From: Oceanobacillus zhaokaii
GTDB lineage: Bacteria > Bacillota > Bacilli > Bacillales > Amphibacillaceae
DNA length: 64,000 nt
Assembly (NCBI RefSeq): GCF_003352005.1
Contig: NZ_CP024848.1
Location: forward strand, 2,737,001 to 2,801,000
Direction of reading: 5' to 3'
In this document: positions 1 through 64,000 of the stretch, piece by piece
How the letters are laid out: every line of letters starts with the position of its first letter
How positions within the stretch are numbered: the first letter of the stretch is position 1
The notes under the pieces: model-generated
What the model was told of the DNA's origin: nothing
Seen by the model: only the letters and a program-made list of their open reading frames with translations
Database searches by the model: none
Translations under genes and position numbers: made by a program

Positions 1-1283
<1,283 letters not shown>

Positions 1284-1294
1284 TTATAGTTTTA

Positions 1295-2836
1295 TTATTT
1301 AACAATTAATGAGGTTCCAGTCATTTCGACTGGTTTTTCAACATCTAATAAATCAAGTAATGTTGGTGCTAAATCTGCTAGAATACCACCATCTCTTACT
1401 GTGATTCCTTCCTTCGTTACAATAACCGGTACCGGGCTAGTTGTATGTGCAGTCATTGGTTGACCTGCTAATGTTGTTACTTCATCTGAATTACCATGGT
1501 CTGCTGTAATAATTGCATTTCCACCAAGTTCAATAATTTTGTCGACTATTTTTCCAAGGCATTCATCTACTGCTTCAATTGCATCAATTGTTGGTTGTAG
1601 CATTCCTGAATGTCCAACCATATCCGGATTTGCAAAGTTTAAGATGATCGCATTTGGACGTTCATTAGAATCAAGCTCCTTAAGCAACGCGTCCGTTACT
1701 TCATAGGCACTCATTTCTGGTTGCAAATCATAGGTTGCAACCTTAGGTGAATTAATTAAAATTCGTTTTTCACCAGGGAATTCCTGCTCACGACCACCGC
1801 TCATGAAAAATGTCACATGTGGATATTTTTCAGTTTCAGCGATACGTAATTGTCTTAAATTATGTTGGGAAAGTACTTCACCAACTGTATTATCTAAATT
1901 AATTGGTTCGTATGCTACATAGCCATTAACTGTTTCACTAAAGTCTGTTAGCATAACAAATTGTAAATTTTGTGGTACTTTATTGCCACGATCGAAATCA
2001 CGGAAATCTTCGTTGGCAAATGTACGAGAAATTTGAATTGCACGGTCGGGACGGAAATTATAGAAAATAATCGAGTCCTCATCCTGGACTTTTCCAACTG
2101 GATCGCCATTTTCATCGACGATTACAGATGGAATTACGAATTCATCATGTACGCCATTTGCATAAGAATCTTTAATGACATCTAATGGATCTGTGTATGC
2201 TGGACCTTCACCGTAAACCATCGCATCATATGATTTTTTCACACGATCCCAACGTTTGTCACGATCCATTGAATAATAACGACCAGATACTGTCGCAATT
2301 TTACCTACACCCAATTCATCCATCTTATTTTGTGTTGCAGTGATATATTGGTCTGCTGTTTGTGGTCCAACGTCACGACCATCTAAAAATGCGTGAACAT
2401 ATACTTCTTTTACATCTGTTTGCTTCGCTAATTTTAACAGCGCAAATAAATGATTGATATGGCTGTGTACACCACCATCAGACAATAGACCGAATAGATG
2501 TAATGCTTTTCCATTTTCTTTTGCATGATTCATCACTTTTAAGAATGCTTCCTTTTCAAAAAAGTCGCCTTCTTTAATTGATAAATTCACACGAGTTAAA
2601 CTTTGATAAACGATACGCCCAGCACCAATATTTAAATGCCCAACTTCCGAATTACCCATTTGACCTTCTGGTAAACCAACAGCTTCACCACTTGCTGTTA
2701 ACTGGTTATGTGCATGCTGGTTCCAGTAACGATCAAAATTCGGTTTCTTTGCTTGTTTGACTGCATTTCCCATCACTTCATCACGAATTCCGAATCCGTC
2801 TAAAATGATTATTGCAGCTAAATTGTTTTGACTCAT
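1295..2836 (-). CDS. gpmI: 2,3-bisphosphoglycerate-independent phosphoglycerate mutase
   Basis: Interconverts 3- and 2-phosphoglycerate using Mn2+ and a phosphoserine intermediate. The protein is 513 residues, normal for the family. The N-terminal metal motif IILDGFG is present, and so is GNSEVGH, which holds the nucleophilic serine; a C-terminal metal-binding ADHGNSD is also visible. The start ATG overlaps the tpiA stop by 4 bp, so translation of the two genes is probably coupled. It lies between tpiA and eno in the standard Bacillus glycolytic order. Confidence 0.98.
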
Positions 2837-3591
2837 TTAGCTCCAGCCTCCACTAGCTGTAAGAAGGAATCTGCTTCAAGACTTGCGCCACCAACTAATG
2901 CACCATCAATATCAGATTGTGCCAATAATTCTTCAACATTTGCTGGTTTTACACTTCCACCGTATTGGATAATAACTTTGTCTGCTGTGTCAGCAGAAGT
3001 TACTTCTTTTACAACATTACGGATGTGTTTACAAACTTCATTTGCATCTTCACTTGACGCAGTTTTACCTGTGCCAATTGCCCAGATTGGTTCGTAAGCA
3101 ATAATCGTTTCAGCTACTTGCTCATTTGACAATCCTGCTACAGCTTTTTTCACTTGGTCTTCCACTAAGCTCATTGTTTCATTTGCTTCGCGTTGTTCCA
3201 AAGTTTCCCCAACACAAACGATTGGAGTTAATCCATGTTTGAAAGCTGCTACCGTTTTTTGGTTTACGGTTTCGTCTGTTTCAGCAAAATATTCACGACG
3301 CTCTGAGTGACCAAGGACAACATGTGTTACACCAAGATCCTTCAACATTACCGGGCTAACTTCACCAGTGTAAGCACCGTTTTCTTCGAAGTGCATGTTC
3401 TGTGCTGCAACTTTCAAATTCGTACCTTTTGCTTTTTCTACCAATGATGGTAAATAAACAAATGGTGCACAGACAATTGCTTCTACATTGTCACTGTTTG
3501 GTACTTTTTCAATTACTGCATCGACAAACTCATTTGCTTCTGATAATACTTTGTTCATTTTCCAGTTTCCTGCAATTACATTTTTACGCAT
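2833..3591 (-). CDS. tpiA: triosephosphate isomerase
   Basis: Isomerises dihydroxyacetone phosphate and glyceraldehyde 3-phosphate. The protein is 252 residues and has the catalytic lysine in GNWKMN, the histidine in VLGHSERR and the glutamate in [18 protein letters not shown] phosphate-binding loop lies near the C-terminus. It starts 18 bp after pgk ends and its stop overlaps the gpmI start, so it is part of the same transcript. DHAP made by GlpD and the glycerol cluster further along this window feeds this step. Confidence 0.98.
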
Positions 3592-3609
3592 CTAAGTTCA
3601 CCTCTCCTT

Positions 3610-4791
3610 TTATTTCTCGTCTAGAGCTGCAACGCCTGGAAGTACTTTACCTTCCATAAATTCAAGGGAAGCTCCTCCACCTGTTGAAACATGATCCATT
3701 TTTTCAGCAAGACCGAATTTCTCAACTGCTGCAGCTGAATCGCCACCGCCAATAACAGAATAACCAGCAGTTTCTGCTAACGCATTCGCAACAGCTTTCG
3801 TTCCGTTTGCAAATACATCTAACTCAAATACTCCCATTGGTCCGTTCCAAATAATCAATTTAGAATCGGCAACAATTTGGCTATATTTTTCACGTGTTTT
3901 TGGTCCAATGTCCAATGCTTCCCAATCTGCAGGAATTTGATCAATTGCAACAGTTTGTGTGTTTGCAGTTTCAGAAAAATCATCCGCAACAATTACATCG
4001 ACTGGAAGGACGAAATTAACACCTTTTTCTTCTGCTTTTTTAATGAATTCATTTGCTAAATCGATTTTATCTTCTTCTAATAATGATTTACCAATTTCAT
4101 GACCTTGTGCTTTGATAAACGTGTATGCAAGCCCACCGCCAATGATTAGGTTGTCCACTTTATCTAAGAAATTATCGATAACATTTATTTTATCTTTAAC
4201 CTTTGCTCCACCAATGATTGCAGTGAATGGACGTTCTGGATTTTCTAATGCTTTACCTAAAACATCTAATTCTTTTTGCATCAATAATCCAGCTGCAGAA
4301 GGTATTTTCTCTGCAATCCCTACAGTTGATGCATGTGCACGGTGTGCTGCACCAAATGCGTCATTTACGTACACGTCAGCGAGTGCTGCGAATGCTTCTG
4401 CGAGTTTTGGATCATTCTTCTCTTCACCAGCTTCAAAGCGTACGTTTTCTAGTAATACAATATCGCCTTCGTTCAGTCCAGCTACAGCTTTTTCAACTTC
4501 TTCACCGTAAACTGCATCAGTCTTCGTTACTTCTTTCTCGACTAATTCACTTAAGCGTTTTGCAACAGGGTCTAAGCGTAGCTCCTCTACTACTTGGCCT
4601 TTTGGACGACCAAGATGGCTTGCCAAGATAACGATTGCGCCTTGTTCTGTTAAGTAGTTAATCGTTGGCAATGCTGCTCTGATTCGTGTATCATCTGTTA
4701 CTTCCCCGTCTTTCATTGGAACGTTAAAGTCTACACGACAAAATACTTTTTTGCCTTTAACATCTAGGTCTTGAAGTGTTTTTTTATTCAT
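3610..4791 (-). CDS. pgk: phosphoglycerate kinase
   Basis: Transfers phosphate from 1,3-bisphosphoglycerate to ADP. The protein is 393 residues, the usual bacterial length. It has the N-terminal substrate motif [15 protein letters not shown], the [10 protein letters not shown] segment and the C-terminal nucleotide motif GGGDSAAA. It is separated from gap by 186 bp that contain a terminator-like hairpin, so in this genome pgk-eno may be transcribed both by readthrough and from its own promoter in the gap. Confidence 0.98.
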
Positions 4792-4977
4792 TTGTACACC
4801 CTCCCAAACTTAAGTTATGTAATAGAGTTGCATTCTAGCCCACTCTATCATTTGCTTTCACCGTTCATTATATACTAAGTGAAGCAAGCTTGCCTTGTTT
4901 ATAAAAATGGAAAAAGGAGGAAGAGCTTGCTCCTCCTCCTTTTATTCTAATCTTATAGAAGTTTTTAAAGGCTAATC
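4792..4977 (-). terminator. gap-pgk intergenic hairpin
   Basis: A hairpin at about 4912-4943 has a 12-bp stem with one mismatch (AGGAGGAAGAGC against GCTCCTCCTCCT) and reads into TTTTTCC on the minus strand. It should attenuate cggR-gap transcripts before pgk. A TATAAT hexamer on the minus strand near 4867-4872 is a plausible -10 for a separate pgk promoter, but I see no good -35. This resembles the B. subtilis arrangement, where downstream glycolytic genes have constitutive transcription. Confidence 0.7.
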
Positions 4978-6024
<1,047 letters not shown>

Positions 6025-6034
6025 TTAAAAGAGG

Positions 6035-7054
6035 TTACCCTCTTAAAATCTGTTTCGCAGCTGCTTCGTCTGTTATGAGTAAATCACTTTTCCCTTGTTT
6101 AAAATAGGAAACAATCGCTTTTGCCTTTGATTTACCTCCAGCGACAGCTAATACATGATCCATGGAATTAAGATCTTCCAGTTGTATCCCTAATGTGCGG
6201 ACCTTATGGATAATATTCCCAAACTCGTCAAAATAATAACCAAACGCTTCACTTACCGCAGAATTTGATTGTAGCTTCGTCATTATCTCTTCCGAAGTCT
6301 TCCGCCGGTTTGCCATCGTTATAGCATCACCAATACCGTGAATGACAACATCCGCACTCTTGATTTGTTGCAACACATCTTGAATCGATGGTTCCGTAAG
6401 TAGTGTTTGATATGCCGTTTCACTTAAAGGGTCTGGGACATAAAGTAATCGGTATTCACCATTTGCTCTTTCTGCCATCTCTGTTACAATTCGATTCGAT
6501 TGGTTTTCTGCCTTCTCACCGATTGCCCCACGTGCTGGTAGAAACAAATAGTCCTTGCTCTTATTCAGTGGTGTCATTGCATTTGCAACGGCAGCCATAG
6601 TCGTCCCACCTGTTACTGCGATGATCATTTTTTCTTTCATAATCGATTGAAGAAATGTGACACAGGCCTTGCCCATTTCTCGTTTCACCCAATCATTTTC
6701 ATCGCTATTTCCAGGAATGATGAGAACCTTCTTTACATGTAATTTTCCCTTTAATTGTTCCTCTAAAACATTCAAGCCCATCAATTCTCCCATAAATTTG
6801 GCTAATTGATCCAGAATTAATTTACCCTCTTTTGTGATAAACATTCCTTTTGAAGTTACTTGAATGAGCTCTTGTTTTTGCAAAAATTCAACCTCACCAC
6901 GAACGTGACGCTCAGTTAAATTTGTATTCTCAGCAAGACCTCTCCGTCCAATTGGCTCAAACAGATTAATACTTTGTAAAATTGAATACCGCTGCTGCAT
7001 TACTTCCAAGAGATCTGGAACGAGTTTTTTTTGTAAATCAGTTAATGTTCCCAT
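6035..7054 (-). CDS. cggR: central glycolytic genes regulator
   Basis: Repressor of the gapA operon, released by fructose-1,6-bisphosphate. The protein is 339 residues: a DNA-binding N-terminus (LFEPIGRRGLAENTNLTERH) followed by a SorC-type sugar-binding domain containing ITGGTTMAAVANAM. It is the first gene of the glycolytic cluster and lies 49 bp upstream of gap. A two-part CggR operator lies just upstream of its start, so it is very likely autoregulated, as in B. subtilis. Confidence 0.96.
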   Translation of the reverse strand: MGTLTDLQKKLVPDLLEVMQQRYSILQSINLFEPIGRRGLAENTNLTERHVRGEVEFLQKQELIQVTSKGMFITKEGKLILDQLAKFMGELMGLNVLEEQLKGKLHVKKVLIIPGNSDENDWVKREMGKACVTFLQSIMKEKMIIAVTGGTTMAAVANAMTPLNKSKDYLFLPARGAIGEKAENQSNRIVTEMAERANGEYRLLYVPDPLSETAYQTLLTEPSIQDVLQQIKSADVVIHGIGDAITMANRRKTSEEIMTKLQSNSAVSEAFGYYFDEFGNIIHKVRTLGIQLEDLNSMDHVLAVAGGKSKAKAIVSYFKQGKSDLLITDEAAAKQILRG

Positions 7055-7073
7055 CCTAAGACTCCTTCATACT

Positions 7074-7149
7074 GGACGAAAAAAGTCCCATACTGTTTTA
7101 AATTGTCCCGATTACATTTTCAGTATAGCATACTTGAATTAAAATACAA
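7074..7149 (-). promoter_or_regulatory. cggR promoter and CggR operator
   Basis: On the minus strand the promoter reads TTGTAT, 16 nt, TATACT (7149 to 7122), with a TGC just before the -10. Downstream, at 7110-7074, two tandem half-operators follow the known CggR pattern CGGGAC-N6-TGTC-N4-CGGGAC-N6-TGTC: CGGGAC-N6-AAAC-N4-TGGGAC-N6-CGTC. Spacing is exact and sequence matches are partial in the TGTC elements. The position between promoter and start codon fits repression by roadblock. Confidence 0.85.
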
Positions 7150-7242
7150 ATATATTGAGGTTACAAATTGTAAAAGTATTGTAAAGCTAGAGGATAAGAA
7201 TTCCCCTGATTATATGACTCTCCAATCTGCTAAGCGTTTATC

Positions 7243-7503
7243 TTAACCTCCAACACCATAATTGTTATTCTCTATAAGCAGGTTCTCTACTGAATCATAA
7301 TTAATTTCTACACAGTTGAGTTGTTTTCCATTTAGCTCGATTACTGGAATTAACAATTGATATTCTTCCAATAATGCATCGTTCTCATAAATATCCTTTT
7401 TTTCCAACTCATAAGGATATTCTTTCTTAAATAATGATAGTAACGATTCCGCTTCAATACAAAGTGTACAGTTTTCTTTCGTATATAGAATTATCTTAAG
7501 CAT
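7243..7503 (-). CDS. glutaredoxin-like small thiol protein
   Basis: An 86-residue protein of the glutaredoxin/thioredoxin fold class, with an N-terminal redox motif ENCTLCIEA (CxxC) just after a beta strand (ILYTK). The LIPVIELNG segment matches the cis-proline region of the fold. It lies upstream of cggR on the same strand, 93 bp away from the CggR promoter, a position often held by a glutaredoxin-like gene in Bacilli. Partner and substrate are unknown. Confidence 0.85.
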   Translation of the reverse strand: MLKIILYTKENCTLCIEAESLLSLFKKEYPYELEKKDIYENDALLEEYQLLIPVIELNGKQLNCVEINYDSVENLLIENNNYGVGG

Positions 7504-7773
7504 TTAACTTTTCCCTCCTCTTTTTCTAGTTACAATATGAAAACCTGTCACATCTCGACCTGCGTTGCTTAAGTCCTTATTCTCTGAATCATGCTAAGAA
7601 TTGCAGGAATACTATCCTATTATTGACTGTAATCTTTTCATATTTAGATGAGACATTCCATTTAATTCTGCCATTTCTATTAATAAATGTCACTTTTTCG
7701 TTTTCCTCATTGACAGCTAGATGAAAGTATATATAAAATTTTATTATTCATATTGTTAGAAGGGAGAAAGTTA

Positions 7774-8640
7774 ATGACAAAAAAATTACATAAAGAGCCA
7801 ATTACCCATCTGATTCGCCGTTATATTATGCTGTTTATTGGATCGGGGATAGCCGCAGTTGCCTTGGAATTATTTCTCGTGCCAAATGACATTATTGATG
7901 GTGGAGTTATTGGTGTTTCCCTGCTGATTAATCACCTTACAGGGATAAGCTTCGGGGTGCTAGTCTTAATTATTAATATTCCATTTCTAATTGCTGGATT
8001 TAAAAGATTAGGAAAAGATTTTCTATTTTCATCTTTATTTAGTATTATTTCTTTATCTGTTGTAGAGTCACTATTACATAAAGTTGAGCCAATTACGGAT
8101 GAATCATTATTAGCAACTGTATTTGGAGGTTTGATTCTAGGGGCTGGTGTAGGTATTGTCATTCGAAATGCTGGTGCATTGGATGGGACAGAAATACTTG
8201 GAATCATTATTACCAAAAGAATGTCTTTCTCTGTTGGTGAATTTGTTATGTTCATCAATATATTTATCTTTGGATGGGCAGGTTTTGTCCTAGGTTGGGA
8301 ACAAGCAATGCTATCAATCCTAACCTACTATATTGCTTCAAAAACAATCGATGCAATCGGGCAAGGTATTCTGAACGAAACAAAGGCAGCCATAATTGTT
8401 TCCAACATGTCAGAGGATATTGCTGAAGTAATCGGTGAAGAATTGAAACGTGGGGTAACCAAATTATATGGCCAAAACAATTATACAGGTACAGATACAA
8501 ATGTGCTCTATGTCGTTGTAACACGTCTAGAAGTTGCGAAGCTTAAAGCAATTGTATTTAACCTTGACAAAACTGCCTTCACCACCATTATGGACACACA
8601 AGAGGTTCAGGGTGGACGATTTAAGTCAGCAGGACATTGA
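7774..8640 (+). CDS. YitT family membrane protein (DUF161/DUF2179)
   Basis: A 288-residue integral membrane protein: five or so hydrophobic segments in the first 190 residues (for example MLFIGSGIAAVALELFLV), then a soluble DUF2179-type domain ending in AFTTIMDTQEVQGGRFKSAG. I chose the ATG at 7774 because GAAGGGAG lies just upstream; an in-frame TTG at 7753 is less likely. The family function is unsettled. Its stop codon abuts an inverted repeat that also marks the far side of the cassette array. Confidence 0.9.
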   Translation: MTKKLHKEPITHLIRRYIMLFIGSGIAAVALELFLVPNDIIDGGVIGVSLLINHLTGISFGVLVLIINIPFLIAGFKRLGKDFLFSSLFSIISLSVVESLLHKVEPITDESLLATVFGGLILGAGVGIVIRNAGALDGTEILGIIITKRMSFSVGEFVMFINIFIFGWAGFVLGWEQAMLSILTYYIASKTIDAIGQGILNETKAAIIVSNMSEDIAEVIGEELKRGVTKLYGQNNYTGTDTNVLYVVVTRLEVAKLKAIVFNLDKTAFTTIMDTQEVQGGRFKSAGH

Positions 8641-8686
8641 AAAAAGCGGTCCATCGTATGGTAAAGAGTTCCGTTTTGAGGTGCAT
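8641..8686 (+). repeat. left copy of array-flanking inverted repeat
   Basis: A 46-bp sequence that starts at the base after the yitT stop and is found inverted at 24483-24527. The inner 19 bp (GTTCCGTTTTGAGGTGCAT) are identical in the two copies and the outer part matches at most positions. Together the two copies bracket the cassette array. Each copy abuts the stop codon of a gene pointing into the array. Confidence 0.85.
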
Positions 8687-8704
8687 ATTAATTAAATGAC
8701 AGAC

Positions 8705-8736
8705 AAACTGACGTATTAATTGGCATACGTCAGTTT
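8705..8736 (+). terminator. yitT terminator
   Basis: A 12-bp perfect stem (AAACTGACGTAT with ATACGTCAGTTT) around an 8-nt loop, ending in TTTTG. It lies 65 bp downstream of the yitT stop, past the inverted repeat. Confidence 0.9.
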
Positions 8737-8814
8737 TGTTGTTATATCAACGATCAATGGTTAAATTAGGGCTTTTTGGCAACCGAATTTCTCAGTTCAT
8801 TGTACATAAAAATT

Positions 8815-8874
8815 GGTGCCAATTGGTATGTCAAAATCGATGTCAATTCGGCTGTCAATTGCACTGTCATTTTA
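8815..8874 (+). repeat. 12-bp tandem repeat at left edge of array
   Basis: Five consecutive 12-bp units with consensus NNTGTCAATTNN, at 8815, 8827, 8839, 8851 and 8863. The first unit is GGTGCCAATTGG and the last ACTGTCATTTTA. Two units of the same pattern and orientation occur at 24443-24466, just inside the right flanking repeat. This looks like a protein-binding array or edge marker; no function can be assigned. Confidence 0.75.
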
Positions 8875-8967
8875 GATAGTATAGTTAGTTATTTAACACA
8901 AAAAGGACCTCTTTAAGAGATCCTGGCCAATTTTCTTAATCAACTAAAGCACCAGTTAATGTAAGTA
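8873..8967 (-). repeat. attC-like element 1 (left end, degenerate)
   Basis: The right half-site is CAACTAAAGCACCAGTTAAT at 8941-8960. A hairpin AGGACCTCT/AGAGATCCT lies at 8903-8924, and a decayed other half (ATAGTTAGTTATTTAAC) at 8881-8897. It is the leftmost recognisable member of the family. Confidence 0.6.
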
Positions 8968-9032
8968 CATTTTTTCACAAACTCATTATTTCCATCAAGC
9001 ATCTGAAAAAAGTAAATTCGTCATACATCAAT

Positions 9033-9510
9033 TTATGTACTTTGTAAACAACTCATTATTGTATCTCCGAAAGACCTGACATCAGATAAATAATCATATC
9101 CTTCTGGTGAACCAAAACTATTAAACATACGAACAGCAACCAAGTTTTCTTTAGGGATTACTAATATAGTAACACCTGTGTACATTTTGAAATATCCCAC
9201 AAAATTTTATTATCTCAACATCTATACCTGATTCTTCTTTTGTCTCTCTGATAGCAGCATCTTTCAATGATTCTCCTTCTTCGACTTGCCCACCTGGCAT
9301 CTCCCAACCTCTCAAAGGTCCCTCGATTAGTAGAATTTCCTTTTTTTCATTGAGTACAATAGTTGCCGCTGAAACAATATGTTTTGGCGGTGTCTAAATT
9401 CTTTGAGTACTCTGTTCCAATTAACTCACTCCCATTCAACATTTGTTTAACATAATTCTCTTTGAATTCAGTAATAAAATGTCTGTTGTAGATAACAATC
9501 CTCTTCCACA
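9033..9510 (-). pseudogene. mosaic of gene remnants: Nudix fragment joined to a beta-lactamase-family tail
   Basis: Three minus-strand remnants lie between elements 1 and 2. Around 9396-9510, codons read RHFITEFKENYVKQMLNGSE, which I cannot place. At 9182-9393 a Nudix hydrolase core is readable, with box residues GGQVEEGESLKDAAIRETKE followed by ESGI, but a TAG lies just before its first codons and no start remains. At 9033-9179, in another frame, TGVTILVIPKENLVAVRMFN runs to a stop and resembles the C-terminus of class C beta-lactamase-like serine hydrolases. A deletion appears to have joined two former cassettes. None of the pieces should make a working enzyme. Confidence 0.7.
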
Positions 9511-9540
9511 AACCTACTCCCTATTGTATGAATTCAACAA

Positions 9541-9587
9541 AAAAGGGCACTTCTCCTTCTTTAAGAAAAGCACCAGTTACTTGAATA
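9541..9587 (-). repeat. attC-like half-element 2
   Basis: One half-site only, with the core AAAGCACCAGTTACTTGAAT at 9567-9586. The partner half-site is not recognisable to its left, consistent with the deletion that fused the neighbouring remnants. Confidence 0.6.
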
Positions 9588-9638
9588 GCTTTAATCTTTA
9601 ATTCACTATTAAATCATTCAAAACTATAATATATTTTT

Positions 9639-9793
9639 TTAGCTATCCTTCCGAATATTATTGATATAACAACATACAAGTGTAATTGTTAAAGCAAATG
9701 GCTGGTTTAAGGTAAGCGGCCCAACTAACATTAACCCACCTATAATGATAATAGCCAAACCGAATACGATTGGTATTAAAGTTGTATTGAGAT
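9639..9793 (-). pseudogene. membrane protein remnant
   Basis: An open stretch of about 50 codons reads LIPIVFGLAIIIIGGLMLVG and continues to a TAA at 9639-9641. One clear transmembrane segment and part of a second are visible. No start codon is in frame, because a TGA lies at the upstream end, so it is a truncated or frameshifted cassette. A weak half-site (GTTAAAGCACTAAATAATTA, 9804-9823) lies to its right. Confidence 0.5.
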
Positions 9794-9821
9794 TTCATTA
9801 ATGTGTTAAAGCACTAAATAA

Positions 9822-10106
9822 TTAAACAATATTTTTAAGCCAAGTTACTATACGGAGAGCCTGAAATGGTTCAAACCAAGTTATTAAAAATAAGATAATA
9901 AAAAAAGAAACAAGTGATATAAATTTTAAACTACCTTTTTCATTTTTAAAGATAGCAATAAAACTAAATATAGCCCCTAACAATATAAAAATAGCTCCTA
10001 TAAATGCAATAAGTTCAGAATATCCCACTATAATCCAGTTTAATCCAAAGAAAAGTAATCCAAATATGATAAATACTATTGACCATATACTAATTGATTT
10101 CAACAT
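9822..10106 (-). CDS. small three-helix membrane protein of unknown function
   Basis: A 94-residue protein with three hydrophobic segments: an N-terminal helix around IWSIVFIIFGLLFFGLNWII, a second around LIAFIGAIFILLGAIFSFIA, and a third around ISLVSFFIILFLITW. The start at 10104-10106 follows GGGGGGA by 3-4 nt; the further upstream ATG is part of that ribosome-binding run. It forms a single-gene cassette, with element 3 directly upstream of its start. I do not recognise the family. Confidence 0.7.
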   Translation of the reverse strand: MLKSISIWSIVFIIFGLLFFGLNWIIVGYSELIAFIGAIFILLGAIFSFIAIFKNEKGSLKFISLVSFFIILFLITWFEPFQALRIVTWLKNIV

Positions 10107-10118
10107 ACATCCCCCCAT

Positions 10119-10251
10119 AAATCTAACCTGCCCCGTTAGTTCAATAACCCTTTAATTTAATATTAACATAATATTCCATACGACTTTCAAAAAATAAGAC
10201 GATCAATTTGATGATCGCCTTGTTTAACTCTTGCACCAGTTACTTTAATAA
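10119..10251 (-). repeat. attC-like element 3 (complete, 133 bp)
   Basis: First half-site ATCTAACCTGCCCCGTTAGT at 10121-10140; second half-site TTTAACTCTTGCACCAGTTA at 10223-10242. The inner hairpin is CGATCA/TGATCG at 10200-10217. A-rich sequence next to the hairpin would make it a terminator for minus-strand transcription. Confidence 0.8.
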
Positions 10252-10328
10252 GAGATAATTTAGCACATTAAAACTCTTAGATTTTTTATATTTAGGTTAT
10301 ATGAGTAAATAGTATAGTTGATATTAAA

Positions 10329-10411
10329 AGGACCACACATTTTATATGATGGTCCTAATTTATTCCTCTTCAACTAACCGTACTCCGATAATTTAAGTAC
10401 AATATTTCACA
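10329..10411 (-). repeat. attC-like element 4 (diverged)
   Basis: A hairpin AGGACCA/TGGTCCT (10329-10356) is followed by TTCAACTAACCGTACTCCGA (10369-10388), a hybrid of the two half-site types. The tail TTTAAGTACAATATTTCAC is nearly the same as the one after the rightmost half-site at 24.32 kb. The 10252-10328 stretch between elements 3 and 4 holds no gene, so it may be an empty cassette. Confidence 0.55.
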
Positions 10412-10510
10412 ATATAGATTTAAACTAAATAAATTATCACAGCATCAAACACCAGGATTTATCAGATATGAAAATAATGCTACTAAACACCATGAGTAGC
10501 CACTATTAAG

Positions 10511-11269
10511 TTACATTGGAGCTAATTCCTCTACTATTGTTTGTTTACCGTAATCATGACTCATCAATAGTTGAATAAGTTTTTCAGCAGTATCTAGAGG
10601 TGTTTGTAATTTTCCTTTTTCATGTAACTGATTAAATAATTCAACATATGGGAATTTTTCTTTACTTGTTGACCGTATTTCAGTTTGTAATTTCGTATCT
10701 ATTACACCTGGATAAACTGAAATAATTTTTACTGGAAAAGGTTTTTCTTTTTGTTCTAAATAAATACTTTTAGTAAAAGAATCCAGACCTGCTTTTGCAG
10801 TACTATAAGGGCTTTGGGAAGGAAGCAAATATTTCGCAGAACCAGACGAGATGTTTAATACTCTTTTGTCTATTTTCCAATTGTTTGTGTGTTTAATAAA
10901 CTGAGATGTAAGCAATATAGGGGCAATTAAATTCACATTTATATTTCTAATGACATCTTCACTAATAGTTTCTTCAATCGGTCCAATAGGGGAAAGAACA
11001 CCTGCATTATTGATTAAATAAATAGAATCAACATCATCTTCACTAACTAAATTAAATACACTTTGAAAAAGAGAATTAATATCGAATAAATTATTAAGAT
11101 CAAAAGAAAAGTTTCTTACATTATCGAATTTTAAACCTGCGTTGTCATATAAATTTGTACTCATACTTCTTGAAATACAAATAACATGGTTATTCTCATC
11201 ATTTAATAATATCTTTGCCAATGATTTTCCAATACCTCTAGAAGTTCCTGTTATAATAAAATACCTCAT
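10511..11269 (-). CDS. short-chain dehydrogenase/reductase, YueD-like
   Basis: NAD(P)-dependent oxidoreductase of the classical SDR family, 252 residues. Visible motifs are the cofactor loop TGTSRGIG, the NNAG motif, an active-site serine in NISSGSA and YSTAK with the catalytic Tyr and Lys. Overall pattern and length resemble benzil reductase/sepiapterin-type SDRs such as B. subtilis YueD, but the substrate cannot be read from sequence. It is the longest apparently intact enzyme among the left cassettes. An AGAGAGGT ribosome-binding site precedes the ATG. Confidence 0.88.
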   Translation of the reverse strand: MRYFIITGTSRGIGKSLAKILLNDENNHVICISRSMSTNLYDNAGLKFDNVRNFSFDLNNLFDINSLFQSVFNLVSEDDVDSIYLINNAGVLSPIGPIEETISEDVIRNINVNLIAPILLTSQFIKHTNNWKIDKRVLNISSGSAKYLLPSQSPYSTAKAGLDSFTKSIYLEQKEKPFPVKIISVYPGVIDTKLQTEIRSTSKEKFPYVELFNQLHEKGKLQTPLDTAEKLIQLLMSHDYGKQTIVEELAPM

Positions 11270-11300
11270 TTTGTTACCTCTCTTTCGATTATTTAACTAA

Positions 11301-11492
11301 CTATATTTTATCTTCCTCTTTTAATAGACCTTTAACGGTTCTTTCCACACCATTTATTATCATGATCAAGTTCTCCACCCATATTTTTCTATCACCGATA
11401 ATTTCTATTTCAGCTAAATAGTATGCGGATATCATTATCATTATAACTGAATATTCCCAACTTTCTTTGTAATTATTGCTCTCATCTCTTCT
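11301..11492 (-). pseudogene. remnant reading frame, unknown family
   Basis: About 63 open codons from element 5 to a TAG at 11301-11303, including ESWEYSVIMIMISAYYLAEI and KIWVENLIMIINGVERTVKG. No ATG, GTG or TTG starts the frame near a ribosome-binding site; an overlapping frame starts with ATG but stops after 14 codons, which suggests a frameshifted N-terminus. It shares a cassette with the SDR gene, so this interval may be two fused cassettes. I do not recognise the family. Confidence 0.4.
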
Positions 11493-11583
11493 TCAACTAA
11501 CCTGCCCCTATAGTTGAATAAGAAAAAAGAGATGCATAAGCAACTCTACTTACTTAAACTAAAGCCCCCGTTTAATGAAATAA
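11491..11583 (-). repeat. attC-like element 5 (complete, 93 bp)
   Basis: First half-site CAACTAACCTGCCCCTATAG at 11494-11513; second half-site TTAAACTAAAGCCCCCGTTT at 11554-11573. The inner stem is weaker here than in other copies. Confidence 0.75.
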
Positions 11584-11601
11584 GGTAATTTTATGATAAT
11601 C

Positions 11602-11973
11602 CTACCAGTGTACTTGAAGTTTATTACCATTCGTGTCATAAAAGTGGAAAAAGGCATGACCATTATCTTCTTTTATATCCTCAACCTTAACTTGATTATC
11701 AATTAAGTGTTGGTGAAATTTAGATAACTCAGGACTTGTAAAGCCAATGCTAAATTCTTGTTCATTATTAATTGTAAAATGTGCAAATGTTTCATCTTCG
11801 GTTGGAACTAGGATAAGTAAGAAAGGTCCTTCATTCACTTTTATAATTGCAAGTTCTTCAGGAATATTTAATAACTGGAGCCCTAATACATCTCTATACC
11901 ATTTTGCAGACAGTTCTAAATCTTTTACAGGAATTCTAATATAATGTACTTGTTCAATATATGATTTACTCAT
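11602..11973 (-). CDS. VOC (glyoxalase/bleomycin resistance) family protein
   Basis: A 123-residue single-module protein of the vicinal oxygen chelate superfamily. The opening VHYIRIPVKDLELSAKWYRD and the closing FHFYDTNGNKLQVHW carry the usual beta-alpha-beta-beta-beta spacing; the His near the start is a likely metal ligand. Members are lactoylglutathione lyases, dioxygenases or antibiotic-binding proteins, and the substrate cannot be assigned here. It is a single-gene cassette between elements 5 and 6, preceded by AAAGGAGAGAGG. Confidence 0.88.
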   Translation of the reverse strand: MSKSYIEQVHYIRIPVKDLELSAKWYRDVLGLQLLNIPEELAIIKVNEGPFLLILVPTEDETFAHFTINNEQEFSIGFTSPELSKFHQHLIDNQVKVEDIKEDNGHAFFHFYDTNGNKLQVHW

Positions 11974-12040
11974 AGACCTCTCTCCTTTAATTAATCTGGT
12001 ATATCAAATAGTTCCCTTTCTATATACCTTTTTCCTTTCG

Positions 12041-12130
12041 ATTATTGAATTAACCTGCCCCGTTAATATATAAATTTAACAAAAATAAGCGATAATCCTT
12101 TTTGGACTATCGCACCACTTAGTTCAATAT
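12041..12130 (-). repeat. attC-like element 6 (complete, 90 bp)
   Basis: First half-site GAATTAACCTGCCCCGTTAA at 12047-12066; second half-site ACTATCGCACCACTTAGTTC at 12107-12126. The inner hairpin GCGATA/TATCGC (12089-12113) with inner TCC/GGA pairs runs into the half-site itself. Confidence 0.78.
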
Positions 12131-12153
12131 GAATTTATAATGATGGAGGACTA

Positions 12154-12618
12154 TCAGACAGACAAATCGATAAATTCTAGTTCCATTTCTGCTTCTGCTT
12201 TCGAACGATAAACGGTAATTTTATCATAGGGTTTCAAGTTGTCTTGCCACGATCCTATATTACTCAGAAAATCTTCTCCGTTTTCAGAAATTACCAAGCA
12301 CTCTAAATGCTTATTGATATAACAAATTGGTGCGTCACTTTTCAAATCACATTGTTGACCAACAGTTCCGATAAATCCACCTTTACTATCTTTTGCCATA
12401 ATATCTACATATGGAACCGTATAAAATTCTAAATGTGGAATATCATCGTCAAAGATAAATTGAATATCATAATCGTTAGCATATTTTTGATACTCCTCAT
12501 TTTTATGATAAACACTCATAGAATAAATTCTTGTACCTGCTGGTATAACCTCAGTATCTTTTAAATTTACATTTATGGCTCCAGTTAATTCTGTTCTATC
12601 TAGATAAACTTTTCGCAT
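12154..12618 (-). CDS. hypothetical acidic cytoplasmic protein
   Basis: A 154-residue soluble protein with no signal peptide or membrane segment, rich in Asp and Glu. Segments such as EVIPAGTRIYSMSVYHKNEE and YVDIMAKDSKGGFIGTVGQQ are recognisable only as generic alpha/beta sequence. The start is supported by GGAGGTTGAG just upstream. It is the only gene between elements 6 and 7. I do not recognise a family; a role as an orphan immunity or sensor protein would be a guess. Confidence 0.7.
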   Translation of the reverse strand: MRKVYLDRTELTGAINVNLKDTEVIPAGTRIYSMSVYHKNEEYQKYANDYDIQFIFDDDIPHLEFYTVPYVDIMAKDSKGGFIGTVGQQCDLKSDAPICYINKHLECLVISENGEDFLSNIGSWQDNLKPYDKITVYRSKAEAEMELEFIDLSV

Positions 12619-12673
12619 CTCAACCTCCGTTTAATCTTATTTTAAAGTAAATGCTCATTACTTTTGTGATTTC

Positions 12674-12707
12674 TTATTGAACTAACCTGCCACTGTTTGT
12701 TTAAAAA
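12674..12707 (-). repeat. attC-like half-element 7
   Basis: The half-site TGAACTAACCTGCCACTGTT at 12679-12698 is clear. The partner half-site expected near 12.73 kb is absent, so the lipoprotein gene to the left of element 8 follows almost directly. Confidence 0.65.
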
Positions 12708-12739
12708 GGTTGTTTTTCACAATCATTGACTGTTATTGA

Positions 12740-13126
12740 TTACCCTTCAACTATTGCAAGGTATTTCAAGATTTCTCCTTCTAATTCAACGATTAAAATA
12801 TCTCCTCTTTCCTTGGCTGAAAAAATCTTTGCACCAACTGGAAGTTTATTTGCCATTTCATCTTTGAAATCTGTATTACTATCATTTTTTGTTTTTATTT
12901 CACCGATTTGAACGTCTTTTGTTAAAGGCAATTCTTCAACCCAATCGATATTAGTTTCATAAATTACTCCATCATACTGGAAAATATCAGCATCAGGATT
13001 CAATGTTAAGACTTCTTCAGCATCAATACTGTCACTTGTTACTGTGGTTGTTTCCCCTTCATTAGAACATCCACTAATTATAAATAACACTAATGCAATC
13101 AGTACGTAAAATAACTTTTTAGCCAA
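12740..13126 (-). CDS. small lipoprotein of unknown function
   Basis: A 128-residue protein with a lipoprotein signal: KKLFYVLIALVLFIISGCSN, with Cys after ISG. The mature part is acidic and contains DIFQYDGVIYETNIDWVEEL. I placed the start at a TTG (13124-13126) because GGGGG lies 7 nt upstream; a longer frame to 13183 would prepend residues encoded by element 8 and hide the signal peptide. It is probably anchored on the outer face of the membrane. I do not know the function. Confidence 0.72.
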   Translation of the reverse strand: MAKKLFYVLIALVLFIISGCSNEGETTTVTSDSIDAEEVLTLNPDADIFQYDGVIYETNIDWVEELPLTKDVQIGEIKTKNDSNTDFKDEMANKLPVGAKIFSAKERGDILIVELEGEILKYLAIVEG

Positions 13127-13175
13127 TGTAATACCCCCTTTATATATAGTCGGAAATACTCTATCATAAGTTTCT

Positions 13176-13262
13176 TCTTCCACTAACCTGCCCCTTTAGT
13201 AAAATAACTCCTACATAAAATAGCGTTAATCCTTCTAGAATTAACGCACCAGTTGATTTAAG
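13176..13262 (-). repeat. attC-like element 8 (complete, 87 bp)
   Basis: First half-site CCACTAACCTGCCCCTTTAG at 13180-13199; second half-site ATTAACGCACCAGTTGATTT at 13240-13259. The inner hairpin is GCGTTAAT/ATTAACGC at 13223-13247, fused to the second half-site as in element 6. Confidence 0.78.
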
Positions 13263-13317
13263 TAAGCCACTTCACAAGCTGTCAATATAATAATTCAAGC
13301 ATTAACTGAAATAAACT

Positions 13318-13626
13318 CTATTTTTTAAAACGATTTCCTGTATTAGCATAAATAAGTGAAAACACAACTATACCGATAAATAAAATGATACCGAGAACTA
13401 ATAACCAATTGATTTCATATACTTCACTAAGCACCCAAAGTATCATACTAGATGATAAAGCGAACATCACTTTTCCCATAAACTTACATAATGCAACCGA
13501 ATCATATTTGTCTTTTTCTTCTTGTGGCAACGTGTTAAATCCAGCAATTAATGAAGAACCTCTGCCACTAGATAGAATAATTCCAAATCCAACAAATAAG
13601 ACCATACCAATAACTGTACCAGTAAT
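13318..13626 (-). CDS. DUF3784 family membrane protein, apparent ATT start
   Basis: A small membrane protein with an N-terminal hydrophobic segment, the DUF3784 core SSLIAGFNTLPQEEKDKYD, then two further hydrophobic segments. A strong ribosome-binding run (AAGGAGGGGG) lies directly upstream of the ATT at 13624-13626, exactly where a start is expected, giving 102 residues. An upstream in-frame ATG at 13663-13665 lacks such a site. Either ATT initiates or the start codon has been lost by one base change. Single-gene cassette between elements 8 and 9. Confidence 0.65.
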   Translation of the reverse strand: MTGTVIGMVLFVGFGIILSSGRGSSLIAGFNTLPQEEKDKYDSVALCKFMGKVMFALSSSMILWVLSEVYEINWLLVLGIILFIGIVVFSLIYANTGNRFKK

Positions 13627-13710
13627 TCTTTTCCCCCTCCTTTTCATACATTTACTATCATACATCTACTTTTTAATACGACTAATTTTAGTAAATGTTT
13701 CACTTTAGGA

Positions 13711-13773
13711 CTTAACTGCTGCCTTACTTATAAGGAAGAAACATTACTTTTCTTTCAGTAATGCACCAGTTAG
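13711..13773 (-). repeat. attC-like element 9, interrupted by an IS110 element
   Basis: The second half-site TAATGCACCAGTTAG (13759-13773) is sharp and ends exactly where the IS sequence begins. The hairpin ATTACT/AGTAAT lies at 13743-13762. The first half-site is only weakly visible (ACTTAACTGCTGCCTTACTT, 13710-13729). Confidence 0.65.
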
Positions 13774-13861
13774 TCATACATGTAGCGCAAGACCAGCGCT
13801 ACACCACAGAGAATGAAAATGAATTTAGTTTGGCTATACTGATTCTACGGCTGGATGAGGA

Positions 13862-13964
13862 AGGTCGATCAACTATGGTGCGTTAGAGCCCTTCAGTTAG
13901 TCTGACTCCTTCGACCACGGTGCATCACAGACTGTCGCTCCCTTACGGGAAGCACTCATGGTAG
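13862..13964 (+). ncRNA. putative IS110 bridge-RNA guide region
   Basis: Within the IS leader, GGTCGA (13863-13868) can pair with TCGACC (13911-13916), closing a loop. The loop holds TGGTGC (13876-13881), the complement of GCACCA in the target half-site, and CAGTTAG (13894-13900), identical to the other target arm. A second region further on contains TCATGGTAG (13956-13964), identical to the right end of the IS. This two-strand logic matches the target and donor loops of IS110 bridge RNAs. RNA ends and expression are not visible, so this is an inference. Confidence 0.5.
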
Positions 13965-14028
13965 ATTAATCCTTTTCTGGTTGTTGCACCAGCCTCCAAT
14001 AATGTATGCCGTAGAAAGGATGTTTTCA

Positions 14029-15252
14029 ATGGATGTAATCATTGAAAGAGCCTGTGGTATGGATGTCCACAAAGACAACATTACTGCATGTATCATCACT
14101 CCAGAAGGAAAGGAGATTGAAACATTTTCAACTAAGACGTTATTCCTAATTCAATTGGTTGACTGGGTTAAGAAGCATAGGTGTACCCATGTGGCAATGG
14201 AAAGTACAAGTGTCTACTGGAAACCTATTGTCAACTTACTAGAAGCAGAAGACGTTGAGTTTCTAATTGTGAATGCCCAACATATTAAATCTGTCCCTGG
14301 ACGTAAAACTGATGTGAAAGATGCCGAATGGATTGCCAAACTACTTCGCCACGGATTACTCAGAGCTAGTTTCATCCCAGACAGAAACCAACGAGAGTTG
14401 CGTGAACTTGTTCGTTATCGTCGAAGTATCATTGAAGAGCGCGCTAGACAACATAATCGGATCCAAAAAGTATTAGAAGGAGCAAATATAAAGCTTGGTT
14501 CTGTTGTTTCCGATGTTATGGGAGTATCAGCTCGTGACATGCTTCGTGCAATCGCCGAAGGCGAAGATGATCCTGAAAAACTAGCAAACTTTGCAAGACG
14601 ATCTATGAAAAAGAAAAAGGACGAACTAATACTCGCACTTCAAGGTTATATTAGTGATCATCAACGACTGATGATTAAGACTATTTTAACCCATATTGAC
14701 TTCCTATCAGAACAAATCGAAATGTTAGATCAAGAGGTAGCCAATAGGGTGAGTATCTATCAAGAAGAAGTAGAGCGTTTAGATTCCATTCCAGGCATTG
14801 CGACAAGAATGGCTGAGCAAATGCTGGCAGAACTTGGAACAGATATTAAGAACCAATTTCCTAGCGCATCTCAAATGTGCTCATGGTCGGGATTAGTTCC
14901 TGGTAATAACGAAAGTGCTGGAAAAAGGAAATCTTCAAAAACTAAAAATGGAAACAAATACTTGAAATCAGCATTAATAGAAGCAGCTCATTCGGTCCGG
15001 GGATCAAAAAACTATCTTGGTGCACTTTATCGCCGTACTGCAGCACGAAAAGGTAAAAAACGTGCAGGGATTGTAGTAGCTCATGCGATATTGAGAATCT
15101 CCTATTATCTTTTGACCCGTAAAGAGATGTATGTAGATTTAGGAGAAGATTACTTCGATAAACAAAAACAACAATCTATTGTTCGGCATTCATTACGAAG
15201 ACTGGAAAGTCTTGGTTACACTGTTTCCATTGTGGAACCAGAAGCGTCTTAA
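14029..15252 (+). CDS. IS110 family transposase
   Basis: A 407-residue recombinase with an N-terminal RuvC-like DEDD domain beginning [17 protein letters not shown] and a C-terminal IS110/IS116/IS902 transposase domain. The C-terminal half includes [20 protein letters not shown] and a serine-rich [19 protein letters not shown] segment. I chose the ATG at 14029 because GAAAGGA precedes it; upstream TTG codons at 13981 are in frame but lack support. It appears intact. The long leader upstream places it in the IS110 group with a 5' guide RNA. Confidence 0.93.
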
Positions 15253-15362
15253 ACTGACCCATTCAACTTCAATAGATCTTGGAATCCGGCGCTCTCCCCT
15301 TTTAAAAAGAATGAATGAGCTGCGTTCTATTTAGTGTTGCCTTTTTATCAATATTTCAGAAG

Positions 15363-16028
15363 TTAATTTTCATGGTAGTAGAAGAGTGACACTAACAAAT
15401 TATACAAGGAATGAATAATAATTACTGACCAAAGAGATTTACTTTTCTTATATATAAATCCAAATATAATCCCCAAAACAAAAGTTGTTATTATGGGATT
15501 TAAAATATAAGGGAATTCAAGCAGCCCCTTATAAAACCAAATAGGAAAGTGAATCGATACAAAGAGTAAAGCCGTAATTGTATTTGCTATCCAGAATCTA
15601 AAAGAATCCCTAAGTTTTCTTAATAAAAAACCCCTAAAGACAATTTCCTCAGTTATTCCAACTAATAGAATAGTATTAAGCCATTCGCCAAACCCTATTT
15701 GAAAATCGATATTATTTTCTAAAATGGTGAGATTTAAAACTACATATGTTATGAAGACTAAGGATACCCAACCTGTCCATTTTAACCCTTTTCTAAAGTT
15801 ATGACGTAATCCTAAATAGGAAAACGGATTACTTTTTTCCATAATTTTAACTAAAAATATTACGGGAACGACCCAAATAACTATTTTAATAATGGCTGAT
15901 GTTATAGCTCTTGGAATAGAATCCATCAGATCTAAATATTGAACTAACCATAATTCTCTTATACACCATAGGGCATAAAATGTTATGAAATATACCCAAA
16001 TGTAATTTTTATTTACTTTTAATTCTAT
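15363..16028 (-). CDS. CPBP family intramembrane metalloprotease, apparent ATA start
   Basis: CAAX protease/bacteriocin-processing family membrane protein. The motifs EEIVFRGFLLRKL, LLFVSIHFPIW and the later IIHSLYN supply the Glu-Glu, Arg and His residues of the family. The uninterrupted frame extends upstream of the first ATG (15924-15926) to an ATA at 16026-16028 that follows AAGGGGAG by 6 nt. The added residues (ELKVNKNYIWVYFITFYALW and onward) look like the normal first helix. Its last codons (YYHEN, stop) come from the IS110 right end, so its C-terminus was altered by the insertion. Confidence 0.78.
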   Translation of the reverse strand: MELKVNKNYIWVYFITFYALWCIRELWLVQYLDLMDSIPRAITSAIIKIVIWVVPVIFLVKIMEKSNPFSYLGLRHNFRKGLKWTGWVSLVFITYVVLNLTILENNIDFQIGFGEWLNTILLVGITEEIVFRGFLLRKLRDSFRFWIANTITALLFVSIHFPIWFYKGLLEFPYILNPIITTFVLGIIFGFIYKKSKSLWSVIIIHSLYNLLVSLFYYHEN

Positions 16029-16047
16029 TAGAAACTCCCCTTTTCTT

Positions 16048-16182
16048 CTTCAACAATCCTGCCCCCAATAGTTAAATAACTCTCACTTCACAATACCACA
16101 ATATTCAAAAATATTTATTAAAGAAAAAGACAATCGTTTTGATGATTGCCTTGTTTAACTATTGCACCCTATAGTTAAATTA
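16048..16182 (-). repeat. attC-like element 10 (complete, 135 bp)
   Basis: First half-site CAACAATCCTGCCCCCAATA at 16051-16070; second half-site TTAACTATTGCACCCTATAG at 16155-16174. The inner hairpin CAATC/GATTG lies at 16131-16148, with AAAGAAAAAGA beside it. The spacer contains the shared phrase AATACCACAATATTC. Confidence 0.82.
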
Positions 16183-16575
16183 ACTTATTATCGGTACGAT
16201 CCGTTCTTCTGCCCAATGAAGTATAAACTGTTTTTGACGAGGATTTAAGTTTTCAGGTAAATCTTCTTTTCGAAAGAATCTATGTTCCTTACTTTCTAAT
16301 CCTCTTTGTTTTAGTACACCATCATATTTCCTTGCCTTAAAAATAACCTGAACACTATTGCACGAAACAACTTTCTCCTGAATAAATTCCAAATAACTCC
16401 AATCCATTTACTTCCAATCCTGTCTCCTCAAAAGTTTCCCTTTTAACTGTTTCTTCAAAGGTTTCCCCTATTTCCATTACTCCACCAGGAATACACCAAT
16501 TATCTTCATCAGTTCGATGCTGTAATAATATACATTCATTTTCTTCTATTACCAATAAACTTTCTCATATCTTTA
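16180..16575 (-). pseudogene. Nudix hydrolase, broken
   Basis: A Nudix hydrolase in two frames. The upstream part (to 16555) has the Nudix box GGVMEIGETFEETVKRETFE followed by ETGL; the downstream part (16180 to about 16380) continues VVSCNSVQVIFKARKYDG. A frameshift near 16370-16380 separates them. The N-terminus is also damaged: a short MRKFIGNR frame precedes VIEENECILLQHR in a different frame, so about ten residues were lost. It should be inactive unless both lesions are sequencing errors. Single-gene cassette between elements 10 and 11. Confidence 0.8.
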
Positions 16576-16637
16576 ATATAGTTCATTTATATTTACTCCG
16601 ATCAAATTTAATTGTTAAACTCTTACTGCTATTTTTT

Positions 16638-16768
16638 CTTGTACTAACCTGCCCGTTTAAAAATAAACTCCCTTTCCAATAATACCATAATATTCAATTA
16701 ATAATTACAAGAGAAAAAATCGACGGTTTATGGTCGCCTTGTTGAACTCTAGCACCCGTTTGTTTAAT
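16638..16768 (-). repeat. attC-like element 11 (complete, 131 bp)
   Basis: First half-site TGTACTAACCTGCCCGTTTA at 16640-16659; second half-site TTGAACTCTAGCACCCGTTT at 16742-16761. The inner hairpin is CGAC/GTCG at 16721-16736. The spacer has AATACCATAATATTC as in elements 10 and 13. Confidence 0.82.
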
Positions 16769-16797
16769 GTTTAATAAGAATGGTATCCCCATTTATG

Positions 16798-17784
16798 TTA
16801 TTGATCAGTAGCAAATGATTCTATGAATTCGTTAACTTCTTTACTCATTTCTTTATAACGAGTCCAATGAAGATAGTGATGCCCCTCTAAAGTTACAATT
16901 TTACTAGATGGAGAATTAGTTAATTGTGTTTCATAAAAAGTCACAAGGTTTTTACCATCCTCTGATATCCTATCTTCTTTCGTGGTGAAGAATAAAACTG
17001 GCATATTAGAAGCAAATTTCATATCTACTGTCTTATCAATATTGTTTTTTATTTCATTGACTTCGGTAACAACGTTCTTGTTAGAACTCTTCCAAGCCGA
17101 GATAGCCTTGGTCATTTCTAAATTTCCTTCAGAATACGTACCATCATTAGCAATAGGTAAAAAATCTTCGGGATTTATATATAATGCTAATCTTGCAATT
17201 CCGGTCGGTGCCAGATAACTCAAATATTCAGGCATTGTAGGAGCTTCTTCGCCAAAATATTTCAATGCTTGTGGTAATGTAGAATCTATACCTACTACAG
17301 CTTGCACTTCATCCGGGTACGTATTGGCATAATACATACTATATATGCCGGAAATGGAATGAGGCATCAATATGTATGGGCCTTGTATATCAGATTTTTT
17401 TAGAGCATATCTTATTTCTTCTACGATGTTTTCCACTGTTCGTTCTTTGTTAGTTATATCGCTCCATCCGTAACCAAACGGCTCTACCACTACGACCTTA
17501 TTTTTCTTTGCCATTTCATTTACCAAAGGTTCAAAATCCAGTGCCGGTGCAGCAGTTCCAGCACCACTTATTAAAACAATTGTATTATCGCCCTCACCCT
17601 TTGCATAAAGGTGCATATTCTTACCATCCACTTCAACTAATTCCCCTAATGGTGGATATTTTTTTTGTTCATATGCTGTCATAATGTTGCTGAAAATGAA
17701 CCAAATAGCAGATGCTGTCACTATTGCAATTAAAATATTCCTGAAAACTACCCAAAGTCTAAATTTCTTTTTAGTATTCTTCAT
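16798..17784 (-). CDS. alpha/beta hydrolase with N-terminal membrane anchor
   Basis: A single-pass membrane-anchored hydrolase of about 328 residues. After a basic start (MKNTKKKFRLW) comes a transmembrane helix (ILIAIVTASAIWFIF), then an alpha/beta hydrolase fold with the oxyanion region VLISGAGTAAPALDF and a nucleophile elbow around MPHSISGIYSMYYA (Ser in HSISG). A C-terminal histidine in LEGHHYLHW is a candidate catalytic base. The start is uncertain: in-frame ATGs lie up to 17835. The substrate is unknown. It is the longest cassette gene and appears intact. Confidence 0.83.
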   Translation of the reverse strand: MKNTKKKFRLWVVFRNILIAIVTASAIWFIFSNIMTAYEQKKYPPLGELVEVDGKNMHLYAKGEGDNTIVLISGAGTAAPALDFEPLVNEMAKKNKVVVVEPFGYGWSDITNKERTVENIVEEIRYALKKSDIQGPYILMPHSISGIYSMYYANTYPDEVQAVVGIDSTLPQALKYFGEEAPTMPEYLSYLAPTGIARLALYINPEDFLPIANDGTYSEGNLEMTKAISAWKSSNKNVVTEVNEIKNNIDKTVDMKFASNMPVLFFTTKEDRISEDGKNLVTFYETQLTNSPSSKIVTLEGHHYLHWTRYKEMSKEVNEFIESFATDQ

Positions 17785-18028
17785 AATTCCTATGGCCTTC
17801 TTTCTTTTTAATTCCATCATAACTTGGAAACGCATTCCTAGTAATGAACCTTAGAAATAAATTAAGATAGGCCTTGAGGCTTATTCAACTATCCTGCCCC
17901 TTTAGTTCAATAACTTAGCTTAATTTTAACATTAGCTTCCATTCGTTTCATCGAAATTATTTAAAAAATTATTTTATTCAACCATCTGGAAATGATGCTG
18001 ATAATTATAATTTTGGGGGTGAGCAATT

Positions 18029-18868
18029 ATGTTATTATCGGATGCAGCAAAGGGGTATGAGGCAGATAAGAAAATTGAGGGCTTTTCTGCACAAACATTA
18101 AATGCTTATAGGCTACAAGCTAAACTACTTATTGATTATTTGGGGAACATCAATATTAGTAATATAACAACCCTACAACTGAAAAATTATTTAGCTGAGT
18201 CAAGTAATAATTTAAAACCATCAAGTTTGTCCCATCGTATCAGATTTATACGTTCCTTATTTCGATGGTCACACGAGGTAGGTATAATTGAGTTAAATCC
18301 TGCAAGTAAAATAAAGGAACCAAGAGTTGGTAAACGTATTCCAAAGTTCCTTACTGAAAGAGAAATAGAATATTTAAGAGATGCGTGCTTCTCTCCAATG
18401 GAAAAAGCCTTATTTGAATTTATGTTCTCTACTGGATGTCGAATAGGAGAAATTGTTTCATAGGATTGAAATAGTATTAACTGGGGAAATCAATCTGCTA
18501 TTGTTAGTGGCAAAGGAGATAAGGAACGAGAAGTTTACTTCAATATACGTTGCGATATTTGGCTAAAGAAATATTTAGATAAAAGATACGATAACGATCC
18601 AGCAATATTTGTTACAGAATGCTCTCCACATAGAATGAGTATTGCTCAAATGAGGTATATTATTAAACGTATTTCAAAACGTGCAGGTATTAATAAAACC
18701 ATTCACCCTCATCAGTTAAGGCATAGTTACGCAACACACCTGCTAAATAATGGTGCCCCACTAGAAGTTATTCAAAGCCTGTTAGGTCACGAAAAAAGTG
18801 AAACTACAAGAATTTATGCAGAACTAAGTGGTAGACTACGACAAGAGTTTTATAGGAAGTATTTCTAG
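18029..18868 (+). pseudogene. tyrosine recombinase (Xer/phage type) with two nonsense codons
   Basis: Site-specific recombinase of about 279 codons. It has an N-terminal SAM-like core-binding domain (residues 1-95) and a catalytic domain. Active residues are visible: Arg in GCRIGEIV, Lys in GKGDKE, His-x-x-Arg in HPHQLRHSYATHLL, His in GHEKSETTRIYAEL and its Tyr. TAG at 18461-18463 and TGA at 18467-18469 interrupt the frame right after the first Arg; the frame is otherwise open and ribosome-binding site GGGGGTGAG precedes the ATG. One substitution in each codon (TTG or TTA to TAG is one or two changes, TGG to TGA one) would restore it. It lacks the extra segment of IntI integrases. It is transcribed opposite to the cassettes. 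Confidence 0.85.
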
Positions 18869-18875
18869 AATAATT

Positions 18876-18910
18876 AAGAGCAACGCAGATTTTTTCAGCG
18901 TTGCTCTTTT
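18876..18910 (+). terminator. recombinase terminator, adjoining a half-site
   Basis: An 11-bp stem AAGAGCAACGC with GCGTTGCTCTT followed by TT, ending two bases before the half-site of element 12. It shows how a terminator hairpin and the recombination half-site are fused in this family. Confidence 0.9.
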
Positions 18911-18960
18911 AAACTATTGCACCAGATAGTTGAACAAACCAAATCATTATTATGGAATGT

Positions 18961-19179
18961 TCATTTTCTTTTTGTTGTTAGATTCAAAATAAAGTCGGTC
19001 CCAAAAGCTACTATTAGTCCAGCCCAAAAAATGACAGAAGAAGAAAAGAGATTGCTTGCAAATAATAAATTATAAGTTTGATCTATGAATAAAAGTAACA
19101 TATATGTATAAAAGCCAAGAACGGCACTTTTGTTCCAGTTATCAGATTCTATTTGAGACATATTTTTAAATAATTTCAT
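18961..19179 (-). CDS. small two-helix membrane protein
   Basis: A 72-residue protein: amphipathic start MKLFKNMSQIESDNWNKSAV, then two hydrophobic segments (FYTYMLLLFIDQTYNLLFA and SVIFWAGLIVAFGTDFIL) and a basic tail TTKRK. AAAGGATG lies 6 nt upstream of the ATG. It is the only gene between elements 12 and 13. I do not recognise the family. Confidence 0.65.
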   Translation of the reverse strand: MKLFKNMSQIESDNWNKSAVLGFYTYMLLLFIDQTYNLLFASNLFSSSVIFWAGLIVAFGTDFILNLTTKRK

Positions 19180-19216
19180 TTTTTACATCCTTTCATCTCC
19201 ATATTAAACTAATATT

Positions 19217-19351
19217 CTCATTAAGTACCTGCCCCATTAGTTCAATAACTCTATACAATAGTACCATAATATTCTAAAAATATTGTTCAAAGAAAAAGAT
19301 GATCATTATGGTAATCGCCTTGTTTAACTATTGCACCATTTAGCCTAATAA
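19217..19351 (-). repeat. attC-like element 13 (complete, 135 bp)
   Basis: First half-site TTAAGTACCTGCCCCATTAG at 19221-19240; second half-site TTAACTATTGCACCATTTAG at 19324-19343. The inner hairpin GATGATCATTATGGTAATC lies at 19298-19316. The spacer has GTACCATAATATTC. Confidence 0.82.
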
Positions 19352-19362
19352 TAATCCGATTA

Positions 19363-20108
19363 TTATAGCGTTCCTGACGGATTAACTCCTTCGAAATTAC
19401 CATACATATTAATATTATTAACTATGTGTTCTTTATCACTAAAGTCCATTACTTCTATTACATCGCTGCTTATTGACCATCCTTGATGTGATTCTGGCTT
19501 ATTCATTCCCGGCTTTATTTCTTGAAACACTTCCATATAAACAGTAAATGGCGGGATTTCTTCAGGTGTTTCAGTGTTATATATTGACATTACGGACACG
19601 GAATCCTCCGGTAATGTTTCTTTAACGAAATCGGGTTTTGTTAATCCGCTGAATTGTAAATAATGTAGAAAATCAACCATTTCCATACGTGTATCAAACC
19701 CAGGATTCATTGTAATATCAATATAGATACGGCTAAAGATATATTTTTTTCCGGATAATATTTAGACCAATCATTATTAGGAATAGAATCTAATTTGTAT
19801 ACACCGTTTAAGATATATTTTATTTCACCGTTATAAGATTTATTATCAGTCACAAAGTCGTTGAATAGACGATCTTTACCAAAGATACGTTCAAACGCAT
19901 CTTTTACTGAAGTAGATTTCTCCATACTCTCTATATCCTGAAATTGATAACTTTCAGTTGTAGCAACAGGGATACTTTGCTCTATTGTTGTATTTGTGTT
20001 TTCTCCACTAACCTCAGCCGTTTCCTTGCTATCATTAACAAGAACATAAATTAATGTTCCACTTAAAATAAATACTATCACTATTAGAATCCATAATAAT
20101 TTTTTCAA
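19363..20108 (-). pseudogene. membrane-anchored hypothetical protein, frameshifted in an A-run
   Basis: Two abutting frames make one protein. The first (TTG start at 20106-20108) has an N-terminal membrane anchor, KKLLWILIVIVFILSGTLIY, and runs to YYPEK. The second continues KYIFSRIYIDITMNPGFDTR to a stop at 19363. The switch falls in GGAAAAAAAT at about 19748-19756: adding one A restores a single frame of about 245 residues. The function is not recognised; the mature part faces outside and is acidic. The break could be real decay, slippage-based switching or a sequencing error. Confidence 0.7.
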
Positions 20109-20124
20109 TTGCTATTCCCATCTC

Positions 20125-20266
20125 CTTCTTCTACTAGCCTGCCCCGCTCAAGATCTCTGAATATAATACCATATTATTCCAAACAATTTACTCATTACTC
20201 CACAAATAAAAGGCGACCAAAATCTATGATCACCTTGTTAAACTCTTGCACCCGTTACTTTAAGTG
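20125..20266 (-). repeat. attC-like element 14 (complete, 142 bp)
   Basis: First half-site CTACTAGCCTGCCCCGCTCA at 20131-20150; second half-site TTAAACTCTTGCACCCGTTA at 20238-20257. A weak inner hairpin (GGCGACC/GATCACC region, about 20213-20234) is present, and the spacer has AATACCATATTATTCC. Confidence 0.8.
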
Positions 20267-20299
20267 CATTTCTTTACAATCTGCTTGAAGTAAATATTT

Positions 20300-21121
20300 T
20301 CAATCCCATTTTTTCCCTTTTCGATAAAGGTTCCTTTCGGATAATGCTAAAACTTTAGCAGTCGGTGGACGTGTCACTGTCGGTAGCAATATTTGATCAA
20401 AATAATCCGCATCAGCTAAAACGTTCCACGGTGAAACTCCGTAAAAAGCGTTTGCTAGATCTTCAAGGATGCCACTTGTAAAACTTCTGGCACCAATACT
20501 AGGGGTACCATTGAATTCTTCAGGAACGTCTTCCTTATGAATCCTAACATTCATACTAGCAATCACCTTCCAGCTGTGATTATCTAATGAATTAGATGTT
20601 AATGATAATATCGAAATAAATGGATTGTTTATAATTTCTTCTAAGGTTGGAACAGCGTTTTTATTAATATCAAATAACCCGCAAACAGGTTGTGTATAGT
20701 TTTTCCATAATACCTGTCCAAAGGAATATGAACCATCCTCTAAAAATATTTGAAATATATCTCCCACTTTCCATTTTTGTTTTCTAGGTCTTTTATGTGA
20801 GATTAATCGATTTTTGGTGATATTTATTTCTTCGGCGGATAAGTTCGCATTAGCTAGTTCGTTTATGACAATGGCTATCTCCAATATCAGTTCAGCATTA
20901 GTAGTACGTATAATAACAGCACTTGATTCATAATCAAAACCTATACGCTTGTATAAATACGGTTCAATCTTTTCTCTAACTGTTTTGCGTAGAAGCTTTA
21001 TTGCCTCATTATTAGTTTCCAATTTAAACAATTCAGCTAAATCATTATCAATAAGGAAATATGATGTTGATGCATCAGGTAGCAAGATTTCTACACTCCC
21101 TAATTTACAAGTGGTATCCAT
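20300..21121 (-). CDS. protein with Imm26-like immunity domain
   Basis: A 273-residue cytoplasmic protein. The N-terminal third is helical (DLAELFKLETNNEAIKLLRK). The middle KWKVGDIFQIFLEDGSYSFG followed by QVL matches the start of the immunity protein 26 family, found next to polymorphic toxins. The C-terminal part includes PSIGARSFTSGILEDLANAF. No partner toxin is seen nearby, so it would be an orphan immunity gene, a common kind of cassette cargo. The start has a GGGGAAATGAAAT upstream. Imm26 is assigned by pattern only. Confidence 0.65.
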   Translation of the reverse strand: MDTTCKLGSVEILLPDASTSYFLIDNDLAELFKLETNNEAIKLLRKTVREKIEPYLYKRIGFDYESSAVIIRTTNAELILEIAIVINELANANLSAEEINITKNRLISHKRPRKQKWKVGDIFQIFLEDGSYSFGQVLWKNYTQPVCGLFDINKNAVPTLEEIINNPFISILSLTSNSLDNHSWKVIASMNVRIHKEDVPEEFNGTPSIGARSFTSGILEDLANAFYGVSPWNVLADADYFDQILLPTVTRPPTAKVLALSERNLYRKGKKWD

Positions 21122-21186
21122 TATATTTCATTTCCCCTTTAATTTGAGAACTTCTTATTAAAATTATAACACCGTAAAAAGTCTGT

Positions 21187-21264
21187 TTCTGCAAGTAACC
21201 TGCCCCGATAGTTAAAAAAGGCTACGTATTGACGTTCGCCTTGTTGCATTAATGCACCAGTTAG
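21187..21264 (-). repeat. attC-like element 15 (78 bp), interrupted by an IS110 remnant
   Basis: First half-site CAAGTAACCTGCCCCGATAG at 21192-21211; second half-site GCATTAATGCACCAGTTAG at 21246-21264. The inner hairpin is GGC...GCC at 21220-21240. The IS110 relative begins at the next base, the same position as in element 9. Confidence 0.78.
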
Positions 21265-21446
21265 CCATTCATGAAGCGCAAAAACCTGCGCTTCACCACA
21301 GAGAATGAATGTTTGTTTCTATGTCTATAATGACTTTTGGGTACATTCACAACAATCTTGTCTCAGCATTTAAAAAAATCATAAAATGCTGGGTCTAGTT
21401 TGTTTTTGTCTTTTTTAGGATTTTCGGATGTAAACTTTCATGGTAG
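21265..21446 (+). mobile_element. internally deleted relative of the IS110 element
   Basis: It begins after GCACCAGTTAG with a hairpin TGAAGCGC/GCGCTTCA followed by CACCACAGAGAATGA, matching the left end of the IS at 13774. It ends with TTTCATGGTAG like the right end at 15378, and the AT-rich stretch before that also aligns. The transposase and the guide-like leader are missing, so it could only move in trans. The two hairpins differ by paired base changes. Confidence 0.75.
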
Positions 21447-21500
21447 TTGAAGAGGCAGCCATATCGCTTGAAGAAGGGATCTATTCAATTATCGCGCTAG

Positions 21501-21782
21501 TTAACTGATAAGCAGGTTTCCAAAATTGACGGAAAACAAGATAGAAAGGAAAATGCCAAATAGACTACAAAGAATACCCGTTACAGCTATTTTTTTTCCA
21601 TTTTGTTTAAAACGATTTATTTGTCTTACCCCTATGACACCATAAATTAGACCAATAATGCCAAGTATGAAGCCCACTGCCATAAAAGAAGTAACAATTG
21701 AAAGAGCCCCAAAGATTATTGATATCGTGCCTTTGCTATTAGCTTTACTATCACTAGCGTTTGAAACTTCAAGTTTACTAAT
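21501..21782 (-). CDS. DUF4190-like membrane protein, apparent ATT start
   Basis: About 93 residues: a short hydrophilic start then two hydrophobic helices separated by YGVIGVRQINRFKQNGKK, the DUF4190 hallmark. AAGGAGG lies 8 nt upstream of an in-frame ATT (21780-21782), where a start is expected. The only in-frame ATG (21870-21872) lies on the far side of the element 16 half-site, which would be translated into the N-terminus. Either ATT is used or the start was lost. The IS110 remnant lies just downstream of its stop. Confidence 0.65.
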   Translation of the reverse strand: MSKLEVSNASDSKANSKGTISIIFGALSIVTSFMAVGFILGIIGLIYGVIGVRQINRFKQNGKKIAVTGILCSLFGIFLSILFSVNFGNLLIS

Positions 21783-21840
21783 TTTTCCTGCCTCCTTTTT
21801 AAACTGAGTGGACCGATTGTGAACAAGATTTAACAATACT

Positions 21841-21993
21841 CTTAAACTAACCTGCCCCAGTTCAGTATCCATAAACAGATAATAACATAATGCTTAACCC
21901 TTTAATTGTAAATTTCTGAAATCAATAATAAAAGAAAATGACCATCATTTGATGATCTTACTTGTTTAATTATTGCACCCGTTAGTTGAATAA
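21841..21993 (-). repeat. attC-like element 16 (complete, 153 bp)
   Basis: First half-site TAAACTAACCTGCCCCAGTT at 21843-21862; second half-site AATTATTGCACCCGTTAGTT at 21968-21987, the closest to consensus. The inner hairpin ATCAT/ATGAT lies at 21944-21956. Confidence 0.8.
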
Positions 21994-22005
21994 GAAATCT
22001 TATAT

Positions 22006-22547
22006 TCACTTTAACTTTCGATGATTTTTTAGCATTTGTTGCAAATACTCTTCCGATTTTCCTTTAGGGATACTAAGGCTTTCCCATTCTTCATTTTTAA
22101 TTTGCTTACCCACATAAACAATTTGTCCGATATGATAAGCGTAATGAGCCATTTGCCTTTCAATCGCATCAATAACCGTATGGCTTTCGCCACGAATATA
22201 AATATTTTTTAATAAATCCTCTTCATTTAAATTATCAATTGTTTTAAAAAGAGTATTCCAACCTCTTTCCAATTAGAAATCATTTCTTGCTTTGATGATA
22301 TAGTGTTTACAAATTCTTGGTCACGTTTCCTATTGGTTTTTTCACCATCTGATGTTAAAAAATTCGTCCATCTTGAAATCATATTTCCACTTAAATGCTT
22401 TACGATAATTGAAATACTATTTGAAGATTTATTTAAAGCCCAATGTATATCGTCTTCTGATAATTGCTGTATTGTCTTATCCCCTAGTTCTTTAACACTT
22501 CTAAACCTAGCTTGGACTACTTTTAAATACTCATTCCCCACAGTCAT
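22006..22547 (-). pseudogene. DinB-like (DUF1572) protein, frameshifted
   Basis: A four-helix DinB/YfiT-type protein of about 179 residues split in two frames. The upstream part starts MTVGNEYLKVVQARFRSVKE and contains VKHLSGNM with the first metal-ligand His. The downstream part contains RQMAHYAYHIGQIVYVGK with the other His ligands. The break is at about 22265-22272: one extra G in TTGGAAAGAGG restores SNWERGWNTLFKTI. Members are often thiol-dependent metalloenzymes (bacillithiol transferases in this group), but this copy is probably dead. Confidence 0.8.
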
Positions 22548-22593
22548 TACGATCCACTCCCACCGATTAGTATCTACATTATAAAACTATATT

Positions 22594-22676
22594 CTTACGC
22601 TAAAATGCCCCATAGTAAAAGAGACCGTCATAATGACGATTTCATTGTTGAAGTAAAGCACCCTTTAGCTGAATAA
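22594..22676 (-). repeat. attC-like element 17 (complete, 83 bp)
   Basis: First half-site CGCTAAAATGCCCCATAGTA (22598-22617) is diverged; second half-site GAAGTAAAGCACCCTTTAGC (22650-22669) is good. The inner hairpin is CGTCAT/ATGACG at 22626-22638. Confidence 0.75.
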
Positions 22677-22698
22677 GAAGTGCGATTCATTTTAAGAA

Positions 22699-22921
22699 TC
22701 ACACTTCTATTTTATATTTAGATTCTGACTTTCTTAGTATTACTGCTCTTGCAATAAACACCGGTAAACCAGTAATTATGAATAGCTTAAGTAGGAGAAC
22801 TCACAAGGTATTATTTTGAGTTACATTTTTTGTATTCCAAACTACGTAATCCAACAATTAAGAAAAGAAATGCAGCAAATAAAAGCACTCTTGGAATAAG
22901 AGATAACAATAAGTTAGCTTA
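22699..22921 (-). pseudogene. membrane protein remnants
   Basis: Two short C-terminal fragments in tandem: RVLLFAAFLFLIVGLRSLEY running to a stop at 22811, and LLKLFIITGLPVFIARAVIL running to a stop at 22699. Neither has a start codon. They look like the ends of two different small membrane proteins left by deletions. Confidence 0.5.
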
Positions 22922-22997
22922 AACATGGAATACCAAGTATATTTAAGCTATTTGTAACAAAGATTATAACTAATACAGTCAAAAGGAGGTCGATAGA

Positions 22998-23183
22998 ATG
23001 GATGCACAACGAGCACAAGAAATTACTTCTTCACCAGATATTATTGATGTAACCTATAATGGAGAAGCCATTTACATTGAGCACGTGGATGAACAAAATG
23101 GAACAGCTACTATCCATTTCCTTAACGAACCAAATAATAAACAAAGTGTTTCTGTAACAAGCCTAAATGAACAAAATGTTTGA
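22998..23183 (+). CDS. sspH: small acid-soluble spore protein, H type
   Basis: A 61-residue SASP of the H family, a forespore-specific protein of spore-forming Bacilli. The opening MDAQRAQEITSSPDIIDVTY and the VTYNGEAIYIEHVDE core are diagnostic. An AAAGGAGGTCG site lies 4-5 nt upstream of the ATG. It is on the plus strand, opposite to the neighbouring cassettes, with its own terminator. There is no full element between it and the remnants to its left, so it may not be a standard cassette. Confidence 0.92.
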   Translation: MDAQRAQEITSSPDIIDVTYNGEAIYIEHVDEQNGTATIHFLNEPNNKQSVSVTSLNEQNV

Positions 23184-23199
23184 AGTATCCCATAACAAG

Positions 23200-23226
23200 C
23201 CTCCACCTTATAGTGGGGGTTTCAAC
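23200..23226 (+). terminator. sspH terminator
   Basis: CCTCCAC and GTGGGGG form a short stem around CTTATA, followed by TTTC. It lies 16 bp after the sspH stop. Confidence 0.75.
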
Positions 23227-23516
23227 TTTTGATCAAAATAATTTGAGTATTACCTCAACCATTCACCTAATCTTCTTAAGAACAGGCTCTGTTAAAGCTT
23301 AATGTTGATATGAGGTTAAAGAAATTAGAACTTCCCGGTTATCTGTAAGTTCTAATTCGTAGTCAGGATGGTGCGGTGCCCTTGATACTGACTAAACTAT
23401 CCATTTCAAAACTCAATAAATTATTTATACGTTTTACCTCATATTCCCTCATATTTTATCCCCTTTTAATTGCCTAAGTATTGTAGTTTTAAAAAACGCC
23501 GTATTGACGATCTCCT
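23227..23516. other. gene-free stretch with possible transposon-end remnant
   Basis: I see no gene here. GGCTCTGTTAAAGCTTAATG at 23285-23304 looks like the terminal repeat of an insertion sequence, and TTAGAACTT/AAGTTCTAA forms a 9-bp hairpin just downstream. I cannot find the matching other end, so this is probably a relic. AATTGCCTAAGTATTGTAGT (23468-23487) may be a decayed half-site of element 18. Confidence 0.35.
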
Positions 23517-23547
23517 TGTTGTAATAAAGCACCAGTTAGCTTAATAA
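23493..23547 (-). repeat. attC-like half-element 18
   Basis: The half-site AATAAAGCACCAGTTAGCTT lies at 23523-23542, preceded by an inner segment CGCCGTATTGACGATCTCC. That segment and the start of the half-site are the same as in element 19 over more than 30 bases. Confidence 0.7.
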
Positions 23548-23583
23548 GATATAAAAATATAGATTGAATCGATTATATTTACC

Positions 23584-23772
23584 CTAAAAGGTAGTTAGAT
23601 AATTCACAAAGACAAGGGTAAGGAATATGGAAAAGAAAATAATTCCCTTTTGTATTCGATTCCTTTTTTTGAACCAATTCCACCTTTGACTATCAGTGCT
23701 AAACATTATGTAATCTATAATAGCAAATAAAAGTATCCCAAATGTTACCAATGTAAATTCCAAAATAGTCAT
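23584..23772 (-). CDS. small membrane protein of unknown function
   Basis: A 62-residue protein with two hydrophobic helices (LVTFGILLFAIIDYIMF and GIIFFSIFLTLVFVNYL) around a basic loop DSQRWNWFKKRNRIQKG. The ATG at 23770-23772 touches its AGGGG ribosome-binding run, so an in-frame TTG four codons later may be the true start. Single-gene cassette between elements 18 and 19. No family recognised. Confidence 0.6.
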   Translation of the reverse strand: MTILEFTLVTFGILLFAIIDYIMFSTDSQRWNWFKKRNRIQKGIIFFSIFLTLVFVNYLTTF

Positions 23773-23829
23773 CCCCTAATTCATTCTTAACTATAATTCA
23801 TACGTTATATTTATTAAATAGTTTCGTCC

Positions 23830-23915
23830 CTCTTTAAGTAAACTGCCCCTTTAGTTAAAAAAGACCGCCGTATTGACGATCTCCTTGTTGTAATAAAGCA
23901 CCCGTTAGTTGATTA
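23830..23915 (-). repeat. attC-like element 19 (complete, 86 bp)
   Basis: First half-site TAAGTAAACTGCCCCTTTAG at 23835-23854; second half-site AATAAAGCACCCGTTAGTTG at 23893-23912. The stop codon of the next gene falls inside the second half-site. Confidence 0.8.
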
Positions 23916-24207
23916 ACATCTCCCCTTTTATTTCAAACCAAATATTCTCTACTATCACTAAACATATGATTGCTAAAATAAAGGCTGTTACAGAGAGTAC
24001 GACCTTGTTTCGTAACCTGGTATTGAACCGTATGTACAACTTTCCTATCAAGCTGATAAGCAGTATAAAGATAGGAGCTGTTATAGCTATTGCTATTAAA
24101 TCAACAAGAGAAAATGGTTTGCTGATGTATGGGTCAGAATAGATATTGAGAAGAAGAAGTGCGATAAATAAGACGAATTGATAAATAAAAAATCTTACAG
24201 GACTCAT
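23905..24207 (-). CDS. three-helix membrane protein of unknown function
   Basis: A 100-residue protein with three hydrophobic segments: FIYQFVLFIALLLLNIY, LIAIAITAPIFILLISLIGK and VLSVTAFILAIICLVIVENI. Its TAA stop (23905-23907) is supplied by the conserved half-site of element 19, as is common where integron cassettes end at their recombination site. It is the cassette nearest the right end, which would be the most recently captured one in an integron model. The start follows AAGGGA by about 11 nt. Confidence 0.68.
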   Translation of the reverse strand: MSPVRFFIYQFVLFIALLLLNIYSDPYISKPFSLVDLIAIAITAPIFILLISLIGKLYIRFNTRLRNKVVLSVTAFILAIICLVIVENIWFEIKGEMLIN

Positions 24208-24290
24208 AAATGATGGATTCCCTTCTATGTAGTGTTATGTAAAGTATAAATCCTCAAAGAAAAAATAAATAAACTTTTAAGCCAACTTGT

Positions 24291-24338
24291 CTTGTTGAAC
24301 TATCCTGCCCCGTTAGTTTAAGTACAATATTTCACAAA
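24291..24338 (-). repeat. terminal half-element 20 (candidate attI-like end)
   Basis: The half-site TGAACTATCCTGCCCCGTTA at 24295-24314 has no partner half-site to its right. On the minus strand it lies upstream of the first cassette gene, the position of the primary attachment site in an integron. The tail TTTAAGTACAATATTTCACA is shared with element 4. Confidence 0.65.
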
Positions 24339-24401
24339 GTTATTATACCATATATTAGTAATTCTCAGAAAACTAAACAATATCCTTGTCATTATAATAG
24401 T

Positions 24402-24429
24402 AAAATCCGTCTAAATTTAGACGGATTTT
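24402..24429. terminator. bidirectional terminator-like hairpin at right array edge
   Basis: AAAATCCGTCTAAA with TTTAGACGGATTTT is a perfect 14-bp inverted repeat with A and T runs on both sides, so it could stop transcription from either direction. Confidence 0.8.
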
Positions 24430-24442
24430 ATATGCCATTTTA

Positions 24443-24466
24443 TCGGTCAATTATAATGTCATTTGA
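24443..24466 (+). repeat. 12-bp tandem repeat at right edge of array
   Basis: Two 12-bp units, TCGGTCAATTAT and AATGTCATTTGA, follow the pattern of the five units at 8815-8874 and are in the same orientation. Confidence 0.55.
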
Positions 24467-24482
24467 GTCGTGTTTTTTGAAA

Positions 24483-24527
24483 ATGCACCTCAAAACGGAA
24501 CCCTTTAATCGTATGGGGCCGCTTTTT
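24483..24527 (-). repeat. right copy of array-flanking inverted repeat
   Basis: Inverted partner of 8641-8686. Its outer end overlaps the stop codon (24526-24528) of the gene to the right, mirroring the left copy, which abuts the yitT stop. Confidence 0.85.
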
Positions 24528-24735
24528 ATATATATTTTATCCTTATCAGCTCATCGCCATTAATCCACTCTGGAAAGAAATCAACTTTTAGCGAAATTGG
24601 TGACTCCTGCCCAAGTCGTTCATCTACTTCAGATGATGTTGTAAACGAACTACCAAAATAAAGTACATTCCCATTTGCATCATATGATTGACAGAAGTAG
24701 GAATAAGGGAATTCTTCATGATACTTAAATAGCAT
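24526..24735 (-). pseudogene. probable C-terminal remnant of an anti-sigma (DUF4179/DUF5643-type) protein
   Basis: A 69-codon open frame including SYDANGNVLYFGSSFTTSSE and SISLKVDFFPEWINGDELIR-like sequence (SPISLKVDFFPEWINGDELI). This resembles the extracellular C-terminal domain of the anti-sigma-like proteins paired with ECF sigma factors in Bacillaceae. It begins at the exact end of a truncated sigma factor fragment, as if a deletion had joined the start of the sigma gene to the end of its partner. It could alternatively be a free-standing small gene. The function is not established. Confidence 0.45.
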
Positions 24736-24856
24736 TCTCTGGACTTCGCAAATATGCGAATGCCGTTTTATATAAATCTATTTTATATAAAACGGCATCA
24801 AGCGCAAAAAAAGCTTCATCATCACCTGATATGGCTTTTAACGCATCCTCGCGCAA
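24725..24856 (-). pseudogene. N-terminal fragment of an ECF sigma factor
   Basis: From a TTG at 24854-24856, preceded by GGGGGAG, the frame reads REDALKAISGDDEAFFALDA and then YKIDLYKTAFAYLRSPENAI before a stop. This is the region 2.1/2.2 start of an ECF sigma factor (the GDDEAF and YKTAFAYL patterns). It stops at 44 codons where a full protein has about 170. A perfect 17-bp inverted repeat (ATGCCGTTTTATATAAA) at 24760-24798 lies inside it. Confidence 0.65.
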
Positions 24857-24999
24857 GTCTTCTCCCCCATCCTAAATGCAGTTATATAAATTAGACTGCT
24901 AGTTACGGAAAAAGTTTTATTCTTTTTCTTATAAATGAGAATGAAGTTGCGTGTAGTACATATATAATAAGCATAATAGTTCAATAGGGGGATCATTAC

Positions 25000-25800
25000 A
25001 TGCCATATGTTAAGGTTGACTCGGAGACAAAGCTATTCTATGAGGACAAAGGAAGCGGACAGACGATTATTTTTATTCACGGTGTGATGATGAGCAGTAA
25101 ATTCTTCCGTAAGCAACTTTCATTTTTCAGTGAAAACTATCGCATTATCGCATTAGATCTTCGGGGACATGGACAATCCAGCAAAGTTGAACACGGGCAT
25201 ACTGTTGGGCAATACGCAAGAGATCTAAAAACATTTATTGAAAAGTTAGAATTGAAGGATGTGATTTTAGTAGGGTGGTCAATGGGATCATTCGTTGTCT
25301 GGGATTATGTAAATCAATTTGGCACAGATTATATTAAGGCAGTAACGATTGTCGATCAATCTGCTTCTGATTATATTTGGCCAGGCTGGGAGTTTGGTGC
25401 TTTTGATTTTGCAGCATTAACTGGGCTAATGCAGGTAATCCAAGAAGATCAGCATGGATTCAATCGAAATTTCATAGATGGCATGTTTAAGAAAAAACCT
25501 TCAGATGAAGATGTCCAATGGATTTTGGCAGAAATGAATAAGTTGCCAGCGTCGATTGAGAGCACCATCGTTTTTAATCAATCTATCGTTGATTATCGAG
25601 AGACTCTATCCAATGTGGATGTCCCAACACTGATCTGTTTTGGCACTGTTGGCTTTTTTACAATAGAAGCTGGGGAATACATCCAGGAAAAAATAGCCGG
25701 ATCAAAACTAGTAGCATTTGAAAATAGCAGTCATTTGCTATTTTTAGAGGAAACAGACAAGTTCAATCGAGAGTTAGATACGTTTTTTAGAAATTTATAA
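25000..25800 (+). CDS. alpha/beta hydrolase
   Basis: A 266-residue soluble alpha/beta hydrolase. The oxyanion motif FIHGVMMSS, the LDLRGHGQS segment, the nucleophile elbow GWSMGS and a late histidine in NSSHLLFLE complete a catalytic triad. It resembles haloperoxidase/arylesterase-type hydrolases, but the substrate is not readable. AGGGGG lies upstream of the ATG. It stands alone, and its strand and style suggest normal chromosomal sequence outside the array. Confidence 0.9.
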   Translation: MPYVKVDSETKLFYEDKGSGQTIIFIHGVMMSSKFFRKQLSFFSENYRIIALDLRGHGQSSKVEHGHTVGQYARDLKTFIEKLELKDVILVGWSMGSFVVWDYVNQFGTDYIKAVTIVDQSASDYIWPGWEFGAFDFAALTGLMQVIQEDQHGFNRNFIDGMFKKKPSDEDVQWILAEMNKLPASIESTIVFNQSIVDYRETLSNVDVPTLICFGTVGFFTIEAGEYIQEKIAGSKLVAFENSSHLLFLEETDKFNRELDTFFRNL

Positions 25801-25916
25801 TTATCTGGATAACTATACAATAGTATCTCCACTATACTACGAGCGGTGATACTATTGCAGTTTATAAATCAGTGGGGTTACTACTGCATCTGCTAAAAAA
25901 TCAAGAATGGACCTTC

Positions 25917-26852
25917 CTATTTTATATGAACTACCTTATTTTCCATCCGGCCGATCTTTTCAATTTCCAGTGCAACAACATCCCCATCTTTTAGAAACTG
26001 TGGCGGATCCATCGCAAACCCTACCCCATCAGGAGTCCCAGTTAAAATAATATCCCCTGGATTCAATGTGATTAAATTAGAAATAAACTCAACAAGAAAA
26101 GGGATATCAAAAATTAAATGACTTGTATTTGATGATTGACGTTCCATACCGTTCACAAAGGAGCGGATTGCTAAGTTTCCAGGCTCACTAATTTCATCTC
26201 CAGTCACTACCCATGGACCGATTGGTGTACAGCGATCTAATGTTTTTCCCTGGAGCCATTGTGGTGTACGCTTTTGTAGATCTCTAGCTGAAGTGTCATT
26301 TCCAATCGTATAGCCAGCAATATAGGATAGCGCCTCCTCCCTCTTCACCTTTGTAGCCTCTTTGCCAATTACCAAAGCTAACTCAACCTCATAGTCTAAC
26401 TTCTTTGTTACATCCGATGTTTCAATCGCATCCTCTGGTCCGATTAATGCATTATTAAATTTTGCAAAGAGAACGGGATATTCTGGGATATCACTCTGCA
26501 TTTCTGCAACATGATCCGCATAGTTTTTTCCAACACAGATAATCTTTCCAGGTGAAGATATTGGAGTTCCAAGATTAATATCCTCTAGTTTTAAACTCTC
26601 AAGTTCATCTTTTTTATTCAAAATGTACCGACATGCTTCTTCAGCTTTTTCAATTGCTGGTAACCCAATAGCGAAGAATCGCGATGGCTCCGCTGGTAGA
26701 ATCGTATCTAATTCATCAACTAATTGTTCCTCTTTTTTTGATAAAAGGAATGCCTGATATGCTGCTTGGATGTCGAGTACAAATTCCCCATGAATCGCCC
26801 CAATACGATAATTACCCGAGTTAGATTTAGTTCGATAGCTTACGAGTTTCAT
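25917..26852 (-). CDS. fumarylacetoacetate hydrolase family protein
   Basis: A 311-residue FAH-family enzyme, probably a C-C bond hydrolase or isomerase acting on beta-diketo acids in aromatic catabolism. The core GKIICVGKNYADHVAEM and the metal ligands in LDYEVELALVIGKEA (E-x-E) and YTIGNDTSARDLQ are present. ILTGTPDGVGFA forms the typical C-terminal loop. I chose the ATG at 26850-26852 because GGAG precedes it at good spacing. No pathway partners lie nearby. Confidence 0.9.
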   Translation of the reverse strand: MKLVSYRTKSNSGNYRIGAIHGEFVLDIQAAYQAFLLSKKEEQLVDELDTILPAEPSRFFAIGLPAIEKAEEACRYILNKKDELESLKLEDINLGTPISSPGKIICVGKNYADHVAEMQSDIPEYPVLFAKFNNALIGPEDAIETSDVTKKLDYEVELALVIGKEATKVKREEALSYIAGYTIGNDTSARDLQKRTPQWLQGKTLDRCTPIGPWVVTGDEISEPGNLAIRSFVNGMERQSSNTSHLIFDIPFLVEFISNLITLNPGDIILTGTPDGVGFAMDPPQFLKDGDVVALEIEKIGRMENKVVHIK

Positions 26853-27092
26853 TCCCACACTCTCCATTCATAAATCGTTATATGATTTCATTTTACCAAT
26901 AGAATCACTTTTTAAACAAGTCAGTATTTTATAGCAGAGTATTTTTCTCTTAATCTTCACGAAGTATTCAAATTTCAATCATTGAGTAGTATCATAAGGC
27001 GATGAATTTTTGTTATACTATTATTTAAGTATAAATACCCCTTCTATAGATAGAAATAATTGTTACAGGAGAATTTTCAGGGAGGTAATGCA

Positions 27093-27848
27093 GTGAGGAG
27101 ATTTGCTATATTTTTCGCGATTTTAATTGTTGCTGCTTTATCTGCATGCGGAGCTAAAGAAGACTCCACCAATGCTGATTCAGAAGAGATTGTTCCGTTA
27201 GAGGTAGAATTTTCAGTTCCAGAAACAGCTGAAGTAGATGAAGAAGTAAAACTTATAGCAACCGTTACATATGGAGAAGAATCTGTTGCTGAAGCAGATG
27301 ATGTAACTTTCGAAATATGGGAGCAAGGCATGGAAGATAAAAGTAATAAGTACGAAGCAACAAATAACGGCGATGGTACTTATACAATGGAAACCTCTTT
27401 TGACCATGATGGTATTTATGAGATGTTTGCACATGTAACAGCAAAAGATATGCATACAATGCCAAAAAAATCGATAACAGTTGGGAGTAGTCCGAGCCAT
27501 GATTCCGACCATGAACAAACCCATACTCATGAGCAAGGTGAAGTTACAGATGGTTTCGCGATGCATTTCATGGAGCCAAAATCATTGAGAGCTGCTGAAG
27601 AAACGCCTCTAAAAGTTCATGTACAACTTGACAATCAACCTTTAGAGCAAGCTAGTATACGATTTGAGATTTGGAATGAGGAAACACCGGACAAGCATGA
27701 ATGGGTAAATGCGAGAGAAGCAGCTGCAGGAGAATATTTCGGAGATTTCGTATTTCAAGAAGCAGGTACGTATCAACTGGCGGTTCATGTTGAAAATGAA
27801 GATGGATTACATGAGCATCAGGAATTTGAAATAAACGTAACGAAATAA
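27093..27848 (+). CDS. lipoprotein with two YtkA-like domains
   Basis: A 251-residue lipoprotein. The signal RRFAIFFAILIVAALSACG ends in a lipobox Cys. Two related beta-rich domains follow, each with FEIW and an acidic His-containing segment: the first around VTFEIWEQGMEDKS, the second around IRFEIWNEETPDKHEW. A His-rich linker (SPSHDSDHEQTHTHEQG) lies between them and could bind metal. The GTG start at 27093 follows GGGAGGT. YtkA-like proteins are linked to copper or membrane protein assembly in some genomes; the role here is inferred only. Confidence 0.85.
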   Translation: MRRFAIFFAILIVAALSACGAKEDSTNADSEEIVPLEVEFSVPETAEVDEEVKLIATVTYGEESVAEADDVTFEIWEQGMEDKSNKYEATNNGDGTYTMETSFDHDGIYEMFAHVTAKDMHTMPKKSITVGSSPSHDSDHEQTHTHEQGEVTDGFAMHFMEPKSLRAAEETPLKVHVQLDNQPLEQASIRFEIWNEETPDKHEWVNAREAAAGEYFGDFVFQEAGTYQLAVHVENEDGLHEHQEFEINVTK

Positions 27849-27857
27849 TTTCGATAT

Positions 27858-27890
27858 AAAAGGAATTCCAAGTTTATTGGGATTCCTTTT
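27858..27890 (+). terminator. terminator after YtkA-like lipoprotein
   Basis: AAAAGGAAT pairs with ATTCCTTTT across a short loop, 10 bp downstream of the stop codon. Confidence 0.85.
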
Positions 27891-27984
27891 ATAGATTACT
27901 TTAATTGAAATTGAATAGCCGTGCAAAAATCAGACATTTGGCTTATACTAATTTTAGATAAGTTAAATAATTAGGGGGAAGAGA

Positions 27985-28539
27985 ATGAACGATGTTTCAC
28001 TTCGAGAAAAAAGCATTGTAATGATTGGTTTTATGGGGGTTGGTAAAACAACCATTGGTAAAGCAGTAGCAAAAAGATTATACAGGGACTTTATTGATAT
28101 TGACGAAGAGATTGAGAAAAAATTCAACATGCCAACCTCTGATATTTTTAAACAATATGGCGAAAAGACATTCCGTGAAACAGAGAAAGAAATAATTATC
28201 CAATCCTGCAAACAAAAACTAAAAATCATTTCGGTTGGTGGAGGCGCATTTCTTCAAGAAGAAATTAGGAATGCTTGTTTATCAGATTGTATCGTTTTCT
28301 TCCTCGATTTGTCTTGGGATAATTGGAAGGAGCGAATAAGCCTGCTAATCGATAGTCGCCCTGTTTTGCAAGGCAAAAATATTGAACAAATTGAGGAGCT
28401 CTTCAATGAACGCCAGCCGATTTATTCGGAGCATCATTCGAGGGTCAGTACAGATAATTTGGTAGTTGATGAAGTTGCGGATTATATTGCAGAAGCTTTG
28501 AAAACGGCATGGGATATACATGAGCCGAATGCTGGTTGA
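27985..28539 (+). CDS. aroK: shikimate kinase
   Basis: Phosphorylates shikimate at O3 in aromatic amino acid synthesis. The 184-residue protein has the P-loop GFMGVGKTT, the substrate motif DIDEEIEKKF, FRETE and the glycine-rich SVGGGAFL loop. AGGGGGAAGAG precedes the ATG. It is monocistronic here, flanked by a lipoprotein terminator and a gene-free stretch. The related gluconate kinases lack the DxD and GGG combination. Confidence 0.92.
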   Translation: MNDVSLREKSIVMIGFMGVGKTTIGKAVAKRLYRDFIDIDEEIEKKFNMPTSDIFKQYGEKTFRETEKEIIIQSCKQKLKIISVGGGAFLQEEIRNACLSDCIVFFLDLSWDNWKERISLLIDSRPVLQGKNIEQIEELFNERQPIYSEHHSRVSTDNLVVDEVADYIAEALKTAWDIHEPNAG

Positions 28540-28829
28540 TAGAGAGAATTTTAGAGATTTTATTACTAAAGACCCTATTCTAACGAGCTAATTTATTTTT
28601 AAAAAATCTGATTAAAGTAGGCGATATAAACTGCGGACTAGCTAAGGAAAACTATTGCTTACTGGCGCTACGAAATTACACTTCGCTGGAACGGTGTAAA
28701 TTACCATTTATACATACATAGATCACATAAAAATAGAAACAAACACCAAAATAATCCACCTAAAACAAACAGGACTCCAATTTGGAAGTCCTGTTAATAA
28801 TTTTAGTACTGTACCAGAAATATAGTCGT
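28540..28829. terminator. gene-free stretch with terminator of the DUF4825 gene
   Basis: No gene is visible. At 28769-28794, ACAGGACT and AGTCCTGT form a stem that on the minus strand runs into TTTGTTTT, so it serves the DUF4825 lipoprotein gene. The rest is unremarkable. Confidence 0.75.
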
Positions 28830-29306
28830 TCACTGCTCAAAATACTGTTCAACTTCACTGTCATCTTGTAAATGCTCTTGTATAAAGCTATTTAGATCGT
28901 CCGCATTTGTGAATTCACTAAAATCTGCCTCATACCATTTCTGCAATTTTTCCTTCGTTACGGTTAACTCTTCTTTATCAAAGATAAAGGTTACCCATTC
29001 TACATTGTGAATCAAGGTAAATAAAAACGCAGCATTGTTAATAGCTGTTTCTTTGTAATCCCCTGTTTCGATATCCTGATAATTTAAGATTATTCCATAT
29101 GGTTCTTCATTCGTTTGTAGTTCAAATCCATTAACATATTCGCCCTCTGGTAGTTGACTTACAATGTTCCCTACCGCACTATTATCTCCAACATGGGAAT
29201 CTTTATATTGGAAAATATCCTCATCATTTGTATCAATCGAATTACATCCATTTAAGAGTAACATTATTAGTAAGAGTAGCATGAAAATCTTGGCCATTTT
29301 CCACAT
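28830..29306 (-). CDS. DUF4825 family lipoprotein
   Basis: A 158-residue lipoprotein with signal AKIFMLLLLIMLLLNGCNSI (Cys after LLNG). The body has the DUF4825 signature DIFQYKDSHVGDNSAVGNIV, then EEPYGIILNY. It is probably anchored on the outside of the membrane. In Bacilli this domain is often attached to anti-sigma or peptidase proteins, but this one stands alone. The function is unknown. Confidence 0.82.
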   Translation of the reverse strand: MWKMAKIFMLLLLIMLLLNGCNSIDTNDEDIFQYKDSHVGDNSAVGNIVSQLPEGEYVNGFELQTNEEPYGIILNYQDIETGDYKETAINNAAFLFTLIHNVEWVTFIFDKEELTVTKEKLQKWYEADFSEFTNADDLNSFIQEHLQDDSEVEQYFEQ

Positions 29307-29592
29307 TTTTATATCTCCTTGTAAAGGTTAATTTTCAATCAGTGGAAGTGAATTTTATTCCACACTGATTGTTAGTTGAATAGAATCGGACATTCATAGG
29401 CACTAGCATCCCCATCTAAACTTCCTCCAAATCTTGAAATATTGATATAATTGTTTTCCCCCTGTTACATACGGGATAACTTACATATTACTTTTCTGAT
29501 TAAATATTGTTAGGTTCTCTTTTTGATACGTCCTTTAAGCGTATTATGTTTCATTTATTGAAAACTAGCGAATGCATTTCGAATCAAGTTGG

Positions 29593-29625
29593 TTTTCAAT
29601 TCGTTTTCAATTCGCTTTCAATTCT
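29593..29625. repeat. three 11-bp tandem repeats
   Basis: TTTTCAATTCG occurs twice in a row at 29593 and 29604, followed by CTTTCAATTCT. The 29307-29632 interval has no gene. It lies between the DUF4825 gene and the tRNA terminator. Confidence 0.7.
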
Positions 29626-29635
29626 TTTTAGACAA

Positions 29636-29678
29636 AAAATAGCAAAGAATAGATTACTATCTATCCTTTGCTATTTTA
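29636..29678 (-). terminator. tRNA-Arg terminator
   Basis: AAAATAGCAAAG pairs with CTTTGCTATTTT; on the minus strand it ends in a T-run, 12 bp past the tRNA 3' end. Confidence 0.85.
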
Positions 29679-29689
29679 GTATTCACCGA

Positions 29690-29765
29690 CGCGCCCAGAG
29701 GGATTCGAACCCCCGGCAAACCTGGTACCGGAAACCAGTGCTCTATCCAGCTGAGCTATGGGCGC
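29690..29765 (-). tRNA. tRNA-Arg (anticodon CCG)
   Basis: Minus strand. The acceptor stem is GCGCCCA with TGGGCGC and discriminator G; no CCA is encoded. The D-arm is GCTCAGCTGGATAGAGC, the anticodon stem CTGGT/ACCAG carries loop TTCCGGT giving anticodon CCG, and the T-arm contains GGTTCGAATCC. It decodes CGG. Confidence 0.95.
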
Positions 29766-29917
29766 ATATTCAATTTAAAAATGACACATATGCTATTATA
29801 TCGTTTTTTCCTTATAGTTACAAGTGTTTTCTTAAGCTTTTTTAATTATCACGTTTATTCCCTTAAAATAAGGGTATCATGGAGAAGATATTTTTTTATA
29901 TTTATCAGAGGTTTTTG

Positions 29918-29947
29918 TTTGACCTTTATTGACCTTTGAGCTATTAT
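29918..29947 (+). promoter_or_regulatory. clpP promoter with CtsR box
   Basis: TTTGACC-TTT-ATTGACC at 29918-29934 matches the CtsR operator (direct heptads separated by 3 nt) with one mismatch. The first TTGACC (29919-29924) is also the -35, 17 nt from TATTAT (29942-29947). CtsR would thus block the promoter directly, as known for Bacillus clpP. Confidence 0.88.
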
Positions 29948-30006
29948 AAAAATAGATCCATAAGTTAGTTGGATGAAACTTGTTTTTATATAAGGAGGAT
30001 TTATAA

Positions 30007-30600
30007 ATGAATTTAGTACCTACAGTTATTGAACAAACCAACCGTGGCGAACGCGCATATGACATTTACTCACGTTTACTTAAAGACCGTATTATTTTAC
30101 TAGGAAGTGCAATTGATGATAACGTTGCAAACTCTATTGTAGCACAATTACTATTCCTTGAAGCAGAAGATCCAGGCAAGGACATTTCATTGTATATCAA
30201 CTCACCAGGTGGTTCAATCACAGCTGGAATGGCGATTTACGATACGATGAATTTCATCAAGTCTGATGTTTCTACAATTTGTATCGGTATGGCTGCATCA
30301 ATGGGGGCATTCCTACTAACTGCTGGAGAAAAAGGAAAACGTTTCGCATTACCTAATAGTGAAATCATGATCCACCAACCATTAGGCGGAACTCAAGGAC
30401 AAGCTACAGATATTGAAATCCATGCAAAACGTATTATCGAAATCAAAAAACGCATGAATGAAATTATGTCTGAGAAGACTGGTCAACCATTAGAAGTTAT
30501 TGAACGAGATACAGAACGTGATAACTTTATGACAGCTCAACGATCTGTTGAATATGGTTTAATCGATAAAATTTTAGAACGTAAAGAAGATGCTAAATAA
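30007..30600 (+). CDS. clpP: ATP-dependent Clp protease proteolytic subunit
   Basis: Serine protease that forms the tetradecameric degradation chamber and works with ClpX/ClpC. The 197-residue protein has the catalytic Ser in GMAASMGAF, His in MIHQPLGG and Asp in [18 protein letters not shown] precedes the ATG. Its control region carries a CtsR box, so it should be induced by heat and protein damage. It is monocistronic. Confidence 0.98.
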
Positions 30601-30606
30601 TTTTTG

Positions 30607-30645
30607 AAAAAATCCCTTTCATTTCCTAATGGAAGGGATTTTTTT
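30607..30645 (+). terminator. clpP terminator
   Basis: AAAAAATCCCTT pairs with AAGGGATTTTTTT across an 11-nt loop, right after the stop codon. It could also act on the crh side. Confidence 0.92.
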
Positions 30646-30663
30646 AGTAATTTTTCAAACTAT

Positions 30664-30915
30664 CTAATTCGATACTAACGAAGTCAAATGGTTTAAAGCT
30701 ACTTCCTCATCTGCACCGTCAGCAATCAGCATTACTTTTTCTCCTCTGCCAATTGCTAAACTCATTAATCCCATAATACTTTTTGCGTTCACTTTTTTCC
30801 CTTCCTTTTCCAGAAACAGATGTGCAGAATAACGATTTGCCTCCTGAACAAACTGTGCAGCTGGTCTCGCTTGTAACCCCTCAACTAGTTCTACTGTAAC
30901 TAATCTTTCTATCAA
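30664..30915 (-). CDS. crh: HPr-like carbon catabolite protein Crh
   Basis: Regulatory HPr homologue: phosphorylated on Ser46 by HprK, it binds CcpA for catabolite repression. A TTG start at 30913-30915, with GGGGAGG 9 nt upstream, puts Gln at position 15 (GLQARPAAQF) and Ser at 46 (NAKSIMGLM), exactly the Crh numbering. The upstream ATG would leave no room for the ribosome-binding site. The Gln in place of the HPr active His means it cannot take part in PTS transfer. It lies downstream of whiA, as in B. subtilis, and hprK is also in this window. Confidence 0.94.
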   Translation of the reverse strand: MIERLVTVELVEGLQARPAAQFVQEANRYSAHLFLEKEGKKVNAKSIMGLMSLAIGRGEKVMLIADGADEEVALNHLTSLVSN

Positions 30916-31160
30916 CTTCCTCATCCTCCCCTAATTTAGCAGAAAGCATAAAACTTTCTTACTGCATAAGTGCACTAAGGCTGTCACCGAAAGATTTGGT
31001 GACGCCATTTTTAAAGAAAACGCTGTCATTATTACTTAATAACAAACTAACAATGCTTTTAACAATGTTAGTCGTTGAGACATATAAACTTAACAGAATC
31101 ATAAATTTTGTAAATTATCTGTATTATATCATGTATTTCACTAAAAGAAAATAATTCCTA

Positions 31161-32126
31161 CTAAGATGGTTGAATTTGATTTTTTTGCATTACTTCTCCT
31201 TGTTTTATCTTTGCTGCGAATTCATCGATTTTTTTTAATCGATGATTCACCCCAGATTTCGAGATTTTCCCACCGGAAACTAGTTCTCCTAGTTCTTTTA
31301 ATGACACTTCCTGATGTTCTACACGCAATCTTGCAATTTCCTGTAATTTTTCCGGAAGTTGATCAAGACCAACCGTATTTTCAATTAGTTTAATATTTTC
31401 AATTTGCCGGAAAGCCGCGCCAATGGTTTTATTTAAGTTTGCTGTTTCGCAGTTTACAAGACGATTAACCGAATTTCGCATATCACGAACAATTCGGACA
31501 TCCTCAAACTTAAATAATGCAATATTTGCACCAATGATACTCAAAAAGTCCGTAATCTTCTCGGCCTCTTTTATGTAAACAATAAAACCACTCTTTCGCT
31601 CCAATGTACGTGCACGAAGGTCAAATGAATTTAATAAGTCACATAAAGCATCATTATGTTCACGATGATAATTAAATATTTCTAAATGATAGGAAGATGT
31701 TTCAGGATTATTAATTGAACCACCTGCTAGGAAAGCACCACGTAAGTAGGACCTTTTACAACAGGTTTTGGCTAGGATTTTATCCGAAATCGTCCTGATA
31801 ATGGTATAGGAATCTTTAATGATTTCTAACTCCGTCAAAAAATCACGGACCTTTTCTTTTAACCGAACAATATAAATATTGTTCTTCTTTAACTTCATTT
31901 TTTTACGGACTAGTAATTCAACAGGAAATCCATAGCTTTCTTTAATTAATGTATAGATGCGTCTTGCGATCGCAGCATTCTCTGTTTGTACATCAAGCGT
32001 GTAATTCCTGCTGGAAAACGAAATTGCGCCATTCATCCTGATTAAGGCAGCAAGTTCGGCATGTAAACAGCAATCATCAACTTCAATCGCAGTTAATTCC
32101 TTCTTTATTTCCGAAGCAAAGGACAT
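31161..32126 (-). CDS. whiA: DNA-binding protein WhiA
   Basis: A 321-residue protein with an N-terminal degenerate LAGLIDADG-type domain (including [16 protein letters not shown]) and a C-terminal helix-turn-helix ([20 protein letters not shown]). In Bacillus it affects cell division and chromosome organisation. I start it at [11 protein letters not shown], because AAAGGAGGG lies upstream; the longer frame would absorb that site. It lies 35 bp after yvcK, in the rapZ-yvcK-whiA-crh cluster. Crh is 245 bp further on, past two hairpins. Confidence 0.95.
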
Positions 32127-32161
32127 CTTCTTTCCCTCCTTTACCATTATTAATACAATCG

Positions 32162-33127
32162 TTAAGCTTGCTGCAATATCGAGTAAAGCAAGTTTGCGAT
32201 TTTATTATTATCATGTCGTACCGTTGAATTAGAATAATTAATAATATCACCTTCAATTATTTCTAATCCCATTTCCAATAATTTTAACGTGTCATAAACA
32301 ACCGGTTCTGCATTTTCTTCTGCATAAATATCACGAACCGCCTGTTTAATTGGTTCATTATGAACAACAACTGCATCTAGACAGCCAGTTCCAATATGAT
32401 CAGTAATTGCTTTAACATGGTCTGATGCTTTATAACCGGTTGTTTCACCTGCTTGTGTCATCACATTACACACATAAACGACCTTCGCCTTTGTCTCTTT
32501 CAGCGCTACGTCAATCTTTGGTATAATGAGATTCGGCATAATACTCGTATATAAACTTCCGGGTGAAATAACGACTAAATCAGCTTTTTGAATTGCATGG
32601 ATTGCATTTGGCAGTGGTTTGACTGGCTCCGGACTTAAAAACACGCGGTCAATTCGTTTTCTTTCGAGCGGAATATTCGATTCACCGGTAACGATGGACC
32701 CATCTGTAAACTTTGCATTCAGAGCCATATTTTGATTTGATATTGGATAAATTTCTCCCTTTACATTTAATACGCGAGAAATTTCTTTTATTCCTGTGAA
32801 AAAATCACCAGTAATCGACGTCATCGCAGCTAATAAAAGATTCCCCATTGAATGACCAGACAATCCATTCCCTACTGAAAATCGATGCTGGAATAACTCT
32901 AATAGCATCGGTTCCACATCTGATAACGCGGCAATTACATTTCGAATATCTCCTGGTGCAGGGATTGCCATTTCACTGCGCAATCGACCTGAACTACCGC
33001 CATCATCTGCAACAGTAACGAGTGCCGTCAAATCAATTGGTAAATTCTTTAATCCACGTAATAGAACTGGCATCCCAGTTCCACCACCCATCACAACAAT
33101 TCTAGGACGCTTTTTGTTCGTCATCAT
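32162..33127 (-). CDS. yvcK: gluconeogenesis factor / UDP-sugar-binding protein YvcK
   Basis: A 321-residue protein with the phosphate-binding start [19 protein letters not shown] and the [12 protein letters not shown] motif typical of the CofD/YvcK superfamily. In B. subtilis it binds UDP-GlcNAc and is needed for growth on gluconeogenic carbon sources and for cell shape. Its start overlaps the rapZ stop by one base, so the two are cotranscribed. Confidence 0.95.
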
Positions 33128-34011
33128 TAATTTCCCTTTCTCTTATCAATATCCCGATGTGTAACGTGTGTGATGTAATTAGCAGATAATACGTTAGCGA
33201 AATGCTCCGCTAATGCTACGGAACGATGCTGCCCCCCTGTACAACCGATAGCAACAACAAGCTGTGATTTCCCCTCTTTTTTATATTGAGGAAGCATAAA
33301 TTGCAATAAATCAAGAACTTTATCATTAAACGTCTGTGTATCAGACCATTTAAAAACATATGAAGCTACGTCCTGATTTAAACCTGTTAGTGGCTGTAAA
33401 TGTGAAACATAATGTGGGTTAGGCAAGAACCTTACATCAAAAACAAGATCTGCATCGATTGGAATCCCGTATTTAAATCCAAAGGAAACCATGTGTACCG
33501 AGAATATTTCCTGTTTATCTTCAGAATATATTTTTACAATTTTCTCTCGTAATTCACGAGGTTTTAAATTGGTTGTATCAATAATACGTTGAGCTCTTCC
33601 TCGTAATTGATCGAGGATCTCGCGTTCTTGGTGGATACCATTCAGTGGAAGTCCGCCAACTGCTAATGGGTGTGCACGTCTTGTTTCTTTATACCGGCTG
33701 ACTAGCTTCTCATCCTTAGCATCTAAAAATAGTATATGCTCTTCCAGCCAATTTTCTTTCCCAACTGTATCTAATGCATCAAATAAGGAATCAAAGAATT
33801 CACGGCCACGCAAATCCATTACAAGTGCTACTTTTTGAATAGTATTTGAGGAATCACGCATTAAATCTAAAAATTTTGGCAGCAATGTAGGGGGTAAGTT
33901 ATCTACACAGTAATAACCTAAATCTTCAAAGCTTTGCACTGCAACCGTCTTTCCAGCTCCTGACATCCCTGTTATAATAACTAATTTCGTTTCCATATCT
34001 CCGTCTTTCAT
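33127..34011 (-). CDS. rapZ: RNase adapter-type P-loop protein RapZ (YvcJ)
   Basis: Nucleotide-binding protein of 294 residues with Walker A GMSGAGKT and the C-terminal signature [17 protein letters not shown]. In B. subtilis (YvcJ) it affects competence; in enterobacteria it directs RNase E to a small RNA. GGGGGAG precedes the first ATG; a second ATG five codons later is also possible. It is the first gene of the rapZ-yvcK-whiA-crh cluster. Confidence 0.95.
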
Positions 34012-34387
34012 TGTCGATCTCCCCCTTATATAAACCGTAAAGGTGTTGATAGAACACTAATCATATCGATCCATTTGTATAACTATACGAAAGTAGCCCG
34101 AACTAAATACCTTAATCCGTTGAATATGAAAAAAGTTCCCTATGTTTATTATACTATGGATAAAGCAAAACTTCCATTCGTCTTGGTCAGGAAAGATTAA
34201 AAACCATGATCAAATAAGCCGTTTAATTCGACAATTGGCTTCTAAGCTGTTCTACAAAAAAAGACACAGGTGCAAGCACCTGTGCAAAAACTAATTTATC
34301 TATTAAAAGGGGGTCAATTAGTTACTTATATATTACCTCATTTATGTTGCGAATGTATTACAGTAGCGTTAAAAAGCAGTTAAATAA
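34012..34387 (-). terminator. trxB-rapZ intergenic region with trxB terminator
   Basis: At 34264-34285, ACACAGGTGC pairs with GCACCTGTGC, followed on the minus strand by T-rich sequence (CTTTTTTTG), ending trxB transcription. The part nearer rapZ should contain its promoter, but I do not see a convincing pair of hexamers. No gene is visible. Confidence 0.85.
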
Positions 34388-35362
<975 letters not shown>

Positions 35363-35445
35363 TTATTTACTTTACACTTATTATTAGCTTAATCAAATAA
35401 TCTTTTTTCGTCTATTATTCTGCTCAAGAAAGGGACCTTTTATTT

Positions 35446-36447
35446 TTATCCCCAAGGTCCCTCTTCTTTCGATAATATTGGATGCTGCTTGCATCCTTCT
35501 TCCCATAATAAAAGCGCCTTTTCTGGCTCTCCAACTTGAAAGGCAGTGGTACTGTACCATCTATAATAGGATGGATGGTTTTTGACAATCCCTTTTGAAA
35601 GTGATATAAAACGCAGATAAGCATCCTGATATCTTGCTGTTCTCGCTAATGTTACAGCAATACGCAGTTTTTGCTGTTCATGAATTGGATATACATTTAG
35701 TAATGAATGCATATGTTTTTCAAATTCTGCTTGTTCATTTAATTCATGATAAAACAGTGCTAGATTCATATGACTATACAATGTGTTTGGATTTTGCTTT
35801 AGAATATCCAATTCTATTTGTACTGCTTCTTCTTTACGTCCTAAAAAAAATAGGGCTTGAGAGTAATCATGCTTCGCAAGCATATACTCAGGAAATAGTG
35901 TAATCATTTTTTCAATTACCGGAAGTGCTTTTTCCCATTCCATATTTTCCATATGGTAAAATGCCGTTTCCTGATAGATGAGCAATTCATCTTCATCCTC
36001 AAGCTCAAAGTCATCATCTTCATCGTCCACATCAGCAATATCAATTAAATCTAATAAAGCGATAGCATCCTCTCTAAACTCGCCATTTGGCTCTTTTTCG
36101 AGGTAGAGATTTACATATTTTTCCGCATCATTCAATAATCCTAAATGTGCGTAATTATTTGCAATTAAATAATAACAATCCGTATATTCCGTTGATTGTA
36201 ATACATTCGTTAACAACTGGTTTGCAGCATGGTATGCACCAATTTCTGTATAAATAACGGACATTTGACATTGATATAAAGGATCATTAGGCTTCGCTTC
36301 AATCGCCTTTTTCATCCATTTTACAGCAATATTAAACTTTCTATTTTGAAAGGCTTCGACACCTTTTGTGAAATAAAAGTCACCTTCAGGAATAAAAGGG
36401 ATAATGTTATTTGATTTTTCTTTTGCTTTATTTTTCACTTGTGCCAT
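35446..36447 (-). CDS. TPR repeat protein (YvcD-like)
   Basis: A 333-residue cytoplasmic protein made of tetratricopeptide repeats; the first clear one is around YFTKGVEAFQNRKFNIAVKW. An acidic insert with a run of Asp/Glu lies near residues 150-175. The ATG at 36445-36447 has GGGGGATATCG upstream; the longer frame adds 16 unlikely residues. It matches the gene upstream of trxB in Bacillus. Its partner is unknown. Confidence 0.85.
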   Translation of the reverse strand: MAQVKNKAKEKSNNIIPFIPEGDFYFTKGVEAFQNRKFNIAVKWMKKAIEAKPNDPLYQCQMSVIYTEIGAYHAANQLLTNVLQSTEYTDCYYLIANNYAHLGLLNDAEKYVNLYLEKEPNGEFREDAIALLDLIDIADVDDEDDDFELEDEDELLIYQETAFYHMENMEWEKALPVIEKMITLFPEYMLAKHDYSQALFFLGRKEEAVQIELDILKQNPNTLYSHMNLALFYHELNEQAEFEKHMHSLLNVYPIHEQQKLRIAVTLARTARYQDAYLRFISLSKGIVKNHPSYYRWYSTTAFQVGEPEKALLLWEEGCKQHPILSKEEGPWG

Positions 36448-36590
36448 CGATATCCCCCTAACTTCAAGACATACACACGTGAAAGTATACCACATAACAA
36501 CCCGTAATTAATAGCCTATGGGTAAAAATGTCGGTGGTATACTTCTATTTTGTCTATCTATTACAGCTTAGGGGGGTGCCATCTTTATGA

Positions 36591-38255
36591 TTATATAGTT
36601 GGTGTAACTGCTTCATGCAATAACTGTTCTAATTCGGCAATATAACGCTGCTTCTGCTCTCCGCTCCATCGTAAAGTCTTCGCCATATATTGTATGACAT
36701 TTTCCTTGTTTCTTCTCACCCAATTTATGTCAAAAAACAATGCTCCCGTCCTTCGAATGAAGAAATCAACAGGTTTATATGCTGCTTCATTTTCCATTGC
36801 GTAAATGAGTTTGGCAAATACAGCTGGATCGATTCCCTCTTTTTCCGCCTCTTCTTTTCGATCTTGATAAATGTCATAAAGTGTATCAACATTCGATCCA
36901 TATATCGAAGCCAAATCTAAAGCTGTAGTTTTATTTAATCCTAGAGCAACACCATCAGCTACTTTCCTTTGCAGAAATGTTTGGTAACCTTTAGAACCAC
37001 CCACGTCTCCACCAGATATAGGTAAATCGATTGTTTCCGATTTTGTATATAGAATTCCTTCTTCAGTTTTTAATTGTTCAACTACTGTATCAACTGCCTG
37101 TTCAGCCATTTTCCGATATCCGGTTAATTTTCCACCGGCCATTGAGATTAGACCTGAATCAGATACAAAGATTTCATCCTTACGTGAGATTTCACTCGGG
37201 CTATTTTTTCCTTCTTCCTCAATTAATGGACGAATTCCTGCCCAGCTTGATTCTACATCCTTTTTCTGCATATTGAGTGATGGGAACATATAATTGATAG
37301 CATCGAGTACATAGGTTTCATCTGCCTCTGTCATTACAGGATGAGCTATATCACCCTCATACGTTGTATCTGTTGTCCCTACATATGTTTTATTATCTCG
37401 TGGTATGGCGAAAATCATCCGTCCGTCTGGTGTATCAAAATAGATTGCTTGTTCTAACGGGAATACCTCTTTTGGAAATACAAGATGAATTCCTTTCGTT
37501 AAATGCAAGGTTTTACCTTTTTTCGAACCATCAATTTCTCGTAATTCATCGACCCAAGGACCACCAGCATTAATAATCTTTTTCGCATGAAGGCTGTATG
37601 TCTCTTGAGTGATTTGATCCTCGACCGTTATTCCAGAAATCTTATGAGATTCATCATAAATAAATTCTGTCACTTTTGCATAATTTATCGCATGAGCCCC
37701 TCTTTCCACAGCTTTCTTCATAACCTCTATAGTCAATCTTGCATCATCTGTTTTATATTCCACATAATAACCTGCACCTTTCAGTCCATCTTTTTTAATT
37801 AAAGGTTCTTTTTGCAAAGCTTGCTCTGGACTAAACATTTTTCGGCGTTCACTTTTCTTCACCCCTGCCAAAAAGTCATACACTCGTAGTCCTATATTCG
37901 TTGTGAATGGCCCTAATGTGCTGCCTTTATGGAATGGCAACATCATCCACTCTGGGGTCGTTACATGCGGTCCATTTTCGTAAACAATCTCTCGTTCCTT
38001 ACCAATTTCTGCTACCATTTTAATTTCAAATTGCTGCAAATATCGTAATCCTCCATGGACAAGCTTTGTTGATCGGCTGGAGGTTCCACCAGCGAAATCC
38101 TGCATTTCCACTAGGCCAACTTTTAATCCTCGTGTTACGGCATCTAAAGCAATTCCTGCACCAGTAATACCGCCACCAACGATTAATACATCTAAAGACT
38201 CGTTTTCTAATTTGTTGAAAGTATCTTTACGATTGAAGCTTGATAATATCGTCAT
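36591..38255 (-). CDS. glpD: aerobic glycerol-3-phosphate dehydrogenase
   Basis: Membrane-associated FAD enzyme that oxidises glycerol 3-phosphate to DHAP and passes electrons to quinone. The 554-residue protein has the FAD motif LIVGGGITGAGIALDA and GGTSSRSTKLVHGGLRYL. The ATG at 38253-38255 has AGGAAG 8 nt upstream and gives the length of B. subtilis GlpD. Its 5' leader contains a large hairpin, the kind of site where GlpP prevents termination. It forms a glycerol-use cluster with glpK, glpF, glpP and dhaKLM. Confidence 0.96.
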   Translation of the reverse strand: MTILSSFNRKDTFNKLENESLDVLIVGGGITGAGIALDAVTRGLKVGLVEMQDFAGGTSSRSTKLVHGGLRYLQQFEIKMVAEIGKEREIVYENGPHVTTPEWMMLPFHKGSTLGPFTTNIGLRVYDFLAGVKKSERRKMFSPEQALQKEPLIKKDGLKGAGYYVEYKTDDARLTIEVMKKAVERGAHAINYAKVTEFIYDESHKISGITVEDQITQETYSLHAKKIINAGGPWVDELREIDGSKKGKTLHLTKGIHLVFPKEVFPLEQAIYFDTPDGRMIFAIPRDNKTYVGTTDTTYEGDIAHPVMTEADETYVLDAINYMFPSLNMQKKDVESSWAGIRPLIEEEGKNSPSEISRKDEIFVSDSGLISMAGGKLTGYRKMAEQAVDTVVEQLKTEEGILYTKSETIDLPISGGDVGGSKGYQTFLQRKVADGVALGLNKTTALDLASIYGSNVDTLYDIYQDRKEEAEKEGIDPAVFAKLIYAMENEAAYKPVDFFIRRTGALFFDINWVRRNKENVIQYMAKTLRWSGEQKQRYIAELEQLLHEAVTPTI

Positions 38256-38353
38256 ATCTAACACTTCCTATTCTTATTTTGTTAAAATCTGAGTAGTATT
38301 TCTTTATGTTTCATATTTCATTTTTTAGAATGTTTAGGATGGCAATGAATACA

Positions 38354-38402
38354 AAAAAGCCGCAAACAAGCTAATGCATATTTGCACTAACTGTTGCGGC
38401 TT
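38354..38402 (-). promoter_or_regulatory. terminator hairpin in the glpD leader (possible GlpP antitermination site)
   Basis: AGCCGCAA and TTGCGGCT form a stem followed by TTTTTTG on the minus strand, about 100 nt before glpD and 84 nt after the dhaM stop. It may simply end the dha transcript. Because glpD in Bacillus is controlled by GlpP antitermination at a leader hairpin, and glpP lies in this window, it may serve both purposes. Confidence 0.7.
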
Positions 38403-38485
38403 CTCCAATTCTCCGTCCAAAGCTTATTAACTTAAATTTAATATAACATATTTTCTAACCCGAGTACAGTAATTTGATTGATCAT

Positions 38486-38854
38486 TTAGAAAGCCTTCTC
38501 AACCGCATTTATGACCTCTTCCAAACTTTTTCCCATTCCAGATTCAACAGCCGCAACATATGAGCCTTCAACTAAAGGCGCTTCAATTAATACCGCTTTC
38601 ATTTCTGTTATTTCGATTGCCATTTCTGCGTTCATTTTTGCACTACCAATATCATAGAATAGGATTACACCTTTCCCTCTGTCTGCAGCTTTTATTGCAT
38701 CTGCAATCTTATCCATACTTGTCCCAATCTCGTTTTCTTCTGTTCCGCCAGCCAATTCAATTGGAACATCATGGATTACTTGGCGAATTAACTCTTTCAC
38801 ACCTTCCACTATTTTGGGGCTATGAGAAATTAGTACGATTCCAACGTATGTCAT
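38486..38854 (-). CDS. dhaM: dihydroxyacetone kinase phosphotransfer subunit
   Basis: PTS-linked protein that rephosphorylates ADP bound in DhaL. The 122-residue protein is a single EIIA-mannose-type domain; the active His is in VLISHSPKIVEG near residue 10, and ILFYDIGSAKMNAE is typical. It starts one base before the dhaL stop region. The longer DhaM forms with extra HPr and EI domains are not present, so it depends on host HPr. Confidence 0.93.
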   Translation of the reverse strand: MTYVGIVLISHSPKIVEGVKELIRQVIHDVPIELAGGTEENEIGTSMDKIADAIKAADRGKGVILFYDIGSAKMNAEMAIEITEMKAVLIEAPLVEGSYVAAVESGMGKSLEEVINAVEKAF

Positions 38855-39475
38855 CTATTTTCTCCCTTTGATTACTTCTGCTAAAGCTTCAAAAATTATA
38901 TATGTGGAAGCAGCGCCTGGGTCAATATGTCCAATTGATTTTTCTTTAAAATATGCTGCTCGCCCCTTCGTTGCGATGATATCCTTTGTATTCTCCGTCG
39001 CTCTCTTGGCTACTTCAACAAAAGGATTTTCCTCAAAATTATCTGCCGATTGAAAAGCGTCGGCAACAGGTGACCAAACATCAATCATCGTTTTCTCACC
39101 AAGTGTTGCTTTTCCACGTTGCATTACGCCTTGTAATGCTTCTTCAAGACCGTTCGTAAAACTAGGATATTCAACTGGATTAATACCTTTAACAGCTTGG
39201 GAAAATTTCAAGAAGGCAGTCCCGAACAATGGACCAGAAGCGCCACCGACCTTAGATATTAGGGTCATTGCCACATCTTTTAAAACATCTGCAACTTCTT
39301 CGTATTCCTGTGCTGATAGTTTACTCATGACTTCTTGAAACCCTCTAGCCATATTAATTCCATGATCACTATCCCCAATTACTTGGTCCAGGGAGGTTAA
39401 GTATTCTTTGTTTTCTTGAATTTTATCATTTACCTTTGTAAACCATTGTATGGCATCTTCTACTCGAAATTCCAT
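38855..39475 (-). CDS. dhaL: dihydroxyacetone kinase subunit L
   Basis: ADP-binding subunit that phosphorylates dihydroxyacetone held by DhaK. The 206-residue helical protein has the Mg-ADP motif VIGDSDHGINMARGF and the glycine loop SKVGGASGPLFGTAFL. It lies 11 bp after dhaK and directly before dhaM, in one operon. Confidence 0.95.
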   Translation of the reverse strand: MEFRVEDAIQWFTKVNDKIQENKEYLTSLDQVIGDSDHGINMARGFQEVMSKLSAQEYEEVADVLKDVAMTLISKVGGASGPLFGTAFLKFSQAVKGINPVEYPSFTNGLEEALQGVMQRGKATLGEKTMIDVWSPVADAFQSADNFEENPFVEVAKRATENTKDIIATKGRAAYFKEKSIGHIDPGAASTYIIFEALAEVIKGRK

Positions 39476-39486
39476 GTTTCTCCTCC

Positions 39487-40482
39487 TTACACACGAAAAG
39501 CAGGCGCCTCTGACCCGAAATCAAGCAAACTTTTAAGTTCATCATCTAGTTTCAGTAGGGTCACAGAAAAACCAGCCATTTCTAATGCTGTCATATATTC
39601 CCCAACAAACGTTTTGTAAACATGAATGCCTTTTTCAATTAGAGTTTCATTTACCTTACTGTTTACAACATATAATTCCATTTCTGGTGTAGAGCCTAAT
39701 CCATTAATCATGACGGCAACTTCATCACCGTTTTCATGTATACCATCCTCAAGAATTTTATTAACCAATTCACTGGCAATTTCATCTGCAGTCGAAATTT
39801 CCTTCCGCTCTATTCCCGACTCACCATGAATGCCAATTCCAATTTCCATTTCATTTTCCTTTAGCTCAAAGCTAGGCTTACCAGCAGCAGGAACAGTACA
39901 GGGCGTTAAAGCCATTCCCATCGAACGGACATTTGCAACTACTCTTTCGGCAACTGATTTCACCTCATCTAATGCTGCACCTTGCTCCGCCTTTGCACCA
40001 GCAATTTTATGGACGAAGATAGTGCCCGCAATTCCTCTCCTGCCTGTAGTAAAGGAACTATCCTCGACGGCAACATCATCGTTAACTATTACATGCTCCA
40101 CCCTAATTCCTTCTGCTTCAGCTAATTCAGAAGCCATCTCAAAATTCAGCACATCACCAGTATAATTTTTTATCACTAGAAAAACACCAGCACCACCATC
40201 TACTGCTTTGATAGCTTCTAACACCTGATCCGGAGTAGGAGATGTAAAAACCTCCCCTGCAACAGCAGCATCAAGCATTCCTTTACCCACATACCCGGCG
40301 TGGGCAGGCTCATGGCCACTTCCACCGCCGCTTACTAAGCCAACTTTATTAATAGTTGGTGCATCACATCTGGCAATCACTGTTGTTTCAGGTAACTGTT
40401 TTATCGTTGCAGTATTTGCAGCAACCATCCCTTTTAACATATCTTGGACAACCATATTTGGATCATTAATAATCTTTTTCAA
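39487..40482 (-). CDS. dhaK: dihydroxyacetone kinase subunit K
   Basis: Binds dihydroxyacetone covalently through a histidine. The 331-residue protein has GLVSGGGSGHEPAHAGYVG and the active-site GIGIHGESGIER segment. I placed the start at a TTG (40480-40482), which has AGGAGAG upstream; the open frame further upstream is not protein-like. Being next to glpK and glpF suggests that dihydroxyacetone is taken up or made together with glycerol. Confidence 0.93.
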   Translation of the reverse strand: MKKIINDPNMVVQDMLKGMVAANTATIKQLPETTVIARCDAPTINKVGLVSGGGSGHEPAHAGYVGKGMLDAAVAGEVFTSPTPDQVLEAIKAVDGGAGVFLVIKNYTGDVLNFEMASELAEAEGIRVEHVIVNDDVAVEDSSFTTGRRGIAGTIFVHKIAGAKAEQGAALDEVKSVAERVVANVRSMGMALTPCTVPAAGKPSFELKENEMEIGIGIHGESGIERKEISTADEIASELVNKILEDGIHENGDEVAVMINGLGSTPEMELYVVNSKVNETLIEKGIHVYKTFVGEYMTALEMAGFSVTLLKLDDELKSLLDFGSEAPAFRV

Positions 40483-40606
40483 ATGGACCACTCTCCTTAG
40501 AAAACTTAGCTTTAGCCTTGATTTGATGACAACCTTGTTGCACTTATGGAGTAAGAAAGTTTTTACTTTCTTAACTACCAAGTAATAGATAGAACTTTAT
40601 TAAAAA

Positions 40607-40635
40607 GGGAGACCAGCTTATCACAACGATCTCCC
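40607..40635 (-). terminator. glpK terminator
   Basis: GGGAGA and TCTCCC form the stem, with TTTTT following on the minus strand, 11 bp past the glpK stop. It separates glpFK from dhaKLM. Confidence 0.85.
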
Positions 40636-40645
40636 TCTAACTGAA

Positions 40646-42981
<2,336 letters not shown>

Positions 42982-43124
42982 CCCACTACACCCCTTTTGA
43001 TTTATATTTTTCTACCTATGGCTTGCCCTAGATTTTCTTGGACAGCCTTCATTCACTATGGAAGACAGCAACGTCTTACCTATTACTATCTTACTAGCGA
43101 ACTAGTAAAATTATGAAACAGAAA

Positions 43125-43185
43125 GAGACCCACAATACAATAAACATACTCCTCCCTAAGCTAGTACGATTGCAATGTGGGTCTC
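43125..43185 (-). promoter_or_regulatory. glpFK leader hairpin (probable GlpP target)
   Basis: GAGACCCACA pairs with TGTGGGTCTC across a 40-nt loop, between the promoter at 43.23 kb and the glpF start. Its position fits the inverted repeat at which GlpP, with glycerol 3-phosphate, prevents termination. The T-run after it is short, so the strength is uncertain. Confidence 0.65.
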
Positions 43186-43218
43186 CATTTCTCCATCACA
43201 TAATTAACTTGTCTATTC

Positions 43219-43247
43219 ACTATATCTCATTTTGTAACCGCTGTCAA
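43219..43247 (-). promoter_or_regulatory. glpFK promoter with CcpA cre site
   Basis: On the minus strand, TTGACA (43247-43242), 17 nt, TATAGT (43224-43219): a near-consensus SigA promoter. TGACAGCGGTTACA (43246-43233) fits the cre consensus TGWNANCGNTNWCA at every position and overlaps the -35 and spacer. CcpA with HPr-Ser-P or Crh-Ser-P should repress it when glucose is present. Confidence 0.88.
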
Positions 43248-43337
43248 ACGATTTTCCTAAACTAGTAAAAAATTTCACTTAAGAAATGAGTACAGTTGTT
43301 AACTAATCTTCAAATTGAAGGATAGCATTTAGTAGTG

Positions 43338-43530
43338 GAAATAAAGTACGGACTAAGCGCAACGTTGATTTCCGCTACGGACAGTCGCTTTCCGTGGGCA
43401 ACGCATCAGCTACTGCGGGAGGAATGGCCTCGGCGAGACTTCGAAGTTAGTACTGCAAGAAGGCTCGCCAGGCCCCCTAAGGTGCGCTCTGTGTATTTCT
43501 GGAGCGAGCGGCCTGAGAGAAATCTCTTAA
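43338..43530 (+). repeat. dispersed intergenic repeat, copy A
   Basis: A GC-richer block in an otherwise gene-free gap. It contains CTACTGCGGGAGGAATGGCC, GCGAGACTTCGAAGT and CCCCCTAAGGTGCGCTCTGT and then GTATTTCTGGAGCGAG. These phrases recur in copies B, C and D. The copy is the most diverged. Confidence 0.75.
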
Positions 43531-43582
43531 TAAATTTGTCCGCAGTCTATATAAATAGCAACTTATCTTAATTCGAGTTTTA

Positions 43583-44128
43583 TTAAAAATCCCATAAATA
43601 TTTCTCAGATGTAGAAATAGCAATTGCACCTGCATCGAGTGCATTTCTGACATCCTCTTCCTTTGTAATTAATCCACCAGCAATAAGCGGCAGCTTCGTA
43701 TTTTCATAAATTTGTTCTATCATGCTAGGCATTAATCCAGGAAGAACCTCGATACAATCTGGTCGTGAACGTTCAATAAGTTTTAAATTATGATCCAGTG
43801 CTAAACTATCAAGTAAGAACATCCGCTGAATCGCTAATAGCTTATGTTTCTTTGCCAACGATATAACATTTGCCCTTGTCGATAAAATGCCATCTGGCTT
43901 AATTTCACGAATTAAAAACTCCATTCCATATTCATCTGCTTTCAACCCTTGTATTAAGTCAAAATGAATAAGGACCTTCTTATTTGCTCGTTTTGCATAA
44001 TCGACCATACTCTTCAACTGCCCGAGCCGGGTTTCTAAGAAAATAATAGTTTCATGTCTAGTTTCCAAGGCTTTGTCAAAATTTTTCATCGATCGAATTG
44101 CAGGAATTACTCCTTTAGGAACGTCCAT
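43583..44128 (-). CDS. glpP: glycerol-3-phosphate responsive antiterminator
   Basis: RNA-binding antiterminator of the glycerol regulon. The 181-residue TIM-barrel protein has FLETRLGQLKSMVDYAKRAN, VLIHFDLIQGL and the late IAGGLITKEEDVRNALDAGA. It starts 4 bp after the yvoF stop, so besides any own promoter it is the last gene of the hprK-lgt-yvoD-ppaX-yvoF transcript. Targets would be the leaders of glpFK and glpD. Confidence 0.95.
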   Translation of the reverse strand: MDVPKGVIPAIRSMKNFDKALETRHETIIFLETRLGQLKSMVDYAKRANKKVLIHFDLIQGLKADEYGMEFLIREIKPDGILSTRANVISLAKKHKLLAIQRMFLLDSLALDHNLKLIERSRPDCIEVLPGLMPSMIEQIYENTKLPLIAGGLITKEEDVRNALDAGAIAISTSEKYLWDF

Positions 44129-44132
44129 TTTT

Positions 44133-44648
44133 TCACCGCCTAGAACTATTTCTCTTTTCCATCTCTTCTTTTGTATAAATTAGTTTCATTGGATTCCCCC
44201 CTACAAAAGCACCTGCAGGCACGTCCTTGTGTATGACTGCTCCTGCCGATACAATCGCACGGTCACCGATTGTTATACCAGGTAAAATGGTCGTATTGGC
44301 GCCAATCATTACCTCGTCGCCAATACTCACTTCCCCCAGTCTATATTCATCAATTAAATATTCATGTGCCAAGATTGTTGTGTTATAACCAATGATACTA
44401 TTTCTTCCAATCTTTATTTTTTCAGGGAACATAATATCTGGAGTGACCATAAACGCAATCGCTGTATGATCGCCGATTTTCATTTTTAGGAATGTGCGAT
44501 ATAACCAGTTTTTCAACCCCATAAAAGGGACGAATTTAACGATTAGGATGATAACCGTATTTTTAAAAACCTTCCAAAATGATACTGTTTTATATAATTG
44601 CCATAATGAATTAGGTCCTTCTATCTTATATCGCTCGGTTTTCCGCAT
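44133..44648 (-). CDS. yvoF: hexapeptide-repeat acyltransferase (YvoF-like)
   Basis: A 171-residue left-handed beta-helix acyltransferase. Hexapeptide turns are visible in [20 protein letters not shown] and [20 protein letters not shown], ending in [20 protein letters not shown], typical of acetyltransferases of the LacA/maa type. It lies 4 bp after ppaX. The acceptor is unknown; the position equals B. subtilis yvoF. Confidence 0.9.
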
Positions 44649-44652
44649 ACAC

Positions 44653-45288
44653 CTACACTCCTACTATTGTCAATAAATCACGCATATCCTCTATCAGATA
44701 TGTTGGATGATGTGCGAGAAGACGTTCTCTTCCTTTCAATGACCAAGCAACTCCAGCAGTCAGTACACCAGCATTATTCCCAGATTCAATATCGTGAGAG
44801 TTGTCACCAACCATTAAGGTCGCACTTGCTTCGGCACCTAATGTCTGCATTGCTTTCATAACCGGTTCCGGATGTGGCTTCGGATGCGTTACATCATCTA
44901 ACGTAATAATCGTATCGAAAAATGAATCCAATCCTGTAAGTACTAACCCTTTTATTGCAGTTGCCTTCATCTTTGTAGTGACAATTCCCAGTCTTATATT
45001 ATTCTTTTTTAGTTCTTCTAAGGTTTCCCTTACTAGTGGAAAAGCTTTAACATAATTATCATGTTCCGCAAGATTATGTTCCCGATACTTTGCAATCATT
45101 TCTTCTACCCGATCCGGATCAATATTATGAAATGTTTCGATTAGTGGCGGTCCATTAAAATCGATTATCTCTTCTTCTGTAAATGTTAGTTGATAGTGAT
45201 TAAAAGTATACTTAAATGAATCGATAATAAGCTGGTTCGTATCAATTAGTGTTCCATCTAAATCAAAAAGTACCGTATCTATGTTCAT
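44653..45288 (-). CDS. ppaX: pyrophosphatase PpaX
   Basis: HAD-superfamily hydrolase that removes the pyrophosphate released by HPr-Ser-P dephosphorylation by HprK. The 211-residue protein has [14 protein letters not shown], the GIVTTK motif II and [11 protein letters not shown] motif IV. The ATG at 45286-45288 is chosen because it opens [12 protein letters not shown]; it overlaps the upstream gene by 26 bp. Gene order with hprK supports the assignment. Confidence 0.93.
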
Positions 45289-46222
45289 TTTTTGCTTCCT
45301 TCCGTTTACTATTCTCTGCACGTCTCCAGAAAAAGGCGACGATGATAGTCATAATAATTGCTGTTGATAATCGAATAACCAATAATGGCCAAACTGGAAT
45401 TCCTAATGGGATAAAGACTAGCGTATCCTCTACTACGGCATGACAAGAAACAAGAAAGATTAGTGCAAGATACATATCCTTTTTAGAAACACCATCTTCT
45501 TTTACTGCTTGAATCATTAGACCTGCACCATAAGCTAGACCAATCGTTAAACCAGCAACCATTGTCATCGATGCACTCTTATCCATCCCAAGGAATTTCA
45601 TGAACGGTGCAAGTAAATTGGATAGCTTCGTAAGCCAGCCTTTTTCACGTAAAAATTGCATGATAATCATTAATGGAATAACAATTAATGCCAATTGTAT
45701 AATAGCGATTATTGCTGTTTCGATACCATGCAGGATAATTTCTCCCCATCCGACTGGCGCTACCTCAGTTGCAGATATTAAACCATATTGTGCAAGTTCT
45801 CCACCACCGCTCCATAATAAATTTATTACAAACGCAGCGAATATCGCGAGGAACACGCGAACTCCAACAATAATCCACCATCGCACTCCAACTCTTGAGG
45901 CAACAGCAGATTCTATAAACAGATTATGTGAGAAAGAAAGCATCATTGCCATAATGAATACCTCTTTTACACTAAAATCAAAAGAGACAATAGCAGCAAT
46001 ACCCGCATATAAATTTAAGGTGTTACCGAGAACTAGCGGGACTGCTGCTTCTCCTGACAGGCCAATCAAACCCATGATTGGCTCTAATTGTTCAATAATC
46101 CAAGGTAACACAGGCGTAAATTGTAATATTGTCACAATTAACGTAATCGGAAAAATAACCTTTCCTAACGTCCAAGTTGTTGTTAAACCTTGTAAAAATC
46201 CACGTTTCAATATCCCATTCAT
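45263..46222 (-). CDS. yvoD: nucleoside-recognition (Gate) domain membrane protein, YvoD-like
   Basis: A 319-residue polytopic membrane protein with about eight hydrophobic segments and Gate-domain features such as LVLGNTLNLYAGIAAIVSF. It lies between lgt and ppaX, the position of yvoD in B. subtilis. The transported compound is unknown. Confidence 0.85.
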   Translation of the reverse strand: MNGILKRGFLQGLTTTWTLGKVIFPITLIVTILQFTPVLPWIIEQLEPIMGLIGLSGEAAVPLVLGNTLNLYAGIAAIVSFDFSVKEVFIMAMMLSFSHNLFIESAVASRVGVRWWIIVGVRVFLAIFAAFVINLLWSGGGELAQYGLISATEVAPVGWGEIILHGIETAIIAIIQLALIVIPLMIIMQFLREKGWLTKLSNLLAPFMKFLGMDKSASMTMVAGLTIGLAYGAGLMIQAVKEDGVSKKDMYLALIFLVSCHAVVEDTLVFIPLGIPVWPLLVIRLSTAIIMTIIVAFFWRRAENSKRKEAKNEHRYGTF

Positions 46223-46256
46223 TCAATATCCCACCTTGCAAATTAACTTATTATTG

Positions 46257-47135
46257 TTATTTTCTCTTCTTTTGCTTCCTTGCTTTGTTGCCATTCTTTG
46301 GTGATTTTTTCTCCGGAGGTGGAACATCATTATATCTGACAGTCGTTGTTTTCCGACGATAGATGATCAATATAATACCAATAATAATTAACACAATCGA
46401 CAGAAGCTGAGCCGTTCTCAGTTCACCAATAACATATAAACTATCTGTTCGCATTCCTTCAATGAAATAGCGTCCAATCGAATAGAAAATAATATAGCTT
46501 AAGAATATTTCTCCACGTAAAACATTCATTCTGCGCAATAATAGTAATAGTACGAAGACGAGTATATTCCATGTTGATTCATATAAAAATGTTGGATGGT
46601 ATGTGACACCATCAATTGTCATTTGGTTCATAATAAAATCTGGCAGCACCTGATAAAACGTAGCAATCGAATCTTCTGAGATTGGTCCACCATGTGCCTC
46701 TTGATTCATGAAATTCCCCCAGCGGCCAATTGCTTGTCCTAAAATAAGGCTTGGTGCAACAATATCTGCTAATTGCCAAAAGGATATCTTTCTAACTCGA
46801 GCAAAAACAATCGCCGTTAAGACTCCCCCTATAACAGCACCATGGATTGCAATTCCACCTTCCCAGATTGCAAATACACCCCACCATGGGCCATTGGCGT
46901 ATCGCTCCCATTCAAAAATCACATAATAAATCCGTGCAAAAATAATTGCTATTGGAACAGCAAAGACGATAAAATCAATCAATAATTCCTTATTAAGCCT
47001 TAAGCGATCTGCCTCTTTCATCGCTAGCCATAGTCCTAGTGCAGCTCCAGCTGCAATAATCACACCATACCAATAAATGGTTAGAGGACCAATTTCCAAA
47101 AATACGCGATCTATCGGTGCAACATTATAAATCAT
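46257..47135 (-). CDS. lgt: prolipoprotein diacylglyceryl transferase
   Basis: Adds diacylglycerol to the lipobox cysteine of prelipoproteins; the lipoproteins in this window are its substrates. The 292-residue membrane protein has the signature [18 protein letters not shown], an HGAVIGG segment and [16 protein letters not shown] basic tail (KARKQKKRK) ends the protein. It lies 11 bp after hprK. Confidence 0.96.
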
Positions 47136-47146
47136 CTAACCATCCC

Positions 47147-48085
47147 CTATTTTAAAGAGTCTTTTTCATGCTCAATCATATTTGTTAAACGATCAGAGAA
47201 TTCCTGTGCTGCGTTTACTCCCATTCTTTTCAGTCGAAAATTCATTGCTGCAACCTCAATAATAACTGCGAGGTTTCTTCCAGGCCGAACAGGTATGGTT
47301 GCATTTGGTAAGTGAACATCCATAATTTTCATTTGATTATCATCAAGACCTAAGCGCTCATACTGCTTGCCTTCTTCCCAGTTTTCCAGGGTAATTACCA
47401 TTGATATCCGCTTTTTTGTTCTAACAGACCCAGCACCAAATAAAGTCATTACGTTAATGATACCAAGACCGCGAATTTCCAGCATATGTTCAATTAGTGG
47501 TGGGGCATTTCCGATTAGGCTATCGTAATCTTCTTGTCTAATTTCTACATTATCATCCGCAACTAGTCGATGTCCGCGCTTTACAAGCTCCAATGCTGTC
47601 TCACTTTTACCGACTCCGCTCTGACCTGTTATTAGTACCCCAACACCATATATATCTACTAATACACCATGAATAGCTGTAAAAGGAGCAAATTTCCCTT
47701 CAAGGAAATTGGTAATCCGACTAATAACCCTCGTTGTTTTTCTAGGTGACCGCAGAATTGGTACACCTGCTTCATTTGCAGCCTCGATCAATATCTCAGG
47801 AACCTTCATCCCTCTTGAAATAATTATTCCCGGGGTAATATCTGTACAAAGTCGTTCGGCACGATCTCTCTTTTCTTCATCCGTAAGTTCTAGGAAATAT
47901 GCCATTTCTGTTTTCCCGATCAACTGTAATCTTTCCTTTGGATAATATTTGAAATATCCAGTCATTTCCATACCAGGACGCGAAATATCGCTGGTGATAA
48001 TTTCTCTATGTAAGCCATCTTTTCCTGCAATTAATGTCAAATTAAAATTGTCTACTAAGTCTCTTGTTCTTACTGTTATTCCCAT
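47147..48085 (-). CDS. hprK: HPr kinase/phosphorylase
   Basis: Phosphorylates and dephosphorylates Ser46 of HPr and Crh. The 312-residue protein has Walker [21 protein letters not shown] and the family signature [20 protein letters not shown]. It heads the hprK-lgt-yvoD-ppaX-yvoF-glpP gene string. Together with crh and the cre site at glpFK, the window shows the catabolite-repression chain acting on glycerol use. Confidence 0.96.
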
Positions 48086-48177
48086 CTTTCATTAATCCCT
48101 CCATTCAATTTCGCTAACTGATTCTAATTGTAGCATTAGAAAACTTCGTTGTCACCAAGCCTGAAAACTGCCTTGCC

Positions 48178-48208
48178 AAAAAACGTAGGCAGTGCGCCTA
48201 CGTTTTTT
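48178..48208 (-). terminator. bshB2 terminator
   Basis: AAAAACGTAGGC pairs with GCCTACGTTTTTT around AGTGC. It ends transcription from bshB2 and would work in both directions. Confidence 0.93.
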
Positions 48209-48270
48209 GTGATCTTACGTGGTTAATTATTCCAAGATTGTTGCGTATTGTACCAGCTAAATCGTCTGAA

Positions 48271-48936
48271 CTAAAATTCCCAGGTATAAAATTGCTCTAC
48301 CCCTAAACGCAATTTAGCACGCTCTTTCGCATCCATTGCAGGATCCTCATTCGGCCGTTGCAAATTAAGTGAGACATTTGCTTGCGAATCATGAGCTAAT
48401 ATTGCCTCCAGCTTTTTATCAAAGAACGGAGTAATATCATTGGTAATATCTGGCGCTCCTAATGCTTCAAGGTGATTATTAGAAAAAGCTTGTGCCCAAA
48501 TGGTTGGACGATTCTCTGGGTTCATTTGTGCGACCGCTTCAATAGCTGCTGCACCAAATGCATTATGGTCAGGATGAACTGCATAATCTGGGTAATGTGT
48601 AATTACGAGGCTTGGCTTTATTTTATCTAAATAGCCTTTCAGATTTGCTGCCATTTCCTTTCTATCTTCAAATTCAATTGTCTTGTCACGGTATCCTAGC
48701 ATTTCTAAATCGATATCCAGAACTTCACACGCTTTGATTAGTTCCTTTTTACGAATACCTGGAAGAGATTCTCGGTTTGCATATGTAGGTGTACCCATAT
48801 TTCTTCCCATCTCACCTAATGTTCCACATAAATATGTAACGGGAACGCCTTCATTGCGAAATTTAGCAATTGTTCCCGCAGCACCAAATGCTTCATCATC
48901 CGGATGTGGATAAATAACAACAACATGTTTTTCCAT
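48271..48936 (-). CDS. bshB2: bacillithiol biosynthesis deacetylase
   Basis: Zinc-dependent deacetylase of the LmbE/PIG-L family that removes the acetyl group from GlcNAc-malate. The 221-residue protein has the metal motif VVIYPHPDDEAFGAAGTI (PHPDDE) and HPDHNAFGAAAIEA. The ATG at 48934-48936 follows AGGTGG. Pairing with yojF upstream is diagnostic of BshB2. Confidence 0.94.
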   Translation of the reverse strand: MEKHVVVIYPHPDDEAFGAAGTIAKFRNEGVPVTYLCGTLGEMGRNMGTPTYANRESLPGIRKKELIKACEVLDIDLEMLGYRDKTIEFEDRKEMAANLKGYLDKIKPSLVITHYPDYAVHPDHNAFGAAAIEAVAQMNPENRPTIWAQAFSNNHLEALGAPDITNDITPFFDKKLEAILAHDSQANVSLNLQRPNEDPAMDAKERAKLRLGVEQFYTWEF

Positions 48937-48956
48937 AACGACCACCTATTTCCTGT

Positions 48957-49307
48957 TTATTTAAACGGTGCTTCACTTATTTCAAGAGCAACCATCAGAC
49001 GCCCTTCACGATCATGTCCAGCTAATAGTAGCTGTTTATCCTCGTTGATAACCCAATCGGATAATCCTTCTGCATAAACCCAGCCTATTTCTGTCTTTAA
49101 ACCAACACGATAGGATCTCCCATTGCCAACTATTTTGGCTTTGCTGAATGAAAGCTTAGCATTACGAATATACGCCCCAACATTATAAGCCCTCTCATTA
49201 ATATGACTTGCATAAGCCCCGTTGGTTGTCTCGAGGTGGACATAAACCTCTTTATTTTCAAATTCCTGTAACATCTCTTGTACTTTATCAATTTCAATTG
49301 GCTTCAC
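48957..49307 (-). CDS. yojF: YojF family protein (DUF1806)
   Basis: A 116-residue small protein with the DUF1806 pattern KEVYVHLETTNGAYASHINE and VGLKTEIGWVYAEGLSDWVI. It is always found next to bshB2 in Bacilli and lies 20 bp upstream of it here. The function is unproven. Confidence 0.92.
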   Translation of the reverse strand: MKPIEIDKVQEMLQEFENKEVYVHLETTNGAYASHINERAYNVGAYIRNAKLSFSKAKIVGNGRSYRVGLKTEIGWVYAEGLSDWVINEDKQLLLAGHDREGRLMVALEISEAPFK

Positions 49308-49346
49308 AGTAACATCTCCAACTTTCTATCCATTCTATATAACAGA

Positions 49347-50165
49347 TTACTTCCACCAAGCATCAAACATTGAAGCTGGCTGGTGTCGTTTATGCTGAGA
49401 AATTAGATAACGGGCTTCAATTTTAGCCGCATCCTCTGCAGCTACAACCTTTCCTTCTAGGTAATCATCAAGCACATCATAGCTTATCCCTAATTCCGTT
49501 TCATCTGACTGCAGTGGCTTATGGTCGAGTAGATCTGCTGTTGGCACCTTCAAATACAGTCTATCTATCGCACCCAGTTCTTTCAATAGTGCACGTCCTT
49601 GACGTTTATTTAATCCTGCAAGTGGCAAAACATCAGCCCCACCATCACCATATTTCGTATAAAAGCCTGTTACATTTTCTGCTGCGTGGTCTGTTCCAAT
49701 CACAAGTAAATCATTCATTCCACCAATTGCATAATGTGCAATCATCCTGATTCTTGCCTTCACATTCCCTTTATCAAAATCACTCAACTCCTCGTCCGCT
49801 GCAGTTAAATAGCTTGCAGTAAACGCATCTACAGCCTGAGTAATATTTAAGGTAATCGATTTATCTGGTTTGATAAAATCTAATGCTAGCAGTGCGTCCT
49901 CTTCATCTGCCTGTTGCATATATGGCAATCGAACAGCAGTAAAGCTTGCATCCTTACCTTCACTTCGCAATTCTTCTACGGCTAATTGTGCTAGTTTACC
50001 AGCCAAGGTAGAATCTTGCCCACCACTAATACCTAATACAAATCCATTGGAAGTAGATTTCGATAAATATACTTTAAGAAAATCAATTCGATTACGGATC
50101 TCCTCTTTAGGATCTATCACTGGTTTTACATGAAGTTCATTAATTATTTGTTGTTGAAAACTCAT
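49347..50165 (-). CDS. nadE: ammonia-dependent NAD+ synthetase
   Basis: Converts deamido-NAD to NAD with ATP and ammonia. The 272-residue protein has the PP-loop [37 protein letters not shown] and the C-terminal [13 protein letters not shown]. There is no glutaminase domain. GGAGGAAGAAAT precedes the ATG. Confidence 0.96.
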
Positions 50166-50337
50166 GGAATTTCTTCCTCCTATTCATTAACTATGAGGCA
50201 AACATTCATATTCACGTTACTATAATATCATAATTTTGATTGCTAGGTTTCTTCCTGTACTTTTAGCATAGCAATAATTTTCATGTAGGTTCATTTTGTA
50301 TTGTTTATTACTATTTAAAGTGCGAACTGTTTTAATG

Positions 50338-50505
50338 TGCTACGGATTCTCAGACCAGTCGCTCCAGAAATACACGGAGCGCACCTTAGGGGAGCTGGTG
50401 AGCCTTCTTGTGCTTGCGCACCTCGAAGTCTCACCTAGGCTCTGCTTCCCGCAGGAGTCTTCGTGTATTTCTTCCGCTGGAGATAGTGCAGTAACTAGAA
50501 ATGGC
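50338..50505 (+). repeat. dispersed intergenic repeat, copy B
   Basis: The 636-bp gap between nadE and uvrA contains no gene. Copy B reads CGCTCCAGAAATACACGGAG, GCGCACCTTAGGGGAGCTGG, TGAGCC, a CGAAGTCTCACCTAGGCTCT phrase, CCCGCAGGAGTCTTCGTGTA and ends TTTCTTCCGCTGG. The ends AGAAATACAC and GTGTATTTCT are inverted, so the whole unit can fold. Confidence 0.8.
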
Positions 50506-50761
50506 AAACCTACTAGTGATCGTAATTGATTTAGCTCGAGGAATGAAGACTCTAATAGCACCTCCCCACCCAGATCTGAAATCACAATTTTCACTAGTTC
50601 GCACTTTATATCAACTGTAACTAGGAACTATCGCTTGGCAGGTTGTATATGTTCTAATATCAGAGCCACTGTAACTTCTGGTGATTTGTTTGCCCTCTTA
50701 TATTAGGCTTACCCTTGTTTTGAGTGAAAGAAACAGTGAATACTTTGCCTGAGAAAGACGT

Positions 50762-50797
50762 AAGGCAGTAAATAGCTGTTATACTACTTACTGCCTT
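50762..50797 (-). terminator. uvrA terminator
   Basis: AAGGCAGTAA pairs with TTACTGCCTT, just past the uvrA stop. The following T-run is weak (ACGTCTTTCTC). Confidence 0.8.
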
Positions 50798-50801
50798 CCT
50801 T

Positions 50802-53681
50802 TTATTTCGTGCTGATTTTTTCTTTTGTTTCAATTAATTCCTCCATCCGCTGACGATCACGTTCTAAAACTTCCTTTAAATAACGCCCTGTATACGAAAC
50901 ATCAGTAGCTTCAGCTATTTCTTCAGGTGTTCCAGTTGCAACAATTGTGCCACCTCGGTCTCCACCTTCAGGACCTAAATCGATAATATGGTCTGCGGTC
51001 TTAATCACATCTAAATTATGCTCAATGATTACAACTGTATCTCCATTATCCACCAGTCGTTTCAAGACAACTAATAATCGTTTAATATCATCTACATGTA
51101 GTCCTGTTGTTGGTTCATCAAGAATATAAACCGTTTTTCCGTTAGAACGTTTATGAAGTTCGCTAGCCAGCTTCACCCGCTGTGCTTCTCCACCAGACAA
51201 TGAGGTTGCCGGCTGTCCCAATGTAACATAACCAAGACCAACATCATTTAACGTTTCCAGTTTGCGTTTAATCTTTGGTATCGGTGCAAAAAATTCTACA
51301 GAATCTTCAATGCGCATATCCAAGATATCTGCAATAGACTTACCTTTATATTTAACTTCCAGCGTTTCGCGGTTATAACGTTTTCCATGACATACCTCAC
51401 ATGGGACATAAACATCAGGGAGAAAATGCATTTCGATTTTGATAATACCATCGCCACGGCAAGCTTCACAGCGGCCACCTTTTACATTAAAACTAAAGCG
51501 GCCCTTCTTATAGCCACGCACCTTTGCTTCGTTGGTTTGTGCGAATACATCGCGGATATCGTCAAACACACTTGTATAGGTTGCTGGGTTTGATCTTGGC
51601 GTTCGGCCAATAGGTGATTGATCAATATCAATTACTTTCTCTATGTTCTCCAGCCCTTTAATAGCTTTATGTTTTCCAGGTTTATGTTTACCACGGTAAA
51701 GTTGTTTAGCAAGAGATTTATATAAAATTTCATTAACTAGAGTACTTTTTCCAGAGCCTGATACTCCGGTAACGACAGTCATTAAACCAATTGGGATTTT
51801 TACGGAAACATTCTTAAGATTATTTTCCGCAGCACCAACAATTTCTATTTTTCGTTTATCTGCTTTTCGTCGTTCTGCTGGTAATGCAATAAATTCTTTG
51901 CCAGCTAGATATCGACCAGTCAAGGAATTTGGATTGTTGATAACATTTTCTGGTGTATCACTTGCAATCACTTGGCCACCATGTTCTCCAGCCCCTGGGC
52001 CAATATCAATCAACCAGTCTGCTGCACGCATCGTATCTTCATCATGCTCGACTACGATTAATGTATTATCTAAATCACGCATATGCTGTAATGTTTCAAT
52101 TAGCCGATCATTATCACGCTGATGAAGTCCTATTGATGGTTCATCAAGGACATAAAGGACACCAGTTAATGCTGAACCAATCTGTGTTGCTAAGCGTATC
52201 CGCTGTGCCTCTCCACCAGATAAGGTACCCGCAGTACGTGATAGCGTTAAATAATCAAGCCCAACATTTAATAAGAATTCCAGACGATTATCAATTTCCT
52301 TCAAAATCATTTTAGAAATTTGTTGTTCTTTTTCTGTTAGTTCAAGATGCTTAAAGAACTCCAATGATTCAGCAATTGAGTAATCTGTTACATTACTAAT
52401 GTGAAAACCATTGATTAACACCGCTAAAGCTTCTTGTTTCAGACGATGGCCTTTACAGGTTTTACATGCGCTTTGCGCCATATATTTTTCTAATGTTTCA
52501 CGAATAAATTCAGAAGATGTCTCGCGATAACGTCGTTTAACATTATTGATGACCCCTTCGAATAAAATATCGGTATCACGGATATTACCAAATTCATTTT
52601 CATAATAGAAATGAATTTTTTCTTTGCCACTACCATATAGAATAATATCAAGTTGTTCTTTCGGAATATCTTTAACTGGAATATCCATATCAATATTAAA
52701 ATGATCACAAGCACTTTTCAGCAGCTGTGGGTAATACTGCGAGCTAATTGGTTCCCACGGCGCTATTGCACCGTCATTCAGTGTCCTTTCATAGTCAGGA
52801 ATTACTAAATCAACATCAACCTCTAATTTAGTTCCCAATCCATCACATGTAGGACACGCTCCGAATGGACTGTTAAATGAAAATAATCGAGGTTCGAGCT
52901 CACCAATTGAAAAACCGCAAATTGGACATGCATGATTCTCACTGAAGGTCAATTCCTCTTCACCGATTACATCGACTATTATTGTTCCTTCCCCTAGACC
53001 AAGTGCCGTTTCGATTGAATCACTTAGACGTCCAGTAATTCCTTCTTTGACAACAATTCGATCGACAACAACTTCAATTGAATGCTTTTTATTCTTTTCC
53101 AGCTTGATTTCTTCGGTTACTTCCCGCATTTCTTTATCTACGCGAATTCGAACATATCCTTCTTGTTTCAGCTTTTCAAAGACTTTTACATGTTCGCCCT
53201 TACGTCCAGAAATAATTGGTGCTAGAATTTGAATCTTTGTCCGTTCGGGATATTCCAAAATACGATCGACCATTTGCTGTACCGTTTGCGAGCTAATTTC
53301 AATGCCGTGTTTTGGGCATGTTGGTCTCCCCACTCTTGCATACAGTAATCGTAAATAGTCATAGATTTCTGTCACCGTTCCAACAGTTGATCTTGGATTT
53401 TTACTTGTTGTTTTTTGGTCAATTGAAATTGCTGGCGATAATCCTTCGATTGAATCCACATCTGGCTTATCCATTTGTCCTAAAAATTGTCTTGCATAAG
53501 CAGATAGGGATTCAACATAACGCCGTTGCCCCTCTGCATAAATCGTATCAAAGGCGAGTGATGATTTTCCTGAACCAGATAGTCCAGTTACAACGACTAA
53601 TTTGTTTTTAGGAATTGATAGATCAATATTTTTTAAATTATTTGCTCTTGCACCTAATATTTCAATTTTCTTCCTTGACAT
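50802..53681 (-). CDS. uvrA: excinuclease ABC subunit A
   Basis: Damage-recognition ATPase of nucleotide excision repair. The 959-residue protein has two ABC modules (Walker [15 protein letters not shown] and [14 protein letters not shown]), two signature motifs ([24 protein letters not shown]) and zinc-finger cysteines in CPICGF and CEACRGDG. It follows uvrB by 7 bp in one operon. Confidence 0.98.
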
Positions 53682-53688
53682 GCTATCA

Positions 53689-55671
53689 TCACGCTCCCGC
53701 TTTCAATTCAAAGATAATATCACGAAGTTCTGCAGCCTTTTCAAAATCAAGCGACTTGGCGGCTTCCTTCATTTCCTTCTCCATTTGATTGATTACTTTT
53801 TCTTTTTCTTTCTTCGATAGGTTCGTTAATTTCTTTGTAGGGCTTTCATATTCTGTTTGCTCTTCAGCCGCGATCGTCGCTTGAATAACATCACGAATTT
53901 CCTTCTTAATGGTTTTTGGTGTGATATGGTGTTTTTCATTATATGCCATTTGAATTTCCCGACGACGATTCGTTTCATCTATCGCCAACTGCATCGAATT
54001 CGTTATTTTATCTGCATACATAATTACTCTACCATTCTCATTCCGTGCTGCACGTCCCATCGTTTGAATAAGGGAGCGTTCCGAACGTAAGAACCCTTCT
54101 TTATCAGCATCAAGAATAGCAACAAGAGATACTTCTGGGATGTCTAAACCTTCCCGCAGTAAGTTTATTCCAATTAAGACATCGTATTTCCCTACTCGTA
54201 AATCACGGATGACTTCAATTCGCTCCAATGTTTTAATCTCTGAATGCAAGTAGGCAACCTTCATACCAAGCTCTTTTAAATAATCAGTCAAATCCTCTGA
54301 CATCTTCTTCGTTAACGTCGTAACTAGAACACGCTCATTTTTATCGACTCGTTTATTGATTTCTCCTATTAAATTATCAATTTGTCCTTCAATAGGGCGG
54401 ATTTCAATTTCAGGATCTAATAATCCAGTTGGACGAATAATTTGTTCTGTCATTTCCGGAGTATGCTCCAGCTCATATGGACCAGGTGTCGCTGAAACAA
54501 ATACAAATTGTTTCGCTTTTGCCTCAAACTCTTCAAATTTTAATGGCCGATTATCAAGTGCAGAGGGAAGTCTAAATCCATGGTCAACCAGAACTTGTTT
54601 TCTCGCTTGGTCTCCATTATACATGCCCCTAATTTGCGGCAAGGAAACATGGGACTCATCGACAACTATAAGAAAATCCTCTGGGAAATAATCGATTAGT
54701 GTATAAGGTGTTGCCCCTGCTTCTCGTAAAGTTAAATGACGGGAATAGTTTTCAATCCCAGAACAAAAGCCCATTTCATTCATCATTTCTAAATCATAAT
54801 TGGTCCTTTGCTCAAGTCGCTGTGCTTCTAACAGCTTATTTTCCGCCCGCATTTTTTTTAACTGTTCCTCTAATTCCAATTCAATATTTTTAATTGCCAG
54901 CTTCATCTTTTCTTCCCCTGTAACGAAGTGAGATGCAGGGAAAATTGCTATATGCTCTCGATCACCAATAATTTCTCCTGTTAATGCATCGACCTCACGA
55001 ATACGGTCAATTTCATCACCGAAAAATTCGATGCGATAACAATTTTCTTCTCTTGATGCTGGAATAATTTCTACGGAATCCCCTCGTACTCGAAACGTTC
55101 CGCGCTGGAAATTAATATCATTTCTTGCATATTGAATATCTACAAGATTACGTAATAATTGATCCCGATCCTTTTCCATTCCCATTCGAATCGAGAGTAC
55201 TTGGTTACGGTATTCTTCTGGATTACCGAGACCATATATACATGAAACACTTGCAACAATTAACACATCTTCACGTTCAAATAAAGAAGAGGTTGCAGAG
55301 TGACGTAGTTTATCAATTTCATCATTGATGCTCGCATCTTTCTCAATAAAGGTATCTGTAGATGGGACATATGCTTCTGGTTGGTAATAATCATAATAGC
55401 TTACAAAATACTCGACAGCATTGTTCGGGAAAAACTCTTTAAACTCACTATATAACTGTCCAGCTAATGTTTTATTGTGGGCAATCACAAGTGTTGGTCG
55501 ATTAATTTCTTGGACAACATTAGAGATTGTAAAGGTTTTTCCTGTTCCTGTTGCACCGAGTAATGTTTGATATCGCTGTCCTGCTAAAACTTTCTCGGTA
55601 ATTTCTTTAATTGCCGTTGGTTGATCTCCGGCTGGTTGATATTGCGAAACTAGTTCAAATTTATTTTTCAA
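53689..55671 (-). CDS. uvrB: excinuclease ABC subunit B
   Basis: Helicase-like subunit that verifies damage and recruits UvrC. The 660-residue protein has Walker [15 protein letters not shown], the beta-hairpin region [12 protein letters not shown], helicase motifs including DESH and QTMGRAARN, and a C-terminal UVR motif. The start is TTG with GGAGGCG upstream. A LexA-like box 65 bp upstream predicts SOS induction. Confidence 0.98.
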
Positions 55672-55735
55672 TCAACACGCCTCCGTTCCTTCTATCCCTA
55701 TTCTACCATATTATATAATCTATTTTAACAAATAA

Positions 55736-55749
55736 CGAACAAATATTCG
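55736..55749 (-). promoter_or_regulatory. LexA (SOS) box of uvrBA
   Basis: CGAACAAATATTCG matches the Bacillus LexA box CGAAC-N4-GTTCG with one mismatch. It lies upstream of TATAAT near 55711 on the minus strand, in the uvrB promoter region. Confidence 0.8.
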
Positions 55750-55867
55750 ATTATAATGCATTGGATGTCTATGTTTATTTTACCCATAAAAAGGATGGAA
55801 GAATCATTTTTGCTTAGTTTGTTGCTATTTATATAAAATGAAGCTTATTTTGAATGATATTTGCATC

Positions 55868-56015
55868 CTTGGCTATCGCTCCAGAAATACACTGCGCGCA
55901 CCTTAGGGGAACTGATGAGCCTCTTTGTGCTGGCGCACTTCAGAGTCACATCTAGCTCTTCTTCCCGCAGGAGTCTCAGTGTATTTCTTCCACTGAGGAT
56001 AATGCAGAATCTAAA
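55868..56015 (+). repeat. dispersed intergenic repeat, copy C
   Basis: Same orientation and order of phrases as copy B: CGCTCCAGAAATACACTGCG, GCGCACCTTAGGGGAACTGA, CTTCCCGCAGGAGTCTCAGT and GTATTTCTTCCACTGAGG. No gene lies between uvrB and the S66 peptidase. Confidence 0.8.
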
Positions 56016-56104
56016 AACCCAAGATTCCATATCCTTAATATCAACTCTAATAATCATCCATAGCTGAAAAACAATAAATATTTGAGAAAACGGCCAATAG
56101 AAAA

Positions 56105-56136
56105 AACTTCCACCAGTTTGTTGTATGGTGGAAGTT
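56105..56136 (-). terminator. S66 peptidase terminator
   Basis: AACTTCCACCA and TGGTGGAAGTT form an 11-bp perfect stem; TTTTTTC follows on the minus strand, right after the stop codon. Confidence 0.92.
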
Positions 56137-56140
56137 CTTA

Positions 56141-57172
56141 TTAGCTTACGCCACTTTCTAAGATGGAAAATGTCGCTTTTGTGCAATCAATTTCCGCCAT
56201 TGCTCCGTATGGCAAGATAAACTTCGGTTCTGTGTGGCCGAAGTTCAGATTATAGAGTATTGGTAAATGTTCAAGTTTATATTCTTTCATTACCTGTAAA
56301 ATTACTTCTTTATATTCGTCATAATAGGTCTCATCTTGTGGTTTGCCAAAAATAATCCCGTTTGCTTTTTGCAAAATCTCTTGTGAAGCATAATTTCTTA
56401 GCCAATACTTTAACAATTCTGGTGCAGGCTTCTCTTCTGATGTTTCAAAAAATAGAATACTATCCTGCCAGTATTTTTCTTCTGGCCAAAGGATTGTTCC
56501 TTTTGCAAACTCTAAAACTTCGATACAACCGCCAATTAAGCGACCTTTTACAGTCCCACTGCCTAGTAATACTTCATACCCATTATTCGGTTGCAGCTTC
56601 CGTCGTGTATCTTTATTGACGATATCCCATTCCAGAAATTCACTTGTCCATTCTTCTGCTGGTTGAATTTCGCCAATTATTTCATTGGAAAACAACGTCC
56701 GCTCTATTTTATCAACCGTATATGCATCCATTTCCACATTTTCAGCAAAGTCCGTTAGAATTGCAGGTCCATAAAAGCTAGAGATACCTGCTTTATGACA
56801 AAATAGATGAGAAATGGTCACATCAGAATACCCCATAAATACCTTGGGATTTTCCCGCATTGCCTTGAGATCAATGTAAGGGAGTAATCGAATACTATCT
56901 TCTCCACCAATATTCGCAATGATTCCCTTAATTGTTTTATCTGCAAATGCGGCATTCAAATCAGCTGCACGTGCTTCAGGATTCTCATAATTATATTTGG
57001 ACCCCTTTAAGCTATTCGGCATCGGCACAACTTGAAGTCCAAATACTTTTTCAAGCCGTTTTACTCCTTGCTCATATCGCCATTTTAGTTCGGGATCGCC
57101 AGCCCCTCCCCAGGAGGGACTAACAGTAGCTACTTTATCTCCTCGTTGCAATTTCTTCGGTTTAATCAGCAT
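56141..57172 (-). CDS. S66 family peptidase (LD-carboxypeptidase/MccF-like)
   Basis: A 343-residue serine peptidase. The start RGDKVATVSPSWGGAG, the nucleophile in VFMGYSDVTISHLF and the GGCIEVLEF segment match S66. Members trim muropeptides (LdcA) or cleave microcin C-like peptide nucleotides (MccF); sequence here leans to MccF by the GGDP-like SWGGAGDPELKWRY start, but this is not decisive. It lies 22 bp after the HAD gene. Confidence 0.88.
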   Translation of the reverse strand: MLIKPKKLQRGDKVATVSPSWGGAGDPELKWRYEQGVKRLEKVFGLQVVPMPNSLKGSKYNYENPEARAADLNAAFADKTIKGIIANIGGEDSIRLLPYIDLKAMRENPKVFMGYSDVTISHLFCHKAGISSFYGPAILTDFAENVEMDAYTVDKIERTLFSNEIIGEIQPAEEWTSEFLEWDIVNKDTRRKLQPNNGYEVLLGSGTVKGRLIGGCIEVLEFAKGTILWPEEKYWQDSILFFETSEEKPAPELLKYWLRNYASQEILQKANGIIFGKPQDETYYDEYKEVILQVMKEYKLEHLPILYNLNFGHTEPKFILPYGAMAEIDCTKATFSILESGVS

Positions 57173-57193
57173 GATCGTATCCCCTTTTTGATA

Positions 57194-57967
57194 TTAGGAT
57201 TCTATTAATTTATACTTACCCGCAAGCTCATGTATCTTCTCAATTATTGCATCTTCCGGATCCTCTTCAGCCTGAATCGTTTCTTTTGACAATGGTGCCA
57301 ACTGTTGATGGTAACCGATCATAACTGTATGCACGGCATTTTCAAACATTGTTCGATCGTTCGCATCGTTTCCAAAGGCAATATAATTTCCACGCTGAAC
57401 ACCTAATTGCTGAAGTGCGCTCCATTTATCAATTCCCCTGGGACTTAAATCGAACACATTTTCGTCTCCATGTTTATGAATAGTTATATTTAATTTGGAT
57501 AATTCTTCCTCTAATAGTTCGTTGTCATTTGATTCTAATATCAAGATTTTAACAATAGATGCTAGCGATTCCAACTTCACATTCATAGCTAGTTTAGCAG
57601 AATCTAAATTTTGCAAAATTGGATGGTGATTTGGACCAGTATACGAATAATCCCATTCCCCATCAATTAAATATTTCACGTCAAATGACTCGATTAGTCT
57701 GCGTATATCAAGCAATTCTCTATCACTAAAAGACTTTGAATAGACAATCTTTCCATTTTGGGAAATAAGCGAACCATTGCCGCCGATCATTGTGTACGAG
57801 TGGAAATCCTCCCTTATGACAGGAAGCATATCGCGAATTGGTCTTGCAGAAGCAAATATTACCTCATCTCCATCTTTTGTTAATGCAGCTAAAGCATCAA
57901 GAATTTTACCTGCTACCGGCTGCCCCTTAAAACAAATGGTTCCATCTAAATCAAATACAAACTGCAT
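57194..57967 (-). CDS. HAD-superfamily (Cof-type) phosphatase
   Basis: A 257-residue phosphatase with motif I MQFVFDLDGTICFKG, motif II in VIFASARPIRD, a C2-type cap and motif IV GNDANDRTMFENA. Substrates are probably sugar phosphates or flavin-type phosphates; not determinable here. The start at 57965-57967 follows GGGGGG. Confidence 0.9.
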   Translation of the reverse strand: MQFVFDLDGTICFKGQPVAGKILDALAALTKDGDEVIFASARPIRDMLPVIREDFHSYTMIGGNGSLISQNGKIVYSKSFSDRELLDIRRLIESFDVKYLIDGEWDYSYTGPNHHPILQNLDSAKLAMNVKLESLASIVKILILESNDNELLEEELSKLNITIHKHGDENVFDLSPRGIDKWSALQQLGVQRGNYIAFGNDANDRTMFENAVHTVMIGYHQQLAPLSKETIQAEEDPEDAIIEKIHELAGKYKLIES

Positions 57968-58002
57968 ATTATTTCCCCCCCAACTTAATGCCAACTGTAA
58001 GC

Positions 58003-59199
58003 TTAACTAATATTCTTTCGCTTCGATTTTTCTCGGTACGGCTTTGTTGTGAAAATTAATCCCAATTCATGATGATCCCCTTCATAAAATGCACCTTGAA
58101 CAAATCGCATTTCATTCGCATCATCAACAACTTCTAATTTGAAGTATGCACCACTGCTTTGCAGTGCGCTGTAAAAATCTTGTTCTGAGTTAATTTTTAT
58201 CCCATTGACTTTAATAATTGATTCACCGATCAGTATATCGAGACGTTCTGCAGGTGTACCAGGAATGATTCCTAGTATTTTCATGCCTTTATCTTCTGGA
58301 TGAAAATATGGTACATCTGCACGGTCATTCACTTTGTAGCGATATTGAATCCATTCCCTTCCAAAGATAGCGATGATTACTGCAACGAGTGCTAAGCTTG
58401 GTGCATATATGCTGCCAATGCCAATAAGAACAACTAAAATACTCAATATGGTAATCGATTTAGCAAGTTTCCTTGCCGCATTTTTTGGCAGACTCCCCCT
58501 GACAAAAAAATCAAACCCAAGCACAAATGGAACAAGTAAGATGCTGAATGACTCTCCGCCAATCGAAAAATACGGCCAAAATGGTGCGAAAGGTGTAATC
58601 ATTCCAGTTGGAACGAGGATGAAGAATGGAATGAGAGCAAACTTCTTTAATCGATGCTGTCCAATCCATATCCCACGATTTCCCAAGACAAGGCTAGGGT
58701 ATGTCTTATTACGCTTCACATTTTGAATTAGAATTGCCTCTACAAACAGAAGTAAACCCAGCAGAATTACTAAGGACGAGAAATTTACTCCTGAAAAGAA
58801 ACCTGGGTCTATGTAGGATTGATTTTCTAATATTAACGGTAAGAATAATAGCAAAATAATTGTAATCCCTAATGTATAGCTTGGAGAAAGCATTGTAAAC
58901 CGCATTCCAATACTTAGTAAAATTGTGATAGCACTTAATAATAGTATCGTGTTATATGAAAATACGAAGCCTGAACCAAGCATAATTAAGGAAAGAATGG
59001 TTCCGGAAATTAGGGCTGTTACCCATGTGTTTTTCCATTCTGAAAATAAACCAAATACCTTTACACCGAAATTCAATCGTTCGCTTTTAATTCGAAAATA
59101 CCCCGCAAAAAAAAGGAGCACTAATGACCAATATATTAAGGGATTTAGAAAAACTTTCCCAATCCCTTTGAGTAATTCTATTAACCATATTTCTACCAT
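58003..59199 (-). CDS. minJ: division topology protein MinJ-like, PDZ domain
   Basis: In B. subtilis MinJ links DivIVA to MinCD at the division site. This 398-residue protein has about eight N-terminal hydrophobic segments (residues 10-270) and a C-terminal PDZ domain around MKILGIIPGTPAERLDILIG and ESIIKVNG. Position between the uvr genes and ctpB is the same as in B. subtilis, which supports the name. The ATG at 59197-59199 has GGAAGGTG upstream. Confidence 0.88.
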   Translation of the reverse strand: MVEIWLIELLKGIGKVFLNPLIYWSLVLLFFAGYFRIKSERLNFGVKVFGLFSEWKNTWVTALISGTILSLIMLGSGFVFSYNTILLLSAITILLSIGMRFTMLSPSYTLGITIILLLFLPLILENQSYIDPGFFSGVNFSSLVILLGLLLFVEAILIQNVKRNKTYPSLVLGNRGIWIGQHRLKKFALIPFFILVPTGMITPFAPFWPYFSIGGESFSILLVPFVLGFDFFVRGSLPKNAARKLAKSITILSILVVLIGIGSIYAPSLALVAVIIAIFGREWIQYRYKVNDRADVPYFHPEDKGMKILGIIPGTPAERLDILIGESIIKVNGIKINSEQDFYSALQSSGAYFKLEVVDDANEMRFVQGAFYEGDHHELGLIFTTKPYREKSKRKNIS

Positions 59200-59422
59200 C
59201 TCGATCACCTTCCATCTCTTGTTAGCTCTTACCTATTCATTCGATATGCAATAGATTTATCCCTGCTTTTGATCATAACCTTCAATCAGTAACGCTATTA
59301 CATTCAGTCCATGCGGGTTAATCGAATAAAAGAAAAGTCTGGGCTGTCATCATGCCTTCAAATAAAGTTGCACCTATGCAGCAAAATAGTCTCTATATTT
59401 TGGATAGCTACTGAATGAAAAT

Positions 59423-59443
59423 CCGCGAGAACATGTCCCGCGG
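59423..59443 (-). terminator. ctpB terminator
   Basis: CCGCG and CGCGG enclose a second short palindrome; on the minus strand the stem is followed by ATTTTC. It lies 27 bp past the ctpB stop. Confidence 0.75.
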
Positions 59444-59469
59444 AATGAATGTAGTACCACAAGTAATAC

Positions 59470-60921
59470 TTATTTATAAATCTCTTTTAAAGCTGTTTCT
59501 AATTGTTGATCATCTTCACCGCTGCGAATCTTTTCAATGAGTTTTGCTTCTATCATACCTGCTGTTTCCTCATCAACGATTCCAGTAGACTCTAGTTTCT
59601 GATCTGCTTGGAATTGTTTTACAGCTTCTTCAGTTTCCTTATTAAAATAACCATCTATTCGACCAGTTTCGTAACCTATACCTGATAACATTAATTGCAT
59701 ATTTGCAATCGCCTCTCCTGTATGGTCTACACGAAGCGGTTCTTCAATAATGATGGGATTAGTATAAAAATATTCAGGCTGTTTAGCATCAATGGTTGGT
59801 TCGACACCTTTTTCATTAATCCATTCTCCTTTAGGTGACAACCACTTATTCATCGTTAGCTTAATGGAACTACCATCACCTAATGGAATTGCTTGTTGAA
59901 CCGTCCCTTTTCCATAGCTTGTTTGACCAACAACATCATAGCCTAATTCCTTCATTGCAACTGCCAATATTTCCGAAGCAGATGCACTTCCTTCATCAAT
60001 TAATACACTAATTGGATATGGTTTCTTTTCATCCAAATCAGAGTAAATCGGTGTTTTTTCGCCATCTTGGTCCTCTATTTGAATATATGGGATGTCTTTC
60101 GGTACAAATTGCTCCAGCATATCCTCGACTACATCTAATAGTCCGCCCGGATTACCACGTACATCAATTACTAGACCTTCAATTCCTTCTTCTTCAAGCA
60201 TTGTCAATTGTTCACTAAATTCCTTTGCAGTATTCGTAGAAAAATTCGTTACTTCTAGAATACCCGTTTGCTTTCCATCGATTGTTTCAATTTTATTATA
60301 AACCGTTTCGACAGGTATTTCATCACGAGTTATCGTAACTGCAAAAGGCTCGGAAGCTCCTGTTCGTTGAATTTCTAATACAACTTCAGATCCTTTTTCA
60401 CCACGGATTTTTCCAACTGCCTCGTTTAAATTTAACCCTTCCAAACTCTCGCCATCTACGGTTAATACTTGGTCATTTGGTCTTAATCCTGCTTTTTCAG
60501 CTGGTGATTCTTTGATTGGTGCAACAATAGTCACAATCCCATTCACCATACTTACTTCAGCACCGATACCTTCAAATGAAGACTCGATTTGGTCATTAAA
60601 TTGACTCATCGTTTCTACATCCATATAAGAGCTATGTGGGTCTTCAAGAGTTGCAAGCATCCCCTCAATCGCACCTTCAACGAGCTGTGTATCTTCTACA
60701 TCTTCTAAGTAATTTCCCTTGATTAGGGCAAATGCCTGTGTAACCTTTTCTAAGTTCCCTGAGCTTTGTTTTGCTTTTTCTCCTGTACTTTCTTCTACGA
60801 TTGTATTCGGCTGCCCTTCAATTTCTGGCTGTGCAAATTTTACACCAGAGTAAGCACCAGCAAATCCTAACACTAATGCTGCGGCTAATAATAAAATGAT
60901 CTGTGACTTTTTCATCTTCAT
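59470..60921 (-). CDS. ctpB: carboxy-terminal processing protease, S41 family
   Basis: Exported serine protease; in B. subtilis CtpB cleaves SpoIVFA during sporulation. The 483-residue protein has an N-terminal anchor (IILLLAAALVLGFAGAYSGV), a PDZ domain (about residues 95-180, with GLRPNDQVLTVDGESL), the catalytic Ser in DEGSASASEILA and Lys in SYGKGTVQ, and a C-terminal peptidoglycan-binding domain (GYFNKETEEAVKQFQADQ). It stands upstream of minJ on the same strand. Confidence 0.94.
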   Translation of the reverse strand: MKMKKSQIILLLAAALVLGFAGAYSGVKFAQPEIEGQPNTIVEESTGEKAKQSSGNLEKVTQAFALIKGNYLEDVEDTQLVEGAIEGMLATLEDPHSSYMDVETMSQFNDQIESSFEGIGAEVSMVNGIVTIVAPIKESPAEKAGLRPNDQVLTVDGESLEGLNLNEAVGKIRGEKGSEVVLEIQRTGASEPFAVTITRDEIPVETVYNKIETIDGKQTGILEVTNFSTNTAKEFSEQLTMLEEEGIEGLVIDVRGNPGGLLDVVEDMLEQFVPKDIPYIQIEDQDGEKTPIYSDLDEKKPYPISVLIDEGSASASEILAVAMKELGYDVVGQTSYGKGTVQQAIPLGDGSSIKLTMNKWLSPKGEWINEKGVEPTIDAKQPEYFYTNPIIIEEPLRVDHTGEAIANMQLMLSGIGYETGRIDGYFNKETEEAVKQFQADQKLESTGIVDEETAGMIEAKLIEKIRSGEDDQQLETALKEIYK

Positions 60922-61374
60922 TCTTCCACCTCGATATTGTTAATTCTTTAGCTTACAAGTATTGCTTAATTACCTGATTACATATTACGAACGAGCAGTT
61001 ATCGTGGCTCATTTAATGATGTGATATAGAAAAGCATACCATTATCTGCTCCATCTGACTATATTTTTCACTTTGTATTCCATTAATACTTAATATTTAC
61101 AAAAGCTGTTTTCTTATAAATTTGACTCAAGCTTTCTCATCTTGCAATCATCTGTTACAAACAGATTGTCACCAAGTATTATGATGATAGAGATAAGATG
61201 GTATAAAGTGTGAACTAGTTACAGTTTCTATTGCAGCTAGCAAACCAGGCTCTTAAAATATGCAAGTTTGCGACTGCATTAATCTTCTATCCGTAGCGAA
61301 GATTAAAGATGATAACTATAACTGGTGCGGTTGCTATTTCTATATCGCTAGTTTTATCAGAAACCCAGCGGAGA

Positions 61375-61560
61375 ATCTACACGAAGACTCCTCGAAAATA
61401 ATGTACGATTTTCTTAGTGCGATGTATCGATGTCGAAGCCTTCCTTGTCCTGCGGGAAGAAGAGCCTAGGTGAGACTTCGAAGGGTGGCAGCACAAGATG
61501 GCCCACCAGCTCCCCGCGGTAAGCGTAGTATATTTTCTCAGCGGTCGTCGGAGGGAAAGC
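61375..61560 (-). repeat. dispersed intergenic repeat, copy D
   Basis: Inverted relative to copies B and C: CTACACGAAGACTCCTCG, CTGCGGGAAGAAGAGCCTAG, GTGAGACTTCGAAGGGTGGC, CACCAGCTCCCCGCGGTAAG. An insertion-like stretch (AAAATAATGTACGATTTTCT) separates the first two phrases. Confidence 0.78.
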
Positions 61561-61599
61561 GGCCACCAAATTAGATTTCACGAGTGAGACTGTGCGAAA

Positions 61600-61628
61600 A
61601 AGGCATCACAACAAAAGTGTGATGCCTT
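61600..61628 (-). terminator. M23 peptidase terminator
   Basis: AAGGCATCAC and GTGATGCCTT form a 10-bp stem followed by TTTTTCG on the minus strand. Confidence 0.92.
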
Positions 61629-61664
61629 GTGAAATCAATCATTTATTTAGTTGATAGTCATCTA

Positions 61665-63122
61665 TTAACGAAGATAAGATAATGGGTTTACAGGATTTCC
61701 ATAACCACCGATATGAACTTCAAAGTGAAGATGTGGACCTGTTGAATCTCCTGTATTTCCAGTTGCCCCAATTGCTTCCCCTTGACTTACTGTTTGTCCT
61801 GGTGAAACTGAAATTCTACTTAAATGTGCCATAACTGTTGTATATGTTTTACCATTAATATGGTGGGAAATCATGATCACATTACCAAAGCTATTCATAT
61901 ATCTAGCTGTACTTACAACACCATCTGCCGGTGCAACTAATGTTGTACCTGAAGCAACACCGAAATCAATTCCATTGTGTGAACCTTGACCACCAAAAAT
62001 CGGATGTATTCTAGGTCCGAATGAAGAAGTAATTGGTCCTGACGCTGGATAAATAAAGGTACCACCACTACTTACATTACTTGATTGATTCGATTGCTTA
62101 GGTGGAGTTGGATTTGCTGATGCTACTTTATTAGTTGACTTTTCAGATGAAGCTTTCTCAGATGAAGCTCTCTCAGATGCTGCTCTCTCAGATGCTGCTC
62201 TTTCAGCTGCTTCTTGCTCTGCTGCCGCCTTTTCAGCTGCTATTCTTGCTGCTTCTTCTCTTGCAGCCTGTTCTAATTCCCCTTTTTTATTTTGTGCAAG
62301 TGCGATTGCTTGTGCTTTAGATAATTCTTCTGCACGTAAAATTTCTTGTTCATCTTCTAGCGTTAATTTTATTTCTTCCAGTTGTCCATGCTCTTCTTCT
62401 AGCTGTGCCATCAATGTAGCTTTTTCGTCCATTTGGTTATCTAATTGACCCTTTAATGCTACTAACTCTTGTTTTTGGCCTTCAATTAATTTTTTCTTAT
62501 CTTCAACAGCTACTTTTTTAACTTCAACTTCCTCTTTATTATCTTCTAATGTCTTCTTATCTGCTGCTTGCTCTTCCATTATTGTTTTATCCTGATCCAT
62601 AATCGTATTTACTGCTGAAGATCGGCTAATGAAATCCCCGAAACTTTGTGCACCGAACAATACTTCTATGTATTGCATTTCTCCACCATTTTGCTGAATT
62701 GTACGAAGACGGTCTTTTAGTAAAACATTACGTTCTTCAATTCTTTGTTCTAAAACAATAATTTCTTCCTTTAATTTCTCAATTCGACTATTTAAATCTT
62801 TTATCTCTTTGTCTGTTTCTTTAATCTCTTTTTCTTTTTCATAAATATCATTGTTCGTTTTAGTCAATTGTTCGTCAATATTACTTATTTCCTGTTCGAC
62901 CGTTGTTTGCTTGCTCAAATTATCTTGGATTTTACTATCATTATTAGTCTTATCATTCTCAATGGTGTTTTTCTTGCTTTCAAGCTCTTGCTTTTCCCGT
63001 TCTAGATTATTGATTTCTTTGTCTAAGTCATCGATTGTTTCCGCAGAAAGATAGGGAACATTTGCTGAACTAACAGTAAGAACTAGTCCCGCTACTAAAA
63101 CATATTTGAAAACCTTTTTCAT
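61665..63122 (-). CDS. exported M23 peptidoglycan endopeptidase with coiled coil (EnvC/PcsB-type)
   Basis: A 485-residue exported cell-wall hydrolase. It has a signal peptide (KYVLVAGLVLTVSSANVPYL), a long coiled coil (about residues 28-260), an Ala/Ser/Glu linker built from a 15-bp DNA repeat, and a C-terminal M23 LytM domain with zinc ligands in HNGIDFG and HLHFEVH. It lies directly after ftsX; in other bacteria such proteins are activated by FtsEX, and the same is likely here. Confidence 0.94.
   Translation of the reverse strand: MKKVFKYVLVAGLVLTVSSANVPYLSAETIDDLDKEINNLEREKQELESKKNTIENDKTNNDSKIQDNLSKQTTVEQEISNIDEQLTKTNNDIYEKEKEIKETDKEIKDLNSRIEKLKEEIIVLEQRIEERNVLLKDRLRTIQQNGGEMQYIEVLFGAQSFGDFISRSSAVNTIMDQDKTIMEEQAADKKTLEDNKEEVEVKKVAVEDKKKLIEGQKQELVALKGQLDNQMDEKATLMAQLEEEHGQLEEIKLTLEDEQEILRAEELSKAQAIALAQNKKGELEQAAREEAARIAAEKAAAEQEAAERAASERAASERASSEKASSEKSTNKVASANPTPPKQSNQSSNVSSGGTFIYPASGPITSSFGPRIHPIFGGQGSHNGIDFGVASGTTLVAPADGVVSTARYMNSFGNVIMISHHINGKTYTTVMAHLSRISVSPGQTVSQGEAIGATGNTGDSTGPHLHFEVHIGGYGNPVNPLSYLR
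62143..62217 (-). repeat. 15-bp tandem repeat in the M23 linker
   Basis: Five 15-bp units beginning TCAGATGAAGCTTTC at 62143, 62158, 62173, 62188 and 62203; the first two and the third and fourth are nearly identical pairs. They encode the S-E-K/R-A-S repeats of the linker, so linker length may vary among strains. Confidence 0.85.
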
Positions 63123-63249
63123 TACATTTATTCCTCTTTTCTTTTCATTTTACTTTCGATATTCTATGGTGATTTACATAATCTGCTATGTATTAATTTA
63201 ATTCATTCCCATCCCTTTCGAAGGGATGGGAGCAAATCATTGTTTTCTA

Positions 63250-64000
63250 TTAAACTTTTAAATATTTACGAATACTCATGACACTACCCCAAACTCCGAT
63301 AATTGCACCGATAGCTAAAACTAGAAGTGACAGCTGCCATGCAAACGGATTGAACGGCAATAACTCTACAAAACTGAAAGATATCGTATCAATTACTGCT
63401 GAATCCAAGTAGTAGTAGCCACCGAGTACAATTGCAATTGGAATAACCGATCCTAAAACACCTAGCAGTAACCCTTCAATAAAGAATGGCCATCTGATAA
63501 ATCCATTTGTTGCACCAACAAGTTTCATAATCCCTATTTCCGTACTTCGAGCAATAATTGTTATCTTTATTGTATTCGAAATAAGGAAGATTGCTGTAAA
63601 TACTAGCGCAACAATTAATGCAATTCCGATTACCCTTGCATAATTATTAAACTCAAACAATTGTTTGACAACATCTTTACCGAAAACAACTTTATTAATG
63701 TTATCGAAGGATTGAATCTCTTTTGCAATTTTTTCAGTATCTTGCGGTACTTCAGCTCTGACAACAAATGCGTGATTTAATGGGTTATCCTGTTCAAATA
63801 ACTCCCATGTTTCCCCTTCTTCACCCATACTATCAATCAAGCCTTGCAATTCTTCATCATTCGAAGAAAACGTGACCGATTCTACGCCTTCTATTTCTTC
63901 TAATTGTTTTCCTAAAGCAATTACTTCCTCTTCACTTGTCCCTAGCTCAACCAATGTTTTGATTTCTACGTCATTTTCTATGTTTTTAGCTATCTCATTC
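63250..64000 (-). CDS. ftsX: cell division protein FtsX (5' end outside window)
   Basis: Permease-like subunit of the FtsEX complex that controls cell-wall hydrolases. The visible 250 residues hold the extracellular domain (EGVESVTFSSNDEELQGLI), then the FtsX permease domain with three hydrophobic segments, ending SIRKYLKV. The frame is open to the window edge, so the N-terminal helix is missing. It is followed by the M23 peptidase it probably activates. A perfect palindrome CCCATCCCTT/AAGGGATGGG at 63208-63230 lies between the two genes. Confidence 0.95.
   Translation of the reverse strand, partial: NEIAKNIENDVEIKTLVELGTSEEEVIALGKQLEEIEGVESVTFSSNDEELQGLIDSMGEEGETWELFEQDNPLNHAFVVRAEVPQDTEKIAKEIQSFDNINKVVFGKDVVKQLFEFNNYARVIGIALIVALVFTAIFLISNTIKITIIARSTEIGIMKLVGATNGFIRWPFFIEGLLLGVLGSVIPIAIVLGGYYYLDSAVIDTISFSFVELLPFNPFAWQLSLLVLAIGAIIGVWGSVMSIRKYLKV

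Follow-up and report, generated by a model that had tools for sequence, protein, structure and literature searches.

An array of mostly single genes between directly repeated sites

Within the 64-kb window (i.e. the whole stretch of DNA analyzed), the array occupies a 15.8-kb unit (8662-24507), which has 25-bp inverted repeats at its ends and is flanked by a 9-bp direct repeat (Table 1). Across the whole window, the plus strand has two copies of the 9-mer, at 8653 and 24508, and the 25-bp terminal repeat also bounds a second array in the same genome. The preliminary description had called for comparing this interval among relatives: no site is present there in four of five, and the fifth has one weak match. 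For the gene units as a class, 300 of the 324 examined contain one or more ORFs of ≥60 aa, and 264 contain exactly one; the longest ORF lies on the site strand in 263.

The repeat array that had been reported is real: each of the two consensus half-sites occurs 8 times (up to 3 mismatches), on a single strand and entirely within 10.1-24.3 kb, relative to 0.00 and 0.05 occurrences in dinucleotide shuffles. Scanning the window with a retrained weight matrix (score ≥10) yielded 29 minus-strand sites between 8942 and 24318, one plus-strand site within the array interval (12321), and three scattered matches (1682, 53210 and 56103) in the remaining ~48 kb. At this threshold, nine site pairs lie no more than 160 bp apart, and two further partners are degenerate (~16047 and ~20127). 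Twelve complete elements had been claimed; the elements stand, but their number is 9 to 11, depending on the threshold.

Elements of this kind also occur beyond the interval. In 13 other stretches of the same genome, chosen for having pattern or recombinase matches, there are 133 sites (score ≥16), all on one strand, which with the window's 27, its stray matches included, gives 160 sites in the stretches examined.

The array is preceded by a leader whose promoter-like motif and hairpin were identified by eye, and a similar leader is found at 6 places in this genome. The leader is predicted to drive the first cassettes; a promoter scan of the array gave 62 matches vs 77 in shuffles, i.e. not above shuffles. 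The idea that array orientation is set by the replichore was dropped, as the leaders located at 3.01 Mb and 3.99 Mb have the opposite orientation.

Table 1. Features of the array, in window coordinates.
Feature	Position	Strand	Remark
9-bp direct repeat, left copy	8653..8661		ATCGTATGG; flanks whole unit
Left terminal inverted repeat	8662..8686	+	TAAAGAGTTCCGTTTTGAGGTGCAT; 1 mismatch vs right copy
Last array site, H1 type	8942..8961	-	
H1 site	9563..9582	-	weight-matrix scan
Site pair	10121..10245	-	terminator-like hairpin
Short-chain dehydrogenase gene unit	10511..11269	-	
Site pair	11495..11576	-	weight-matrix scan
Glyoxalase/VOC protein gene unit	11602..11973	-	
Site pair	12048..12124	-	terminator-like hairpin
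Site pair	13181..13258	-	terminator-like unit with relatives ≥90% identical in other arrays
DUF3784 protein gene unit	13318..13665	-	
H1 site	13756..13775	-	left box beside IS110 insertion
CAAX-type membrane protease gene unit	15363..15926	-	
H1 site	16157..16176	-	degenerate H2 partner near 16047
NUDIX protein gene unit	16355..16555	-	frame apparently broken
Site pair	16642..16764	-	weight-matrix scan
Alpha/beta hydrolase gene unit	16798..17835	-	
H2 site	17887..17907	-	upstream of recombinase start
Xer-like tyrosine recombinase gene	18029..18868	+	opposite to cassettes; TAG and TGA interruptions
H1 site	18912..18931	-	44 bp past recombinase stop
Site pair, long type	19222..19345	-	
H1 site	20241..20260	-	degenerate H2 partner near 20127
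Imm26-domain protein gene unit	20300..21121	-	
Site pair	21193..21266	-	H1 left box abuts IS110-type end
DUF4190 protein gene unit	21501..21872	-	
Site pair	21845..21987	-	weight-matrix scan
DUF1572 protein gene unit	22227..22547	-	
H1 site	22651..22670	-	weight-matrix scan
H1 site	23522..23541	-	weight-matrix scan
Site pair H1-H2	23836..23910	-	
First recombination site, H2 type	24298..24318	-	attI-like by position
Array leader	24319..24482	-	terminator-like hairpin, extended -10 promoter-like motif and TTGTGAAATATTGTACTTA arm before first site
Leader extended -10 promoter-like motif	24352-24342	-	TATGGTATAAT; spotted by eye
Right terminal inverted repeat	24483..24507	-	TAAAGGGTTCCGTTTTGAGGTGCAT on minus strand
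9-bp direct repeat, right copy	24508..24516		same 9-mer as left copy

Two site types delimit genes and terminator-like units

The sites share the consensus TCTTATTg-AACTAAC-spacer-GTTAGTT-gAAgAAG, a ~35-bp inverted repeat whose ~14-bp arms are mirror images of each other in the site logos. Two spacers distinguish them, GGGTGC (H1, 6 bp) and GGGGCAG (H2, 7 bp), and the left box AACTAAC is common to both. The half-sites had been taken as halves of one attC; instead, they are two complete inverted-repeat sites with different spacers, and the composite element reads as two independent simple sites rather than an attC.

A typical gene unit begins with the right part of an H2 site and ends with the left box of the site that follows; in a terminator-like unit, the right part at the start belongs to an H1 site instead. 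Terminator-like units are mostly 42-62 bp, with longer versions up to ~130 bp. Judged from sequence comparison, the piece between paired sites (terminator or recombinase gene) is itself an exchangeable unit. Single H1 or H2 sites appear to act as boundaries alone: at neighbor spacings of 160-3000 bp there are 84 H2-H2 and 188 H1-H1 neighbors, counts that may be too high if degenerate partners escaped detection. IS110 ends and group II introns also lie within sites.

We found 17 terminator-like hairpins in 8600-24600 relative to 6.8 expected (sd 3.4). The right half of the site pairs with the terminator in a subset only, with at least 9 of 10 pairs formed in 37 of 606 H1 heads (0.5% in a swapped-tail control) and in 0 of 457 H2 heads. 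The preliminary description would have yielded had the elements been ordinary genome-wide terminators, and this objection fails: hairpins are present, but they recur between different neighbors as array units.

An Xer-like recombinase gene lies among the sites

An integrase-less cluster had been suggested as one option, which does not hold, since a recombinase gene with two in-frame stops lies within the array and a paralogue sits in another array of the same genome. The protein is 279 aa long and is intact in many relatives; the two copies that this genome has at E ≤ 1e-60 are each interrupted, the first by TGA and the second by TAG and TGA. Core-binding and catalytic domains are present (Pfam), and among 20 aligned relatives R138, K162/K165, H228, H254 and Y263 are invariant and R231 is kept in at least 90%, which we take to be the tyrosine recombinase R-K-HxxR-H-Y set. 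By these domains and residues, the array recombinase is a simple (Xer-like) tyrosine recombinase.

The best family scores of P0003, an intact recombinase of O. profundus type, are with XerA (216 bits), XerD (215 bits) and XerC (211 bits), and its best solved relative is XerD (123 bits). Six relatives score 203-219 bits with the NCBIfam XerA model, below its cut-off of 220 by as little as 0.8 bits, 200-215 bits with the curated XerC and XerD models (cut-offs 335 and 330), and 82-100 bits with TIGR02249 (integrase_gron; cut-off 265). No match in this genome covers TIGR02249 positions 188-232, the extra insertion of IntI, and none is above cut-off. The best-matching XerA model carries the description 'site-specific tyrosine recombinase/integron integrase'. 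Two intact, strongly matching recombinase genes elsewhere in this genome (312 and 316 codons) are likely XerC and XerD.

At 78 recombinase loci from many genera, we found 401 H1 and 312 H2 sites (score ≥16) opposite the recombinase strand and 9 H1 and 2 H2 sites on its own strand, i.e. 713 of 724 opposite. In comparison, reversed matrices gave 4 matches on the same loci. At least one site is present at 76 of the 78 loci; L112 and L160 have none at this score. An H1 site lies within 110 bp past the recombinase stop at 55 of the 76 loci having flank there (21 have no detected H1), and a site lies within 150 bp upstream of the start at 45 of 76 (31 without); both flanking sites are present at 32 of 78. 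An attI would be expected at this upstream position, but leaders with a first site lie elsewhere.

Among 299 genomes of the order, the 17-mer of the site is present in 67, the recombinase in 54 and both in 20, a moderate co-occurrence only (Fisher p 0.007; overlap counted by hand); 47 of the 67 site-bearing genomes have no recombinase at the cut-off, and the 17-mer is missing from 34 of the 54 recombinase genomes. Plasmid or phage carriage was rejected, given 8 plasmids among 72,556 records (E ≤ 1e-60) and 4 phage records (34-36% identity, E ≤ 1e-40).

Units are probably exchanged at the left box

We compared 126 homologous blocks (at least 90% identity, recombinase blocks left out) and found that, in at least one of the copies, 35 start and 40 end at a site, with 91 starts and 86 ends away from detected sites; site windows make up 2.0% of bases. 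In 28 pairs, both copies end in a site; such pairs are non-independent, several being from one gene family. Their 7-bp left boxes match exactly in 21 pairs, relative to a mean of 1.45 and a maximum of 6 with random partners (2000 draws), and site positions 13-19 agree in none. Where the same gene is found in different arrays or genera, the left box is usually kept and divergence falls in the following spacer or right part. The proposed cassette array in Bacillota is upheld, with breakpoints between arrays at elements, and appears to resemble an integron in function.

Copies shared across genera, such as Gracilibacillus vs Paucisalibacillus (99.7% over 6.25 kb) and Neobacillus vs Mesobacillus (99.2% over 6.2 kb), end in sites or a few bases from them. 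Terminator-like units at least 90% identical form 96 pairs, 91 of which differ in both flanks, and 19 of 20 families have a pair with differing flanks. Hence, with divergence at the left-box edge and recurring terminator-like units, genes and terminators are separate units. A few blocks, however, extend from H1 to H1 and include the upstream terminator-like unit together with the gene (L041/L045 and L044/L049). The loci compared, one genome per species, gave no clean case of single-cassette presence/absence in near-identical backgrounds.

Proposed mechanism and alternatives

We consider it likely that the array consists of gene units and separate terminator-like units between directly repeated ~35-bp sites, shuffled by the 279-aa Xer-like recombinase. 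The recombinase would bind both arms of a site, cut at the spacer edges and join the left part of one site to the right part of any other; therefore, a gene between two sites could be released as a circle and inserted at a different site. The mobile terminator-like units would stop transcription between adjacent genes, and the leader promoter with the first site may have a Pc-attI-like role. Since genes and terminators would both be movable, arrays could assemble genes and insulation alike. Whole arrays may also move as a transposon-like unit through the 25-bp inverted repeats with a 9-bp duplication, the transposase perhaps being supplied in trans. The preliminary description stands as an observation, and its mechanism stands for the cassette array but not for the attC and integrase-less parts.

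That the array is a true diverged integron, with H1-hairpin-H2 as a single-strand-folded attC, the recombinase as a diverged IntI and each cassette as a gene with its own attC, we judge very unlikely. The outer boxes do resemble RYYYAAC/GTTRRRY, units are mostly single genes in one orientation with the recombinase opposite to most of them, a leader with a promoter-like motif precedes a first site, and the IS110 ends and group II introns inside sites recall their kin in attC; the near-miss XerA model also names integron integrase, and inner-box pairing across 190 elements is slightly above shuffles (z 2.95, p 0.0024), a weak signal that could come from shared ancestry. However, outer R-box covariation is absent in these elements (z -0.16), and attC folding was rejected. 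The stretch separating H1 from H2 is mostly not carried along with the gene, and the same gene precedes different H1/H2 parts instead of having its own attC with a boundary at R'; single sites seem sufficient as boundaries, and the recombinase falls far below the curated IntI model. The attC-type mechanism first proposed fails on this model and on the outer boxes.

It is highly unlikely that these are pdif-like modules recombined by host XerC/XerD with the linked recombinase gene as a passenger, although site size and two-arm layout are dif-like and the likely XerC/XerD are intact here while the array recombinases are broken. The recombinase gene adjoins the sites in many genera and on the opposite strand, the sites are direct rather than alternating, and their two arms mirror each other instead of being separate arms for XerC and XerD; to our knowledge, the site sequence is also unlike the dif consensus. 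Dispersed terminator-bearing repeats, around which genes gathered and were rearranged by ordinary homologous recombination, would account for the excess of hairpins and for the number of sites in the genome, but are extremely unlikely: breakpoints cluster at the edge of one 7-bp box within a ~35-bp site, in sequences that are otherwise unrelated and across genera, and so short a match makes homologous recombination improbable.

Shuffling by the dedicated recombinase is, we think, probably a third kind of cassette system, apart from integrons and dif modules, in which interchangeable single genes and ~50-bp terminators are moved and arrays spread between genera. A search of open-licence papers turned up no description of such a system. 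If true, Bacillaceae and their relatives own a gene-capture platform of chromosomal-integron size (going by the stretches of one genome), a Gram-positive counterpart of the integron made from different parts. Integron searches would likely miss it, given the recombinase scores and sites that do not behave like attC. Mobile ~50-bp terminators would form an unusual class among shuffled units, and the recombinase with its two site types would offer a sequence handle for studying how Bacillales exchange genes, and perhaps a recombination tool.

Comparison with known systems

A published survey describes integrons as extremely rare in Firmicutes, with IntegronFinder 2.0 reporting a few CALIN and a single complete integron, that of Limnochorda pilosa (PMC9024848). 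Like integrons and CALINs, the arrays are mostly single-gene and of one orientation, with the recombinase on the opposite strand, a promoter-like leader before the first site, a transposon-like unit around the array, and IS110 ends and group II introns in sites. Unlike integrons, the recombinase has no IntI-specific stretch and its gene lies within the array here, between two sites; the sites look complete and of double-stranded type, and terminator-like units recur apart from genes.

The pdif/dif modules of Acinetobacter plasmids likewise have genes flanked by short sites, each with two arms around a 6-bp spacer, and crossover in the sites (PMC13141974). In those modules the XerC arm is distinct from the XerD arm and sites alternate in orientation, whereas here the arms mirror each other, the repeats are direct and a dedicated recombinase gene is present. 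The recombinase resembles XerA, XerC and XerD in its best family scores and two-domain length, and differs from them in scoring below every curated cut-off, in being array-linked and in its patchy distribution (54 of 299 genomes).

Results

The preliminary description had reported repeated half-sites around the window genes, and this was borne out: each of the two half-site consensuses matched eight times with up to three mismatches, all on a single strand, vs 0.00 and 0.05 expected. Using weight matrices for the two site types (H1 and H2, ~35-bp inverted repeats with left box AACTAAC), we found 29 minus-strand sites and one plus-strand site in the site-bearing interval, and three matches in the rest of the window (score ≥10). 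Rfam at gathering cut-offs gave nothing except one tRNA across the whole window. More arrays are present in this genome (one contig, 4.10 Mb), since 13 further stretches, picked for having pattern or recombinase matches, carry 133 sites, all on the same strand, bringing the total with the window to 160 (score ≥16). Reversed matrices gave 7 and 2 matches in these sequences vs 110 and 70 for the true matrices. Two other genomes, G337 and G426, had 43 and 62 H2-core matches (≤1 mismatch) and are candidates for very large arrays.

Features of the array and related loci
Feature	Sequence	Position
Array unit		window 8662-24507
9-bp direct repeats flanking the array unit (outer limits)	ATCGTATGG	window 8653-24516
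Site-bearing interval		window 8942-24318
Interrupted recombinase gene		window 18029-18868
Second-flavour left arm	TTGTGAAnnATTGTACTTA	window 24319-24337 and 8962-8980
IS110 transposase gene		within window
IS110-family element and remnant		window ~13776-15376 and ~21266-21450
Second array, ends		near 1149529 and 1178685 (G000:C1; 1.1495-1.1787 Mb)
Further site-bearing stretches		0.855-2.048 Mb
Recombinase-domain fragment		near 1.547 Mb
Tandem terminator-like units		L134:3435-3560 (cassette strand)

In logos built from 543 distinct H1 and 429 distinct H2 sites, two arms of ~14 bp mirror each other across a 6- or 7-bp spacer. Double-stranded core sites of tyrosine recombinases, such as loxP and dif, likewise have two arms around a short spacer, and the H1/H2 layout is the same. 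Several sites are interrupted by an IS110-type end touching the left box, with AACT before the insert and CTAAC after it. An IS110-family element and a remnant adjoin left boxes in the window, and related copies in other arrays interrupt the left box with CT at each edge. IS110 relatives also occur in attC. An Rfam search of six loci identified group II introns (RF02005) in L128 and L143, which start at an equivalent site position; the same intron start sequence lies within sites of six loci (L128, L143, L148, L152, L156 and L097), with Rfam confirmation for the first two only. Integrons are described as hosts of group IIC introns (PMC7923331).

Both flanks of the array are present in five genomes of the same genus. 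In the comparison of the yitT-hydrolase interval proposed earlier, the interval is site-free in four (~2.0 kb in G067 and G064, 0.15-0.2 kb in G080 and G089) and has a single weak site match in the fifth (~11 kb in G081). The array unit is framed by 25-bp inverted repeats (one mismatch between copies) and flanked by a 9-bp direct repeat with no further copies on the window plus strand; read by eye, it sits in the apparent loop of the yitT terminator. The same inverted repeats frame the second array, which by eye carries a 9-bp repeat of its own, likewise within a hairpin. Apart from the IS110 type, no transposase was seen among the examined window ORFs, nor was one recognised that would match the 25-bp repeats. 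TGTCA/TGACA motifs are repeated just within the left array end.

Six places of this genome have a common leader. It combines an inverted repeat, degenerate at one or two of the places, with a hairpin of terminator type at most of them, a motif that by eye resembles an extended -10 promoter, the arm TTGTGAAATATTGTACTTA and the first site. A second left-arm flavour, ending ACTTA or ATTTA, precedes 186 sites and the leader at many loci.

The products of the window gene units are a short-chain dehydrogenase, a glyoxalase, a CAAX protease, a NUDIX protein, an alpha/beta hydrolase, an Imm26 protein and proteins of the DUF3784, DUF4190 and DUF1572 families; several units have no Pfam match. Across loci, 264 of 324 gene units hold a single ORF of ≥60 aa and 24 hold none; the longest ORF shares the strand of the sites in 263 and lies on the other strand in 37. 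The short H1-headed units are predicted to stop transcription; 17 terminator-like sites lie in window 8600-24600 vs 6.8 expected, and the H1 right half pairs with the downstream hairpin strand in 37/606. We found that 67 of 237 such units fall into 20 families (≥90% identity), some being identical across 50-62 bp and two identical 62-bp units lying in tandem. At least one pair with both flanks unlike was found in 19 of the 20 families (91/96 of all pairs).

An integrase-less cluster had been one of the two readings offered earlier, and it is contradicted by a 279-codon Xer-like tyrosine recombinase gene within the array, albeit one carrying TAG and TGA stops. The 1.15 Mb array holds a paralogue interrupted by a single TGA. 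The closest named recombinases are from Oceanobacillus (94% identity), and relatives, many of them intact, occur within the family in 30/159 genomes (broken copies counted, E ≤ 1e-60) and within the order in 54/299 (E ≤ 1e-80). Six relatives score 82-100 bits against the curated IntI model (cut-off 265), and model positions 188-232 are covered by no match in this genome; hence, by this model the array recombinase is not IntI. The nearest models are XerA, XerD and XerC, all below cut-off, XerA narrowly (203-219 vs 220 bits); the XerA description also names integron integrases. The top-scoring solved relative is XerD.

From 387 matching stretches of the named genome collection, 78 distinct loci were retained. 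There, the strand opposite to the recombinase gene carries 401 H1 and 312 H2 sites, vs 9 and 2 on its own strand (score ≥16; none in L112 and L160). Where flank was available, H1 follows the recombinase stop in 55/76 loci, usually at 39-53 bp, and a site precedes the start in 45/76, often at 67-81 bp; 32/78 have both. Across the order (299 genomes), 67 have a site, 54 a recombinase and 20 both; a backwards-pattern control of the site search gave 2 matches.

All-vs-all BLAST of array stretches gave 276 pairs (≥88% identity, ≥150 bp), and 126 homologous blocks (≥90% identity, <8 kb, recombinase-free) were analysed. A site coincided with 35/126 starts and 40/126 ends in one or both copies; the others were away from detected sites. 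In 28 blocks, both copies end in a site. The two left boxes, frequently of an unusual variant, were identical in 21 of these (chance mean 1.45), the six bases 3' of the box in 9 and positions 13-19 in none. Several pairs pass into an H1-type part in one copy but an H2-type part in the other. The first spacer base is unlike in 42% of pairs from the upstream side and 31% from the downstream side, as would be expected of an exchange extending across the spacer. The rare box AACTAAT is shared by copies of one gene from Gracilibacillus, Paucisalibacillus (two strains) and Virgibacillus, and three different parts follow it. Some blocks run from H1 to H1, carrying the upstream unit along.

Discussion

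These comparisons point to a single kind of array whose units comprise both genes and terminator-like pieces, swapped at the left-box edge, with the recombinase linked to them as the likely agent of exchange. Counting against this reading, both recombinase copies in this genome are broken, the majority of block ends lie off detected sites, and across the order the overlap between genomes with the site and genomes with the recombinase is only moderate.

Searches of an open-licence library yielded no description of such a system. IntegronFinder 2.0 gives one complete integron for Firmicutes (PMC9024848). The integron-like reading stood in part. The leader resembles Pc-attI by position only, and the recombinase falls under the IntI cut-off. 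The closest systems are integrons and dif modules, each of which fails at least two of the tested features.
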